Position numbers and translations under genes: made by a program. A stretch of DNA of 64,000 bases from Euborellia annulipes (lineage: Eukaryota; Arthropoda; Insecta; Dermaptera; Anisolabididae): contig JAKCPI010000976.1 in NCBI GenBank assembly GCA_023213315.1, positions 91,515 to 155,514 of the forward strand, in the 5' to 3' direction. The notes below the pieces were generated by a model. It was not told the origin of the DNA. It saw only the letters and a program-made list of their open reading frames with translations, and did not search any database. Shown one piece after another: positions 1 through 64,000 of this stretch. Every line of letters begins with the position of its first letter. Position 1 is the stretch's first letter.

Positions 1-1053
1 CAAAAGTGTACGAGTTGGTAAAGGTGTTGTAGAAAACATTTGAAAACTAACATCCCTATCTATGTGAAGGAAAGAAATAAAAGGCTCGAGTTCAAACCCC
101 TCGAGATTCAATTTTTTTCTCCCCTCATACAGTTTAGTTGGGACCATGATAATAGATGGCGTTAAACTTGCACAGAATATCTAACATGGAGCAGTCCAAT
201 CTTTATATATGTGTATGGCAGAGACATTATTCAGAGAATCTAACAGCCTGAGAATAAACATTCTTCTGCCCCCCCCTCCCTTTCCGCAATTTTGTATTTT
301 TCCGAATTTTTCTCTATCAAAACTCTTTCTTTTAATAGCAAATTGAAAAGCTACTGTTTCTACTTTCGAAATCTTTTTAGTTGTGTATCTCCGTGCACAT
401 AAAGCATCGCGAGTAAACAATCAAATATTCGATTCTTATCTACAGATCAAAATGAAATGAAATTAATCATGATTAAAAGATTTTTACGTATTCTAATTAA
501 TAAAGAGTGAGAGAGCGAGGCGGCCATTTTGGATGTAAGTAAACCTACGAGTATATCCCCCTCTCTTTCTTTCTCTCTCGAATCATTCAATGATGGCTGC
601 CATCATCTCTCTCTCTCCTTCTCTCACTTTAGGTCACGCAAAACGATAATCACTAATTAATTTGCTATTAGTCGCTCACTGTGGGCGTCAAATTCGACGA
701 ATTTTTTTTTTCTAGAAGAAAAATGAACTTGAGTTGTAAATTTGATTCAATTAAGATTTTTTTTTAAGTGAATTTTTTATTATTATCCTTGATTTTTTTT
801 TGTTTTTATTAATTAATCAAAGATTAAGCCAATCGGAGTCCTTGTAGTGTTTGAAATTTTAATGATAATGTCATGTGTAGGCTATAAATGAGTTTAGAGC
901 TTTCTTCTTTAAAAACTTTTCTGTTTTATTTATTTAGAAAAATACCCGGCTATATTACATTAGAAAGAAGGGGGCGGGGGGGGGGGGACGGTTAAGGTAT
1001 TGATAATCTCTCCGCCTACATTTTTTTAGTCTTTTCGCCAACTAAGACCATAC
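1..1053. other. AT-rich non-genic DNA with GA/CT microsatellites
   Basis: No coding, RNA or transposon signature was recognised. The stretch holds GA-rich and CT-rich runs near 507-520, 561-590 and 607-627, several T-runs, and a G-run at about 967-988. Short open frames here have no recognisable motif. Confidence 0.5.
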
Positions 1054-1362
1054 CCAGACAGCTTGGAATATTGCAGTAATATTGCAGCAAATTGCCAATC
1101 TTGCTCAATATTGACAATATTTCAGCTCAAACAGCAACAATTTAGCAATATTGCCCCAATATTCCTGCAATGTTGCAAAAAGGCAGACAGGAATATTGCA
1201 GCAATGTTGCTGTATTATTCCTATGTCCGTCTAGCTAGGAATATTGTCGACGCAATATTGCAGCAATGTTGTCAATATTTTTCAAGATTTGCAATATTCC
1301 TGCAATATTGGGGCAATATATGCAAGATTCGCGATATTTCTGCAATATTCCAAGCTGTCTGG
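1054..1362. mobile_element. Palindromic MITE built from AATATTGC motifs
   Basis: The 309-bp element has 23-bp perfect terminal inverted repeats that begin CCAGACAGCTTGG at 1054 and are mirrored at 1340-1362. The interior is packed with variants of GCAATATTG, itself nearly palindromic, so the whole element can fold on itself. No clear target duplication flanks it. A 107-codon open frame across it follows the repeat units and is judged a by-product. It is probably a non-autonomous DNA transposon; the superfamily is unknown. Confidence 0.75.
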
Positions 1363-2823
1363 CTAAAAATTAAATATTATAATTAAAATTGTATTATTTT
1401 GCCTAAATATTTTTAGTATAGTAGATCTACTCTCCCTTATTTTAAAATTAAATAATTTTAAATCGCGTCCCCCGTTCCCAAGCTAAATAAAAAATACAGT
1501 AAGCCCTATATTTCAACAAAATTTTAAATTTGCATAATCTGTCTCCTACTAACTCTTTAACAAAAAACTTAGAAATATAATATTTGTAAAGTCAATAAAT
1601 AAATCCTTCCTTTATTTTCTTTACTGAAAGGTAGGCACCCAAAATGACAAACTCACTAATGTACTTTTTCTATTGCCTAGGCTCGTTCTAGAAATTATTC
1701 TATATTAAATACTCGGTGCGAAAATATGGTAGACATTTCATAAAAAATTTGGGATTAAGAAAAGTAATTTTATTTTCATAGGTACCATATTTTCGGACGG
1801 AGGAAGTAATAAATATCAATTAATAAGTTTCATTTGAGTTGCTCATCTTCACTAAGCAAAAAGAACAAATTAGTTTTTTTATTAACCCTTGGTAGGCTTA
1901 CAGTATAATTTCCCAGTTTTGAAAATTAAAATTTTTTTTGAATTTTTTAACTTGACTTGGCGCCTTTTCCCCACGATAAAATTCAATTTATACTTCCGCT
2001 TTTCTAAACTCATCAAAATTTATTATCAACAGAGCTAATATAAATTGGAGTTAATAAAAAAATTGAAAATAAAAAAAAAATTAATAGATTTTTTTATCAA
2101 TAAATAAATAAACTACGCTATAATAATAATTTAATGAATTAATAGTGTAAAATATCATACAGTTTGAATTTTATTCTTTAATAAATTCTTGTATTTTATA
2201 TAAATAATATATCAAACTATCTTTTAGGTTAATAAAAAAAAAAAAATTTATCCGCGTTTCAATAATAATAATATAGATCAAACTATAAATTTATTTTATT
2301 TAATTTTTGAATTAAAAATAGAAAAAGTTATAACTTAAGTGATAATAAAATAAATTTATTTGATGAGGCTGCCACTTTTTAAAAAAGGCAATGAACATTA
2401 TTGGTAAGAATTATTTAATTTTGGCGTCTCAACTCAAATTTAAATTCATCAATTTTAAATTGCATGATCTTTTTCTAAGTAATTGAATATACGATAGGAA
2501 AAATAATAAATAACAAGCCAGCAACTAAATAACTTCACAAATTGCCAGTAGATGTGCTTTTTTGTCGTCGTAATTGAATGCAATCTATTAACACTGAGAT
2601 CATAAATGCAGAATGGAAGCCAAAAAGGAGTGCTAAACACACCACTCGGCCATTAATAAATAAATAAATAAGCGAAGCAGCGGAGTCATTAAGGCCGGCC
2701 ATAAATACAATCTACATGATATATAGACTATTTTATTAAAGCCATAAACTTATTTTGAACAATAATTATGATTGTGCAAATATAAAATTCATCCATGGAC
2801 GAGTGACTGCTTAAGGCATTTCT

Positions 2824-2895
2824 TTTTTTCTGGATTTTATGGGTAACAAGTTTATGATTTTAAATTGGAAAATAATCTCTCACTATTAAATAAAT
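2824..2895 (+). repeat. Dispersed repeat, copy 1 (partner at 4487-4560)
   Basis: This copy shares a core containing GTTTATGATTTTAAATTGG followed by AAAATAATCT with 4487-4560, in the same orientation. Both continue into a similar AAATGAG/AAATGGGAG stretch. The identity of the family is unknown. Confidence 0.6.
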
Positions 2896-3589
2896 GGGAG
2901 TAGGCAGGTGTTTCCAATTTTTAAGACTGTTAATTATTATTTCCAATGTTTCATTTCGACATCTGGTTTCCGTTTGTTTATGCTTCATATACGGAGAGAG
3001 ACTAGAGAAATAGTCGTAGCTATTCATCTATCCCGTTTGATACTATCTCTTTCATAATTTTTGTATTTTACCTGAGGGATTTTTTTTTGTTTTACATCTT
3101 TGAGAGCGAATATTCAACAAATTCACAAATTGATGACTTTATTATTAGCTTCATAAAAGCTATAAGACATCCAACGATGGTATAAAACAGTAAATTATAT
3201 TATTAACAACTTCTCAAGATATAGTTGTAATTTTATCGTCAAACAGAAACAAGGTTTAAAAAATTTTATTTAAAAAATAACTTCCTTAAAGATAAAAACT
3301 TGGCCTAGCAGGTTCATCAACTTTTGTAACAAATTGCTTAGGCGCTTTAGAGAAGAGCTTCAATATATTGTTCCAAGACATCTCAATAAGACTAAAGCAG
3401 GAAATTGAGATGATATTGGTTTTTGAATCTAGGCCTTGAGCTTAGCCTAGCTATTTGATAATAATCTGTGATAGGGATCTTCAAAAACAAAACTCAATGG
3501 ATTTTTGTCCTCTGGATTTGTAAGGTTCGTTGCGTTCTATAGCGAAACCGCGCTGCGCTCGGATCATACTAGGTAGCTTATAGAGTCGT

Positions 3590-3985
3590 GTAGTGGAAGG
3601 GCAGCTGGCTGCTATAGTCATTCACTTTATAGCCCTTTCTCCTTTTAAATCTGTAAGTCACACCTTTGACATTCCTGCCTATCTTCACATCTCTGGAATT
3701 CCGAAAGCGTTTGTTCTATTTAAATATAGGGCCTTCTTGAAACATCCGGCTTTGATTTATCTCCTATACTTTATTTTATTGCTCAGGCGCCCACATCTTG
3801 TGGGTACGTGGATGGCGACCACGAGCTGCCTTAGCTGGGACTGAGTGTACTTCTATTCTTTGCATGTGAATCTCTCTTTCCTTCTATATTTTCAATAGGC
3901 GTCAGACCGTGTAACGGGCCGGCCTGTTCTATTTCTTTCCGGTCGCAAAAACCCCTCCGCCGACCCCGCACCCCGGGATTAAAGC
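3590..3985 (+). other. GC-richer patch, possible retroelement 3' remnant
   Basis: This patch is clearly more GC-rich than its surroundings. It ends in CCCCGCACCCCGGGATTAAAG followed by an A/G-rich tail, as the 3' end of an old non-LTR element might. An 83-codon open frame (3593-3844) has no recognisable reverse-transcriptase or endonuclease motif. It could equally be a conserved non-coding or exonic fragment. Confidence 0.2.
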
Positions 3986-4486
3986 AAAGAAAGAAGAAGA
4001 AGACTTTCTTCTTTTTTAAAATATTTTGCTTTTAAACAATATACGATAGGTATACTGTATTTTAAAATTGTAGGGAGATCTTTAAATGAATTCGACCCCC
4101 ACTCCAGAAAAAATAATTTATAAGCCCTACGTCTACCCCTCTCCCCACCTACCTCTAAGGGTTTACTGGCCTATCATTTCAATTCTCTGGTATTCCATAT
4201 ATAATTCTTTACTATTAAAATAGAGCCTTTTTGCTTATTAATTTATCTAACATGTTGGAATTTTACATAAGCTTTTGTTATTAAATATCATTTACTAATT
4301 TGAAAAAAAAAAAAAAAAAAAAAACATCCGGTTGCCTAGGCTCTTAGGCACCTATGTACAGAGTGTGAGAATAGATAAACATCATCAAAAATGAAATATT
4401 AATTAATCATCCATCTTCAAACGAATAGGCCTATACCAAATATTATAAATCTTTATTAAATTATTTAAAAAAAAATATCGCGTTGT

Positions 4487-4560
4487 TATTTCAGTTTTAT
4501 GGATAGCATGTTTATGATTTTAAATTGGAAAATAATCTGCCACTTTTAAGTAAATGAGAT
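4487..4560 (+). repeat. Dispersed repeat, copy 2 (partner at 2824-2895)
   Basis: Second copy of the short unclassified repeat seen at 2824. The two copies are about 1.66 kb apart and differ by scattered substitutions and small indels. Confidence 0.6.
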
Positions 4561-5486
4561 GATATATATTTTTTTTTTTTCATGCATTCGTTCATTGGGG
4601 GCGTCAGGTGTCATGTCAGGCCGAAAGTGTCTGCAATTACTGATGCAAATCCAAAGAGAGGAGGAGGGGGGGTTTAATTACCCCCAACCACTCTATCTGA
4701 AATGATCGAAAAATAAATTCGTTTGCTTTTTGATTCGCTTCGTTATTATTGTCATTTTTGACAGATCCAATGGTTCGCGCGCACAAACAACCCTCCGGGC
4801 AGTGAATTTAAATAATCATGTTAATTATTTCACGTGACTCCAAATGAAAAAAAAAATAAATAAATAAATAAAAACGAGAGAGAGAGGGAGAGAGATATAA
4901 TTGGTCATAAGATAAATCTACCAGAACCGATTTTTATCTATTAACCGTAGCAAATTATTATTAACAATAGAAAAAAAAAGAATCTCTTCGCTTATGCTAT
5001 TAAAATTATATTTATTATCAAAGAGAAAAAAAAGTATTAGAGTAAAAAAGAAATACATACCTAATTAAAAATATTAATTTAATGTCTAATTTTATACTTT
5101 CTCTTACCTATTTTCGTAAATAAATTTATACCTATATCCATTTTTTAGTATTTTCGGCATTTTAGGCCATATACACTGTAAAAAAAATTATATGAATTTT
5201 CAATCGTTTTTCATACTTTCGTGCTTGAATTTTAATATACCCAGTTTGTGAAATCAAATTCATATATCCTACTAGTTTATTAAGTAAAAAAAAATTAGAG
5301 TAGCTTAAAAAGTATGATATTCTTAACAAAGTAAGTAGGCGAGATTGTATAGGAGTCATACTTGGGAAGTAACAAAGAGCCCGAGTTCAAACCTCTCGAA
5401 GGATTAATTTTTAACGGATAGGTGGTCCCGAATCAAGGCGCAGAATTTTTTCTGTAGCCATCAGTACATATTATTTAAATTTAAAA

Positions 5487-6152
5487 ATCTGGTGTGACAA
5501 GCACAGAACACAACTTTCGATTACCAAAGGTAAGAGAAAGCTGTGTGCTGTGCTTGTCACATCAGATTTTTTGTGTCGACATGTATTTAGTTTCCGCCAA
5601 TATATTAGAATTTAAGATGTCAAATTTATAAACATGGGAAAATATTTATATGTTGTTACCATGGCAACCATTTCTCCTATCTTTCCCATGAACTACAAGA
5701 GTAAAGTGTGCTTCAAACAATGTTGAGGGCAAAACGAGAATATACATTTGAAAGAGCCTCTAAAAAATAATTGATTTTTGAATTTTAATCAAAATCGTTA
5801 GAGCGAATTTTGAGAAAATCACAAAAAACTGAAAAAGTACATCAGTAAAGTACTAGTACTTTTTGGCCGATTTTGATTAAAAGCTTATTTTTCCGGTCCC
5901 GGGGGGTGTTTAACTTAAATATAAAATTTCAACCTCGTAGCTCAATTCCTTCATGCTTAAAATTGAACACAGACACACACACACAGACACACAGACAGAC
6001 CATGTCGCGAAAACCACTTTTTTGGATTCAGGGGACCTCAAAACGTGAAGATCCATCAAAATCTCGTCATCGAATTTTTGACATGAATCCAATACCTACT
6101 TTCTCTCTCTATATATTAACATATATATAGGTAAGAGAAAGTAAAAAAAAAA
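5487..6152 (-). mobile_element. Family C element, near full length
   Basis: Read on the minus strand, it begins with the hairpin containing CTTTCTCTTACC and GAGAGAAAGT. It then runs through AATTCGATGACGAG, a CA/TG-rich tract with TGTCTGTCTG, and a stretch with CTAGTACTTTACTGATG. It ends in the second hairpin, whose arms are TCTGGTGTGAC and its complement. The same order and spacing recur in other copies, which defines the family. There is no coding capacity. The flanks are A/T runs, so target duplications cannot be defined. Confidence 0.85.
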
Positions 6153-6612
6153 CTAACGTAATAAATTTTACCTACTAGAATTTCATCATTTTATTCGATT
6201 ATTTGTATGAGATATTTGCAAATTCTACAAATTGTACAAAATTAATCCTATAATACTAACAACATACTTCACTTTATTTAATTACCAACATCCTTAAAAG
6301 AGGATTTTAGCTTCTTGTTGAAGTCCGAAACTTTATAAAAGGAATTAGAACAAAATATAAATAAAGATAAATCTCTTCTCACGCTCTAGAGATCGTGAAC
6401 TCGCCTCCTCCAATAATAATGAAAATAAATTCAAATAACTCTGACGTCTCTCCCATTTCGGATTCATTTCATTTGGAATTAAATTGGTTATCGAGATAAG
6501 TTGGCGGCAACTTTTTGCTATTAGTTATTATAGATTTATTGGTTGCTGAGAGAGCGAGAGAGAGAGAAATCAAAAGCTAATAATCTGCTTGATAATCTAG
6601 TTGCAAATATCA

Positions 6613-6648
<36 letters not shown>

Positions 6649-7159
6649 TATTTATTTCGATATCAATACAACTGGAATTTAAAATATTCATTCATGCAAA
6701 AATAGAGAATAAATCTTAAAAAAAATTCATATATTCCTCTTGATCAATTTGATTTAAAACTCGAGAGATAACAAACGCTATCACGTCACTGTATTTCTCA
6801 GCAATATATTTATTTTTTTTTTAATTTAAAAAAAAATATGTATAAATGAATAAAATAATTTGATTTGAGAAACTTTTTAAGGTTTCATTTTTCTAATGGA
6901 ATTGGATGCCCTTATTCAGTTTGTGGCTCCTTTTGTTTTTAAATTATTTTTATTATTATTAAATCAAATAAGTAGGCTTATATTTAATAGATGAATTTTT
7001 TTTTTTTTTTTTTTTTTGCAATAGGAAACACCTCTTGTAGGATGTAACAGTTTCATAGTTTTTTATTTTTCTTATTTAAATTAATTTTTAATAAAATTTA
7101 TGATTCTATGCGTACCGCCCTCCTTCGGCAGACTTCGCGTCCAGGGTATTTTACACGCC
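6153..7159. other. AT-rich non-genic DNA with (CT)n
   Basis: Contains a (CT)n tract at about 6616-6644, a T-run near 6998-7017 and a GC-richer scrap at 7105-7150 resembling the Family F start. Nothing else is recognised. Confidence 0.5.
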
Positions 7160-7335
7160 TTTTGATTAAAACTCAAAAATCAATTATTTTTTAGAATCAC
7201 TTTAAAATGTATATTCTCATTTTGCGCTGAAAATTGTTTGAAGCACACTTTACTCTTGTGCTTCATAGGAAAGATAGAAAAAATAGTTGCTGTTGAAAAC
7301 TGTGTGCTATGCGACCAGTCGCACAAGTTTTTTTA
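7160..7335 (+). mobile_element. Family C fragment
   Basis: Matches the distal third of Family C in plus orientation: AATCAATTATTTTTTAGA, the ATGTATATTCTCATTTTG block, the CACTTTACTCTTGT block and the end hairpin stub GACCAGTCGCACAAG. The 5' half and most of the terminal hairpin are missing. Confidence 0.75.
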
Positions 7336-7544
7336 TTGTGTATGTGTAATTGACTTTTTTATAATATTATTTGTAAAAGAATATTAATTGATAGCCAATA
7401 TGATTTAGAAAAATTTCATTGCTCAACACATGAAGCAAACCGTATAACAAGAGATAATATATATTCTCATCCAAAAACATCAGAGATGCAAAAAGGCCCC
7501 GCCCCTCCTCTCATTATATTTGCCTAGAGTTGAGGTGAAATCAA

Positions 7545-8231
7545 AAAAATCTGGTGTGACTGGCGCACAGCACACAACTTTCTCTTACCATCGGTTATCG
7601 AAAGTTGTGTACTGTGCTTGTCACACCAGATTTTTTGTGTCGACATATATTTAGTTCCCGACAGTACGGAACATTTGAATTCAGATGTAAAATTTATAAG
7701 TATGGGAAAATATTTATATTTTGTTACCATGGCAACCATTTCTACTATCTTTCCTATGAAATATAAGAGTAAAGTGGTCTTCAGAAGATTTCAATCGCAA
7801 AATGAGAATATACATTTTAAAGAGCATCTAAAAAATAATTGATTTTTTGAATTTTAAAAAAAAATCGTTGGAGCAAATTTTGAGAAAATCGAAAAAAACT
7901 GAAAAAGTACATCAGTAAAGTACTAGTACTTTTTGGCCGATTTTGTTCAAAAGCTTATTTTTCCGGTCCCGGGGGTGTTTAACTTAAATATAAAATTTCA
8001 ACCTCGTAGCTCAATTCCTTCATCCTTAAAATTGAACACACACCCACCCACCCACACACCCACACACCCACACACCCACCCACAGACAGACCATGTCGCG
8101 AAAACCACTTTTTTGGATTCAGGGGACCTCAAAACGTGAAGATCCATCAAAATCTCGACATCGAATTTTTGACATGAATCCAATACTTTCTCTCTCTATA
8201 TATATTACATATATACATAGGTAGAGAAAGT
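7545..8231 (-). mobile_element. Family C element, full length
   Basis: An intact copy with both terminal hairpins. The hairpin at 7546-7637 has arms of about 42 nt with a few mismatches. The other, at about 8185-8231, carries GTAGAGAAAG. The internal CA tract (8035-8090) is a CCCA-rich variant. Its end abuts the palindromic MITE at 8232 directly. Confidence 0.88.
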
Positions 8232-8369
8232 AAAAATGCGCCTCGCTTTTCTGAGTTATATAAAAGCAAGGAAATATTTCAACTTAAATAAAACCCCTAC
8301 AGAATTTTATTTGTTTCATATATCCTCGCTTTTATATAGGCCTAGCTCAGAAAAGCGAGGCGCATTTTT
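8232..8369. mobile_element. Short palindromic MITE
   Basis: Terminal inverted repeats of about 36-40 bp. The left arm starts AAAAATGCGCCTCGC at 8232 and the right arm ends GCGAGGCGCATTTTT at about 8369, with a roughly 60-bp AT-rich centre. The A-run at its start is continuous with the end of the adjacent Family C copy, so one of the two may have inserted at the end of the other. Confidence 0.75.
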
Positions 8370-8414
8370 TATCTCATGAATAGATCATTTATTATTCATT
8401 AAAAACGATTAACA

Positions 8415-9003
8415 ATGTAAATACATCGTTTGGAATCCATTCCAAACAATAAAAATAGGATTTGTCCAAATTTAATAAAATTTAAGGGTTTTGATTTTTG
8501 TTATGTTGCTACTATGTAAATACATCGTTTGGTTTCCATTCCAAATGATAATCATAGGATTTGACCAAATTTTATAAAATTTAAGCGTTTTTATTTTTGT
8601 TATGTTGGTACGATGTAAATACATCGTTTGGTTTCCATTCTAAATGATAATCATAGGATTTGACCAAATTTTATAAAATTTAAGGGTTTTTATTTTTGTT
8701 ATGTTGGTACGATGTAAATACATCGTTTGGTTTCCATTCTAAATGATAATCATAGGATTTGACCAAATTTTATAAAATTTAAGGGTTTTTATTTTTGTTA
8801 TGTTGGTATGATGTAAATACATCGTTTGGTTTCCATTCTAAATGATAATCATAGGATTTGAAAAAATTTTTAAAAATTTAAGGGTTTTTTTTTTGTTTTG
8901 TTGGGTGGATGTAAAAATATCGTTGGGTTTTTTTTTAAAAAATAATAATATATTTGACCAAATTTTGTAAAATTTTAGGATTTTTTAATTTTGTTATGTT
9001 GGT
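8415..9003 (+). repeat. 99-bp tandem satellite, about 6 units
   Basis: Units start with ATGTAAATACATCG at 8415, 8514, 8613, 8712 and 8811, an exact 99-bp period, then a diverged unit at about 8909. Each holds the imperfect palindrome GATGTAAATACATC. The third, fourth and fifth units are nearly identical while the outer units are diverged, which is usual for arrays homogenised from the middle. No open frame runs through. Confidence 0.9.
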
Positions 9004-9449
9004 AGCACTTATTCTTATCAAGTCTATTTCTATCTGAATGGATCTATCCTAAAAAATTTAATTCCAGGGATTAATTTAATTAATAGGGATGAAAATTACT
9101 AATATTAATAGATTTGTTCATACATGACGTCATCAGGGTGCAAAATAATCAGAATTGTCTTTTCGCCATAGGGCAAATTTGAAATTTTTATATGCTCTCA
9201 AAAAGTCTCGTTTTCTTCAAAATGAAATTTTATATCATAGGTATCGGGTTTTCGGTAGTGTCTATTTGTATTTTAAATTTCCTCAAAATAGGCCGGGAAA
9301 CCTGTAGTCTTGTCTAAAAATTTGAAAATTAAAGAAAAAAAAAAAAAAGGAAATAAGAGACCAACTTTTGACCTTCCGAAATTGGCAAAATCTCAACTTT
9401 GAGCCTCTGCCATTCTTTTTGGGTCTGGAATTTTTTTTTGAATTTGTGC

Positions 9450-9617
9450 ATTTTCCCAAACTTATAAATTTTACATCTTGAAATTCGACTGTACCGTACT
9501 GTCTGAACTAATCATATGTCGACATAAAAAATTTGGCGTGGCAAGCACAGAACACACCTTTCGATTACCGAAGGTAAGAGAAAGTTGTGTGCTGTGCGAC
9601 CAGTCACACCAGATATT
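9450..9617 (+). mobile_element. Family C 3' fragment
   Basis: Contains the block ACTTATAAATTTTACATCTTG, the TGTCGACATAAAAAAT junction and the complete terminal hairpin ending CAGTCACACCAGAT. The proximal two thirds are absent. Confidence 0.8.
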
Positions 9618-9840
9618 TTAAATTCCTCATTTAAAATAATTTTCTAATAATTTATATTCTTTCTTATTGAAATAATTTGGAACTTTTCCAATTATCTATT
9701 AGTATAGGATTCCGTCCCCACCCCCACCCACCCCCCACTCTCGGATGCTCTAGCCCGGAGGTCGCACCCCATTGGCTATCTAATCCCATAGGGCAGCTGC
9801 AATTCGAGTCTACATGCTAAGTCAATGAGAAAACTATCCT

Positions 9841-9877
9841 TTATATTTAATAGCAAAGTCAAAGAGGCTTCAGTAGA
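9841..9877 (+). promoter_or_regulatory. Candidate core promoter: TATA box plus initiator
   Basis: TATATTTAA starts at 9842, and an arthropod-type initiator TCAGTA lies at 9870-9875 with its A at 9872. The spacing of about 30 bp is the expected TATA-to-start distance. A GC-richer segment with ATTGGC (an inverted CCAAT box) lies upstream near 9770. Chance occurrence is possible in AT-rich DNA; the support is the spacing together with the exon-like sequence downstream. Confidence 0.35.
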
Positions 9878-10019
9878 GTGGGAGCAGTGATAAGTGAAGC
9901 ACCTTCCGTGTTAAAAATTCCAACCTTCATTTGGACCATGGCGTCGCTTGGAGCAGACGTGCCTATGCTGGGCTCCAGTAAAAAATTCGCGTTTCTTCTA
10001 AACTTCAACAACATTTGAG
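9872..10019 (+). other. Candidate first exon of a spliced transcript
   Basis: Runs from the predicted start at 9872 to a good splice donor, GAG|GTAATT, at 10019/10020. It is GC-richer than its surroundings and is free of recognised repeats. It contains an ATG in strong context (9938). Which downstream exon it joins is inferred only from position; candidate acceptors are at 12534, 13090 and 13343. No homology was recognised. Confidence 0.3.
9938..10018 (+). CDS. Candidate 26-codon small ORF
   Basis: The start codon sits in GACCATGG, a strong eukaryotic initiation context. The peptide begins MASLGADVPMLG and ends NFNNI, with a stop one base before the predicted donor at 10019. It has no signal peptide or known motif. 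It could be an upstream ORF, a micropeptide, or the first codons of a gene that uses a different donor. A stop placed next to a donor is unusual for a coding first exon, which lowers confidence. Confidence 0.22.
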   Translation: MASLGADVPMLGSSKKFAFLLNFNNI

Positions 10020-10236
10020 GTAATTTTCATTTCTCCACGTTCATTAATACTTGGTTTATTATTTTAAATATTAGAAACATAAATCCCTCCACAAAAAAAT
10101 TATTATTTATATAATACTGTATTATATATAAACGTAGTTGTGATTTTATAAAAATGTATTCATAGGAGCCAATGTGGGAATATAACAAAATATATATGGA
10201 GGTGGACCGAATTTGTTTCTAGGCGATAAGTGCATT

Positions 10237-10935
10237 TATTTTTTACTTTCTCTTACCTATGTATATATGTAATATATATATAGAGAGAAAGTATTGGATT
10301 CATGTCAAAAATTCGATGTCGAGATTTTGATGGATCTTCACGTTTTGAGGTCCCCTGAATCCAAAAAAGTGGTTTTCGCGACATGGTCTGTCTGTCTGTG
10401 TGTCTGTGTGTCTGTGTGTCTGTGTGTGTGTGTGTCTGTGAACAAAATATCTCAAGAACGAAAAGAGCTAGGAAGTTGAAATTTTATATTTAAGTTAGGC
10501 ACCCCCATGGGACGTGACACGAAGCTTTTGAACAAAATCGACCAAAAAGTACTAGTACTTTACTGATGCACTTTTTCAGTTTTTTTCGATTTTCTCAAAA
10601 TTTGCTCCAACGATTTTTTTTTTAAATTCAAAAATCAATTATTTTTTAGATTCTCTATAAAATGTATATTCTCATTTTGTGATTGAAATCTTCTGAAGAC
10701 CACTTTACTCTTGTACTCCATAGAAAAGATAGGAGAAATGGTTGCCATGGTATCAAAATATAAATATTTTCCCATACTTATAAATTTTACATCTTGAATT
10801 CAATTGTACCCTACTGTCGGAAACTAAATACATGTCGACACAAAAAATCTGGTGTGACAAGCACAGTGCACAACTTTCGATTACCGAAGGTAAGAGAAAG
10901 TTGTGTGCTGTGCGCCAGTCACACCAGATTTTTTA
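10237..10935 (+). mobile_element. Family C element, full length (reference copy)
   Basis: The clearest plus-strand copy. The left hairpin at 10237-10293 has ACTTTCTC and GAGAGAAAGT arms. It is followed by the ATTCGATGTCGAGATTTTGA block, the TGTCTGTG tract (10386-10440), the AAGAGCTAGGAAGTTG block, CTAGTACTTTACTGATG, and the ATGGTTGCCATGG block. The right hairpin at 10845-10934 has TCTGGTGTGAC arms. No protein is encoded. It would lie in the first intron of the candidate transcription unit. Confidence 0.9.
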
Positions 10936-11186
10936 ATTTAATAAAATAAATAAAATATTTAAAGACAAATTATAAAGTAGACTAATTGATTTGGCTCTCT
11001 CTGCTCTCTCACTTGCAAGGGTCAATATGCAAGTCAGGACACGTTTGTTGGATGAGCTAATAGGTAGGCCTATGTAGCATAGATTAGCAAATGGACTAGA
11101 AACCTGAGTTTAGACTAATATTCTTGCAGTTTATATCTAAATATTTTTTTCATTCAATTGGTTGACTTGTTTTTCATTTAAACTTA

Positions 11187-11890
11187 ACTAGCTGCGTCGC
11201 CCGACTTCTGTAGGCACCTAGTCAGGCAAATTTCGACCTCCAAGATACCCTTAGATATTTACTTACAAATTTTTTAATAGAGAGAGGATTATCAATTCAT
11301 TTTATGCAGTGGAGGATGAAATCCAATCCAAGGGATTGCAAATCTACCCTAGATTAAATTATTTTTTATAAGATCTAAATAAAATTCAAAATATACCAAA
11401 TAATACTAGCCCGTGACCTGTGACTCAGAGTGAAGACACTAGCTTCCCGCGGTCCCGGTTCGCCTCCGTCCCAGGCGAGAAAATTTTTTTTTTTTCATTT
11501 GATTTGACTACAAATCATTTGAAATAAATAGGGATGGGGTCTAAATGACCTTAGATGCCGAAAAAGTCCTTAAAAATAAAATAATACTATATACTATACT
11601 AGCTGCGTTCCTCGCTTTCGGTGGGCTTCTCCCACTGATATTTAGTTTTTTCAAATATGAACCTTACATATAATACCTAACAAGGGCCCGCGTGTGGGGC
11701 CTCTTTTAGATTAAATTATTTTTTATAATTCTAAATAAAATTCAAAATATACCAAACTATACTATATACTAAACTAGCTGCGTTGCCCGCTTTCGGTGGG
11801 CTTCTCACACTGGTATTTAGATTTTTCAAATAGGAACCTTACATAAAATACCTAACAAGGACCCGCGTGTGGCGGCCTCTTTCTTAATCA
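11187..11890 (+). repeat. Family F repeats, three tandem-like starts
   Basis: The start motif CTAGCTGCGTYSCCCGCTTTC (variants) occurs at about 11189, 11600 and 11773, each followed by a similar TATTTA/TTTTTCAAAT and ACCTTACATA context. The block AGATTAAATTATTTTTTAT occurs near 11352 and 11708. The middle copy is separated from the first by a SINE-B insertion. Such elements are common in arthropod genomes, which is background knowledge. No coding capacity is seen. Confidence 0.6.
11409..11578 (+). mobile_element. SINE-B with 11-bp target duplication
   Basis: The head is tRNA-like (GACCTGTGACTCAGAG, then a box-B-like CGGTTCGCCTC), and the body ends GATGCCGAAAAAGTCC. It is flanked by AAATAATACTA at 11398-11408 and 11579-11589. 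It inserted within Family F material. Confidence 0.8.
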
Positions 11891-12534
11891 GTGCCTCAAC
11901 ATTCACTTCAATTTTTACTTTCTCGTATAAATATACATCATTTAATGCCAATTTGATTTAGAAAAATTAAATTGCTCGGCACATGAAGCGAACCTCTGAT
12001 CCATAGGACAAGAGGCCTCTATTTCTATGTCATGCCAGCCGAAAATTGTTTGCCTATTTAACACTTTATCGAAATACAAATATTTTAATATCCCCTTGAC
12101 TGATAGGAAATAGAGAGCAGATTTTTAGTCCCTTAAATATAAAACAAATCTGTTATAGCTAATCGCTTGTTTTCTATTTGTAAGTCCAAACGTTAAGTCC
12201 ATCGAATGGATAGATCCGGATCGAGCATGATGATTTTTTATAACTTAGAAGTGAGCTTGTGCTCAGATATTTTCGCCCTCCGTTTCAGTAAGGCCAAGCG
12301 AATACAAGTTACTAGAAATAAGACTCATTACTTTTTATATATTTTTTGCTCTATTCAACTTAGATTATTTATTCCTTTACTAATTATTTAAGACATTTAT
12401 TTATTTTTTGTCCCAATTTTTTACTTAAAATATCAACTTAAATATTTTTTCATTAGACATAAATAGAAATTTTCCAAATTCTTTTGATATCGTTTGAAAA
12501 GAGAGAGATTCTAAAAGAGGTTCTTTTTTTTCAG

Positions 12535-12609
12535 ATTCGTGTTTAGCCGGTGCATTTAGAATTTTTTAACTGAATTCAAGGACTGCAAGGAGCTTCACTG
12601 CCCCCAAGG
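12535..12609 (+). other. Candidate exon (duplicate copy 1)
   Basis: Bounded by a T-rich tract and CAG (ending at 12534) and by the strong donor AAGG|GTAAGT (GT at 12610). It is 75 nt long and all three frames contain stops, so if transcribed it is non-coding or UTR. Its core matches the exon at 13091-13198. Confidence 0.35.
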
Positions 12610-13090
12610 GTAAGTTCATTATTTCATAATCTAGTAACACATACCCTTTCACACTTACACACAAATGCATCTAAATATTATAAAAATATGGTGTGACTGA
12701 TAGCACAGCACTCATCTTACCTTCAATAATTGATAGTTTTGTTACAATTATTTCTTAATTCTTATACGAATTGAAACTTACTCCTTGTTTAATACTTTCT
12801 TATATTTACCTAAAAATAGGCGCCTTGATATTATTTCTTCTCCAATTAATTAAAAGATTTATTATTTTAATTTTTTTATTTTACTCATTTAGCCTACGAG
12901 TTTCAGAAATGTAAGTTCTATAAAAAAAAACTCTCATCTACATACAGGTCCAAATCCCATTACACATATTAAGATTTTATCAAAACATCAACAAATAATA
13001 TTTTTTAATTTCATATAAATTACTTTAAATGAAAATTTCCAAATTTTTTTGATAAGAGACTGAGATTCTAAAAGATGTTTTCTTTTGCAG

Positions 13091-13198
13091 ATTTGTGTGT
13101 GTTAGTGTGTGTGCCTCGCCAGTGCAATTGGACTTTGAAGCTGAGAAGCTGAGCGCAACGACTGCAGGAGCTTCGAGTGGCCTTCAATGCTCCGAGAG
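13091..13198 (+). other. Candidate exon (duplicate copy 2), open in one frame
   Basis: It has a TTTTGCAG acceptor, is 108 nt long, and has the donor GAGAG|GTAAAT. One of three frames is open and continues through the micro-exon at 13344-13364 into the candidate exon at 14697, where it stops. The implied peptide is short, with no known motif and no visible start codon, so coding status is unproven. Confidence 0.35.
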
Positions 13199-13343
13199 GT
13201 AAATATTTCATACTCTGGTGGTAACATGCACCCTCCTATCTACTTACAGACACATACATAAATATAAATTCATAAATCTAATAATATAACATAAACATAA
13301 ATTAATTATCTGTTTCTAATGAATTTTTTTTCTTTCTTTACAG

Positions 13344-13364
13344 AACTCCGAGACGGTATCAAAG
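13344..13364 (+). other. Candidate 21-nt micro-exon
   Basis: A pyrimidine-rich tract with TTTACAG precedes it, and AAAG|GTAATA follows. It keeps the open frame of the preceding candidate exon, adding residues of the type RTPRRYQ. Very short exons are easily predicted by chance. Confidence 0.25.
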
Positions 13365-13781
13365 GTAATAATTGCATGGTGCAAGAATTTTGAAGGGGGT
13401 AGATTAGATTAGCTTTTTTTAGGATGTTACTTTTTTTCAGCTGATCCCAAATAGAATTAGCTCTTTTTTAAAATCATTCAATAATAAATTTTTTTTAAAT
13501 AGATAATTTTCAGAAATAATCGTTTTAATAAATAAAATAATTTTTACTTTTAATTAATTTGCATTTTAAGTTTTCATTTCTAATTTCTTAATTAAATTTG
13601 GATTTCATTAAAAAAAGTTTTCAAAAATTTGATATAAATTTTTTTGCTAAAAATTTAACTAAATTTTTTTTTCAAATTTTATTTCAAATTAGAATAGACT
13701 TCCTCCCCACCTGCGTCGGGAGAGGGGATGCCTCTCTCTCCTGCATCGAGGGACATCATCAACTTGGTACCTAGAACTTAA

Positions 13782-13857
13782 GGTGTGATTTATATACGAA
13801 TACAAATCTAAATGTATTTACTTTTCGATCTATAATTTGAAAATTCATTTTCACACC
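13782..13857. mobile_element. Tiny TTAA-target element (76 bp)
   Basis: TTAA occurs at 13778-13781 and 13858-13861, immediately flanking GGTGTGA and its complement TCACACC. The TTAA duplication is the hallmark of piggyBac-type transposition. The start GGTG is shared with the larger element at 40484. Confidence 0.5.
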
Positions 13858-13861
13858 TTAA

Positions 13862-14696
13862 ATTGTAGTTTAATAGTGTAAATATAGAGAGCGGGGGAGG
13901 GATGCACCATGCCAACGAAGAGGGATTTTTATTTTTGTACCTGCATCTACTCGTCATCAAGCTAATAGTGGAAAAATCAATGAAAATATTCTTCAATTTA
14001 GGCTTCTGTTGGAGATTCGTCGTTGCTATTAGCTTCAGGTGCCTTCTCTAATTTTAGCTAATTCGCTTTGTTAGGGTCCCTTGATTGTCTTTGTATTTAG
14101 GATCCAACAGAGAGGTAAAATGAATTATATTTTCGTTGATTTGTTCCAAGAACGATTCATAAGGAGATGCGGTCAGATCTGTTTGAGAGATTGAGGCCCA
14201 GGTTCTCAAGTGTTCTTGTGTTTGCGAAAAGACGTCTTTTTATGACTCAAAGGGAGTCTGATATTTTTGTATCTTTGAGGTTGGGTTTGAGGTGGCTCTA
14301 TGAGTAAACGAGAGTCAGGGAGGGATGTCGTTTTTCCAGGGTTAGCCTGGATGTAAATAACGCATACCCTTAAGGCCAGGGCCAGACCCGAGGGCTCCAC
14401 CGATCTGATGGTGGGGACCGGGCATATACAATTACAATTCGTTCGTATTTTTAGTTAGGCTAGGTAGGATCTCTTTCTGGAAGCCCCCTGGTCTCTCGTT
14501 TACTAGTAAACACGTTCATTCTCACTGTTACGATTTCTTCAAACACACGACTTACGGTTCTTCGGATTATAAATCGCAATTCTTTGTTGAAATGTGGCAT
14601 ACTCTGCGAATAATTAAAATAATTGTTCGTGAAGCACATTATTTTTACTTGAATTATTTTTGTATTTCCGAATTTTATTTTTGTTTTATTTTAAAG
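13862..14696. other. Non-genic DNA with a GC-richer patch at 14160-14420
   Basis: The patch contains AGGGTTAGCCTGG, GGCCAGGGCCAGACCCGAGG and a 64-codon minus-strand open frame (14206-14400) rich in prolines and basic residues, with no recognisable domain. It may be a decayed retroelement or part of the candidate transcription unit. Nothing firmer can be said. Confidence 0.3.
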
Positions 14697-14740
14697 AAAA
14701 AGAAGTCTTCAAGATTAAATATTACGCGAACTTTCAATAA
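14697..14740 (+). other. Candidate exon before the terminal exon
   Basis: It has a T-rich tract with AAAG as acceptor, is 44 nt long, and has the strong donor CAATAA|GTAAGT. Its start AAAAGAAGTCTTCAAGATTA is repeated at 15226, where the donor is kept but the acceptor context is not. Confidence 0.3.
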
Positions 14741-14813
14741 GTAAGTAAATTTCATATACAATAGTTATTAAAATAAAATGAGCGAAATTAATTCAAATTT
14801 TATTATTTTTCAG

Positions 14814-14885
14814 ATGACTTGTATTTCCTTGTCGTTATTGTGTTCATTTTGGTTAAATAAAAACATAAACTTATTTAATAATACA
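14814..14885 (+). other. Candidate terminal exon with poly(A) signal
   Basis: The acceptor TATTTTTCAG ends at 14813. AATAAA lies at 14856-14861, with a T/GT-rich stretch downstream near 14899-14915. A duplicated version lies at 15480-15535. An ATG at the first exon base opens a 31-codon frame here but only three codons in the copy, so it is unlikely to be coding. Confidence 0.35.
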
Positions 14886-15055
14886 AATGAAGAGAACGTT
14901 TTTGCATAAGAGTGTATCATTATCATCTATTGGCATCAACTCATCGAATTTTGTTGTTTTGGAGCTTTTAATATTCACAGTAAGTAAATACCAATTAAAG
15001 GCGCCCCTTCTGAAATTTGCCCTTTAAGAGTTTGGTACGCCACTGTTTATATGTT

Positions 15056-15178
15056 TTCGGCATCTAAAGCTATTTAGACCCCTTCACCATATATTTTTCT
15101 CGCTTGGGTCCGGAAGCGAACCCGGGACCCTATGCACGAGAAGCTAGTGTCTTCTCTCTGAGCCACGGGTCACGTGCA
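15056..15178 (-). mobile_element. SINE-B, reverse orientation
   Basis: Reverse complement of the SINE-B body (TCGGCATCTAAAGC) followed by the head, including the complement of GGGTTCGCTTCCGG and a CCACGGGTCACGTG end. It lies exactly between the two 3'-exon duplicates, so the duplication probably predates it or had a breakpoint here. Confidence 0.75.
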
Positions 15179-15479
15179 ATATATTTTTAATACATTTTAT
15201 AAATAAATATTGTTAAGTGCACATAAAAGAAGTCTTCAAGATTAATTTTTAAAGCAACAAAATTTCAAAAGTAAGTAAATTTTCATTAAGTGATAAATCA
15301 AAATATGGAAACTAATATTTTTTTTTAGGTAAATTAATTTTGGTGAGGATTGGTGGGCTATGAGGGGAGGAGGAGGCCCAAAAAAAAAATCTTACTTTCG
15401 AATTATAAGTAAATTTCGTATACAATAGTTATTGTTATTAAAATAACAAAACTACTATTTCAAATTTTATATTTTTCAG

Positions 15480-15535
15480 ATGATTTCTTGACGGTATTTT
15501 TTTTATTCTGGCTTAATAAAAAAATATAAACTTAT
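15480..15535 (+). other. Duplicate candidate terminal exon
   Basis: The acceptor ATTTTTCAG ends at 15479 and AATAAA lies at 15515-15520. It is homologous to 14814-14885 with substitutions. If the unit is transcribed, it would provide an alternative 3' end. Confidence 0.3.
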
Positions 15536-15756
15536 TTAATAATAATACAAATGAAGAAAACATTTTGACTTAAGAATCTTCTATTGGCATCTACTCATCG
15601 AATTTTGTTGTTTTGGAGCTTTTATTATACACAGTAAGTAAATACAATTTAAAGGCACCTTTTTGGAATTTGTCCTTTGAGAGTTAACTAACTACTACGC
15701 CACTGTTTATTTGAATTTGTGGGGGATGATTAATTTGACAATTTTTTCATGCATTT

Positions 15757-15866
15757 TTTCTTTCTCTTACCTATATGTATATGTTAATATATTAATACAT
15801 ATATATATAAAGAGAAAGTATTGGATTCATGTCAAAAATTCGATGTCGAGATTTTGATGGATATAT
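15757..15866 (+). mobile_element. Family C 5' fragment
   Basis: The left hairpin (CTTTCTCTTACC through AAGAGAAAGT), then the ATTGGATTCATGTC block and GATTTTGATGGATATATAGG, after which similarity ends abruptly. Confidence 0.8.
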
Positions 15867-16917
15867 AGGCCTTATAGGGGGATGCTTAATAATTAAGTGT
15901 TTTAAATTTTATGGTTCACCCTCTCATTCGAATCTCCCACATGTAAATTTGTAATTTTGCAATATTTTTTATAACTTCAGAGCTTTTTAGCGACCCTTAA
16001 AAATTGCGCAAAAAAATCGAAAAAAAATAAATGAATTTTGCTTCTCTCATTAGGTAGAACAAAATGGCGGGGTGAACTACTAATTTTTTGTTCTTAATTT
16101 TTTTTTTTTTTAATTTTATCTTTTGAAAACACTCCGGATCCGATATATTGGCTTACCTGAGAAAGAAACTAAAATAATTATCTCTTTAATGGGGGATAAG
16201 GTAAAACACTAGCCACGTTCTGAACCTTCGTTGAATTAGGATTATGAACGCCATTTTTCTATAAATAATTGTATACAAAAAAAAAAATTAAAAAAAAAAA
16301 CGGCATTCCTCCCTCCCCCTCTCTAGCTCATACCCTCTTAAATCTTTATGGTAAATGTAAATTATTCCGAAACTTAGTCAACTGTTTAGGAAATTATCGT
16401 GACTTTAAAATAATTTTTGTTTAAATATCTAACCTATTTAAAAATTACTATCCTTCTTTTGTCAAGTACCAGTGGTATATAATTTGAACAAAAGTTTTTC
16501 CAGAAATTGAAAGAATTACTAACCCTTCATTAGCCGATGTTTATTTGATTTTCTCTTCTGATTAAAAATAGAACGTGTTAATTCACACTTAATTGTGTGT
16601 AAATTGTTCACCATGAGGGGCAAAGAACCACTCAGGGGGTAAATTAATACTTTTGTTCTCAGGAGATTATCTTTTATTAATTACTCAATTCAACGAAGTA
16701 ACTCTATACCCTAAAATATATTCACTGCATAAACATTTTAAATCCTTCTAAATATATGATTCTCTCTCTTAATACACATTTTAGTGTTCTATCCAAAAAT
16801 TATTAAAATCTTTTAAGATAATAATTAAAACAAACAAGTTATCATTTTAATGAGTAAAATATATTTTAAAAAAATTTCCAGAAAAAATTGTTCAAAATGA
16901 TAAATTTGTCTTGAATA
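15867..16917. other. AT-rich DNA, nothing recognised
   Basis: Contains A- and T-runs. No repeat partner, gene or RNA was recognised here. Confidence 0.45.
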
Positions 16918-17090
16918 CAGTGGAATCCCGATATTTTGTAGCCCGGTTATTTGTATTTCTGGGTAATTCATACAAATTTGCCGGTCACCAGAGAAAATCT
17001 CAATAACTGAAATAAAAACAATGCATTTCAGAACAATCGGTAATTCGTATTATTTTTATGCTCGAGGTCACTTAACTCTCTTTTTTTTAA

Positions 17091-17331
17091 CACTCACACT
17101 TTTTTTGCATTCACACTTACATTCACACACACAGACACAGTATTTTCGGCAACTTAGCAATTTAAGACTTTTTACGATACTGGTTATTTGTAAATACTAG
17201 TATATCTATTGGGGCATTCTTATTTAAGCCATTTGGTATCCAAATAACTTGAATAAAATCATCGGACTGCCTGGGATTCAAACCCTCGACTTGGTATACA
17301 AGGCAGGCGCGCTACCATCTACGCCAAGCCC
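17091..17331 (-). mobile_element. SINE-A, reverse orientation
   Basis: T-run, then the complement of the GTGTGAATG tail, GTATTTTCGGCAACTTAG, GGCATTCTTATTTAAGCC, and finally a tRNA-like head with the complement of box B (TTCAAACCCTCGAC) and box A (CTACCATCTACGCCAAGCC). It belongs to the head subtype with GGCGCAGTTGG-like box A. Confidence 0.85.
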
Positions 17332-17628
17332 AACTACGCCCCTTTTGGCTAAACGCGAAGCCCGCAGAAGGCGTGCGGCGCGGCATTTTTATGAATTCTC
17401 CATAATGTCTTCTACAAGGGTGGAAAATTTAACTTCTAAGGAGAGAAAGTTAATTAAATAGAGCGTTGCAGACAGACCGCCCTTATACAGTATATAATAT
17501 AGAGGGCTGGAAAGCTGGCGCACCGAGCATGCTCACTGTCTTGGGAGTTTTGCTTGCTAACGGTCGATTTGTGTTAGGTGGCGTTTTGCTGGTGGCATTT
17601 CATTTAAGGACTGAACAAACATATAAAC

Positions 17629-17700
17629 ATGGCATCGGAAACGAATCGCAGAAAAAGCGAAGCTTCTACCTCTATGCCAAAGTCCACTGGCAATTTATAA
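17629..17700 (+). pseudogene. Possible transposase N-terminus remnant (23 codons)
   Basis: ATG in AAACATGG context, then a short basic and serine-rich peptide beginning MASETNRRKSEAS, then a stop. It sits where the transposase of the surrounding pogo-like element would be expected to begin. It is too short to identify; the link is positional inference. Confidence 0.2.
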
Positions 17701-18035
17701 TCATAATATAATAATTACAATTAATTTAGAATGTATGAGGAGAGGTCGATAACTTTTAAATAAAGCTCTGGATAAGGGCTCTCCTAACACATTTTCTGAT
17801 CATCTAAAGCCGTGGGGCTATCCCCACCGTGTTCCTTCGGTGGGCTCAGCGTAAAAAAAAAAGAAAATTTAATTAAATGACAATTTTTCTTATATTTAAT
17901 CTAATTTATTTATGAAAATTATACGACTTTAATTTTCTATATGGTGAAATTGAAACCTCTGCATCCCTATGGCGATATTAGGAATGTTTTCAGCTTTCCC
18001 ATTTGGGGATTTGGCTATTTCCGGAGTGTTTCTTC

Positions 18036-18115
18036 TCTCCATATCTGGTCTCTTTGTCTTTCTATATGTGAAGAAAATATCTCAAGAACGAAAAGAGCTA
18101 GGAGATTAATATTTT
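18036..18115 (+). mobile_element. Family C fragment
   Basis: Shares AAAATATCTCAAGAACGAAA and AGAGCTAGGA with the copy at 10440-10480. The flanking Family C blocks are missing. Confidence 0.6.
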
Positions 18116-18143
18116 TTAATAATGAACTCACCAGGACTGTAGA

Positions 18144-18369
18144 TAAATTTAGAAGATGAAAAGGTAATTAGTCCTCGAGAATTTCGAGAATGAAACATGA
18201 ATAAATAATAAAATAATATATTTATTCTCTCTAGTTGACAAAAGTGACCAAGAGGTCTGAGATTTTATAATTGTCAACTAGAGAGAATAAATATATTATT
18301 TTATTATAATGTATTCATGTTTCATTCTCGAAATTCTCGAGGACTGAATTGACCTTTTTCATCTTCTAA
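18144..18369. mobile_element. Long inverted repeat / foldback
   Basis: Arms of roughly 95 bp (about 18144-18240 and 18275-18369) around a 34-bp centre. Landmarks are TTTAGAAGATGAAAA, TCCTCGAGAATTTCGAGAA and TATTTATTCTCTCTAGTTGA with their complements. The arms differ at a few positions and by a small indel. There is no coding capacity. Confidence 0.8.
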
Positions 18370-18417
18370 ATATTTTTTTATTTAATATTTTCTATGAGAA
18401 ATACTGTAGCTGTTAAA

Positions 18418-18521
18418 ATATAAATATTTATCTTTCGGCACAAAAAATTTGGTGTGTCAAGCATAGAACACAACCAAAAAAGTAAGATAAAGTTGGCGAT
18501 CAGTCGCACCAGATTTTTTCT
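18418..18521 (+). mobile_element. Family C 3' fragment
   Basis: AAATATAAATATTTATC, CGGCACAAAAAATTTGG, then a degraded terminal hairpin ending CGCACCAGATTTTTT. Confidence 0.7.
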
Positions 18522-19645
18522 TCTACTTATTTTGAAACTTTAAAGAAAGAGAGAGAGAGAGAGAGACCCACCCAGATAGAATTCAGGACCCTCCTTGCTG
18601 ATGAGTTACTATCGCTTAGTCAATATTTATTGCCGAGATAGATATCTTGAAATCGAGAGCAACGAGTAACACAGGAGCTGATTAATTGATCGACTTACCG
18701 ATTAAAAAAATATTAATGGATTTATGATACAGGTGTTGAGAGATTTATTTTCGAATCATCTTCGCCTTCTCCACAAAAGAAAAAAATAAATAAATAAATT
18801 TAATATAGGCTATAAATTTCTGCTGAGATCCTAATATCAAAATTATAAAGAAAAAAAAATTCAAAATTAATTTATAGCAGTATAAACAAAAAATTTGTCG
18901 ATCAAGTTTTAGTAATAAATATTAAATATTACCTATAATTTATAGGCCTGCTTTGTTTTTATTTTATTCTATCAAAAATTTAAATACGTTATTAGAAGAT
19001 TCGAGTGAATCAGTGAACGCCAGCAAAATAAGAAAAATTTTGTAAGAAATATGTTGATTGAAGTTTATCAGCTAATTTAAAATTTGCTAGTTAAATTTTA
19101 AGAGGTTGTTTATCCCTCCGATATTACATTCAACAAAAAGAAATTAAAAAAGTAATAAAAATAAATGTTCCTCTTTATAAGAATGTTTTGATGAAGATGA
19201 TAATGATGATGATAAATAATTAGAATCCTTTATTAAAATAAAAGAGAATTAATGTTCTGGAAACTTTGGGAGTTTGTAAATAGCTATAAAAAATTTTGTT
19301 TTTGCTTTTGAAAATTGAATTACAAGAATAAAAACAGATTTTTTTTTTAAATTTTGGAAACGGGGGTTTAGATTCAAAATCAGTCAAATTTTCATTTTTA
19401 ACAGAATCTGTATGATTAATGCTTTTTAAACAAATCTCTCTTTTAAAGAAATAAATATTGTACTATATCGATGACGGCGAAAGACAACCGAAATGAAAAT
19501 TTCTCTTTTTTTGCCCGCTCATTTCTTTAAAGAAAAATATTTATTTATTTATATAAAAGAATGTTGGCATAAGGCCACCAGCCATTTTTGCCACCGATAT
19601 TAGAGAAAAATGAGATATTACCATGGTAATATCACATTATACCAG
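18522..19645. other. AT-rich DNA with GA microsatellite
   Basis: (GA)n lies at about 18546-18565 and a 20-bp perfect palindrome centred on CCATGG at 19614-19633. No gene is recognised. Confidence 0.45.
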
Positions 19646-19941
19646 ATTTTGATGGATATAGGCCTACACGTTTTGAGGTCCCCTGAATTCAAAAAAGTGA
19701 TTTTCGCGACATGGTCTGTCTGTCTGTGTATGTGTCTGTGTGTGTGTGTTCAATTTTAAGCATGAAAGAATTGTGCAAATAGGCTTTTGAATCTCATTTT
19801 GCTCTCAAAATTGTTTGAAGACCACTTTACTTTTGTACTTCATAGGAAAGATAGGAGAAATGGTTGCCATGGAAACAAAATATAAATACTGTAATTTCAC
19901 ATGTTTATAAATTCAACATCTTGAATTCTAATATTTCTATT

Positions 19942-20430
19942 GCCCACGGGGCTTGGAGTAGTTGGTAGCATGGGGTCCGCAGGGGGGCAACAGGACTTGC
20001 CCCCTGGAAAATTAAAATGATACAAAAAAATGTATAAAACAAAAAAAATACAAAAAAACCTTTCAGTACACATCCACCTTGCTGCGGTGAGAAAGCTTTA
20101 AATACTAAGGGATGTATAACGTTATTAATATCAAAATACGTTTTTTAACTTATCTGGAAGTGACTTGCCCCCCTGCAAAAAATCCTTGCCCCCCTGCAAA
20201 AAACCTGGGACGCCCTTGGTTGGTAGCGTGCCTACCTTCTATACCGAACGTCGCGGGTTCGGACCCCAGGCAGTCCGATTATTTTATTTAAGGCATTTTG
20301 ATACCAAAATAGAAATGCCTGGACCCCCAATAGATATATTCAATTCAACGGTTATCGTCAAAGTCTTAAATGGCCTAAGTTGCCGAGAAGACTGTGTGAA
20401 TGTGAGTGTGAATCAGAAAAAAGTGTGAAT

Positions 20431-20464
<34 letters not shown>
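19942..20464 (+). mobile_element. SINE-A with 9-bp target duplication, itself interrupted
   Basis: ATTTCTATT flanks it at 19933-19941 and 20465-20473. The head GGGGCTTGGAGTAGTTGG is split at 19969/20220 by a 250-bp insertion. The rest follows: box B GGGTTCGGACCCC, GAAATGCCTGGACCCCC, AGTTGCCGAGAAGACTG and a long poly(A). Confidence 0.9.
19970..20219 (+). mobile_element. hAT-type MITE inside the SINE
   Basis: Flanked by the exact 8-bp duplication TTGGTAGC (19962-19969 and 20220-20227), the size typical of hAT elements. The ends are related inverted sequences, GGGGTCCGCAGGGGGGCAA on the left and the complement of GGCGTCCCAGG with GCAGGGGGGCAAG on the right. There is no coding capacity. Confidence 0.75.
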
Positions 20465-20470
<6 letters not shown>

Positions 20471-20527
20471 ATTACCAAAGGAAAGAGAAAGTTGTGTGCT
20501 GTGAGACCAGTCACACCAGATTTTTTC

Positions 20528-21138
20528 ATAAACAATACATTATATTATATGTATGTATTATAATTCACTCAAGATCCACCCTATTATTTATTTTCAAATT
20601 TCTTTTTACCTCACCTCGACAACGAAGATAAAAAAAAAACTCCTGTCTTTCTTCACTTCCGACCAAGAGAGCTAAAGATTTGTTAAAATCTAGAATTTAA
20701 TAAACAAAGGCACTTTAATTTAATTACCATACGAGATGAATATCTTAATTATATGGCTTTAATTTAAAATTTCACTTGGCATTAAATTTAATTCCCTTCT
20801 TCTTTCTCCCTCTCGCTCTTGGAATGAGAAATTCATTTTAAATCCAAATAGTTTTATATTTTTTTTTAACTATAAATAAAAAGTATAATTTTATCTCTAT
20901 TGTTTTAATAATTAGTTTTTATCTAATCTCATCTAAATCTGAAAGAGTTTTTTAAATAAATCAAGATGATGAGATTTTTGAACTGAACTTTTTCCTCAAG
21001 ATTTGCATGTATTTAAATTAATTATAATATATTAATAAAAGATGAAGATTCAGGCCTCATATTTATGACGAATTCATTTCGTTTTGGAACATTTTTGTAC
21101 AAATCATTTTTATTTGAAATTTTACTATAATATAAATA
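20528..21138. other. AT-rich DNA, nothing recognised
   Basis: No repeat, gene or RNA signature seen apart from T- and A-runs. Confidence 0.45.
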
Positions 21139-21238
21139 ACCCAGGTGTGAAGTGCGCCCAGTGCTATTCTCTATTACTACCGTATAATATACATAACCCA
21201 ATTGCACAGTCCGCCTTGGGCGCACTTCACACCTGGGT
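21139..21238. mobile_element. 100-bp MITE with perfect 22-bp inverted termini
   Basis: The left end starts ACCCAGGTGTGAAGTGCG at 21139, and the right end is its exact complement finishing at 21238. The AT-rich centre is about 56 bp. Perfect termini suggest a recent insertion. No clear target duplication can be assigned. Confidence 0.8.
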
Positions 21239-23913
21239 GGAGAGTTTCACCCCATTCACCCTCTGTCTGTTCTGGGGAAAGTTTTTTATCCTTTTTTTTT
21301 TTCTAAAATAAATGTTATTTTTCATATTTATTTATATTTATTATTATATAATTTTTTTTTTTTTAATATCTATAATGAAAAATAAAGAAATATATATTTT
21401 TATGGAGGGTGGCAGATCCAGAACATACGCAATTCTCATTAAATTATTTAGAAATAGATAGATTCTATAGAGAGACTGCTAAAAATAATTAGAAAATATC
21501 TACGCTCACGCATTTACGTATATATTTTTGGGGATTTAAGCCTTCTGTGTCTGAGTTCTTTGACGTTCTCTTGGATGCTGTTTAATTGTGAATTGTTTCC
21601 TCTATACTGGCATAGAGTATTGTTGTTCTTTTTCCCCTCTAGTTAGGTAGGGATTCCCAGGAAGGGATTCAATTCACCTTTGACTAATGTCCAAGAGGAC
21701 TAGAATTCCTCTATTGCATGTTTTACTCTTTCGCGCATTCGGCTCAAAAGGCCCTGCCGATCTGTACTGAGTTCTGGACCTTGATTGTTTCAGAAAAGAG
21801 TGAGTTAATGTTCAAGATGTTAGGAGTTCGTATCGGATGTTGTTTGCTTTTAGAGTTCATTTTTTTCACCATGCATCTTGAACAACGCCATTCTGTTTCT
21901 TAGATGAGCATTCAAGGAAGTTCTTCAGTATTGTATTTATCGGGCTTCCTTCCTAACTCGTCAATGATCATCAGATCAATTAATCCTGCTCTATTTTAGT
22001 TCTATAGTAAATGACATTGATTAGGCAGGCGGGTAGAGATTGATTGATCTGTGCATTGATTATGTTTAAATAAACGTGTGTGTTTGTTTCTTTTACTTTT
22101 TGAGTTTGTGGGTGCGTTTTCACCGATTCCGATATACTGGAGCTACTTTTATATATTATATTGGAAAGAAATTGTGGAATTGCTAACATCTGTTTTTACA
22201 ATGAAGATGATGTCATTACACTCGAAATGCAACGGAGTAATAATCAAAATCATCATTACAGCAACTGACTGCCTTTATGTTCCTGTTTACCACTCTCTCT
22301 CACTGATTGGCCAGAGACAGAGGAAGTTGAGTTAGTGAGGGAAATTAAAAACTTCAGAATTTTGCAATTTCTCGCCGCAGACTCAGCCCCCTAGCAAATG
22401 GGAAAGCCCGCCGAATGGGCTTAGCCACTTGTAACACTCAACCGACTGAGTACTGAAAAACCCACCATTTTTTTTTTTTTTACTAGTCGTCGTAAGAATT
22501 CTAAAAAGATTTTATATAGTTTTTTAAATAAATCGATTATGGGTTTTATATTCAAGGGGGCTACCAAAAAAATTTTTTAAGTGCAATTAAATCCCTCCAT
22601 GGGAGATGCAATTCTGGAGCCAATTAAGGGCAAAAACAGGTGCCCCTCCTCCAAATGATGATCAATCATCTGAGAGCGAGATGATGGTTTGCGTGTAATT
22701 TGCTCTCGATCGGGACTCAAATGCAAACACTCGCTTAGCGTGACAAACCCGCTCTCGATTCATCATCTATCAAACTTTTGTTTAATTTTCTTTTTTTTTT
22801 CCTCTTTTCTCCTCCTCTCACTCTTATAATAATAATAATGAGGCGTGCTTCGGGCCTTAATCAGCTGTCCAGCTTTGTGATAGTTTGATAGTAAATTATC
22901 TCTCCTTCGGGATGGCGGTTCATTGTTCATTAAGGTATGTCCCGGTGGTAATTATTGAGCTAGAGGTGCCACTGGTTTTCAGGGACCATCAATCACCCCC
23001 ACCTCACCCTTAAGGAGAAGAAATATCAACCCATATATAAATACCTGAACTTAATCACGCCTAGCCATTCATTGTCTAAGAATGAGATTAAGGGTAAAAG
23101 TATTCACCCAATTTTCTATCTCTTTTAACGAATGTTAATCAGGAAAAAGCATATTTTCTTGTTAAATCCTTAAGTCTCCGTTAGACGTTAAATTCATTAA
23201 AATATTATATTCCAAAATGAGGGGTTTTCAAATTTGCATGAAAAATTGGTATCACTAGAAGATGGTAATATCGCTCTTGTTTTATTATTAATAGATGTTT
23301 TTGAATGAATTCGGTATGCAATAATAATAGATGCATTAAATGGGTCAAAAGTATCACAAATTAATTGGAAATTTTTTCATTTAAACATTTGGCGCCGAAT
23401 TAGTGCTGTCAAATTTTTCTTGTTATGATCTTGACACCTGCAGCCTCTTTTCTTCTTTTAATTATAGATCCGCTCATTATTACCCCTTTTAGAAGGAGAT
23501 GGAGGAGGGGAGGGGGATTAATAAATGTATTCGAGATATCCAATCTAAACTAGCGTCGTCGTCGTCTCGGGTGATGATATTTCAAAAACATTAATGACAG
23601 TCATTAGCATTCGGAAAATGTAATTTCATGATATGAAAATTGCTTATTGGAGTTAACACAAATTTATCACAATTACGTCGCACTCCCGGGACACACGCTA
23701 GCGAACTAGTAGGTATAGTCTGACTCAAAAATATATTTAAATAATTTTCGGGACCTATATAATTGTAGTCTATTTGATTAATATTCACTGAATACATGGA
23801 TTAACTAATTTGTTTAATCAAAAATTTCTTATTTCTTGTCTCATGATTCGGGGTCGGCAGAAAAATAAAACAATCTGGTTCATAACCAGCTTACAATCAT
23901 CAAATCAAACATG
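21239..23913. other. Non-repetitive stretch without a recognised gene
   Basis: This long interval is largely free of the recurring repeats. It includes moderately GC-rich parts (about 22600-23020) with ATGATGGTTTGCGTG, GCTCTCGATCGGGACTC and GGATGGCGGTTCATTG. These could be conserved regulatory DNA or exons, but frames are broken and no motif is recognised. A CGTCGTCGTC run lies near 23555. Confidence 0.35.
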
Positions 23914-24595
23914 TTTTTACTTTCTCTTACCTATATATGTTAATATATAAAGAGAAAGCATTGGTTTCATGTCAAAAATTCGATGTCGAGATTTTATGGA
24001 TGTCTCATGGAGGTCCCCGGTCTGTCTGTCTGTCTGTGATCAAACTTTATTCATGTATTTAAAATTCTTAATTCAACTATTTTTTAGATGTTCTTTAAAA
24101 TGTATAATCTCATTTTGTCCTCAAAATTGTTTGAAGCAAACTTACTCTTGTACTTCATAGGAAAGATAGGAGTAATGGTTGCCATGGTAAGAAAATATAA
24201 ATATTTTCCCACGTTTATAAATTTTACATCTTTAAAAAAAAGCCCCCGGGCTTGGCGCAGTTGGTAGCGCCCCTGCCTTGAATACCAAGGGTCGGGGGTT
24301 CGGATCCCAGGCAGTCCGTTGATTCTATTTAAGCCATTTGGATACCAAATGGTTTAAATAAGAATGCCTGGACCCCAAATATATATATTCAATAATGGAT
24401 ATCGTATAAAGTCTTATCGACAGAAAAAAGCCGAAAAACTTTTTCGTGCATGCCTCCCTAACCTGCCACTATAGACACATGATTTGTAAGAAGTCACGTC
24501 AAAATTTGGCATGGAAGCACAGAACAGAACTTTCTCTTGCCAAAGGTAAAAGAAAGTGTGTGCTGTGCGGCCAGTCACACCAGATCTTTTTTTAT
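23914..24595 (+). mobile_element. Family C copy with nested SINE-A
   Basis: The left hairpin starts at 23914. The internal CACGTTTTGAGG region is shortened. The ATGGTTGCCATGG block is at about 24174. A SINE-A sits at 24242-24421, then come a TTTGGCATGGAAGCACAG variant and the right hairpin ending CAGTCACACCAGATC. Confidence 0.8.
24242..24421 (+). mobile_element. SINE-A, 3'-truncated
   Basis: Box A TTGGCGCAGTTGGTAGCGC and box B GGGTTCGGATCCC, body TTTAAGCCATTTGGATACC, AATGCCTGGACCCC. It stops near GTATAAAGTCTTATCGACAG without the GTGTGAATG tail. Confidence 0.85.
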
Positions 24596-24599
24596 TATT

Positions 24600-25742
24600 C
24601 TACGCCTAAACACACAATAAATAAAAATTCAGTAAATTTGATCTTCTCTCAGCCAATTTAGGTTAATGCACTTCCACGCGGAAGAGAAGTGACAAACTTA
24701 TTTATTTATTTTACTTAAATACATTTTATATATATTTTTTTTAATTTGAGAAATGAATGACAATAAAATGAACCAGATTTTTTTTTCAATCACATTATCC
24801 TGTAATTAAAGTATTGTTAAGGTTTGAGAATGAGGCGACGGATAATAAATATTCACTTTGTTCTCTTAAAAAAAAAAAAATAATAATAATAAATAAATAT
24901 GAAAGGAAAATTAATGAAAAAATTTTATATGAATACAGTAGGTAGAAATAAATTCGTTAATTATAAAATTACAACTAACAGGTTCTTTTTTTTTTGTTGC
25001 GCGCATTCGTGTACGGAGATATACATCTAATCTCATTCTCATATTATTATTTCATATCTACAACGATAGGTGTAAAATATTTTGTAACAAACGCGTTGTA
25101 ATTTTAATTTCTTGTAACAACATTAAACAACATTAAACAAACTTGCGTTTTCTTTTTTTTTTTTTTTTAATGAGACAGTTTCTCGCCTAAATCCTTCGTT
25201 GTAGGTGGGTGTCTGTTGAGTGTTTGTAAACAGATTGGTCGATGATCGATTTCCATTTGGAAGGTGTCGAGTTTGTCTGTCTGTTTATGTGGAACAAGAG
25301 TGAGCACGACGTCCGACACTCGAAGCGCGATCACCTTGCCGAGATATGTCACCAGGACTCAGAGTTCAGGTCATCATCGGGTTCCGCCCTCGGCCTTTTT
25401 TATTTCTCCCCCTTCATTCTTTTTTATGGATATTAACTCTTCAATGGAATCATATTTGACATTTCGATCCTCCCCAAAATCTTGCTCAATTATTTACACT
25501 CATGTATGTTTTAAAACAACCGAAAGGAAATTCTGTTTTAAATTTTAATCATGTATTCTCACTTTATATAAGCCACCATAGGCTGGATCACTTTGCTTGT
25601 TGAAGGATATAATAATATATTTTTCGATTAATTGCTCTTGATCTATTCTAGAACTGACATGCATGGTCATTTGGTACACTTTATGGGAGATTTAAATCTT
25701 ATAAAGTAAGGGGGGTGGTATATATATCATGTGTTGTTCCAT
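24600..25742. other. AT-rich DNA with one GC-richer patch
   Basis: The patch at 25195-25400 contains TTTGTCTGTCTGTTTATGTGG and CGCGATCACCTTGCCGAG. Frames are open on both strands for about 60 codons but no domain is recognised. The sequence resembles the TGTCTGTCTG-type dispersed repeats more than an exon. Confidence 0.35.
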
Positions 25743-26167
25743 GAAAAGCATATAACCAAGTATTTATTAATTTAAAAAAGCGAAAAAGTTAACCGCAGGG
25801 ATTCGCATCATGGATCGCGAGTTCGGTACTGTGGTCCAGAAGTAGGACATGTTGAGTACAGTGAGCGCCACAATTAAGTCCCCACCTGATAGCTTTAGCC
25901 TTAAATATATGGTATAGTATATGGTGTATTTGTGAAATAATTTTATTGACCGAAAAGGTAAAACGTAAAACCCGGTACAAATGATTTTATTTTTCAAATT
26001 TAAAATTTTTTCACCATTTCACCATATACTATACCATATACTTAAGGCTAAAGCTACCAGGTGAGGACTTAATTGTGGCGCTCACTGTACAAATCGACAG
26101 TTCCGTGGTGCGACTCCCGGCGGTATTTTCGCTTATTTTAATTAATAAATACTTGGTTATATGTTTT
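25743..26167. mobile_element. Inverted-repeat element hosting a nested MITE
   Basis: The outer arms are 25743-25812 and about 26100-26167. They share CATATAACCAAGTATTTATT and AAGCGAAAA with their complements. The interior holds a unique 40-bp piece and the TA-flanked MITE at 25859-26087. Arm identity is high near the tips and decays inward. Confidence 0.75.
25859..26087. mobile_element. Tc1/mariner-type MITE with TA duplication
   Basis: Starts CAGTGAGCGCCACAATTAAG and ends with the complement; TA flanks both sides (25857-25858, 26088-26089). Inner parts of the termini also pair (CCTTAANTATATGGTATAGT). CAGTG ends and a TA target are typical of Tc1/mariner elements. It has no transposase. Confidence 0.8.
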
Positions 26168-26318
26168 TAAATATTATGTTTAGTTCACTAAGGCGGGTTG
26201 CTTCACTTATAATCAACTAACAAGCTTATCCGACATATAGCAAATCATCGAAATAGTAAACATGAATACGCTTAACCTGTGTGTTAAAAAATGAGTTTCT
26301 TTAGATATAATTTCACAG

Positions 26319-26545
26319 CTATTTGAGGTATAGGCTAAGGAAAGTTTTGTGTAGTTAGGAATTTAATAAATAGGCCCTATATATAAAGAGATAATTAGAT
26401 TTAAACTTTCTACCGTAGGCTCTAGTTGAAACATTATGTATATATGAAAGACAAAATTCACTAGGTTATGTGTTTCAAGCTTTTTTATTAATTAAAATTA
26501 ACACTTAATACGTATTTCGACATTCAATTCAGATTCTTTAGTTCT
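26319..26545. repeat. Fragment related to the 27.6-27.9 kb inverted element
   Basis: CACAGCTATTTGAGGTATAG (26321 on) is the reverse complement of sequence in the centre of 27610-27887. TTCACTAGGTTATGTGTTTC through GTATTTCGACATTC matches that element's left arm. The hammerhead-like core here is decayed. Confidence 0.6.
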
Positions 26546-26624
26546 TCACCTTTTTTTTTATTAAAGTTTCTCCTCATGCGAAATTTTTTTTTTTAAAGTG
26601 CGAATCTCATCCCAATTTCTAACT

Positions 26625-26695
26625 CAGGTTTTGGCCGGCCGAAAGTTTCAGCTGATTTTTGGCCGAAACCGAAACTTCGGTCGGTTCCTCTAAAA
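26625..26695. repeat. GGCCGAAACCGAAACTTCGG-type repeat scrap
   Basis: The palindromic CCGAAAC/TTCGG motifs resemble termini seen in some hAT elements. No second end or target duplication could be paired, so the class is a guess. Confidence 0.25.
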
Positions 26696-26961
26696 AAGAC
26701 TAAAAAAATAATTAACTACAAACTTTAAACTCATTTTTCTCAAAACTAGGTTTTTCATAACCAAAATTTTAAAAATTCATATCTTCCAAACAAAAAATGA
26801 TAAAAGCTCAGCAGGATATGTTCTGTACAGAAAGCATAATAACTCAATTTTGACACAGGTGAAGATTTGGTCCCTTTTCATGTGGACGGTTACATATATG
26901 GAAAACAAAATCAGATAAATATAAAATCAATTTCTATCAGATGCTTTTTTATTTGATTGTC

Positions 26962-26994
26962 GGCGTTTCAGTCATCAGTCGCGCCCTTCCTCAG
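26962..26994 (-). ncRNA. Weak hammerhead-like core
   Basis: The minus strand reads CTGAGGA, a possible stem region, then GAAACGCC, with GTC/GAC able to start helix I. Helix II pairing is poor and the position before the expected cleavage site is not U. It is probably a decayed member of the group described at 47441-47491. Confidence 0.25.
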
Positions 26995-27066
26995 GACCTA
27001 TGTTTAATAATTACAATAAAACATTAACAAAGACAATCATTTCCTCTCTTCCTCTCACTTCCATTT

Positions 27067-27125
27067 TGAAATAAATAGTGATGAGGTCTAAATGGCCTTA
27101 GATGTCGAAAAAGACTTTAAACAAA
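27067..27125 (+). mobile_element. SINE-B 3' fragment
   Basis: GAAATAAATAGTGATGAGG, CTAAATGGCCTTAGATGTCG, AAAAAGAC; the head is missing. Confidence 0.65.
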
Positions 27126-27660
27126 TAAAAAAAAAGTGAATAAATTTTCTCCCAAAGCATAAATTATTTTAAATAAAAAAAATAATCATTTTTTAATTAT
27201 GCAGAATAATAAGTTCTTAATTAATTTAAATAAAATTATCTAAAGTTATTCAAAATACAATATGCAAAAATAATGGAAGAAGCTTTTTGTAAAATTTAAT
27301 TTTTATTTCTTCTATAACTAAATAAATTGCAATTTTTTTTTGGCTTATTAATTATTTATTAGCTTATTATTGCGTTTATCACTCTCTTTCCTTTTTGCCC
27401 AAGTGGCGGCGGTGCTTTTGTTAAAATAAATAACACCTGTGCATAATTTTTATTTTATTAGAATAAATAAATACATTTAGTTTTAATTTTATCCAATTAA
27501 ACTGCAATTTTTGTTCTGATTCATCGTTGTAGACACTAACCATGCAAGAATGGATAGAACTAGTGCTTACAGTAATGATTTTTATAAGTGATCTCTTTAT
27601 ATATGTAAAGTAAAATACACTAGGTTATGTGTTTCAAGGTTTTTTATTAATTAAAATTAA

Positions 27661-27702
27661 CACTTAATAGGTATTTCGACATTATTGTCATCATCAGAAG
27701 TG
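27661..27702 (-). ncRNA. Candidate hammerhead ribozyme (left arm)
   Basis: On the minus strand: helix I CACTT/AAGTG (5 bp, plus-strand 27698-27702 with 27661-27665), core CTGATGA (27691-27697), one extra T, helix II GACA/TGTC with loop ATAA, GAA, then a possible 2-bp helix III (AT/AT, loop ACCT) and a U-U site before helix I. This is a complete type I-like arrangement. The extra base after CTGATGA is a deviation. Confidence 0.5.
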
Positions 27703-27801
27703 GTTTTCTAAAATGATCCTAACTTCACAAAACTTTCCTTAGCCTATACCTCAAATAGCTGTGTAATTATATATATAGTGGTTTTCTAAAATGATCATTT
27801 T

Positions 27802-27830
27802 CTGATGATGACAGTAATGTCGAAATACCT
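27802..27830 (+). ncRNA. Candidate hammerhead ribozyme core (right arm)
   Basis: CTGATGA (27802-27808), T, helix II GACA with GTAA tetraloop and TGTC, then GAAAT. Helix I is weaker than in the left-arm copy (one G-U pair and one mismatch), suggesting decay. Confidence 0.4.
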
Positions 27831-28786
27831 ATTAAGTGTTAATTTTAATTAATAAAAAACCTTGAAACATATAACCTAGTGTATTTTGTCTTTCATATAT
27901 ACATAATGTTTCAACTAGAGCCTAGAGTAGAAAGAATATGAATCGAATATTTCATCATATAAGATGAAGAACTAAAGAATCGAAATCAGTAATAAAAAAA
28001 ATCGATTTTTTTAAACTTTTTTAGTGAATCGACTCTTCTGAAAATTTAGTAAAGATTTTTCATGTGGACGGTCACATATTGATTATATTTATAATTTTAA
28101 TTTCATTTACCCGTGAGGAAAAAAATTCTCCAAATCATTTGAGGCAGATTCACCTGAATTTAAAAATTACCTTTGAAAATAGTCGCATAAAATGGCATTA
28201 ATAATTTTAAAATTAAAATCGAAATTATTTATTGAATCCTAAATAATAAATAATTTTATGAAAATTTAACAAAAAAGAATTATAAATTCCGTTTATTTCA
28301 AGAAAATGTGAAATTCTAACCACCCAGTTTTGGTTTAAAAATCGATGTTTTTTAACGAAAACGTTTAATTATTATCTCCGCCTACTTTTTAAGGCCCTAA
28401 ATAATAGCCGACGCCTAATCGAAATGTTCGCTTTGTCATTAGCCAATCAAACATTAATCGTCTAATTATCAGCTAGATTGTTTTCAATCTTTGATCAAAG
28501 GAATAGAGACAGAGGAATAGTGCTCACTTAATTTCACATCCCTCCTTTTGATGCATTATTTAAGTAAGAGGAAAAGAAGAAAATTTTACTGGAAGTCGTT
28601 AAAAAAAGAATTTTATTCTTTGTGATTTTTTTATACCAACTCTATCTCTCTTTTTTTTAATAGTTCCCTTAATTAAAATTTACTTTTATTCAGAGAAAAT
28701 TTAAAGATAAAATTTAAAATCTAATGTGATTATCATTTGTTAAAAACAAACTTTGAATAAATGATGCGGTCATGAAGTCTATTTCT

Positions 28787-29044
28787 GCCCTCGGGGCATG
28801 GCGTAGAGGTTAGCGTGCTAACCTCATATACCAAACGTCGCGGGTTCGGACCCCAGGCAGTCCGATGATTTTATTTAAGCCAATTGGATACCAAATGGCT
28901 TAAATAAGAATGCCTGGACCCCAATATGTATAATTATAAATAACGGATATCGTAAAAAGTCTTATATGGCCTCAGTTGCCGAAAAGACTGTATGAATGTG
29001 TGTGTGAGTGTGAGGATGAATGAGAAAAAAAAAAAAAAAAAAAA
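28787..29044 (+). mobile_element. SINE-A, full length, 10-bp target duplication
   Basis: GTCTATTTCT flanks it at 28777-28786 and 29045-29054. The head is GGGGCATGGCGTAGAGGTTA with box B GGGTTCGGACCCC, followed by the body, the GTGTGTGAGTGTGAGGATG tail and poly(A). This is the CATGGCGTAGAGG head subtype. Confidence 0.92.
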
Positions 29045-29228
29045 GTCTATTTCTATATTGTCTGTATTCTTTCACTCTTCAACAATCAGTGATATAAAAT
29101 TTCTACTTCCAAATAAGTCTCTCAGTGAGTTATTGAGACATTTGTCTTCTTTCCTCTCATACTTACTTTGCATGTCCGGATTGAAGAGCACTATTTTAGG
29201 GTTTCCCAGGAGGGATTTTGGGTTTTAA

Positions 29229-29255
29229 CCCCCCCCCCCCTCCCCCCCCCCCCAG
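29229..29255. repeat. C-run
   Basis: Almost uninterrupted C on the plus strand, so G-quadruplex potential on the minus strand. It follows a GC-richer GGAGGGATTTTGGG segment. Confidence 0.7.
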
Positions 29256-29274
29256 GAGAGAAAAAAATTCAAAT

Positions 29275-29716
29275 TGCTATATATTTTATTATGTATATTA
29301 CAAACAGAAAAGAAAATATGGTGAATTACTTCCCCGAGACTTTCTCGTATATTCTTTTGGGATTACGTCTGGGTGTGTGTGTGAACACGATTGCTTAAAA
29401 ACCAAAGCAGTTAGATCGATGAAATTTGTTATATGCTCCTTACACTAAAATTGTAGATTTCTATCAACTTTTGGAGTAAATACGTCACTTGGAAGTAGTA
29501 CTTTACTTAAAAAGTTTTTTCAGAAATTTTGAAATTTCCAATTTTTTTGTTATATTATGATAAAATACTCTATTTTAAAAAGTTTTTAATCTTTGACATT
29601 TTTTCGAAAACTGAATAATTTTTGAAATAATCAAAGAACAATTAGAAAATTTTCGTTAATTTTGATAAAAAATCAAAACAAAATCATACAGGTGTCATTA
29701 AAAAAAGGGTATATAT
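29275..29716 (+). mobile_element. Family D copy (inverted partner at 34621-35076)
   Basis: Contains GTGTGTGTGTGAACACGATT, GATTTCTATCAACTTTTGG, AGTAAATACGTCACTTGG, AGTAGTACTTTACTT and CATACAGGTGTCATTAAAAA. The order of a TG tract, a flat AT block and an AGTACTTTACT box echoes Family C, so D and C may share ancestry. Confidence 0.75.
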
Positions 29717-29994
29717 AAACAAATGAATTTGTTTCACAAATGAGGCATTGAAGAAGCATATCTAAGGATGGATCATTGTATATTAATTGATTTTTAACCT
29801 CTGACGAGTGCACTATATTAAGGTCCAGGAGCTGTTCTATTGCAATAGAATTCATTATCTCACCTTTTCATTTGCCATCTATGTAAAAAGTTAAAATGAT
29901 TTTCATGGGAGGGTAAAAAAATTTTCCGCAGGGCGGAAAAAATTTCGTTTCGCTAAAAACAAGGTCATATGATTTTCACGAGAGCCAAAAATTT

Positions 29995-30178
29995 ATTATC
30001 GATTAATATTTTTTCCCATAATCGATTATTTTTACGTCTGTCCGGACCCATTAATCGATTAATCTATAATCGATTATTTTTTACCATAATCGATTATTTT
30101 TTCGTCTGTCCGGACCCAATAGTCGATTAATCGGAATAATCGATAATCGATTATTTTTCTTCATAATCGAACACCCCT
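29995..30178 (-). mobile_element. hAT-like element end with internal duplication
   Basis: Read on the minus strand it starts TAGGGGTGTTCGATTATG, then repeated ATAATCGATTA motifs, a common style for hAT termini. A block containing CGTCTGTCCGGACCCA occurs twice (about 30037-30052 and 30103-30118). The other terminus was not found. Confidence 0.4.
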
Positions 30179-30805
30179 ATTGAATACCGTATATCATTTT
30201 ACTTGGGAGAAAGTCTAGTTTCTGAATATATTGTAGCCCTATAAAAAAATTATGTTAGGCCTATATAAGATAAAATATTGCACCGCCGCTTCCCTAGAGC
30301 TCCTCGTGGTCTGATGTTTACCAAAAACCTTTCGTTTTTGTATACAAAATTTCAAAACAATTGAATAAATAGTTTTTGATTTTTCGTTGACGAAATAAAT
30401 TACCACAGACACACAGACATCTTCCAAAAAATACTTAAAAGGATTATGATGTTGTTTACTTTAAATTTCAAAAAGTAGAGAATGTAACTTTTGCAGTTTA
30501 GCCCTTGATATTATAATTGTCATCTGTATATAAAACTTGACACTATTCTGATACAAGCGACAATCGGAACGAAAAGAAGAAATTTTTTCAAGAAATAGAA
30601 AAATAGTGTTTTATCTTAATTACCAAGGAGGTTTTCGAAATCCAGTTGTTTTGTTACATCTCTCGCATTTTATTAAACATTTTTTTAAAAGCAAATAAAT
30701 ATTATAGAATTAGTTGATTGGGAATCAATAGAATTTCTTAAGTCAAATGATGACGTGTGAGATGAGGAGCATCGATCGGAGGGGCTGATTTGATGAGGGA
30801 GAGAG

Positions 30806-30869
30806 ATGCAACCCGAGAGCTTGAGATCGGATGGCCTGAGTGACGGGACCTCCCAGGCAAAGCCCAGAG
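30806..30869 (+). CDS. Candidate first coding exon
   Basis: GC-rich in an AT-rich setting. ATG at 30806 opens a peptide beginning MQPESLRSDGLSDG and reaching the strong donor CAGAG|GTAAGA at 30869/30870 after 21 codons plus one base. It has no signal peptide or known domain. Downstream exons would lie beyond long AT-rich sequence and were not identified. It could also be a relic of an unrecognised element. Confidence 0.28.
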
Positions 30870-31097
30870 GTAAGACAAGCCAGGGTCACCTAAGCGCGTT
30901 TTGTCCCGGGATCGGATCAGAATCAGGTCATCAAAAAAATATTAAAAAAAAAAAAACTTCAAAATCTCTTCACTCTTATCGAATTACAAATACGATCTAT
31001 TTATTTTTGTTTAATCCAGGAGCTTTGTAACCTTTTAGATGTCAAACAAAAGGGGAATTCAAGTAACAAAAAAATAAATAAAACCAGATTATAAGAA

Positions 31098-31140
31098 AAA
31101 ATCTGCCTTCACGCTACCAACTACACCACAACCGAGGGCA
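31098..31140 (-). mobile_element. SINE-A head fragment
   Basis: The complement reads CCCTCGGTTGTGGTGTAGTTG then GTAGCG, a box-A-containing head without box B or body. Confidence 0.45.
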
Positions 31141-31787
31141 GAATAAAAATTTTTTTTAAACACTCCCTCTTAACGGCAATATGTACGACAGAGCCCAGAG
31201 CAATGAATTTTTTTTTTTTTTTTTTAATTTATTCGGCCACTACTATTGAATTTGTCATTTGTAATGTCTACTTTCCTAAACTAAAAAATAATTAATTTCT
31301 CCAACACTTTGTAATATATTGGGTGAAAATAATACAGGAAAATAAAATATCTAAACATTATTAAAGAAAAAATAAATATTCTTCAATACAATCAATGTTT
31401 AATATGTCTAAATGTTTAAAATGCCCATCGATCGTTACTGAAAGACAAAAAAATCTTACCGAATTGCAATTAATATTTTAAATTATTTAAAAGCAATAAA
31501 AGAATAAAAATGTTCCTCTTTGACTTTAAAACCTCCCATTTTTAACACTTAATTATAAATAAATGATTTAAATTTTATTCTTCTGGTTTATTTTTTATTA
31601 TTTTATGGCCCCCCTGCCACGACTGAATCAGGTAAAAAAAGAAAAGGAAAGAAAACCAACCTTCGCTCTCTTTCTTAACTGTACAGTATATACTCGATGG
31701 TTATCCTTTTTTTAATTATTAATTAATTAATTAAATGCTTTTATTTAACTTACTCTTTCAAGGTCACCAACTTTATGGCTTTGTTAA

Positions 31788-33520
31788 GGACACTTCCCGA
31801 TGAGCTAGAGGTGTGAAATTTGATATTTAAGAGTCATTTTTGATGACGCAAATTGTGAGTTTGGTTTTACCAAAATGGACCAAACTAATGTGGTACTTTA
31901 TTTGAAACCCTTCGTGAATTAATGTAATTTCAAAAGACTTCCCGATGGGCTAGAGGTGTGAAATGTAATACTTAAGAGGCATTTTTGATGACGCCACTAT
32001 ATGGTGGTTTTGATCAAAATAGACGAAACTAATGTGGTACTTTATTTGAAACCCTTCGCGAATTAATGTAATTTCAAAAGACTTCCCGATGGGCTAGAGG
32101 TGTGAAATGTAATACTTAAGAGTCATTTTTGATGACGCCACTATATGGTGGTTTTGATCAAAATAGACCAAACTAATGTGGTACTTTATTTGAAACCCTT
32201 CGCGAATTAATGTAATTTCAAAAGACTTCCCGGTGGGCTAGAGGTGTGAAATGTAATACTTAAGAGTCATTTTTGATGACGCCACTATATGGTGGTTTTG
32301 ATTAAAATAGACCAAACTAATGTGGTACTTTATTTGAAACCCTTCGCGAATTAATGTAATTTCAAAAGACTTCCCGGTGGGCTAGAGGTGTGAAATGTAA
32401 TACTTAAGAGTCATTTTTGATGACGCCACTATATGGTGGTTTTGATCAAAATAGACCAAACTAATGTGGTACTTTATTTGAAACCCTTCGCGAATTAATG
32501 TAATTTCAAAAGACTTCCTGATGGGCTAAAGGTGTGAAATGTAATACTTAAGAGTCATTTTTGATGACGCCACTATATGGTGGTTTTGATCAAAATAGAC
32601 CAAACTAATGTGGTACTTTATTTGAAACCCTTCGCGAATTAATGTAATTTCAAAAGACTTCCTGATGGGCTAAAGGTGTGAAATGTAATACTTAAGAGTC
32701 ATTTTTGATGACGCCACTATATGGTGGTTTTGATCAAAATAGACCAAACTAATGTGGTACTTTATTTGAAACCCTTCGCGAATTAATGTAATTTCAAAAG
32801 ACTTCCCGGTGGGCTAGAGGTGTGAAATGTAATACTTAAGAGTCATTTTTGATGACGCCACTATATGGTGGTTTTGATTAAAATAGACCAAACTAATGTG
32901 GTACTTTATTTGAAACCCTTCGCGAATTAATGTAATTTCAAAAGACTTCCCGATGGGCTAGAGGTGTGAAATGTAATACTTAAGAGTCATTTTTGATGAC
33001 GCCACTATATGGTGGTTTTGATCAAAATAGACCAAACTAATGTGGTACTTTATTTGAAACCCTTCGCGAATTAATGTAATTTCAAAAGACTTCCCGGTGG
33101 GCTAGAGGTGTGAAATGTAATACTTAAGAGTCATTTTTGATGACGCCACTATATGGTGGTTTTGATTAAAATAGACCAAACTAATGTGGTACTTTATTTG
33201 AAACCCTTCGCGAATTAATGTAATTTCAAAAGACTTCCCGGTGGGCTAGAGGTGTGAAATGTAATACTTAAGAGTCATTTTTGATGACGCCACTATATGG
33301 TGGTTTTGATCAAAATAGACCAAACTAATGTGGTACTTTATTTGAAACCCTTCGCGAATTAATGTAATTTCAAAAGACTTCCTGATGGGCTAAAGGTGTG
33401 AAATGTAATACTTAAGAGTCATTTTTGATGACGCCACTATATGGTGGTTTTGATCAAAATAGACCAAACTAATGTGGTACTTTATTTGAAGCCTCACGCA
33501 AATAAGGCCCTATTAACTAT
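31788..33520 (+). repeat. 144-bp satellite array, 12 units
   Basis: Units begin (A)GACTTCCCGATGGGCTAGAGG at 31792 (diverged), 31936, 32080, 32224, 32368, 32512, 32656, 32800, 32944, 33088, 33232 and 33376: an exact 144-bp step. The first unit is the most diverged, and a thirteenth decayed unit follows to about 33620. Variant sites (CCCGAT/CCCGGT/CCTGAT; GATCAAAAT/GATTAAAAT) define four unit types whose order shows higher-order structure. There is no continuous open frame. Confidence 0.95.
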
Positions 33521-33675
33521 AGTTTTGAATTTTGATATTTACGAGTCATTTTTTATGATAATGAATAATTTTTCAATTGAACCAAATCAATACAGGCCAA
33601 ACTAATGTGGTACTTTATCATATTGATGATTTTTGATAAGACTAAAAGACTAAAAAGCTTAAAATAAAAATAAAA

Positions 33676-33960
33676 TAAAAAAAAGATTTTTAAAAAAATG
33701 CTTTTATTTAAATTGAGCTAAAAAGAGAGAAATAAGAAAGAAATAATTTAATTGTTCTTGTTAAAATTTTTTAATATTTATGACTTAAAATAAAAGCGTG
33801 GGGCGCGAGCCTCGGAATCACTTCGAAGCGCCCCACGCTTTTATTTTAAGTCAAATATTAAAAAAATTTTAACAAGAACAATTAAATTATTTCTTTCTTA
33901 TTTCTCTCTTTTTAGCTCAATTTAAATAAAAGCATTTTTTTAAAAATCTTTTTTTTTTTT
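33676..33960. mobile_element. Near-perfect foldback element
   Basis: Arms 33676-33806 and 33828-33960 are complementary over about 130 bp with almost no mismatch. The 21-bp centre follows GCGTGGGGCGC. Inner arm landmarks are GACTTAAAATAAAAGCG and AATTGTTCTTGTTAAAA. It lies about 55 bp past the satellite remnant. It encodes no protein. The tips are A- and T-runs, so target duplications cannot be defined. Confidence 0.9.
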
Positions 33961-34070
33961 GATCTTAGCGTTATTATATTGGCTTACAAATAATTTAAAT
34001 ATAAACTATTATCGTGAATTTATGTAGGCCCTATACGTAGGCCTATATAGGCCATTTTTATCGCAATTAA

Positions 34071-34289
34071 TTTTTTTTTTTTTTAAACATTCACACTTTT
34101 TTCTCATTCACACTCACATTCACACAGTCTTTTCGGCAACTTAGGCCATTTAAGACTTTGACGATAAGCGTTATGAATATATATTATTTAGGGTCCAGGC
34201 ATTCTTATTTAAGCCATTTGGTATCCAAATGGCTTAAATAAAATCATCGAACTGCCTGGGGTCCGAACCCGCGACGTTTGATATACGAG
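34071..34289 (-). mobile_element. SINE-A, 5'-truncated, 11-bp target duplication
   Basis: ATCGCAATTAA flanks it at 34060-34070 and 34290-34300. From the T-run it runs through the tail, body and box B complement (GTCCGAACCCGCGACG) and stops before box A, a truncation typical of target-primed reverse transcription. Confidence 0.9.
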
Positions 34290-34300
34290 ATCGCAATTAA

Positions 34301-34335
34301 TCAAATTGCCTTAGATGTCGAAAATAAAAAAGAAT
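34301..34335 (+). mobile_element. SINE-B scrap
   Basis: CAAATTGCCTTAGATGTCG followed by AAAATAAAAA matches the SINE-B 3' end only. Confidence 0.4.
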
Positions 34336-34620
34336 TGCATATGATCTTTGAAGAGGGGCTAATTTTTCAAAATCTTGTTTTTGGTAGCCCAGATATAATT
34401 TCATTTTATTTTTATACTCTATATGTGATTAAATCGATTTCTATTTAAATTATTTATTTATCTAGGATTTGTACAAGAAACTTTACAGTATAATCAAACG
34501 GGTTTTATTTTTGAATTTTTCGTTTACCCACCCGAGCAGGTTCCTCAAATGTAAAATTTTAAAGAATAGAATGCATTTTTTATATCCATTAGGCGCTAAG
34601 CCCGAACAAAAATTTTAACA

Positions 34621-35076
34621 TATATTTACCCTTTTTTTAATGACACCTGTATGATTTTGTTTTGATTTTTTATCAAAAGTAACGAATATTTTCTATTTCT
34701 TCTTTGATTATTTCAAAAACTATTCAGTTTTTGAAAAAATGTCAAAGAATAAAAACTTTTTAAAATAGAGTATTTTATCATAATATAACAAAAAAATTGA
34801 AAATTTCGAAATTTTTGAAAAAACTTTTCAAGTAAAGTACTACTTCCAAGTGACGTATTTACTCCAAAAGTTGATAGAAATCTACAATTTTAGTGTAAGG
34901 AGCATATACCAAATTTCATCGATCTAGCTGCTTTGGTTTTTAAGCAATCGTGTTCACACACACACCCAGACGTAATTCCAAAAGAATATACGAGAAAGTC
35001 TCGGGGAAGTCAATCCCCATATTTTTATATAAAATTTCATTCATGATAATATATATAGAATATCTAATATCACCCA
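34621..35076 (-). mobile_element. Family D copy, inverted relative to 29275-29716
   Basis: Complement of all Family D landmarks in reverse order, from TTAATGACACCTGTATG to CACACACACACCCAGACG. Identity with the 29.3-kb copy is high over about 440 bp. Confidence 0.8.
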
Positions 35077-35159
35077 ATATATCAATTATTTTTCCAATTT
35101 AAACAAATGGCTTTGTAATAATAAAATTCCAGTTTGGTATGGGCTCGTGTTTCAACAAA

Positions 35160-35310
35160 TCTCTCTCTCTCTGTCTGATCATCTGATCGTCTGATGGTCG
35201 ACGGGCGGGCGGGCGGCAAGAGGCGTCAGTACGGCGCCTTCGGTAGCCACAACAGAAAGAAAGGAAGAGGGGTACCTGAACCCTCGATTTGTAAATTCCT
35301 CCTCTCACCT
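35160..35310. other. GC- and CpG-rich patch
   Basis: After a CT run, the sequence includes GGTCGACGGGCGGGCGGGCG and CAGTACGGCGCCTTCGG. Open frames of 69 codons exist on both strands and neither has a recognisable motif. Candidate promoter, exon or element piece; unresolved. Confidence 0.3.
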
Positions 35311-35885
35311 ACAATGCCAATCTCTATCATCACTTCTGTGATGTTCAAGAAATCTCTCAAATTAAATAAGTGGAATTTATTAATAGTATTTTCTGATTTT
35401 TAACCTTTTGTTATCTCATAAATTCTTGAATTGGAAAGAAATGATCATCGTTTTGATTGAATCTTCTCCTTCGTCCTTATCTCTCTGAGGACAGTTATTT
35501 CATCCTTTCTATTCTAATTTATGGATAATATGCTACTTAGCGTTTCCTATTCATTTTGACAAATAACAGCCGATATGTTTTAATTTGTCGAAATTATTAA
35601 TAAATTTTTCTATTAGTATCCAAAAATGTCTTTGATTTTCAATATGAGCTTATTGTGAGAAATGAAGACAAAAGGCTTCTTCGGTCCAAAATTATTTAAT
35701 CCTATCTTGTTGACTTTTGACAGAATAAAAGGAGATTAGAAGATTGTTAAAAAAACTCAAATTGATTTTTTAATAGGGGAGAAAAAAAATGTACTTAATT
35801 TCCTCCTTCAATCTCAAGTTGTATAGTATTTTGAAAAATACACCTTTGAGAATTGAAAGAAAGAAATTTCCTTAGTAGGTATTGT

Positions 35886-36027
35886 AGTAGCCTCCTGGTC
35901 AGTAGCACAGTGGTAGAGTTCTTGCTTTTTGTGCTAGGAGTCAGGGGTTTGCTTCCCGCCCCAAGATTTATTTATAAATCGGAGACGGGGTCTAAATTGC
36001 CTCCGATGCCGAAAAAGACCTTAAAAT
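35886..36027 (+). mobile_element. SINE-B, full length
   Basis: Head GTCAGTAGCACAGTGGTAGAG with box B GGGTTTGCTTCCC, body GAGACGGGGTCTAAATTGCC, end GATGCCGAAAAAGACC and an A-rich tail. Confidence 0.82.
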
Positions 36028-37197
36028 AAAATAAAAATCTGGTAGAAGTTTCTTATCAATTTTAAGAGCAGGTGTGAGATCAAGAAGAAAGACAAACTTA
36101 TGGGTGATATATTGGCTTCGATTCGTCAGCAAACTGTGAAGGAATAATTTTGGGCCGGAAAAATTTTTTATATTCTCTTCGTATCGTAATGAACTTACGG
36201 CCTCTGTAAGTTCCCAGGTCGAAATTTTAGTTCCGTCTTTTACCCCTCTGGCCGATTTAGAACACTGTAAGCCGACCGAACTCCGACATTGAATCCTGAG
36301 ATCATACCATTTTCTAATAGGCCCTAACTTTTATTCCCATTAGGTCCGACTTTGGTCCCCGAACAGGTAAAAATGGAAACTTGTACCATCTTGGGGCTCA
36401 AAGCCGGACCTAATTTAACATGCAATTGATCTACTTTGAACCCCTAAGTCCGAAATAAGGAGACTCAATCAATAATTCAGTTGTAAATTGATATATATAA
36501 GCGAAGCCACCTGGAGGCGGAGGGAAGTAGGCGCCACCTAGATCTCCTCGGGGATGACGTCATTCATTGTTGATTGTTTATTTATTATTGATATTCTTGT
36601 CTCGCAATAAAATGTTATAATTTAATTCTACACGTTCTTTTAATTTTACCTTATATTACTAAGACATATTATAAATAAAAAATTTGAGCTGAAAAGAAAA
36701 GCCATTGTTTAAAGCGTTACTTGGTCTACGTATTCATAAATAACAATCAGCTCCTGGATATTTTGGCAAGTTTATATCATCATACAAAGGAATTTCTCTA
36801 TAAAAGGATTGATATTATTATCTTGTCTAACGATTACTAGATTGTAATAACATTTGGAAATCGTTTTTTTTTTTTTTTTTTTTTTTAATTTAACCGAGAG
36901 TAGTCCATCGCTACGTGGCTTATTATCCCTTTGGAATCCAATCTTGGAGGCTGCAATCAGAAAGGGCGGATCGAAAGGCCTTAAAAGCCCTAAGAGCCGC
37001 AAAGCGGACCGCCACCGGGAGACGCAATCACCTTCTATCTATTCTTTTATTGTTTTTATATTTGTTCAATAACAAGATTAAAGCCAAGGAGCCGTTCTTT
37101 TTATTCTTTTAGGCTTAATATGATTTGAAACTACTGAATGGTCTCTTCTTAATAATTTAAAACTATTTCTTGATCTCAATTTTTATTTAAAAAATTG
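36028..37197. other. Non-repetitive DNA with two GC-richer patches
   Basis: The patches are 36495-36570 (GGAGGCGGAGGGAAGTAGG) and 36892-37040 (GGCGGATCGAAAGGCC, AGAGCCGCAAAGCGGACC). The second is open on the plus strand for about 65 codons with a basic, alanine-rich stretch but no known domain. T-run at 36864-36886. Confidence 0.35.
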
Positions 37198-37952
37198 TAA
37201 AAAAAAATCTGGTTGTACTGGTCGCACATCACACAACTTTCTCTTACCTATTTCTATAGCCCCTGTATATTTCATTTGTATTTTTAAATAAACTATCGTT
37301 ATTTTTCAAAATTTTAATCTCATATTTGAAAATTTTATACACAATAGAGAATCCAAATTAATTACAAAATTTCATAATAATTGGGAAAATTTTTTTTAAT
37401 ATGTATAAAGTTCCAAAGGACCCCCTTTTGAATCGAAGTTAACATGCAAATCCCCATAGGGATTTAACATTGGCTCTATGGAAGGAAGAGCCGGAAAGTG
37501 AATTTGAAAAATCTAAAATCCATCAGTAAAGTGTACTTCAAACAATTTTCACGTCAAATTTTACTTAAAGTATACTTTTTAAAGAACATCTAAAAATAGT
37601 AGATTTTTGAATTTTAATCAAAATCGTTAGAACCAATTTTGAGAAAATCTAAAAAAACTGAAAAAGTACTTCTATAAAGTAGGCTACTAGTACTTTTTGG
37701 CTGATTTTGTTTTAAAGCTTATTTTAACTGTCCGGGAGAGTATTTAACTTAAATATAAAATTTCAACCTCCTAGCTCATTTTTTTCATAGCCCTTAAACC
37801 ATCACCCCGACGGACATAGAGAGACAAACATACCAATTTGAGGGAATCTCAGGGGACTTCAAAACGTATATATCCATTAAAATCGAATTTTTGACATGAT
37901 CGCAATACTTTCTCACTATATATATTTCATACGTATATAAGTAAGAGAAAGT
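37198..37952 (-). mobile_element. Family C copy interrupted by unrelated sequence
   Basis: The distal hairpin arm (37198-37251) and the main body (about 37500-37952, ending GTAAGAGAAAGT) are separated by about 250 bp of other AT-rich DNA with GGACCCCC and GGAAGGAAGAGCC. Diverged relative to other copies, so probably old. Confidence 0.7.
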
Positions 37953-38910
37953 AAAAAGCAGAAATAATAAAAATATTTTTTTTACAATTTGCGATTTTGA
38001 GCTAATTGCTTCTAGAACAAACCTGTAATTTTTTAGAAAATTTTAAAGGGTGTGGAGGCGAAATTCCTCTTAACATCAAGCATCTCGAATGTCCATTTTT
38101 TTATTGAAATAAACAGGTTGAAGGTGGAGTCATCGTTGTATTTAAAATTAAAAACCTTTAAGAAGATCAATAGATCATAGGAGAGAGAGGTTTTTGATTT
38201 GCATATCAAATGAGACGGAAATTTATTTTTCCTTCCTTCTAGTTGTCGTCGTCGTCGTCGTCGTTGTTGTCGCCTGAATGTTTTTTTGACGCAATCAATT
38301 GGCAACGTAGGCGGTGGTGACCTCCACCCCAAAATTCTGATTAATTATTATTAATATTGAAATATGACCATCGAGATGATTGTTTTTTCCATCTTTCTCA
38401 CTCACACGCAATAACCCAACATGAGTACGGTCACGCTACCGAAGAGATCAAGAAAACGAGGGAGAGAGAGAGAGAGAAATTGAATCTCCGCCTCCTCCCT
38501 GCTCCATGTCTAAATATCATTTTTAAAATCGATTTTAATCGAAAAACTTTTGCGTTTTTTTCCCACGAGAGAGAGATAGAGAGAGTATCTTTGATTCGGT
38601 AGCCGGGATGAGATTGAAATCCCGCCCCCCAATTATGGACCCCAGCCTCCCGCTTCTGTCTTACCCCAAGAAACGTGCTTATTAACCGACCGCCGGAATT
38701 GCAAGCCAAAGGAGAAAAAATAAAAGTAAAAAGGAAAGAAACCCTAAGAAGATATTTAGAGAAGACACGATCTTTGATTTGATTTTTATTATGGAGACAT
38801 CCATTTCAAAGGTAAAATGTTTAATCTTCAATTTAGTTAAAAGAGAAAAGAAAATAAAATCAGAAAATAAGAAATGTAAGAAGCCTATATGTAAAATATA
38901 GGCCTATTAA
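37953..38910. other. Non-repetitive DNA, simple repeats
   Basis: Includes a GTC-rich run at about 38242-38270 and GA runs at 38459-38477 and 38567-38584. Opposed open frames of 80-99 codons are low-complexity or shadows. No gene is recognised. Confidence 0.4.
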
Positions 38911-39375
38911 GGGGGTTCAGGAGGTAGATGTTACGCATGTTTTTCCCGATAAGAGGGCGTTGTGTCTTAAAAAGTAAGCAAAAAAAAAAAAACAAAAAAC
39001 ACCTATTACGAAAATTTGCCAAGAGATGTCAGAGTGGTAGCTAATAATTTAATACATTTGGTTTATTTCCATTGATCTTTTAACAATAAAATACTTTATA
39101 AATGTTATTATATATTATGTATCTTTTATAAAAGCATATAAATATATAAAGATAGGCCAGATATAGGCTAATAGGGATAGGCTGTTAGACTAGCCTGCCA
39201 TCTTTTGCAGGAGTGTTGAACTATTTGACAGATAATTTTTAAATATATCTACCAATCTTATTTTAAAATTTTCTTAATTAATAATAACAATAAATTCATT
39301 TTTAAATTTAAAAAATATTAAAGATTAATGGGACAGATGTTTTGCTGTTTAGCTTGATAACAAAAAAATTAATTT
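38911..39375 (+). mobile_element. Truncated TTAA-target element (partner 41557-42170)
   Basis: Starts after TTAA (38907-38910) with GGGGGTTCAGGAGG and follows the reverse complement of 42170 down to about 41725. Landmarks are TTGCCAAGAGATGTCAGA, GGCCAGATATAGGCTAATA and TTGATAACAAAAAAATTAA. The other end is missing. Confidence 0.75.
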
Positions 39376-40134
39376 CCTTAGATCAAAATCATTCACATTC
39401 ATTTCAACCTTAAGAAAAATTCTCTTGATTTATTTCAAATTCCTCACGAACACAGATTTCTAGTAATCTTTTTATAATAACTATAATACTAAAACCTCTT
39501 GGTGACGTTCGAGGGTTCTGGTTTGAATAGTTTCTCCCCAAAACCACCACGGGGATTCTGTATTCTGGCCTAATGAGAAGGATTTAAAATATTTTAAAAG
39601 TTTAGTAATTAAATATAGGCTTCTATGAATATTTTTTGTATTTTCAAATTTATTTGCCACCATCTAGGCTACTATTTAATTATAATATTTAAGTAACTGG
39701 ATATTTTCTAGTCTTTTTGCGTCTTCGAGCATGAAAGCACCTCTCGTAAACAAACGGAATAAGCAAAACGCCCCACCACCACATTTTTCGGCATTTATTT
39801 TTTTATTAAAAGGACTTTTATTTTTTAATCATACCTTTAATAAACTTATTATTCCGGTAATTATGCATAATATCCATCTTCCCTCTCTTTTTAAGGAATA
39901 TAATTTTTCATTTTCCCTCTTTGTTCTTCGCTGTTTTATGATTCAATTTAATAATTACAAACAATTATACACAAATAACTATGTTTATGCAAATGCAGAA
40001 ATATATATTCATTTTATATAGCTATTCTACCGTTAGAGAGGGAGGATAATAGTCTCTTCTAGAAACATTAATGCATATTTATATCAATTTATTTTTTATT
40101 TTTAAAAAGGCTTCCAACTTTTAGAATTACAATT

Positions 40135-40980
40135 TCAATCCGATGTAATAAAATAGGTTTACATTTAGAATTTAGAACTCATCCAAGGGTCACTTAAAAA
40201 AATCAATAAATTGTTTCTTTTTTTTGAATTTCGGTATTGAAGGCCCTTTAAAAACTTACAATAATTTTTAATATAACTTTCCCTTCTATATTTATTTAAA
40301 TTGTTAATAAATATAATTTAAATAATTTTGAAACCCCACCCTGACAAATTTTGACAAATGTCAACATCTAAAAGCCAATGGAAGTGGGCCACGCAGTCCT
40401 ATGAATATTTATTTAAATCAAATGGTTAAAATAAATGCCTGGCTTTAAATACTAAAAAGAAAAAAAAATATTGATTTTTTTAAGGTGCGCGTCTCGAAAA
40501 ACCGTTAAAACACGATTGACTCGAGGCGGCACCAGATGGCGTTAGTGTTCCCCCATTGGAAAACACGTAACTTGTTCCATTTAATTCTAGACTTTCCAGC
40601 TAATTAATTAAAGGCAAAAAATTAATTATTCTTTAACACAATGATTACTAATTTAATTATCTACAACTTATAGAGCTCCTTTTTTTTAAATATATTTTAT
40701 TTAATGCGATTAATCTAAAAAAAAATTTTTTTTTTTGAAAATCAAAAAAAGGGCTTCTATAAGTTGTAGATATTTTAAATAGCTTTAATTTAAAAAAAAT
40801 TTGAGGTCGATAGCTTCAAAATTGTGGCAGCTGGAAAGTCCCAAAATTAGCACCCCGAGACGCGCACCTTAAGTGACTTTTGGATGAGTGTGAAAAACTT
40901 TTATCGATATTTTCATTTCATGAATAAATAAAAAGGCTAAATTCTAAATGTAAACCTTTTTTTATTACATTTGATTGAAA
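40135..40980. mobile_element. Inverted-repeat element hosting a TTAA element
   Basis: The outer arms, about 40139-40195 and 40870-40975, share GGTTTACATTTAGAATTTAG and CTCATCC...GTCACTT with their complements. The right arm carries about 45 extra bases. Confidence 0.6.
40484..40868. mobile_element. TTAA-target MITE, 385 bp
   Basis: TTAA flanks it (40480-40483 and 40869-40872). The termini are the perfect inverted repeat GGTGCGCGTCTCG. Inner regions also pair, around CTATAAGTTGTAGAT and ATCTACAACTTATAG. No transposase. It fits a piggyBac-type target preference. Confidence 0.8.
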
Positions 40981-41556
40981 TTAACCGAATATCGGATACT
41001 TTTTGTTTTTATTACTTAAAAAAAATACTAACAACATGATTTTGGCTACATTTTGATTTCTAAACACAATACACTATGCATGTACTAGACTAACCAATCT
41101 AGAAGCAATATTTCAATCACGTTATTATTATTATTTTTTTTTTTTACTCTTTTGAAAAATAAGCTCCTAATATTGGATGATTACCCCAATAGCTGCTCTT
41201 ATGATGGGTGACGTTTTGCAACCCGAAATATTTGCAAATAAATAGTGTCTATGGTGGATAAAGAGGCGCTGGTTATTTCCCCTATTTTATCATTATATTA
41301 CCCATCATTTAATTTTATCAAATATGGAAGAATAATATATATTCTTTCTTGTGATAAGGGATTGTTCTTTTCACGTCCCCATTTAAATCACCTCAGATGG
41401 TTAAAAAATTGTATCAATGTTCGAAAGTACAGTATGTTCATTATTTCGCTTTGAAAGGGGAGGTTAAAAGACTGCAAGAAAAGAATATTAATATATTTAT
41501 ATCAGTTGACCTAAGAGATAAGAGACGAGATTTATATATGAAGATGGTCTTCTTAA
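40981..41556. other. Unrecognised DNA with short open frames
   Basis: Two overlapping plus-strand frames (41245-41454 and 41397-41579) could be pieces of one decayed coding sequence, but no family is recognised and they run into the TTAA element. Confidence 0.3.
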
Positions 41557-42170
41557 GGGGGTTCAGGAGCGACGTCTAAACTTACTTTAAAAAAAAACTA
41601 GACTATTATAAGGAATTTTTCAATGCGATTTTTTTAAAATGAATTACATTCATAAAAGATTATTGGGACATCGAGTTATAATTTTGTTAATGACTTATTA
41701 AAAAATTATCGTAATTAATTTTTTTGTTATCAAGCAAATACAAAAAAACAATCTGTCCCAATAATCTTGAATTTTTTTTAGATTTAAAAATGAATTTATT
41801 GTTATTATTAATCACACATTAATTAAGAAATTTTTAAAATAAGCTTAGATGATTTATTTAAAAAAAAAAACCAACTATCAAATTAGTTCAGCATTCTTGC
41901 AATAGAGGGCAGGCTAGTCTAACAGACGATATAGTATTAGCCTATATCTGGCCTATATTTATATATTTTTATGCTTTTATAAAAGATACATAATATATAA
42001 TAACATTTATGAAGTATTTATTGTTAAAAGATCAATGAAAATTAACCAAATGCATATTAGCTACCATTCTGACATCTCTTGGCAAATTTTTGAATTACTT
42101 GATTTTTGGGCATACTTTTTATGACACACTACACCAAAAACATGGGTAACCACTTCGCTCCCGAACCCCC
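41557..42170. mobile_element. TTAA-target element, 614 bp
   Basis: TTAA at 41553-41556 and 42171-42174. The ends are GGGGGTTCAGGAGCGA and the complement of GGGGGTTCGGGAGCGA (one mismatch in 16). The interior has no open frame. The 3' three quarters recur in reverse at 38911-39375. Confidence 0.82.
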
Positions 42171-42432
42171 TTAAAACGTTTTGGCTTTAATGATATAATA
42201 ATGTCATCCTCAATTATTATTTTGTAAAAAATATCGGCAAAATCTAAAAATTCCCACATACAAAAACAATTTAGCTATTTGTTTGGCATGATCAATCACT
42301 GAATAACAGTCTATCTCTATTCTGCTTACGTATGTTTTGTCATCCCTTTTATATTTTTTTCTACTAAATTTGATTTGTTTTTTTTTTGTATTCAAATGGA
42401 ATACAAGTGTTTTTTTTTGTTCTCCCTCGAAG

Positions 42433-42528
42433 ATGGCTCCGGATCCGGAGTTGAAACGTTTCCGTCTGGTCCATTGTCTTCTCCCTTTTCCTGATCGATT
42501 GGACCCTTTGGATACTAATTCTTCCTGA
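42433..42528 (+). CDS. Candidate 31-codon ORF, alternatively a hammerhead-like motif
   Basis: GC-rich in context, starting ATGGCTCCGGATCC after GAAG, with the peptide beginning MAPDPELKRFRL and a TGA at 42526. The same DNA also shows CGAAGA, a 6-bp potential helix (GGCTCC/GGAGTT) and GAAACGTT, which resembles the ribozyme-like cores elsewhere. Neither reading is secure. Confidence 0.2.
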   Translation: MAPDPELKRFRLVHCLLPFPDRLDPLDTNSS

Positions 42529-43041
42529 CTGGTTGAAAGAAACGAACCGATTTTATATATAAATAAAAAAAGAGCGCTAAATAAATTGCTTCCGATCCCT
42601 TTTCAAAGAGATTAAATCGAAAAACATGAAGGAAAAGGAGAAAAAGAGTGAGAGAAAAAAAAAAGCGAAACCTTTTAGGGATTTTATAGTGAATTTGATT
42701 TGCTCTTTACTTTGTACAAATTCAGCGAGTCTAGCGGAACAAATCTAGCCAGAGTTTACCCTTCTTTTTGGGGTGGGGGTTCGAGGCTCTCCTTCGGGGT
42801 TAGTCATCAGGGGGGAGGGGGTTGGGAAGGCAGTTCATCAAAGACCCCCACCGACGTTACACCCCATCGGACACGCCGAAAAAATAACTCTGTCCTTTCG
42901 TTAATAAACCAAAATCTCTCTTTTTACATTTTTACTTAAAAAGGAATTAATTAAAATATACTACTATTTTTACCAAGACAACAAAATATTATTGCTTTAG
43001 TTTGGAATATCTCATCAAATAGATCATAATATATGGAGAAA
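42529..43041. other. Unrecognised DNA with G-rich patch
   Basis: 42760-42880 contains GGGGTGGGGG and GGGGGGAGGGGG runs, giving quadruplex potential on the plus strand. No gene is recognised. Confidence 0.4.
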
Positions 43042-43079
43042 AAATAATAAAAGAACTGTGGTTTATTTGTAAAAATTAG

Positions 43080-43114
43080 AACGTTTCGGCTACTCATTCT
43101 GTGGCCTTCTTCAG
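43080..43114 (-). ncRNA. Candidate hammerhead core (left arm)
   Basis: Minus strand: CTGAAGA, extra A, helix II GGCCAC/GTAGCC (5 of 6 pairs, loop AGAATGA), then GAAAC-GTT. Helix I is poorly paired in this copy. Confidence 0.4.
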
Positions 43115-43203
43115 GTACAATTCAGTTAAGATTATAAAGATTGCTACATCAAAATGAGATTTGCACAGATATAATGTAATAAATAACTTTTGTATCTTAA
43201 CTG

Positions 43204-43251
43204 AATTTTATCTGAAGAAGGCAAAAAGAGTGGTCGAAACGTTGTAATATT
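43204..43251 (+). ncRNA. Candidate hammerhead ribozyme (right arm)
   Basis: Helix I AATTTTAT (43204-43211) with GTAATATT (43244-43251), 7 of 8 positions paired including one G-U. CTGAAGA at 43212, GAAAC at 43236 and GTT before helix I. Helix II has decayed. Confidence 0.4.
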
Positions 43252-43317
43252 TACAAATAAACTACAATTAAATCAAATTCTTTTACTATTGATACCAACT
43301 GTGAAAGCCTAAACTCC

Positions 43318-43511
43318 AAAAAAATCTGGTGTGACTGGTTGCACAGCACACAACTTTCTCTTATCTTCAGACCATGTTGCGATAACCACTTTTTTGGTTT
43401 CAGAGGGCCTCAAAACGTATATATCCATCAAAATATCGACATCGAATTTTTGATATGAATCCAATACTTTCTCTCTATATATATTAACATATATAGAGAA
43501 AGTAAAAAGCA
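43318..43511 (-). mobile_element. Family C, internally deleted copy
   Basis: Both termini are present but the middle is missing. The TCTGGTGTGACTGG arm runs directly into ACCATGTTGCGATAACCAC, and the copy ends in the AGAGAAAGT hairpin. At 194 bp it shows that the two ends can persist together in short form. Confidence 0.8.
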
Positions 43512-45205
43512 GAAAAGATCTCAAATGAAAAAATGTTCTCCATTTAACGTCCTCAAGTCTAATTTGCTCTTGATATAAGGTTAAGGTAACATTGACGTAG
43601 CCAACAATTAAATACGTCAAATATTAACAAATTTTTTGAGAGGACCTTCTAGGGATTACAGGAAAATTATTTTCGACCCAAAATTCCTATAACTTTTTGA
43701 GCTAGTCATCGTTGAACTTAAGATTGCTCCAATAGGAAATGTATGAAGATATTAGTAATGAAAAGAAATTTATGTATTCTTTACAATATTAGGGAATGTT
43801 AATGACAAATTTTTTTCTTATGTTTAATATTCTAAATTAAAAACATTATATTCTCGCCTACTAAAAATATTTTTAATATGAAAAGCTCTCCTATTCTCTT
43901 ATAAAAATATTTCAATTTAATGATAATTAATAATATTAAATCTTATTAATATATTAGGGTGAGATTTTCATATTAACATCAAAAATTTACGTAATTTATT
44001 AAAATATACATTTATGGCGACGACTACTAATCATATCCCATGACGCCGCCCGCTAGCGCCTAGTACTAAAAAATAAATTATTTATCTTGGTTATTCAAAC
44101 ATTAGTGACTGAAATTGACACGTTCGAAAAGTAACTTTCATGGGAGTATGCTGAGGTGGTTCCCGTTCCTTCCTCAGGACGCGATATCTCTGATAAAGTT
44201 CAAGCATTATAATTTTAACTACTGATTTATTTGTACTTAATATTCATTCTATGATCTATAATGCAGATACAAATTATGAAGTCTAAAGATATAAAACTAA
44301 ATTTTTACTTTCTCTTACCCTATAATATATGAAATATGTATATTTAACTTGGAAAGTTTCAACACAAAAATGAACTCTACTGCTAATAATAATTTGCATA
44401 GTTATTTTTTCAATCCTTTATGCGTGGGAACTCTTTGTTTTATTTTAATTAATGTTATAATATTAATAATAATATTTATTATATTTAGTTAGAATATTAT
44501 AAAATTTTTTTTAACAAGCTCAAACGTCATTTTCTATGACAAATTATATATAAAATAGGAAAAGTTGTAATTAGGACAGTTGTTTAATTCTTTACAAGAG
44601 CCGGGATTAGTTTAAAAAAAAGCTAATTAATCAAATACAAAGGTAATTAGTGCATGTTAGTGTGTTGGGAGGTATCAGAAAATTTACTTATTTATTATTC
44701 TACTAGATCTGATTTCTATACGTGATAAAAAAAGCTCATTCTTTAAAAATAAAAATTAAGGAAGATTGGTTGAAGATTAAAATAAAAAATTTTAATAAAT
44801 ATAAAATATGTCTTCATTATTTGAGGTAATCAACATTATTTATGAATATATAATAGAGGGTTTTTAGAAATTTAATTAAATAAAATTTCGTATGTGATTA
44901 TCGTTGTTGGATGATCATAATTATTAAACACCGGTTATTATTAAAATCCACTTGTTATAAAAAAAGCAACAAAAAAAAGCAACTACAAAAGAATGCTTTT
45001 TCTTTGGAAACTAAAATTAATTATCATAGTTTAGGAAAAATCAAAATTTATTTTAATTATTACACATTTGCCAAACAAAACAAACATTTTAATTTTAATT
45101 ATTACGCTATATTGTAAGATAGATGGGATTTTAATAATAGGTTAGCGCTTTTTCCAAGTTCTAGAAAATTATTTTTTCTTCAATTTTTATATTAACTCTA
45201 TTTGT
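43512..45205. other. AT-rich DNA with small repeat scraps
   Basis: A Family F scrap is at 44027-44065 (CATGACGCCGCCCGCTAGCG), a Family C hairpin scrap at 44307-44342, and a direct-repeat member at 44750-44840. No gene is recognised. Confidence 0.5.
44750..44840 (+). repeat. Direct repeat, copy 1 (partner 46728-46808)
   Basis: Shares TTAAGGAAGATTG, AATTTAATAAATATAAAAT and ATTATTTGAGGTAATCAACA with 46728-46808 in the same orientation. The pair brackets a SINE-A, a LINE tail and a Family D fragment. Confidence 0.7.
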
Positions 45206-45478
45206 GCCCTCGGGGCATGGCGTAGAGGTTAGCGTGCTAACCTCATATACCAAACGTCGCGGGTTCGGACCCCAGGCAGTCCGATGATTTTATTTAAGCC
45301 AATTGGATACCAAATGGCTTAAATAAGAATGCCTGGACCCCATATATGTATATTTATTAATAACGGATATCGTAAAAAGTCTTATATGGCCTCAGTTGCC
45401 GAAAAGACTGTATGAATGTGAGTGTGAGTGTGAGTGTGAACGAGAAAAAAAGTGTGAATGTTTAAAAAAAAAAAAAAA
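45206..45478 (+). mobile_element. SINE-A, full length, 8-bp target duplication
   Basis: CTATTTGT flanks it at 45198-45205 and 45479-45486. The head is the CATGGCGTAGAGG subtype with box B GGGTTCGGACCCC. It is very similar to the copy at 28787-29044. Confidence 0.92.
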
Positions 45479-45615
45479 CTATTTGTTAAAATAAATAGAA
45501 AATGACTACCTTCTCCTTGATTTACTCTTAAATTCTAAAAAACGTGATTATATGAAAATTTATTCAGTTTCCAAAAGAAAAAGGATAAGAATAAAAACTG
45601 TTCAAAATAATCTAT

Positions 45616-45658
45616 TTGAGCCGTTTATTTTGTAAGTGGCTTAAAATAAACGGCTCAA
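45616..45658. repeat. Short perfect hairpin
   Basis: Arms TTGAGCCGTTTATTTT and AAAATAAACGGCTCAA with an 11-base loop. A third copy of the arm sequence, AAAATAAACGGCCCA, lies at about 46118, just beyond the LINE tail. Confidence 0.6.
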
Positions 45659-45834
45659 TTATTGGACTAACTCTGAAAACTTATGTGTCCAGAATTATCG
45701 TATTTGTTCGGAATATAAGTAATCTCAAATGTTTTATTGATAGATAACTTGAAGTTGTACATGTAACCCCGGGCAGCCGGAAATAAGTGACATTTATCCC
45801 ACCCAATGCAACATATACACGTCCCAGCATCCCT

Positions 45835-46001
45835 AAGCTGTTCAGATCACGACTAACAGAACTAGTCAATTCCAATCGTCCTTTGTCCCCATGACCTCCC
45901 ATGATTGGAACAAGCTCCCTGCTTCTATCTTCCCCAAAACCTACAATCTTCAGACTTTCAATTCTAATCTCAACAGGCATCTTTTCAGTTCCCGCAGTTG
46001 A
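45835..46001 (+). pseudogene. Non-LTR retrotransposon ORF2 C-terminus
   Basis: The frame ending at the TGA 45999-46001 reads DWNKLPASIF, then YNLQTF and LNRHLFSSRS. This is the standard tail of ORF2 proteins in CR1/L2/Jockey-like non-LTR elements: a WNxLP box followed by leucine- and arginine-spaced residues. Upstream the frame is interrupted, so only the extreme C-terminus survives. A 3' UTR with GGTTTTTATTTTCTTCC follows to an A-run at about 46095. The endonuclease and reverse transcriptase are absent. The exact clade cannot be set from this piece. Confidence 0.7.
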
Positions 46002-46149
46002 GTTCCCCTTTTATGCTTCTTTGGTTTTTATTTTCTTCCTGGCATGTGACCACTGGTCATTTTAGGTCTTCGGTCCTTATGCACCCATTCCAAAAAAAAG
46101 ACTTAGGCCACTTTCAAAATAAACGGCCCATTTTATCATAATATTTCAA

Positions 46150-46420
46150 CGAATTTCAGAATTTTAGAAAAAACTTATTAGGTAAAGTACCTACTACTTC
46201 GGCTTGACGGATTTACTCCAAAAGTTAATACAATTATAGTTTAAGAAACACATATATAATTTCATTGACCTGGCTTATTACGTTTTTACTACACACACAG
46301 ACACACAAAAATTTTGAACTCAGAGTCTAAAATTTTGCAATCACCACAATCACCAAAGTCTCAAGATCGAATTTTTTGACGATTACAATACTTTTTTCTC
46401 TTATAAACGAAAAAATAACA
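46150..46420 (-). mobile_element. Family D fragment with a Family C-like end
   Basis: Complement of Family D landmarks (AAAGTACCTACTACTTCGG, ATTTACTCCAAAAGTTAAT, ACACACACAGACACAC), finishing GATCGAATTTTTTGACGATT and AATACTTTTTTCTC. That finish matches the proximal end of Family C and supports a link between C and D. Confidence 0.6.
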
Positions 46421-46727
46421 ATAAAGTTTTTTTTCGGTTGCTGAGGAATTGAATAAATATTTATTTATTTGTATCGATGGCAATCGGGGGACATTCCACA
46501 CGCTGGTTTTCCGGCGCCACCCACCCGAGTTTCTTCCATACTTTGCATTTCTTCACTGGAATGATCTTGGTAGCTGATGCTCGATCTTCTCTGTTGTCTT
46601 CTCTTTTTATTCAAATTTGTTTACCGAAAGTGTTAATATTAATTAACTTGCAATATTGACATTGTCAATCAAATGGGAAATAAAGAACACAAAAATCAAC
46701 TTCAGGAGTGTTGGCTTCTGATACCAA

Positions 46728-46808
46728 AAGCCAGTTAAGGAAGATTGAAACAAAAAAATTTAATAAATATAAAATGTCTTTATTATTTGAGGTAATCAAC
46801 ATTCATAT
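46728..46808 (+). repeat. Direct repeat, copy 2 (partner 44750-44840)
   Basis: See copy 1. A SINE-B 3' scrap (46812-46862, GTCGAAAAAGACC) follows immediately. Confidence 0.7.
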
Positions 46809-47211
46809 GTCCCAGACGACTCTAAATGGGGTCCGTTGTCGAAAAAGACCTTAAAACAAATTAAAGAAAAAAAGCTGAAGGAATGAAGAAATTTATTTTT
46901 TTTCTTCTCTATCCTGGCTGCAAAGAACACTCAAGAAAAATTTAATTTTAATAAGATAAAGAATATCGTTAATTTTAGAAAGTATTTGTTACTCTTGTTA
47001 TTATATCAATCGCAACTACGGGACTTGGGGGGTCAAATCCCCCACCCCGCAAAAAAAAAATAAGTTAATTTTATTTATTTTTCTAAAAGAAGTTATTTTC
47101 ATTAAATAAACCGACAATTTGATAAAATTAAGACGAACTCTAAATTCCCTTTAAAAAATGAATTTTATAGCTTTAGTATTGTGTTCAAGATAATAAGGAA
47201 TATTTTCCAAA

Positions 47212-47540
47212 GAAGAATGCAGCCAAATTTATTTCATTTGATTTTAATAAAAATTCTAATAACTTGCTGCAGGACGAGACTTAGGCTAAGTCTCGTCCTG
47301 CTCCTATGTACTAGGCTCTAATTCCTGCCATTATATAAAAATAATTTGAGATTATATTCAACTATTTTATATTATAATAATTTACTCTATCTATACTACC
47401 ATAATAGTTTGAATGTATTGTTTAAAAACATAAAGACAAAATCACAGCTCCGATGATGGTTCAAACCCGAACCGAAACGTCAGCAAGTGATTATAATTTT
47501 TATTAAAATCAAATGAAATTAATTTGGCTGCATTCTTCTT
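47212..47540. mobile_element. Inverted element with a hammerhead-like motif and inner hairpin
   Basis: The arms 47212-47270 and 47482-47540 pair over about 58 bp (GAATGCAGCCAAATTTATTT, GATTTTAATAAAAATT). Next to the left arm is a perfect hairpin at 47270-47302 (GCAGGACGAGACTTA and complement). The ribozyme-like core lies beside the right arm; the mirror core on the left is lost. Confidence 0.75.
47441..47491 (+). ncRNA. Candidate hammerhead ribozyme, best-formed copy
   Basis: Helix I: ATCAC (47441-47445) with GTGAT (47487-47491), and GCT (47447-47449) with AGC (47482-47484), separated by a small internal loop. Core CCGATGA (47450-47456; the usual U4 is C) and one extra T. Helix II: GGTTC/GAACC with a 6-base loop (47458-47473). 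GAA (47474-47476), a minimal AC/GT helix III, then C at 47481 as the expected cleavage position. Hammerheads with minimal helix III are known from Penelope-like retroelements and retrozymes; activity here is not shown. Confidence 0.55.
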
Positions 47541-48211
47541 TGTTCTTTGATTGCCGCCCCCTGATATCTGCCACCCGGGGCACATGCACCCACTGCCCCC
47601 TCCTAGATCCGGCCCTGAGTTATAATTCTCGAAATTATGGTAAATTAATTAGATGTTTACTATAAGATTTTTAGGGGACATCAGATATTCCGAGACATTT
47701 TTTTTAATTTTTCAAAATTTACCCTAGTAATTCAAAATAGTAAATTTTATTGGGATGAAGCACACTTTTATACAAAAGGGGCTGTCACAAACACTAGCTT
47801 AATTATCATTTTTTTATTTTCTTACTTTCGAATACTTACTTAATACACTCTAAATCTTCTTTTAGAGTTATTGAACGTTAGGGTTATAAGAATGAATATT
47901 GATACGGTTCTCAGGGCTCGGCGCTGATAGCTTGTCTCCCCGGTGACCGCAAACTGCCGATCGAGTTGCTCTTCTGCCCTTTTCTCCCAAGTGTCTAGCT
48001 GCACTCAGGGATTTCCAGCCAACCGCAACATCCCCTTGACATCCCGGCCTTTGTTCCTGGATCCCTCCTGGTGCCTCCGTCCATTCCCATTGGATTACAT
48101 TTCACTATTTCCTTCCTCTCCCCCTCTCTCTCACTCTCACTTACTCTTTCGACTTGACTTTATTATTTTACAAAAGTAAAAAGTATTTATTTAATTATCT
48201 ACCAGTAAATC
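47541..48211. other. Unrecognised DNA with GC/pyrimidine-rich patch
   Basis: 47920-48160 is GC- and C/T-rich (CTTGTCTCCCCGGTGACCGC, ATCCCTCCTGGTGCCTCCG) and open for 78 codons in one frame with a serine/proline-rich, low-complexity product. Possible retroelement UTR or exon; unresolved. Confidence 0.35.
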
Positions 48212-48792
48212 TAACTATATACCTATATATGTTAATATATATTTATATAGAGAGAAAGTATTGGATTAATGTCAAAAATTCGATGTCGGGATTTTGATGG
48301 TTTTGAGGTCCCCTGAGTCAAAAAAGTGGTTTTTACAACATGGTCTGCTGTGTGTCTTCAATTTAAACCATGAAAGAATGGAGGAAGGCTGAAATTTTAT
48401 ATTTAAGTTAGGCATTCCCCTGAGGCGTGAAAATAAGATTTTAATCAAAATCGACCAAAAAGTAGTACTTTACTGATGTACTTTTTCAGTTTTATTCGAT
48501 TTGATCAAAATTTGCTCCAACGATTTTTTTTAAATTCATAAATCAACTATTTTTTAGATGCTCTTTAAAATGTATATTCTCATTTTGTATTTAAAATCTT
48601 CTGAAGACCACTTTACTCTTGTACTTCATCTGTTTATAAATTGTAAATCTTGAATTCAAATGTTCCGTAGCCTTACTGTCGGAAACTATATATATGTCGA
48701 CACAAAAAAATTCTGGAGTGACAAGCACAGAACACAACTTATCTACCGGAGGTGAGAGTGCTGTGCGACCACTACCACCAGATTTTTTTTCT
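48212..48792 (+). mobile_element. Family C element, slightly shortened
   Basis: The left hairpin lacks its first few bases. Internal blocks are present, but the ATGGTTGCCATGG segment is deleted near 48630. The right hairpin is degraded (CGACCACTACCACCAGAT). Confidence 0.8.
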
Positions 48793-50120
48793 TAGCTAAT
48801 ATTTAAATGAAATTTTATTTATGTCCTAGACTTGAACTGGGATATTTAAAAGTCAAAAATTTTAAAAAGCTTTTACAAAATAATTTTTCATTGTGTATTT
48901 AAAGAATAAAAGAAACATCCCGAAAAGAAAAGAAAGGTCGAGTCATTTGGGGAGGGAATTTTCAAAGTGTAAAAACACCGTATCAGAAGAATTTCTCTCT
49001 TGAAAACAATCCGAAAGGACATTTATTTAAAAAAAAAGCCAAAAACCCTCTGATGATGATTAATTAACGCAAACGTTTTGGTCAAAAGGGCCGCTCGGGG
49101 AGGGGCGGGGGTGGTTATTTATGACCTCCCTTCCCAAGGGTGGCTAATTTGCGGACGAGTTTGCAAGCTTGATGAGCCCTCAGAGACTCGCCAAGGGTCA
49201 TTTTAGGTTTCAGGGAGAGAACCCTTTTTGGCCAATTATCCCCCTTCCCCTCCCATCATCTTTCTCTATTATGTAATTATCTCTCTTATCTGTTTATCTT
49301 CTGAATTTATTATATTATTAAAATTTTTTTTTTTCAATTTTTAAACAATAGATGATTTATCAAGTGTGTGTAACGAGGCGTTATTTTTTTTCAATTATTA
49401 TAATTACGTTACGTTGTTGTTTTTTTTTTTTTTAAATAAATATCAGGGCGACCATTTAATTTTAATTTTTCGTCAATTCCAAACTTATTAACATGATAAT
49501 ATATAATTTTTTTTGATGATATTGAAATTTGATTAATTATATAATAATACAAGCTATTTAATTTTTTCCCTCTCGTCATTTTTTATTAAAAAAAAAAAAA
49601 AAAATGATGATGATGGAAATTAAAAATATTTCGAAATCGATTGAACTCAGTTAAAAATGAATTATAAATTAAAAAAAAAAATTGAATTATTTAAATCAGT
49701 AGAAAATTAATAAAGAAAAATTTAATATATAATAAAAAATAAATAGATTTTCTATAATTTTATCATTTTTTTTCAATATTAATTAAACGGTATATATATA
49801 TATATATATATATATATTTTTTAAAATAAAACAGAGCTATCATTCGCTAATCTTTCGCCTCCCCATATTCATTTGACTTCTCGCCTTAATACAATAGTTT
49901 GAAAACTCTCTTCAAAGATAAACCAATATTTCCTTTCTATAAATTTCATATCTAGAGTAAGAGAAAATAAAAATAATTTATCGAGATAATTTATCGTTCT
50001 CTGCCCTTTGACTTATACCATCCAACGGTGCTCCAGCTTATTGATTCCTTCCGAATAATCGGATTTGTACAATTTCTCAAAAGAGACACTGGTTTATACA
50101 ATAATGTTTATCTTTAATAA
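48793..50120. other. Non-repetitive DNA, TA microsatellite
   Basis: (TA)n lies at about 49791-49817. A GC-richer, repeat-free part at 49080-49250 (GGGCCGCTCGGGGAGGGGCG, TTTGCGGACGAGTTTGC) has no recognised coding content and may be conserved regulatory DNA. Confidence 0.4.
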
Positions 50121-50180
50121 ATTAATAAGAGGGTAGAAAATGAGAGATCAGCTAAGGTTTTTTCTTTATTTATTTAATCC

Positions 50181-50226
50181 CCACGGCTGATGTTTCCGTT
50201 CCGTGTTTCACCATCTTCAGAGCTGG
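50181..50226 (-). ncRNA. Candidate hammerhead ribozyme (left arm)
   Basis: Minus strand: helix I CCA...GCT with AGC...TGG (50221-50226 with 50181-50188, two-base bulge), CTGAAGA (50214-50220), an extra T, a decayed helix II, GAAAC and ATC before helix I. Confidence 0.45.
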
Positions 50227-50392
50227 CGAAAATTCATTATGAAAATGTCATAATGGATTTTATACTTTGATGAACCAAACTCTTATGTAATAAATATGTA
50301 CACACAATGCATAAATCATTTATGTACCTGGTCATTGCAATAATGGTTCAAAAATGTATAAAATTCACTATTACACTTTCATAATGACTTTT

Positions 50393-50442
50393 CGTCTGCT
50401 CTGAAGATGGTTCAAACACGAAATCAAAACGTCAGCCATGCG
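50393..50442 (+). ncRNA. Candidate hammerhead ribozyme (right arm)
   Basis: Helix I GCT (50398-50400) with AGC (50434-50436) plus CGT (50393-50395) with GCG (50440-50442). CTGAAGA at 50401, extra T, GGTTC as the 5' side of helix II with a mutated 3' side, then AAAAC-GTC where GAAAC is expected. Compared with the left arm, the outer helix I bases differ yet still pair. Confidence 0.4.
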
Positions 50443-50546
50443 TATTAAATAAATAAAGAAAAAACCTAGCTGTATCTCTCATTTTCTACCCTCTTATTAA
50501 TATAATAACATCAATTATAAATTGCTTTTTTTTTAAAATAAATTAC

Positions 50547-50705
50547 GTGTCCTTAAGTCACAGCTCAGTGGTAGAGTTTCTGCCTCTTTTGCTAGAAGTC
50601 ATCCCGTCTCATGCGACAACAATGGAATTGATTACTAATCCAATTGAAATAAATATAGACGGGGTTTAAATAGCCTTCGATGCCGAAAAAGACCATAAAT
50701 AAAAT
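50547..50705 (+). mobile_element. SINE-B
   Basis: Head GTCACAGCTCAGTGGTAGAG, a degraded box B, a long spacer, then AGACGGGGTTTAAATAGCC, TCGATGCCGAAAAAGACC and an A-rich tail. Confidence 0.78.
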
Positions 50706-52399
50706 TTAAAAAAAAATCAATTAATTAAGTACTTTTTATTTTTCAGAGATGTTACAAATCATCTTTGTGTTTGAAAAAAAATCTTGCAGCCCTCGATTTT
50801 TCCAATTATTTTTACATCCTCCCTATTCCCCAGAGTTCGCTCTCTCTCTACTATATGTTTCCCAATTTAAAAAACGACTGGTTAGATAGTGATATCTTTA
50901 AGCAAAGAGGAGATTGTGAAAACAAATTTTGAAAATTTGGACAAATCCTATTCGGAAGGGATCAACAGCATTGGACGAAGGATGGAAGCCTAAGAAGAGA
51001 CTACCAGTATGTTGAAAATTATAATGATGTTTACCCTTAATAATAAATTATGTGCTTTTTATTTTTTCAGAGAGTTTACAAATCACTCGTAACCGTATAT
51101 GTGGGTAACATCCGTCCAAAACGGTCCTTCTTCAAAATAGAAGAAACTCCCATATAGAACACGGGTTTACTCTAATACGATTTTAGAATTGCCCAATTGA
51201 TTTGTTAAATAAAAATGTTTTCCATTAACATGTTGAGATTGGATCAAAATGGGTTGGGAATTAATCTACTTTTTAATATCTCTAGAATTTCTGTCGATTT
51301 TAATTGAGCCATAGCATGTCTCTTTTATTTTTGTGATTTAAGAGAAAGAGAGAGAGAATTAAATAGATAATAATACTGAAAAAAAGGAACATAATCTTCT
51401 GTTATTGTAAAACAAATACAATTACGTTTCAAGGCGATAGGGATCGGTTTAATTTTGTTTTATTTTATTTTTTTTTTTTTGTTAGGTTTAATGTTGTCTA
51501 ATAAAGAATGTCATTAAATTGTGGATTAAGTTTTATGCATGTTAATTATTATCAGGGTCATAAAGAGGAAGGGTGAAAGGATTGGGTGGGAGGAAGGCGG
51601 AGGTGATAACTAATTCATTTCTGTTCTCATTAATTAATTCCGACGGGTTTATTATGAAGGTGATTTTATTTGCAATTGACATCTAGCTCTGAGGGTTAGC
51701 TTAAAGGGAAAAAAAAGTCTCGCTTTTTATTCTAGTGTTCAAAAAAAAAAAAAAAATGTATTATTTTTGACATAATCTCTGTCTTATTTCTGAAAGGAAG
51801 AATAAAAATTCAAAATTTAGCATTTCTCTAGGATTTTTGTTAATTTCTTTCCCTTGACTTTTGTAGGCTTAATGTTATTTGCGATTTTATTCGTGTATTT
51901 AAAAAAAAATAAATCCCTTAACCTAGTTTCTTTATTTGGACAAAGAGAAGTAGGTCATAGATTAAAATTTGTTTTTGGATTTTAGCTCTCACTGTACGTA
52001 GTACTAAGGGAGAGAGCTTATGCAGAGATTCCGGTGTCCGTCTCTCTGTCCGTCCGTAAGCATAAAAATTACGTTCTGAATCTAAGGTCTTAGAAAAATA
52101 ATAATTACACATACGTATTCAGCATAAAAAACTGGTTCAGGGAAAAATACGTTTTGGTCCCTAGTACTTCCGGTTTTTTAAATATTTAAAATTTTTTAAT
52201 TTGTTTACATTTTATTTCCATTTGATTACATTTTAATTTTTTGTTTACATTCATCAGAATGTAAACAAACGTGGCCATTTTTTTTCTTAAATATGGAGAA
52301 ATAACCTTTATTAAAATGTTTAATGTCAAGGAAATCCATAGTGAGAGCGCGGCGCCCCTTTGAATTTACTACTGTAAATTCTTTCCTTCTTTTTTAATT
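50706..52399. other. AT-rich DNA, little recognised
   Basis: A short patch at 51960-52090 (GAGAGAGCTTATGCAGAG, CCGTCTCTCTGTCCGTCCG) resembles the TGTCTGTC-type repeat scraps. No gene is recognised. Confidence 0.4.
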
Positions 52400-53117
52400 T
52401 TTACTTTCTCGTACCCTATATATGAAATATATAGGAGAGAAAGTATTGCGATCATGTCAAAAATTCGATGTCGAGATTTTGATGGATATACATGTTTTGA
52501 GGTCCCCTGAGTCCAAAAAAGTGGGTCCCGCAAATTGGTCTGTGTGTGTGTGTGTATGTGTGTGTGTGTGTCTGTGTGTGTGGACAGATATTTAAGCATG
52601 AAGGAATTGAGCTACGGAGTTGAAATTTTATATTTAACTTAGGTACCTTTGAAGAATCTCAAAATAAGCTTTTGAACAAAATCGGCCAAAAAGTACTAGT
52701 ACTTTACTGATGTACTTTTTCAGTTTTTTTTCGATTTTCTCAAAATTCCCTCCAAGGATTTTTTTTTAAATTCATAAATCAACTATTTTTTAGATGCTCT
52801 TTAAAATGTATATTCTCATTTTGCCGTTGAAATCTTCTGAAGACCACTTTACTCTTGTTCTTCATAGGAAAGATAAGAAATGGTTGCCATGGTAACGGAA
52901 TTTAAATTTTTTCCAATACTTATGAAATTTTGAAAGTATGGAAAAGAAAATGAGAAAAGAAAAAGACATCTAAAATGCAAGATTGAAACTAAGGTGCTAT
53001 GGGAAACTAAATATATCTCGACACAAAAAATCTGGTGTGACCAGCACGGTGCACAACTTTCTCTTACCGAAGGGTAAGAGAAAGTTGTGTGCTGTGCGCC
53101 AGTCACACCAGATTTTT
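52400..53117 (+). mobile_element. Family C element, full length
   Basis: Both hairpins are present. The left one is the ACTTTCTCGTACCC variant. The internal TG tract is at 52541-52581. There is an extra AAGAAAATGAGAAAAGAAAA insertion near 52942. The right hairpin at 53030-53116 has long arms (CTTTCTCTTACCGAAGG and complement). Confidence 0.88.
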
Positions 53118-54090
53118 ACTCTCTAAACTGTTTACCACTCAACAAGCCATTATCAGTGTTTATTTAAATTACACATGTCCACCTAAAAATTTATTTTTGG
53201 CAGCTTGAGATTGTCAACATCAACAGTAAACTCAATTTCTTTTTTTTTCCCTTGATTTCTCTCATAGGTGATGATATCATATCGAGATAATAATATAAAT
53301 TTACAACATAAATTGATAACAATTTGGTGTAAAATTATATAAAACATACAGTATATAAATTATCAAAGCCCAAATAAGTCAAAACAACAAAATCAACTTA
53401 ATGTCCTTTCAATAAGTACCTTTGGTACTAAGGAGCTCTAAGGGTGGCTGTATACTGAAATGCTCAATAAATTTATTGCCTCAAAACTTTAGAATTTTTT
53501 ATGTTCTGATAATTCAGAACTTTATTTTCAAGACTATGTAAAATTTTTTGAGTGCATCAAAAACCTCCCATAATTTAATAAGAATTTTCTAATTTGTAAA
53601 CTAATAAACTTAATTTAAACATAAAACTTTTTAAAATATATAACTACACTCTCTATTGCAGAAAAGCTACAAATATAGGATTTTTTAAAAAATATCATAG
53701 TTGGTCTATTCCAATCAATAATTAATTTTATGAGTAATTATTACTTATCTAGATATCGATTTCGAGATTGAATTACCCCCAGTTGGTGCTCTTAGGATAT
53801 CGGACCTCATTTTCTGCGGTCAATCAGCTACTTTTCTAAATTAGTGACATCTAATGTCTCGATCAATGGACATTGGTCGACTTCTGAAAGATATCTCCTT
53901 GGAGAAATTTAATATTTCAAGGTTATTTTGACTCAAAATTTCATCCCGCTGGACATTTGGCAGCCAAATGAAAATTTGATTTTAAAATGATTGGGAAAAT
54001 GTTTAAAAACCCCCCCCCCCAAGGGGGGGGGGTTTAATTCGCTTTGGAAAAGGTTGCATTTCGCTTTTGGAATTAGAAGAAAATGCAGGT
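53118..54090. other. AT-rich DNA with a C/G snapback
   Basis: No gene is recognised. A run of 12 C, then AA, then about 11 G at 54010-54033 forms a short perfect inverted repeat. Confidence 0.45.
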
Positions 54091-54116
54091 TTCCTTTTAT
54101 TTATCCTTCCTCACCT

Positions 54117-54147
54117 GATGTTTCGTTCCCGGTATAAACACATTCAG
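54117..54147 (-). ncRNA. Weak hammerhead-like core
   Basis: Minus strand: CTGAATG, a short helix (GTT...AAC) directly before GAAAC, then ATC. Helix I is only 2 bp. Probably a decayed relative of the 50.2-kb copies (shared GATGTTTC...GTTCC). Confidence 0.25.
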
Positions 54148-54254
54148 AGTTATTAATATATGTATCCTCTTTTGTCCTGACAGATTTTGGTTACTCTGAG
54201 AAGTAACTTTCATGGGAATAATACTGTGGTGGGTCGAATACACATATCGAAGGG

Positions 54255-54575
54255 ATGCAGATATCAGTCAAATTGGGATGCACCAGCTCCAATAAAACTT
54301 TCACAATAAGACGTTTCGGCCTAAATTTATTGGACCATTTTCAGTTATTGATAATGGTACTTATATTTTAAAACACACAATGGGATTTAACTAGAAATTT
54401 GTCAATGAAGATCATTCATCTCTGATCTTGGGCGCAGAAACAATACGATTTGTAAGAAACAAATAAATTATGACAAAGCCTGGTTAAATCAAGGGTATTT
54501 TACAATATGAGAAAATAAATTTAGGCTGAAACGTCTTATTCCCATTTTGACTGATATCTCAATCTCTTCATTAAA
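54255..54575. mobile_element. Inverted element with hammerhead-like cores
   Basis: The outer sequences ATATCAGTCAAATTGGGA (left) and TCCCATTTTGACTGATAT-type (right) are complementary, as are AATAAGACGTTTCGGCC and GGCTGAAACGTCTTATT. The left arm carries an extra TGCACCAGCTCCAATAAAAC. The centre is about 165 bp. Confidence 0.65.
54304..54350 (-). ncRNA. Candidate hammerhead ribozyme
   Basis: Minus strand: a perfect 6-bp helix I CAATAA/TTATTG (54345-54350 with 54304-54309). Core CTGAAAA (the usual G8 is A) and an extra T. Helix II GGTCC/GGCC-type with a G-U pair and an AT-rich loop. GAAAC, then GTC directly before helix I. The core G-to-A change would be expected to weaken activity. Confidence 0.45.
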
Positions 54576-54671
54576 ATCATATCACAGTCACAACTACAAG
54601 CAAATGTTGTTGTAAACATTCAAATAAATTTACCAATAAAAAACTCGAAACAACCAATTTTATTTTATATT

Positions 54672-54890
54672 GATATATTACTATTAAAATAATTTAACTA
54701 TGGTTTATTTGTAAAAACTACAACGTTTCACTCATTCTGCATCATTCTTCAGATACAATTCATTTAAGATTACAAAGGTTGTTACATCTGTAATCTTAAC
54801 TGAAATGTACCAGGAGAGGAGCACAGAATGAGTGGCCGATACGTTGTAATTTTTACAAATAAATCACTGTTAAATCAAATTCTTTTATTA
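54672..54890. mobile_element. Inverted element, second copy of the 43.0-kb family
   Basis: The arms carry GGTTTATTTGTAAAAACTAC and its complement; outer arm sequences AAATCAAATTCTTTTA and relatives match the 43042-43291 element. Both cores (54722-54752 minus, 54811-54845 plus) are decayed but recognisable by AGAATGAGTG and ACGTTGTA. Confidence 0.7.
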
Positions 54891-55539
54891 ATGATAACAA
54901 CTGTAAGAGCTTAATTTCCAAATATTACTATTATATTGTTACAGTACAGTAGATAATTTAAATCTCAAAATTTTCAAATTACTAAGCAATTGGTCACTCT
55001 ATCTCATATTTATCAGCTTATCTACTTCAATTAAGTATTTGATTTTTTATTTATTCCAAGTAACGAAGAAAGAGGAGAGGGGAGGGAGGCTTCCTCCTGA
55101 TTGGCCGAGCCCCTTGGATTATTTAAATATTTCTTTTAACTGGCTCATTATCCTCTAATCCCCGGAGTCCATTGTGCCTTTCTCAATGCTATTGACTGGA
55201 AATGATTCCGCTGATTGTCGGTCTGACTTTCCGATCATTAACTCAATCTGAAAATGTTTTCGTGACCGTCGATTGCGAGATCTCCCCCCCCCTCCCCTCC
55301 CCCTCTCTTTGATAAAAGCAACAACTCTTTAGCTCATAAATTATATGACAATAAAGAGAAATAGTTTTCTTTCTTCTTCTGATTTTTTTTGCTTGTTCTA
55401 ACAATAATTTGAGTCCCTGAAAAAGTAAGATTTTTTTTCATTGTTATTTAAACTTAATAAGGTTTCTGATCTTCTTCAGCAGGGAAGGTCAAGGACTCTC
55501 AAAATCAATTTCTTCTACTTCTTTTGAAATCACTTTAAG

Positions 55540-55583
<44 letters not shown>

Positions 55584-56281
55584 TTTATTCATATTAAAAA
55601 ATTTTTCGTGCACGCTCCTAATCATATCAAAGAAATTTACAAAATTTTCCAACAAATCTCTATCCATATAAATGACAAAAAATAAGATATAATAATAATA
55701 ATAATTAAAATCTTTATTTCCATATATTTTTACAATTACATTTGTGTATGTAACACTGTATTGTGTAACCGGTTATTTTTCGGCTTCGGGACAATTGCCT
55801 TTATCCGAATGCATATTTTGCAGAGTTCTTTAAATTAGTGGACAATGTACATTTTAGCTTTGCAGGAAAAAGTTTAAAAAACCCCTAAGTCAGGCAAATT
55901 AATATTAACAATAAAACTATACAAAAAAAAAAAAAAACACTAGAAGACTAATTTTCTGAATTTATCAGAGGATTTGTGTGCGTCCGTTTTCTTTGTTGGT
56001 GTCTCGCTTCCAGTTTTTTGAGGTGCTCTTCTAACGATTCAATGTCCAGTCCGACACGAATGATTTCATTATTTATTCCCGGCGGTGGGTTTGCGATGCT
56101 CCTTAGCAGTCTTGATTGTGTCCTTTCCATTTTTTTTTTTAGACAAAAAATAAGAAAGTTGAAATTTAATATATATGAGGAATTATAAAATAATAATTGT
56201 GAGATTTAATTATTCAATTTTTAATTTTAATTACCTATAGCTAAATTTTATTTTAATATACTTTTTGCTATTTTACCAAAG
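54891..56281. other. Non-genic DNA with TA microsatellite
   Basis: Includes a C-rich run at 55285-55305 and (TA)n at about 55543-55574. Opposed frames of 60-70 codons at 55948-56188 overlap each other; the minus one looks weakly coding-like (basic, coiled) but has no recognised family. Confidence 0.35.
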
Positions 56282-56339
56282 ACAAATTCTGTCTGTCTGT
56301 CTGTCTGTTTGTAACGCATAGACTTCGAAACTACTGGAC
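56282..56339 (-). repeat. Family F-type end next to the satellite
   Basis: The complement reads GGTCCAGTAGTTTCGAAGTC, then ACAGACAGACAGACAGA. A similar segment, GGTCCAGAAGTTTCGGAATC, lies in plus orientation at 57680-57699, so the satellite sits between oppositely oriented relatives. Confidence 0.5.
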
Positions 56340-57350
56340 CTTATCTCTTATCGTTTATCTCTTATCGAACGATAAGTGATAAGAGATAAACGATAAGAGA
56401 TAAGGAGATAAACGATAAGAGATAAGAGATAAACGATAAGAGATAAACGATAAGAGATAAGAGATAAACGATAAGAGATAAGCGATAAGCGATAAGAGAT
56501 AAACGATAAGAGATAAGAGATAAACGATAAGAGATAAGAGATAAACGATAAGAGATAAGAGATAAACGATAAGAGATAAACGATAAGAGATAAGAGATAA
56601 ACGATAAGAGATAAGAGATAAACGATAAGAGATAAGAGATAAACGATAAGAGATAAGAGATAAACGATAAGAGATAAACGATAAGAGATAAGAGATAAAC
56701 GATAAGAGATAAGAGATAAACGATAAGAGATAAGAGATAAACGATAAGAGATAAGAGATAAACGATAAGAGATAAGAGATAAACGATAAGAGATAAGAGA
56801 TAAACGATAAGAGATAAGAGATAAACGATAAGAGATAAGAGATAATGAGATAAACGATAAGAGATATCTCTTATCTCTTATCGTTTATCTCTTATCTCTT
56901 ATCGTTTATCTCTATCTTATCTCTTATCGTTTATCTCTTATCTCTTATCTCTTATCGTTTATCTCTTATCGTTTATCTCTTATCTCTTATTTCTTATCTC
57001 TTATCGTTTATCTCTTATCTCTTATCGTTTATCTCTTATCTCTTATCGTTTATCTCTTATCTCTTATCGTTTATCTCTTATCTCTTATCGTTTATCTCTT
57101 ATCTCTTATCGTTTATCTCTTATCTCTTATCGTTTATCTCTTATCTCTTATCGTTTATCTTTTATCTCTTATCTCTTATCGTTTATCTCTTATCTCTTAT
57201 CGTTTATCTCTTTATCTCTTATCGTTTATCTCTTATCTCTTATCGTTTATCTCTTATCTCTTATCGTTTATCTCTTATCTCTTATCGTTTATCTCTTATC
57301 TCTTATCGTTTATCTCTTATCCTCTTATCGTTTATCTCTTATCTCTTATA
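56340..57350. repeat. Inverted satellite of 7/21-bp GATAAGA units
   Basis: 56370-56865 reads GATAAGA-GATAAGA-GATAAAC repeated (21-bp unit of three 7-mers). At about 56866 the polarity flips and the complement TCTTATC... continues to 57350. A short opposite piece also starts the block (56340-56366). The two arms of about 490 bp could fold into one very long hairpin. Small irregularities (a missing unit, single substitutions) differ between arms. Confidence 0.93.
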
Positions 57351-57533
57351 TAAATATTTTCCCATACTTATAAATTTTACATCTTGAATTCAATTGTTCC
57401 CTACTGTCGGAAACTAAATACATGTCGACACAAAAAATCTGGTGTGACAAGCACAGTACACAACTTTCGATTACCGAAGGTAAGAGAAAGTTGTGTGCTG
57501 TGCGCCAGTCACACCAGATTTTTTTTTTTTTAG
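57346..57533 (+). mobile_element. Family C 3' part joined to the satellite
   Basis: Starts TATAAATATTTTCCCATACT directly after the last satellite unit and continues through the complete right hairpin (ends CAGTCACACCAGATTTTTT). The proximal part of the element is missing. Confidence 0.85.
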
Positions 57534-57539
57534 CGAGTT

Positions 57540-57838
57540 AGAACCTGTTTTCCAATGCTTTCCTATGGAAGATTTGTGAACCCCCTAAAAGGGGGGTTCC
57601 CTACCCTAATTTGAAATAAGGATAGCCTAAAATCACCCCGGAAAATTCTGTACTCATTAAAAAAAATTCCATGAAAATAGGTCCAGAAGTTTCGGAATCT
57701 ATTAGTATAAATATAAAACTCTTTCTCATAATTAATTAAATTACATTTATCTGGACAACTCTTAGTCATATCCCGAGACGCCGCCCGCCAGGGCCTAGCG
57801 GGGTAGGGTTGCCGTAGGCAACCCTACCGCAGCTAGTA
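57540..57838. repeat. Family F parts, both orientations
   Basis: 57540-57720 includes ATGAAAATAGGTCCAGAAG in plus orientation. 57755-57838 is the complement of an ACTAGCTGCG start with an inner perfect hairpin, GGGTAGGGTTGCC/GGCAACCCTACC. A related scrap is at 44027. Confidence 0.5.
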
Positions 57839-58437
57839 TATTTATAAAATTTTAACAAACAAAAGATCTTAACGATCGATATCTTCTATCATTTAGTATC
57901 TTGATTATTTGCCAAAAGAACCTTGAGGAAAAATTAAATCTCTTTTCCTGGTAATTAATTTTTTCGCAAATTACTATCTCTTTTATTAAACGATCTTAAA
58001 TTATATATATTTTATTTTTTTCGTTAACAATCGCGTGTAACGAATTCATTCATGAGCAAATTTTAACTATTATTAATTAGCATGATTTTAATTTTATTTT
58101 AATTAGTAATATATATATAATATGTCTAGTTATTTATTTATTAATAAATATTCATAATATATACGAGTGGTGTGCAATTATTGGGGGGAGGAAGTGAGAA
58201 AGAAATGCTCGGTTATCTCGGGTTTTTATCATATATCGTTCCGATAATAAGTACTCTAGTACTTTTTACTTCCCAATGCAAATGATTGTGAAATAATTAA
58301 GGATTAAATAAAACGTATAATCAATTTATAATTTAGATAAAAAAATTGGATTAATTTTTAAATCAATAACGAAAGATTTAAAGTAAATAAACATATTACT
58401 TTTGCCAGGAATCGAAACCCTTTTTACTAGATCAAGA
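57839..58437. other. AT-rich DNA, nothing recognised
   Basis: No repeat partner or gene was recognised. Confidence 0.45.
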
Positions 58438-58600
58438 CTAGGGTTGCCACCCGTACTTTATTTCGGGTAATTATACTCTAAACTTTACAAGAACAATAAA
58501 GTAGTACTCAAAAATTCTTTATTTCGCATGATTTGATTTTTCTGGGATTCAAAAAAGTTTGTTGCGTTAAACGGAATTTACTACTGCACGAAAATGGTAG

Positions 58601-58759
58601 CAAGTATTTAATAAGACTGATGAAAATTTTCCAAACTTGTATAAAATAATTTCATTTTTTATGTCTATTCCTGCCACATCAGCATTCACGAGAGTTTTTT
58701 CTGCGATAAATAGCAAATGGCGAGACGAAAGAAACAAAGCATCTCTGAACCTTATAAAA
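58601..58759 (+). pseudogene. hAT transposase C-terminal (dimerisation) fragment
   Basis: An uninterrupted frame after a TAG at 58598 reads KTDENFPNLYK, then SIPATSAFTRVFS, WRDERNKASLNLIK. This is the hallmark end of hAT transposases: a PATSA...RVFS box, then the R-N-x-L segment. The Glu usually before RVFS is missing. The frame is cut by the Family C copy at 58756. Upstream catalytic regions are absent. It is a dead remnant. Confidence 0.8.
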
Positions 58760-59395
58760 AATCTGGTGTGACTGGTCGCAGAGCACACAACGTTCTTTTA
58801 TCTTCAGTAAGAGAAAGTTGTGTTCTGTGCTTGTCTCACCAGATTTTTTGTGTAGACATATATTTAGTTTCCGACAGTACGATACATTTGAATTCAAGAT
58901 GTAAAATTTAAAAACATTTATATTTATTTATAATTGTTTACATTTCACCCATCTTTCCTATCAAGGTAAAGTTGTCTTCAAACAATTTTGACTCCAAAAT
59001 GAGAATATACATTTTAAAGAGCATCTAATTTTTTTTTTAATTAATTTTTTGAATTTTAATCAAAATCGTTGGAGCAAATTTTGAGAAAATCGAAAAAAAC
59101 TAAAAAAGTACATCAGTAAAGTAAAGTCTTTGGCCGATTTTGTTCAAAAGCTTATTTTCCGCCTCGGATGGGGCATAACTTAAATATAAAATTTCAGCCT
59201 CGTAGCTAATTCCTCCATGGTTGAAATTTAACACACACAGACAGACACACGGACACACCTATAGACAGACCATGTCGCGAAAACCACTTTTTTGGATCCA
59301 GAGAACCTCAAAACGTTTTTATCCATCAAAATACATCGAATTTTTTACATGAATTCTATACTTTCTCTCTACATATATAGGTAAGAGAAAGTAAA
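58756..59395 (-). mobile_element. Family C element nested in the hAT relic
   Basis: Both hairpins are present (58757-58852 and about 59360-59395). Internal blocks are in standard order on the minus strand. TAAAA occurs on both sides and could be a 5-bp target duplication, but both sides are A-rich. Confidence 0.85.
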
Positions 59396-59625
59396 ATGAA
59401 TTACTTATTTACTTTAACTTAAATATATATTGTAAAGATGCCGTGCAATTGTTAAGTAAAGATAATAATTTGATAAAACATGCGAAAAGCAATAAAAAAT
59501 ATATTTTTCAATATAATCCAAAAGAAAAATAAATTATACTTTATTTTGACACTATGTACTTTTTTCTTACTTTTAATTACCAATATACTTTAATTGCAAA
59601 AAAAAGGTGGCAACCTTAATCAAGA

Positions 59626-60619
59626 GTGTAGTCACTACTCCAAGGTTGCTTTTTTTTTAAAGTTTTCGCAATCTTTGAGCATATAGACCCGAGATTTTAA
59701 AATCTTTTTTGATTGTGTATTTTTTTAAACATTGTTATACCAAAAATTTCCTAATTAAAATAATAAAGTCATTTTTCAATTTTAAATTATTCCCGCTAAC
59801 AAGAAGATATTTAAAAAATTGATTTATAATGAGTTTTTTTTTCCTTTTAAACATTTTTACAAGAGAAAGAAATGAGTTTTCGGTCTATAATTAACTCAAT
59901 TTTACGTAAATAATTGGTATTATAAAGTTTAATTTTTTAAATTGTTCTCCAACTGCTCCAGATATGACTGCCTCTACTCTCTCTTTCTCTCTCTATTATG
60001 GTCATGATGATCGTTTTCTGGTCAAGCTGACTTGCCTTCACTTCTTTCAAAACCATACAAAAAAAAACAACCTTTTCAAATTTAGACGTTTTCTTCAGAA
60101 AAATAAACGTGACATTTGTTGCTTTTGAATCCTTTTGGTTTCCTGATTTCCGGAGAATAAAAGATAAAAAAAATGAAAGAGCGAGAGAGAAAAGAATAGC
60201 TTGGAAAAAAGATCATTAGAAAACGAGGTGATTTTTTATCCCTTTAGTTTATTATTTCAATTGACAATTATTAGAATAATTACACTTGTCTTTTTGTTAT
60301 AACAAGGGGCGCATGCCAACCTTCTATAGACATAAAAGATAACCTCTCCTTTTGGAGGTGTTATTTTAAATTGTGCCTTGGAAACAAAAAATTAAAAAAG
60401 AAATTCATTAATACTTCAACACTTGGACACTAAATTCATCTAGTTGATAATTTATTAGACATTTGTTAGTAGCCACACAAAAAGTAGTAGCAGGGCAGGC
60501 ATCTACTCTTCTTATCGCGGTTTTCGGCGTCATATGTTGGACAAGATTTAGATTTCACCCAGGACAAAGGAATTTGCCAATTTATAATTAAGATTTCTAT
60601 TTTCACTTTTCGTTTTGTT
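59626..60619. other. AT-rich DNA, nothing recognised
   Basis: CT run near 59980-59995. No gene or repeat partner was recognised. Confidence 0.45.
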
Positions 60620-60755
60620 TTTCAAAGCTTTTCGGCATCTTAGTCCATTAAACGATACACAATATACATATACTGTATATCTTACTATACAAAATTAGCC
60701 AGGCCCAATTCTATTTGGTATCGAATAAATATTCATCGGACTGCCTGGAGTCGAT
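60620..60755 (-). mobile_element. SINE-A fragment, diverged
   Basis: Complement of the body (TTTTCGGCATCTTAGTCC, CAGGCCCAATTCTATTTGG, CATCGGACTGCCTGG); tail and head are missing. Confidence 0.6.
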
Positions 60756-61224
60756 AGGCGCCGATTCCATGGGGTCCTCGAGCCCTCCCAATGTTAAGGG
60801 AAGAGGGGCCCAGCCACCCAAAAAAAGTAATCAGGACATTTCTTTCATATTTTATATCCAATCTACCAATGCATTGCCAATTTATTTATATAAATTCAAG
60901 AAACTACTCAACGATTTCAAGGTTCCTATATGCTGCTAGTATTATATACGAATTTATGTACATCAAACTATGGATTTTAAAAATTTCTAATAGATTACCA
61001 GTATAGTACATTTATTTCTAACTTATGGTTAGGTTAGTTAACTTGTCATCTTGACTTTTAGTCGTCTGTGGGATCTCATGGTACAATTTAAACTATATAT
61101 TATTACAGTATTTTGAGGATAAATTGTGTGTTCCGGTTTTGTTTATTGAATTATAACCATTTTTTGTTGTATTTGCAATATGTGTATTCACCGTAATGTC
61201 ATATGTGATATTACTTATTTCTAA

Positions 61225-61457
61225 CCCTCGGGCTTAGTGTAGTTTGTAGCGCGCCTGCCTTGTATGCCAAGGGTCGCGGGTTCGGACCCCAGGAAGTCCA
61301 ATGATTCTATTTAAGCCATTTGGATACCAAATGACTTAAATAAGAATGCCTGGACCCCAAATACATATATATTCAAATAACGGTTATCGTCAAAAGTCTT
61401 ATATGGCCTGAGTTTCCGAAAAGACTATGTGAAAGTGTGTGTGAGTGTTTAAAAAAA
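61225..61457 (+). mobile_element. SINE-A
   Basis: Head CTTAGTGTAGTTTGTAGCGC with box B GGGTTCGGACCCC, complete body, GTGAAAGTGTGTGTGAGTG tail and A-run. GCAGTTGG-type head subtype. Confidence 0.88.
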
Positions 61458-62428
61458 ATGAAATAATAATCTTCTTAACATAAATAGCAATACAAAACGT
61501 AGACGCTTCACTATCGTTAAGAGATCAATTAGGGCAAAATCTTCAAACACCCCCTACGTCAATCATATTTAGGCCTCCTAATAATTAATTGCCCTTGCTG
61601 GAGTCTGAGCCCATTCCCCTTGGATTTTAGGTTATCAATATTGACCTTTGTCAACCTCTCAGCCACGGGGAAGTGCTCACATTTTGTGAGTACATAAACC
61701 GACTGAGTTCTCAAACTGAGGCTAACATTTCTTCCATTGACGTCATCCAACTTTAGAATAGTGATTATTCTAATGAATACTTTACACCTATTTCTTTCCA
61801 AACATCTCAATTAAAGACATCTGCAAATGGATTGATCAGAGTCCTAATGGCAGTTTGATTTCTCATATTTAGACATCTTACACACATCTTCACCTCTTTT
61901 GTTTTTTGCTCCTTTTATTCGGTGGGATCCGAACAAATGTCCCGAGACGGGACAAAAGCCAATCGACCACAATTGTTTATAAACATCACCAACGTGTAGT
62001 TAACAGATAATTAGAACCATCTGTGAAGTCACGTGCTGTAAACCCAGCGCACGTGGATGATGGCAACCGCAAAACCTCCCTCATCTGTGAGATGGAGCAT
62101 GCATGCAACACGCAAGCAATCACGCTCTTTTCGGGCACCCCACACTCAATATGGTGCAATATTTAATTAATTATTACTTTTAAATACGAAAATAATAAGT
62201 ATTGAAAATTCCTTTTCCTATCATTATTAATTGCTTTTTGAAACTAAACTCCACGCAGGCGATTTTGCACATATCTTTGCTGAATCTTATTAAGCGAAAA
62301 ACAATAACATTAAACCATATAATGACTAGTGTTTTACCATGGATTGCAAAATACTACCTTTGATTATAAATTGGTTCTGATGTGTGCTACCTGAAATTAT
62401 ATAATAGCTATAAATTGACACATTAAAT
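61458..62428. other. Mostly non-repetitive DNA, moderately GC-rich
   Basis: Includes an 83-codon minus-strand open frame (61559-61810) with no recognised domain, and at 62030-62120 a patch with CACGTG and GCACGTGG E-box-like sites. A weak tRNA-like segment is listed separately. Confidence 0.35.
61914..61968 (-). repeat. tRNA-like segment (possible SINE head or tRNA relic)
   Basis: The complement contains TGGTCGATTGG (box-A-like), CCCGTCTCGGGA (a stem-loop in the middle) and TTGTTCGGATCCC (box-B-like) at suitable spacing. No recognisable acceptor stem or SINE body follows, so a functional tRNA is unlikely. Confidence 0.3.
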
Positions 62429-62538
62429 AAATTTGGTGTGACAGAACAGAACATACCTTTCAAATGCCGTGTTTTAATTTTATTTCAATCAAAATTGTTA
62501 GAGGAAATTTTGTAAAATCATAAAGTGCATTTCTAAAA
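62429..62538 (-). mobile_element. Family C fragment, split from 63286 by two SINEs
   Basis: AATTTGGTGTGACAGAACAG, then AATCAAAATTGTTAGAGG and AAAGTGCATTTCTAAA. The next Family C block (GTACTCTTTGGTCGATTTTG) resumes at 63288 after the two SINE-A copies. Confidence 0.6.
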
Positions 62539-62804
62539 GCCCTCGTGTTTGGTCTAGTTGGTAGCGCGTCTGTCTTGTATACTAAGGGCTGAGGGCAGTC
62601 CGATGATTTTATTTAAATTATTTGGGTACCAAATGGCTTAAAGAAGAATGTCTGGACCCACAAAAAAGATATACAGTATTTACAAATAACGGGTATCTTT
62701 TAAGTCTTATATAGCCTAAGTTGCCGAAAAGACTGTGTGTATGTGTGCGTGAATCTGAGTGTGAATGGGAAAAAAGTGTGAGGTGTTTTTAATTAAAAAA
62801 AAAA
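62539..62804 (+). mobile_element. SINE-A with decayed box B
   Basis: Head TTTGGTCTAGTTGGTAGCGC; box B is deleted to GGGCTGAGGGCAGTCC. Complete body and tail. Confidence 0.85.
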
Positions 62805-62823
62805 TAATAAATAAAACTTCTTG

Positions 62824-63280
62824 CGGCCTCAGAGGGCATGGCGTAAGAGGTTAGCGTGCTAACCTCCATATATTAAGTGATGAAATAAATATTCAAAATA
62901 ATTCCAAATTTATTTTAAACGAGACAAAACAAATCAACTGATTCTTTTTTAATACAATAATAATAATAACAATATTTATATTGTGTTTTTATAAGAAGGT
63001 ATATAGAAACGAAGGTTGACGTCACGTCCTACGTCACTACATATACCAAACGTCGCGGGTTCGGATCCTTAGGCAGTCCAATGATTTTATTTAAGCCATT
63101 TGGATACCAAATGGCTTAAATGAGAATGCCCTGGACCCCCTTATATGAATATTTATCAATAACGGATATCGTAAAAAGTCTTATATGGCCTGAGTTGCCC
63201 GAAAGACTGTGTGAATGTGTGTGTGAGTGTGAGTGTGAATGAGAAAAAAGTGTGAATGTTTTTTTTTTTCAAAAAAAAAA
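62824..63280 (+). mobile_element. SINE-A split by a 167-bp insertion
   Basis: AACTTCTTG flanks it at 62815-62823 and 63281-63289. The head AGGGCATGGCGTAAGAGGTT is cut at 62872 and resumes at 63046 with CCAAACGTCGCGGG. Body and tail are complete. Confidence 0.88.
62873..63039. mobile_element. Small insertion with 6-bp duplication inside the SINE
   Basis: Flanked by CATATA (62867-62872 and 63040-63045), absent as a duplication in intact SINEs. The ends are loosely inverted, TTAAGTGATG and the complement of TAGTGACG. AT-rich, non-coding; class unknown. Confidence 0.6.
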
Positions 63281-63285
63281 AACTT

Positions 63286-63485
63286 CTTGTACTCTTTGGT
63301 CGATTTTGTTCAAAATAAGGACTAACAAGTATAAAATTTAAGTATCGCGGTTATTTTAGGAATTATTGAGCCAATACAAAAGTTTCGAATAAAATCAGCT
63401 AAAAATTTGGGCCTACTTACTTTAATGATGCAACCAAGACCAACTTTTTTAGTTTTTTCTCAAAATTTTCTCCAACGAATTTGAT
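63286..63485. mobile_element. Family C fragments, inverted pair
   Basis: 63286-63315 is minus orientation (CTTTGGTCGATTTTGTTCAAAA). About 63385-63485 is plus orientation (AATAAAATCAGC, TTTAATGATGCA, TTTTCTCAAAATTTTCTCCAACG). Confidence 0.5.
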
Positions 63486-64000
63486 TTGTGATACAAAAAT
63501 TTTATTATTATTTGAGAGAATTTCTACCGGGATTCTTGTTTATTTACCTTAGGTGCTTACGTGCACAAAGCACACACCTCAAACCCCAACCGACCTTTGG
63601 TCGTAGCCATCCTACCAGCATTCCGTGGAGTTACATTATTTCCTATCTCCTGAACCACTTCTAGCTAGTGAACTAATCCCTTTATTTCTGGTTCTTTTTA
63701 TTAGAAAAAATTTGTTCATAAAGAAGCTATAGAGCCTATGTGAAAGATCGGAGTTAAAAAAAATTGATTGACCTAATTAATATTGTTTAAAAAAATATTC
63801 TCCTAACCATCCAAGTTAATTTAGTAATAAAAATGAAAAAATCCCAAGCTAACTATTAAGAAGTTTTTATGTTTGGGAGTTGGCTATAATTAATCTTTTT
63901 TCTCTCTCATTGGGGTTTCATTTCTTCTTCTTTTTTCCATTAAGAAACGAAACGCTTTTTTGTTTTTTGAGTGAAAAAGTAAACAAGTTCGCGTTCATTC
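63486..64000. other. AT-rich DNA, nothing recognised
   Basis: A slightly GC-richer patch (63540-63660) has no recognised content. Confidence 0.4.

Follow-up and report, generated by a model that had tools for sequence, protein, structure and literature searches.

Short foldback elements with outward-facing hammerhead-type cores in the genome of Euborellia annulipes, probable relatives of Penelope-like retroelements

Foldback elements and cores of the window

The window analysed here, a 64,000-nucleotide (64-kb) stretch of contig JAKCPI010000976.1 from the dermapteran Euborellia annulipes (positions 91,515 to 155,514), harbors six short elements, 0.2–0.45 kb in length and devoid of open reading frames (ORFs), which we denote by their approximate locations (Table 1). 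Inverted arms had been predicted from the sequence for the loci at 27.6, 43.1, 47.3, 50.2, 54.3 and 54.7 kb, and all six are indeed foldbacks. The 54.7 kb element belongs to the same family as the one at 43.1 kb (69% identity between the two), and families 47.3, 54.3 and 27.6 are each known from one copy. At 50.2 kb, a tail lies 3' of the right arm (tail score 26 vs 14 at the opposite end).

With R1, a covariance model representing 17 core families, we identified 10 hammerhead-type cores in the window at E<0.01, three of which are themselves R1 rows, with families 43 and 50 each having supplied one row from another locus. Two of these cores lie outside the six foldbacks: that at 26948-27008, for which no inverted arm was found within 26700-27300, and that at 41184-41246, part of a remnant of a coding Penelope-like element (PLE) in which positions 41192-41274 are 91.6% identical to locus L097. 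The original prediction placed a core in each arm, on opposite strands, in most of the elements. This is the case, with the cores facing outward, at 27.6, 43.1 and 50.2 kb but not at 47.3, 54.3 and 54.7 kb, that is, in half rather than most of the window elements; at 47.3 kb, a 33-bp palindrome (47269-47301) sits where the left core would be. The arrangement is nevertheless the rule in other copies of families 43 and 50, where both arms match R1 at E<0.01 in 29 of 34 and 17 of 18 copies, respectively (the window's own copies, L001 and L041, being left out).

Table 1 Foldback elements and hammerhead-type cores in the window.
Feature	Position	Strand	Details
Diverged fragments of family 27.6, mostly in inverse orientation to 27.6	26299-26524	.	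matches 89-92%
Single core	26948-27008	-	R1 38.2 bits, E 3.2e-7
Foldback 27.6 kb	27598-27901	.	self-inverse 79%, 311 columns
Left-arm core of 27.6	27656-27711	-	R1 E 2.4e-6; R1 row
Right-arm core of 27.6	27788-27843	+	R1 E 0.0012
Coding-PLE remnant	41184-41274	+	core 41184-41246 (R1 E 0.0017) and start of ORF region
Foldback 43.1 kb	43046-43321	+	self-inverse 74% over 43054-43269; tail at right end, ~43273-43321
Left-arm core of 43.1	43066-43128	-	R1 E 1.2e-6
Right-arm core of 43.1	43198-43257	+	R1 E 8e-6
Foldback 47.3 kb	47208-47542	+	arms 47208-47269/47481-47542, 62 nt, 95%
Core of 47.3 (right arm only)	47436-47495	+	R1 E 2.8e-10; R1 row
Foldback 50.2 kb	50114-50535	+	arms 50114-50508, self-inverse 80% over 405 columns
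Left-arm core of 50.2	50175-50234	-	R1 E 6.5e-5
Right-arm core of 50.2	50387-50447	+	R1 E 1.3e-8
Foldback 54.3 kb	54249-54569	.	arm pieces 27 nt, 96%, and 30 nt, 87% (54249-54331/54514-54569)
Left-arm core of 54.3, only core there	54296-54358	-	R1 E 2.1e-9; R1 row; helix I CAATAA/TTATTG
Foldback 54.7 kb	54692-54922	+	self-inverse 74% over 54692-54875; both cores decayed
Decayed left core of 54.7	54708-54766		R1 E 0.09

The simple pattern of CTGANGA, a stem of at least 3 bp and GAAA occurs six times in the window, whereas 100 dinucleotide-shuffled versions contain it 0.57 times on average and never more than 3 times. Rfam detected no hammerhead at the gathering score in the window and none at E up to 5 within 26-56 kb; given that it also detected nothing on six phage-type loci bearing look-alike cores, this silence weighs little. 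A set of 15 look-alike loci from IMG/VR (CTGANGATGG...CCGAAACGTC), 14 of which have a 5-7 bp stem II, was set aside; their cores are not spanned by an inverted repeat, and none of the PLE motifs sought was found.

Fold of the cores

The cores follow the conserved type I hammerhead pattern, CUGANGA ... GAAA, with helices I and II present and one extra base between CUGANGA and helix II; when scanned without this one-base spacer, they give stems of just 0-3 bp. Across 17 family representatives and 10 base pairs, 86.8% of the 167 cells are paired, vs 57.0% after shuffling, with a covariation score of 0.833 vs 0.267 (0/500), slid alignments scoring at most 0.19 and both sides changed in nine of the 10 helix I/II pairs. 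A swap test of helix I yielded 58 of 68 vs 32.7, and 62 of 80 vs 36.3 (0/20000) once the flank cores L006, L044 and L060 were added. The helix I/II tests left out six flank cores, L006 (2573), L044 (2091), L060 (2914), L062 (2059), L007 (2149) and L045 (2195), among which L006 and L044 have a poor helix I; the covariation test of helices I and II was run without L006, L044 and L060. Helix covariation had been put forward as a test that could refute the original prediction; in both helices, I and II, the bases pair and covary strongly between families, so that the cores are not by-products of the arm palindromes. Within family 43, we looked for compensatory change and found none.

Helix III is absent in cis: the GAAACGTY families have only two letters between A15.1 and U16.1. 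The four letters there are self-complementary in 13 of the 17 families, permitting a dimer helix, and, judging from these letters, any ribozyme cleavage would probably involve dimers formed via the self-complementary ACGU. Minimal hammerheads associated with PLEs, reportedly described by Cervera and de la Pena in 2014 and by Lunse et al. in 2017, are likewise said to possess no usable cis helix III and to have been proposed to act as dimers; by such descriptions, the present cores differ in being paired outward within a foldback and, perhaps, in having the spare base before helix II.

Copies across the genome and coding PLEs

First-look searches returned 1824 candidates for family 43 and 2137 for family 50, of which 40 in each were scored. 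From family 43, L012 and L015 were dropped as coming from the same place or being near-identical; from family 50, L047, L050, L052, L061 and L063-L066 were dropped. The arm-agreement and junction analyses additionally omit L009, L029 and L040 (family 43, also for compensatory change) and L043 and L053 (family 50), all of which are still included in the tail and target-site duplication (TSD) counts (38 and 21 copies, respectively).

Copies of these two families combine inverted arms, a TSD some 8-17 bp long and, at one end only, a ~30-nt tail, features already published for the pseudo-LTRs (pLTRs) of PLEs. In family 43, 36 of 38 copies carry the tail at a single end, as do 20 of 21 in family 50; no copy carries it at both. 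A TSD score of at least 9 is reached by 22/38 copies of family 43, vs 42/1406 swapped flanks, and by 19/21 copies of family 50, vs 23/420; in 14/38 copies of family 43, including the window's own, the score is below 8. Measured from the ATG in CTGAAGATGG, the family 50 cut site is 27 nt downstream and the tail ends about 124 nt downstream.

The two arms of a copy resemble each other more closely than in any of 20000 permutations, in both families. Among doubletons, 5 of 35 (family 43; 0.51 expected) and 8 of 27 (family 50; 0.73 expected) are private variants shared by both arms of one copy. Private variants are, however, mostly one-armed (76 vs 5 in family 43, 70 vs 8 in family 50), so that gene conversion appears weak and can be dismissed as the chief cause of arm agreement. 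Several subfamily sites agree between the arms almost completely, and at columns 9 and 18 family 43 has three or more haplotypes, each the same in both arms; several other variable columns of this family differ between arms. Nearly all inversion junctions are distinct, 34 of 35 in family 43 and 18 of 19 in family 50, and often one arm is full length and the other shorter. Given the agreement of arm variants within a copy and a junction private to nearly each copy, the arm pair seems to be made afresh at each insertion.

A search of the window with regular expressions and known motif stretches gave no credible match to reverse transcriptase (RT) or GIY-YIG. Elsewhere in the same genome, there are PLEs with RT and GIY-YIG domains, cores of the same kind and head-to-head copies; 9 of 12 adjacent GIY-YIG pairs are head-to-head. 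The pLTR of L103, a locus with an RVT_1 and GIY-YIG ORF, is 86-94% identical to the arms of L062, a short foldback outside the window. The 47.3 kb arm and family 50 match PLE locus L100 weakly (72% and about 70%), and among the PLE loci compared we found no coding element bearing arms like those of families 43, 54 or 27. Cores are weak at L087 and L098 (E 0.017-0.057), and none was found at L104.

Origin of the inverted arms and relation to known elements

We consider it likely that these short elements without ORFs are non-autonomous Penelope-like retroelements, in each of which two copies of one pLTR are joined head-to-head at insertion, with reverse transcription from both nicks. Under this model, each pLTR copy would carry a minimal type I hammerhead core facing outward, followed by the PLE reverse-transcription start site. 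A helper PLE protein with RT and GIY-YIG domains would bind the pLTR-containing RNA and nick both target strands about 8-17 bp apart, whereupon the RNA would be reverse-transcribed from both nicks, on one side from a far internal site, leaving the tail, and on the other from a near site, leaving none. The two cDNAs would then meet and be fused at their 5' ends or close to them, which would produce the inverted arms, the TSD and a junction peculiar to each copy. A PLE protein is known to cut and extend both target strands (PMC11167929). Several observations weigh against this model: the lack of compensatory change, the low TSD scores and the arm-discordant columns of family 43, the families for which no coding partner was seen, the weak or missing cores of L087, L098 and L104, and the independence of in vitro insertion from the hammerhead (PMC11167929). 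Private junctions could also arise by later deletion of palindrome centres.

Self-priming, proposed for head-to-head pLTRs of rotifer PLEs (PMC3846280), whereby one pLTR cDNA snaps back and primes its own copying into the second arm, would account for the inverted and agreeing arms, the variable junctions and the frequent pairing of a full-length with a shorter arm. It would, however, repeat the tail of the first arm, whereas two-tailed copies number 0/38 and 0/21, and it predicts that the first-made arm is the long one, whereas the longer arm can be the tail arm or the other; we regard it as unlikely. Still less probable is a fixed foldback copied whole, by reverse transcription of a hairpin RNA or as MITE-like DNA, with arms kept alike by gene conversion or founder effects. 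Palindrome centres are known to be unstable, so that their deletion would explain the variable junctions, and the high number of first-look candidates also fits. Yet several subfamily sites agree almost fully despite the weak gene conversion, each of the family 43 haplotypes agrees between arms, and the ends are not the mirror images, nor the TSD the fixed-length one, of MITEs and foldback DNA transposons, given that the single tail breaks the symmetry and TSD length varies.

Spread via ribozyme-made circular RNA, as in retrozymes, seems highly improbable: the small size, non-coding repeats and type I cores are shared with animal retrozymes, but these consist of direct tandem repeats with fuller hammerheads and form circular RNAs (PMC7229834), whereas the arms here are inverted and the tail is unexplained by the retrozyme cycle. 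Compatible with insertion from both nicks, and concerning the core only, is the possibility, which we rate as rather unlikely, that the core has lost cleavage and is retained as a structure for protein binding or priming. The missing cis helix III points in this direction, as do the findings that hammerhead mutants had no effect on in vitro insertion and that hammerhead cleavage required protein (PMC11167929). The conserved letters, however, are those of the hammerhead core, whereas both helices change, and core columns of family 43 are half as variable as other arm columns (2.4% vs 4.8%).

We tentatively suggest, as a possibility falling somewhat short of even, that PLEs and their satellites normally insert through two reverse-transcription events that converge, one from each nick and each from a different internal start, so that palindromic insertion is the rule. 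If so, thousands of ORF-less pLTR pairs would be natural records of insertion, each event leaving a single tail and a private junction. The in vitro work leaves the later insertion steps unvalidated (PMC11167929). In the present elements, which are short, abundant and non-coding, the signals acting in cis, namely the hammerhead and two RT start sites, stand apart from the ORF. The restriction of the tail to one end, the agreement of the arms and the copy-specific junctions yield concrete predictions for both-nick priming as against snap-back, and the elements offer a handle on why the hammerhead is retained.

PLEs encode an RT ORF, often with GIY-YIG, which the short elements lack; with no RT motif in the window and a length of 0.2–0.45 kb, the elements are therefore filed only as non-autonomous PLE relatives. 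A pLTR common to a coding element is present in L062, matching L103, and weakly or not at all in the window families; the one-sided tail (30-40 nt in PLEs) and short TSD are found in families 43 and 50; and type I hammerheads are represented by the core and helices I and II, helix III being absent. The suggestion of non-autonomous PLEs in the original prediction is thus supported by features that match published PLEs, namely the one-sided tail, the TSD, arms resembling inverted pLTRs and the placing of the core with respect to the tail. Further support comes from the coding PLEs of this genome, which bear similar cores and occur in head-to-head copies, and from the match of L103 to L062. Its other suggestion, an undescribed foldback group, went too far, given that head-to-head inverted PLE pLTRs are already published (PMC3846280). 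In the open-licence literature, we found no account of hammerhead-bearing elements that are made of head-to-head pLTRs, lack an ORF and occur in high copy number; certain Heliconius elements (PMC6685494) are alike by description in being short, non-autonomous and Penelope-related. Among Penelope/Poseidon PLEs, rotifer Pen2a_Av displays inverted head-to-head pLTRs, an optional tail of about 30 nt and a short TSD (PMC3846280), and Anolis PAc has its cut site 26 nt, and its RT start 111-118 nt, after the ATG (PMC11167929); the elements described here share this architecture, the minimal hammerhead and similar spacings. From these published PLEs, the short elements differ in forming several high-copy families, in consisting of two pLTR copies only, without an ORF, and in that a tail at exactly one end is the rule rather than an option.

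Foldbacks and their hammerhead-type cores

All six places in the window for which the original prediction claimed inverted elements with outward-facing hammerhead-like cores indeed contain foldbacks. Those at 43.1 and 54.7 kb form one family (69% identity), the likeness between the 47.3 and 50.2 kb elements is limited to the core stretch, and the remaining ones do not match one another in the comparison among the six. The arms share the consensus CTGANGA, one base, a stem and GAAACGTY. Scanning the fetched loci and the window (170,268 bases, with flanks not picked for cores) yielded 12 additional core types, which were aligned with the five window families; searched with R1, a covariance model built from these 17 representatives, the window gives ten core hits below E 0.01.

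Counted over 5 pairs per helix, helices I and II of the alignment are paired in 86.8% of 167 cells vs 57.0% in shuffles; their covariation, 0.833 vs 0.267, was equalled by none of 500 shuffles and falls to at most 0.19 once the 3' side is shifted by 1–3 columns. On this alignment, RNAalifold proposes the same two helices. Because helix II served to select cores in the scan, its 68/68 pairs are circular. Helix I, which was not among the selection criteria, forms 58 of 68 own pairs vs 32.7 (sd 3.6) with swapped strands, 62 of 80 vs 36.3 (sd 3.9) when three initially omitted flank cores are added, and 53 of 68 vs 31.5 when three eye-picked window cores are also removed (each 0/20000). Of helices I–III, for which the original prediction suggested a covariation test, I and II covary; in families ending in GAAACGTY, helix III is unable to pair in cis. 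In 13 of the 17 families, the four letters at its position are self-complementary, which would allow this helix to form between two RNAs, as reported for hammerhead variants associated with Penelope-like elements (PLEs).

Five cores with GGTC/GACC-like helix I (see table) are perhaps solo pseudo-LTRs (pLTRs) of PLEs. Among the IMG/VR loci (L070–L084), phage-type contigs carry CTGANGATGG...CCGAAACGTC cores, with a stem II of 5–7 bp in 14 of 15; these are perhaps hammerheads sharing the one-base spacer.

Features of the window and of fetched loci
Locus	Position	Feature	Details
Window	33667-33966	Foldback without core	Arms 97%; GC-rich inner palindrome
Window	40648-40782	Second foldback without core
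Window	47269-47301	Near-perfect 33-bp palindrome	At left-core position of 47.3 kb element
Window	41192-41274	L097-type remnant	91.6%
Window	28787-29030, 45206-45450, 63040-63250, 34110-34289, others	Repeat	Matches flank of PLE locus L094
Window	56348-57387	Minisatellite-like array	Several frames open, both strands
Window	26948-27008	GGTC/GACC-like core	No inverted arm found
L003	426-486	GGTC/GACC-like core	No inverted arm found
L046	1349-1409	GGTC/GACC-like core	No inverted arm found
L010	136-196	GGTC/GACC-like core	Too close to locus end to judge arm
L097	4330-4390	GGTC/GACC-like core	Too close to locus end to judge arm
L062	1948-2216	Foldback	Arms resemble L103 pLTR
L097		852-aa ORF, RVT_1 + GIY-YIG	Two direct 668-bp pLTR copies, core in each (E 1.7e-6); inverted piece
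L103		822-aa ORF, RVT_1 + GIY-YIG	Core in each pLTR (E 1.6e-11)
L100		5'-truncated PLE ends, head-to-head	A core facing outward close to each outer end (E values for L100 and L102: 1.5e-10 and 3.2e-4)
L102		5'-truncated PLE ends, head-to-head	As L100
L087		Layout as L100/L102	Weak cores (E 0.017, 0.057)
L098	1-5779	5.8-kb palindrome (99.3%), two PLE copies head-to-head, as assembled	Long ORFs both sides; one weak core (E 0.057)
L099, L101			One core each

Genome-wide copies and agreement between arms

Searches of the 903-Mb assembly, where the window occupies 91515–155514 of contig C712, gave 1824 first-look candidates for family 43 and 2137 for family 50, numbers that are not counts of true copies. 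For each family 40 were scored (80 matches for family 43, both strands listed), and all 40 places of family 43 (L001–L040) and 29 loci of family 50 (L041–L069) were fetched. By table reading, R1 reaches E<0.01 in both arms of 29/34 and 17/18 distinct copies, respectively, the window's own copies being omitted. A tail of about 30 nt is present on exactly one end in 36/38 family 43 and 20/21 family 50 copies, the exceptions being L026, L037 and L049. TSDs lie outside the tail on one side and outside the other arm on the opposite side; scores of at least 9 were obtained for 22/38 family 43 copies vs 42/1406 swapped flanks and for 19/21 family 50 copies vs 23/420. The 43.1 kb copy in the window has no clear TSD.

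If foldbacks were copied as fixed units, an alteration of one arm would be inherited by the descendants of that arm alone. Contrary to this expectation, subfamily variants are concordant between arms: discordance was found in 0/16, 0/18 and 0/19 copies scored at family 50 columns 102, 103 and 115 (7.4–8.0 expected), and in 4/30, 7/35 and 1/19 at family 43 columns 9, 18 and 114 (14.4, 17.5 and 9.1 expected). Discordance at family 43 columns 29, 39, 53, 70, 84, 95 and 108 is about the chance level, as expected from post-insertion mutation. Private variants occur in both arms of one copy about tenfold above chance (5/35 doubletons vs 0.51 expected in family 43, 8/27 vs 0.73 in family 50). Most are one-armed (76 vs 5 and 70 vs 8), so that gene conversion after insertion seems insufficient to account for the arm agreement. 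Distinct inversion points were seen in 34/35 and 18/19 copies, the longer arm being in some the tailed and in others the untailed one. Central deletion is an alternative source of such variable junctions; taken together with the arm agreement and weak gene conversion, the differing inversion points indicate that both arms seem to be formed from a single source, at the time of each insertion or close to it.

Candidate coding Penelope-like partners

The genome search for GIY-YIG (PF01541) gave 710 candidates, of which 150 were scored, with 118 matches; among the matches listed, 12 adjacent pairs on 11 contigs were counted by eye (9 head-to-head, 2 in the same direction, 1 tail-to-tail). Of the 20 loci inspected (L085–L104), L085 and L091 were rejected as PLEs, being UvrC genes, so the assembly seems to include bacterial sequence. 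No core below E 0.1 was found in L104, L089 or L090. The 825-aa ORF of L098 has RVT_1 alone in the domain listing, GIY-YIG being reported there by the genome search, and the palindrome itself may be a real insertion or a misassembly. PF26215 occurs in relatives of the L097 protein, most of which also have PF00078 and PF28514; these relatives include an uncharacterised Diabrotica protein. The repeat matching the L094 flank is perhaps a SINE, given a tRNA-like stretch seen by eye.

One foldback, at L062 outside the window, has arms like the pLTR of a coding element: they are 86–94% identical to the L103 pLTR, the match reaching 35 nt further, tail-like, in one arm. Weaker matches connect the truncated locus L100 with the 47.3 kb element (72% over 95 bp, E 4e-9) and with a family 50 copy (70%, E 4e-5). 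Families 43, 54 and 27 have no match among the PLE loci compared.

Insertion and comparison with known elements

According to excerpts of PMC11167929, both strands of the target are cut and extended by a PLE protein, reverse transcription has two neighbouring internal start sites on the RNA, the tail corresponds to the interval between these sites, and hammerhead mutations leave insertion in vitro unaffected. We infer that, were such cutting and extension applied at both nicks with one start site per side, two-nick priming would produce inverted arms with outward cores and a single tail, flanked by a TSD and joined at a copy-specific junction. An excerpt of PMC3846280 instead proposes self-priming as the origin of head-to-head pLTRs; the lack of two-tailed copies (0/38 in family 43, 0/21 in family 50) argues against this route here. 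A core that is kept but does not cleave is compatible with two-nick priming.

A section of PMC7761336 mentions the two-RNA helix III of PLE-associated variants. Each ingredient is already published: pLTRs in inverted orientation, tails, the minimal hammerhead, and Penelope elements that are short and non-autonomous. Within the literature searched, their combination as abundant ORF-less foldbacks, with several families in one genome, appears to be new, as do the rule of a single tail per copy and the evidence for fresh formation of arms and junction.
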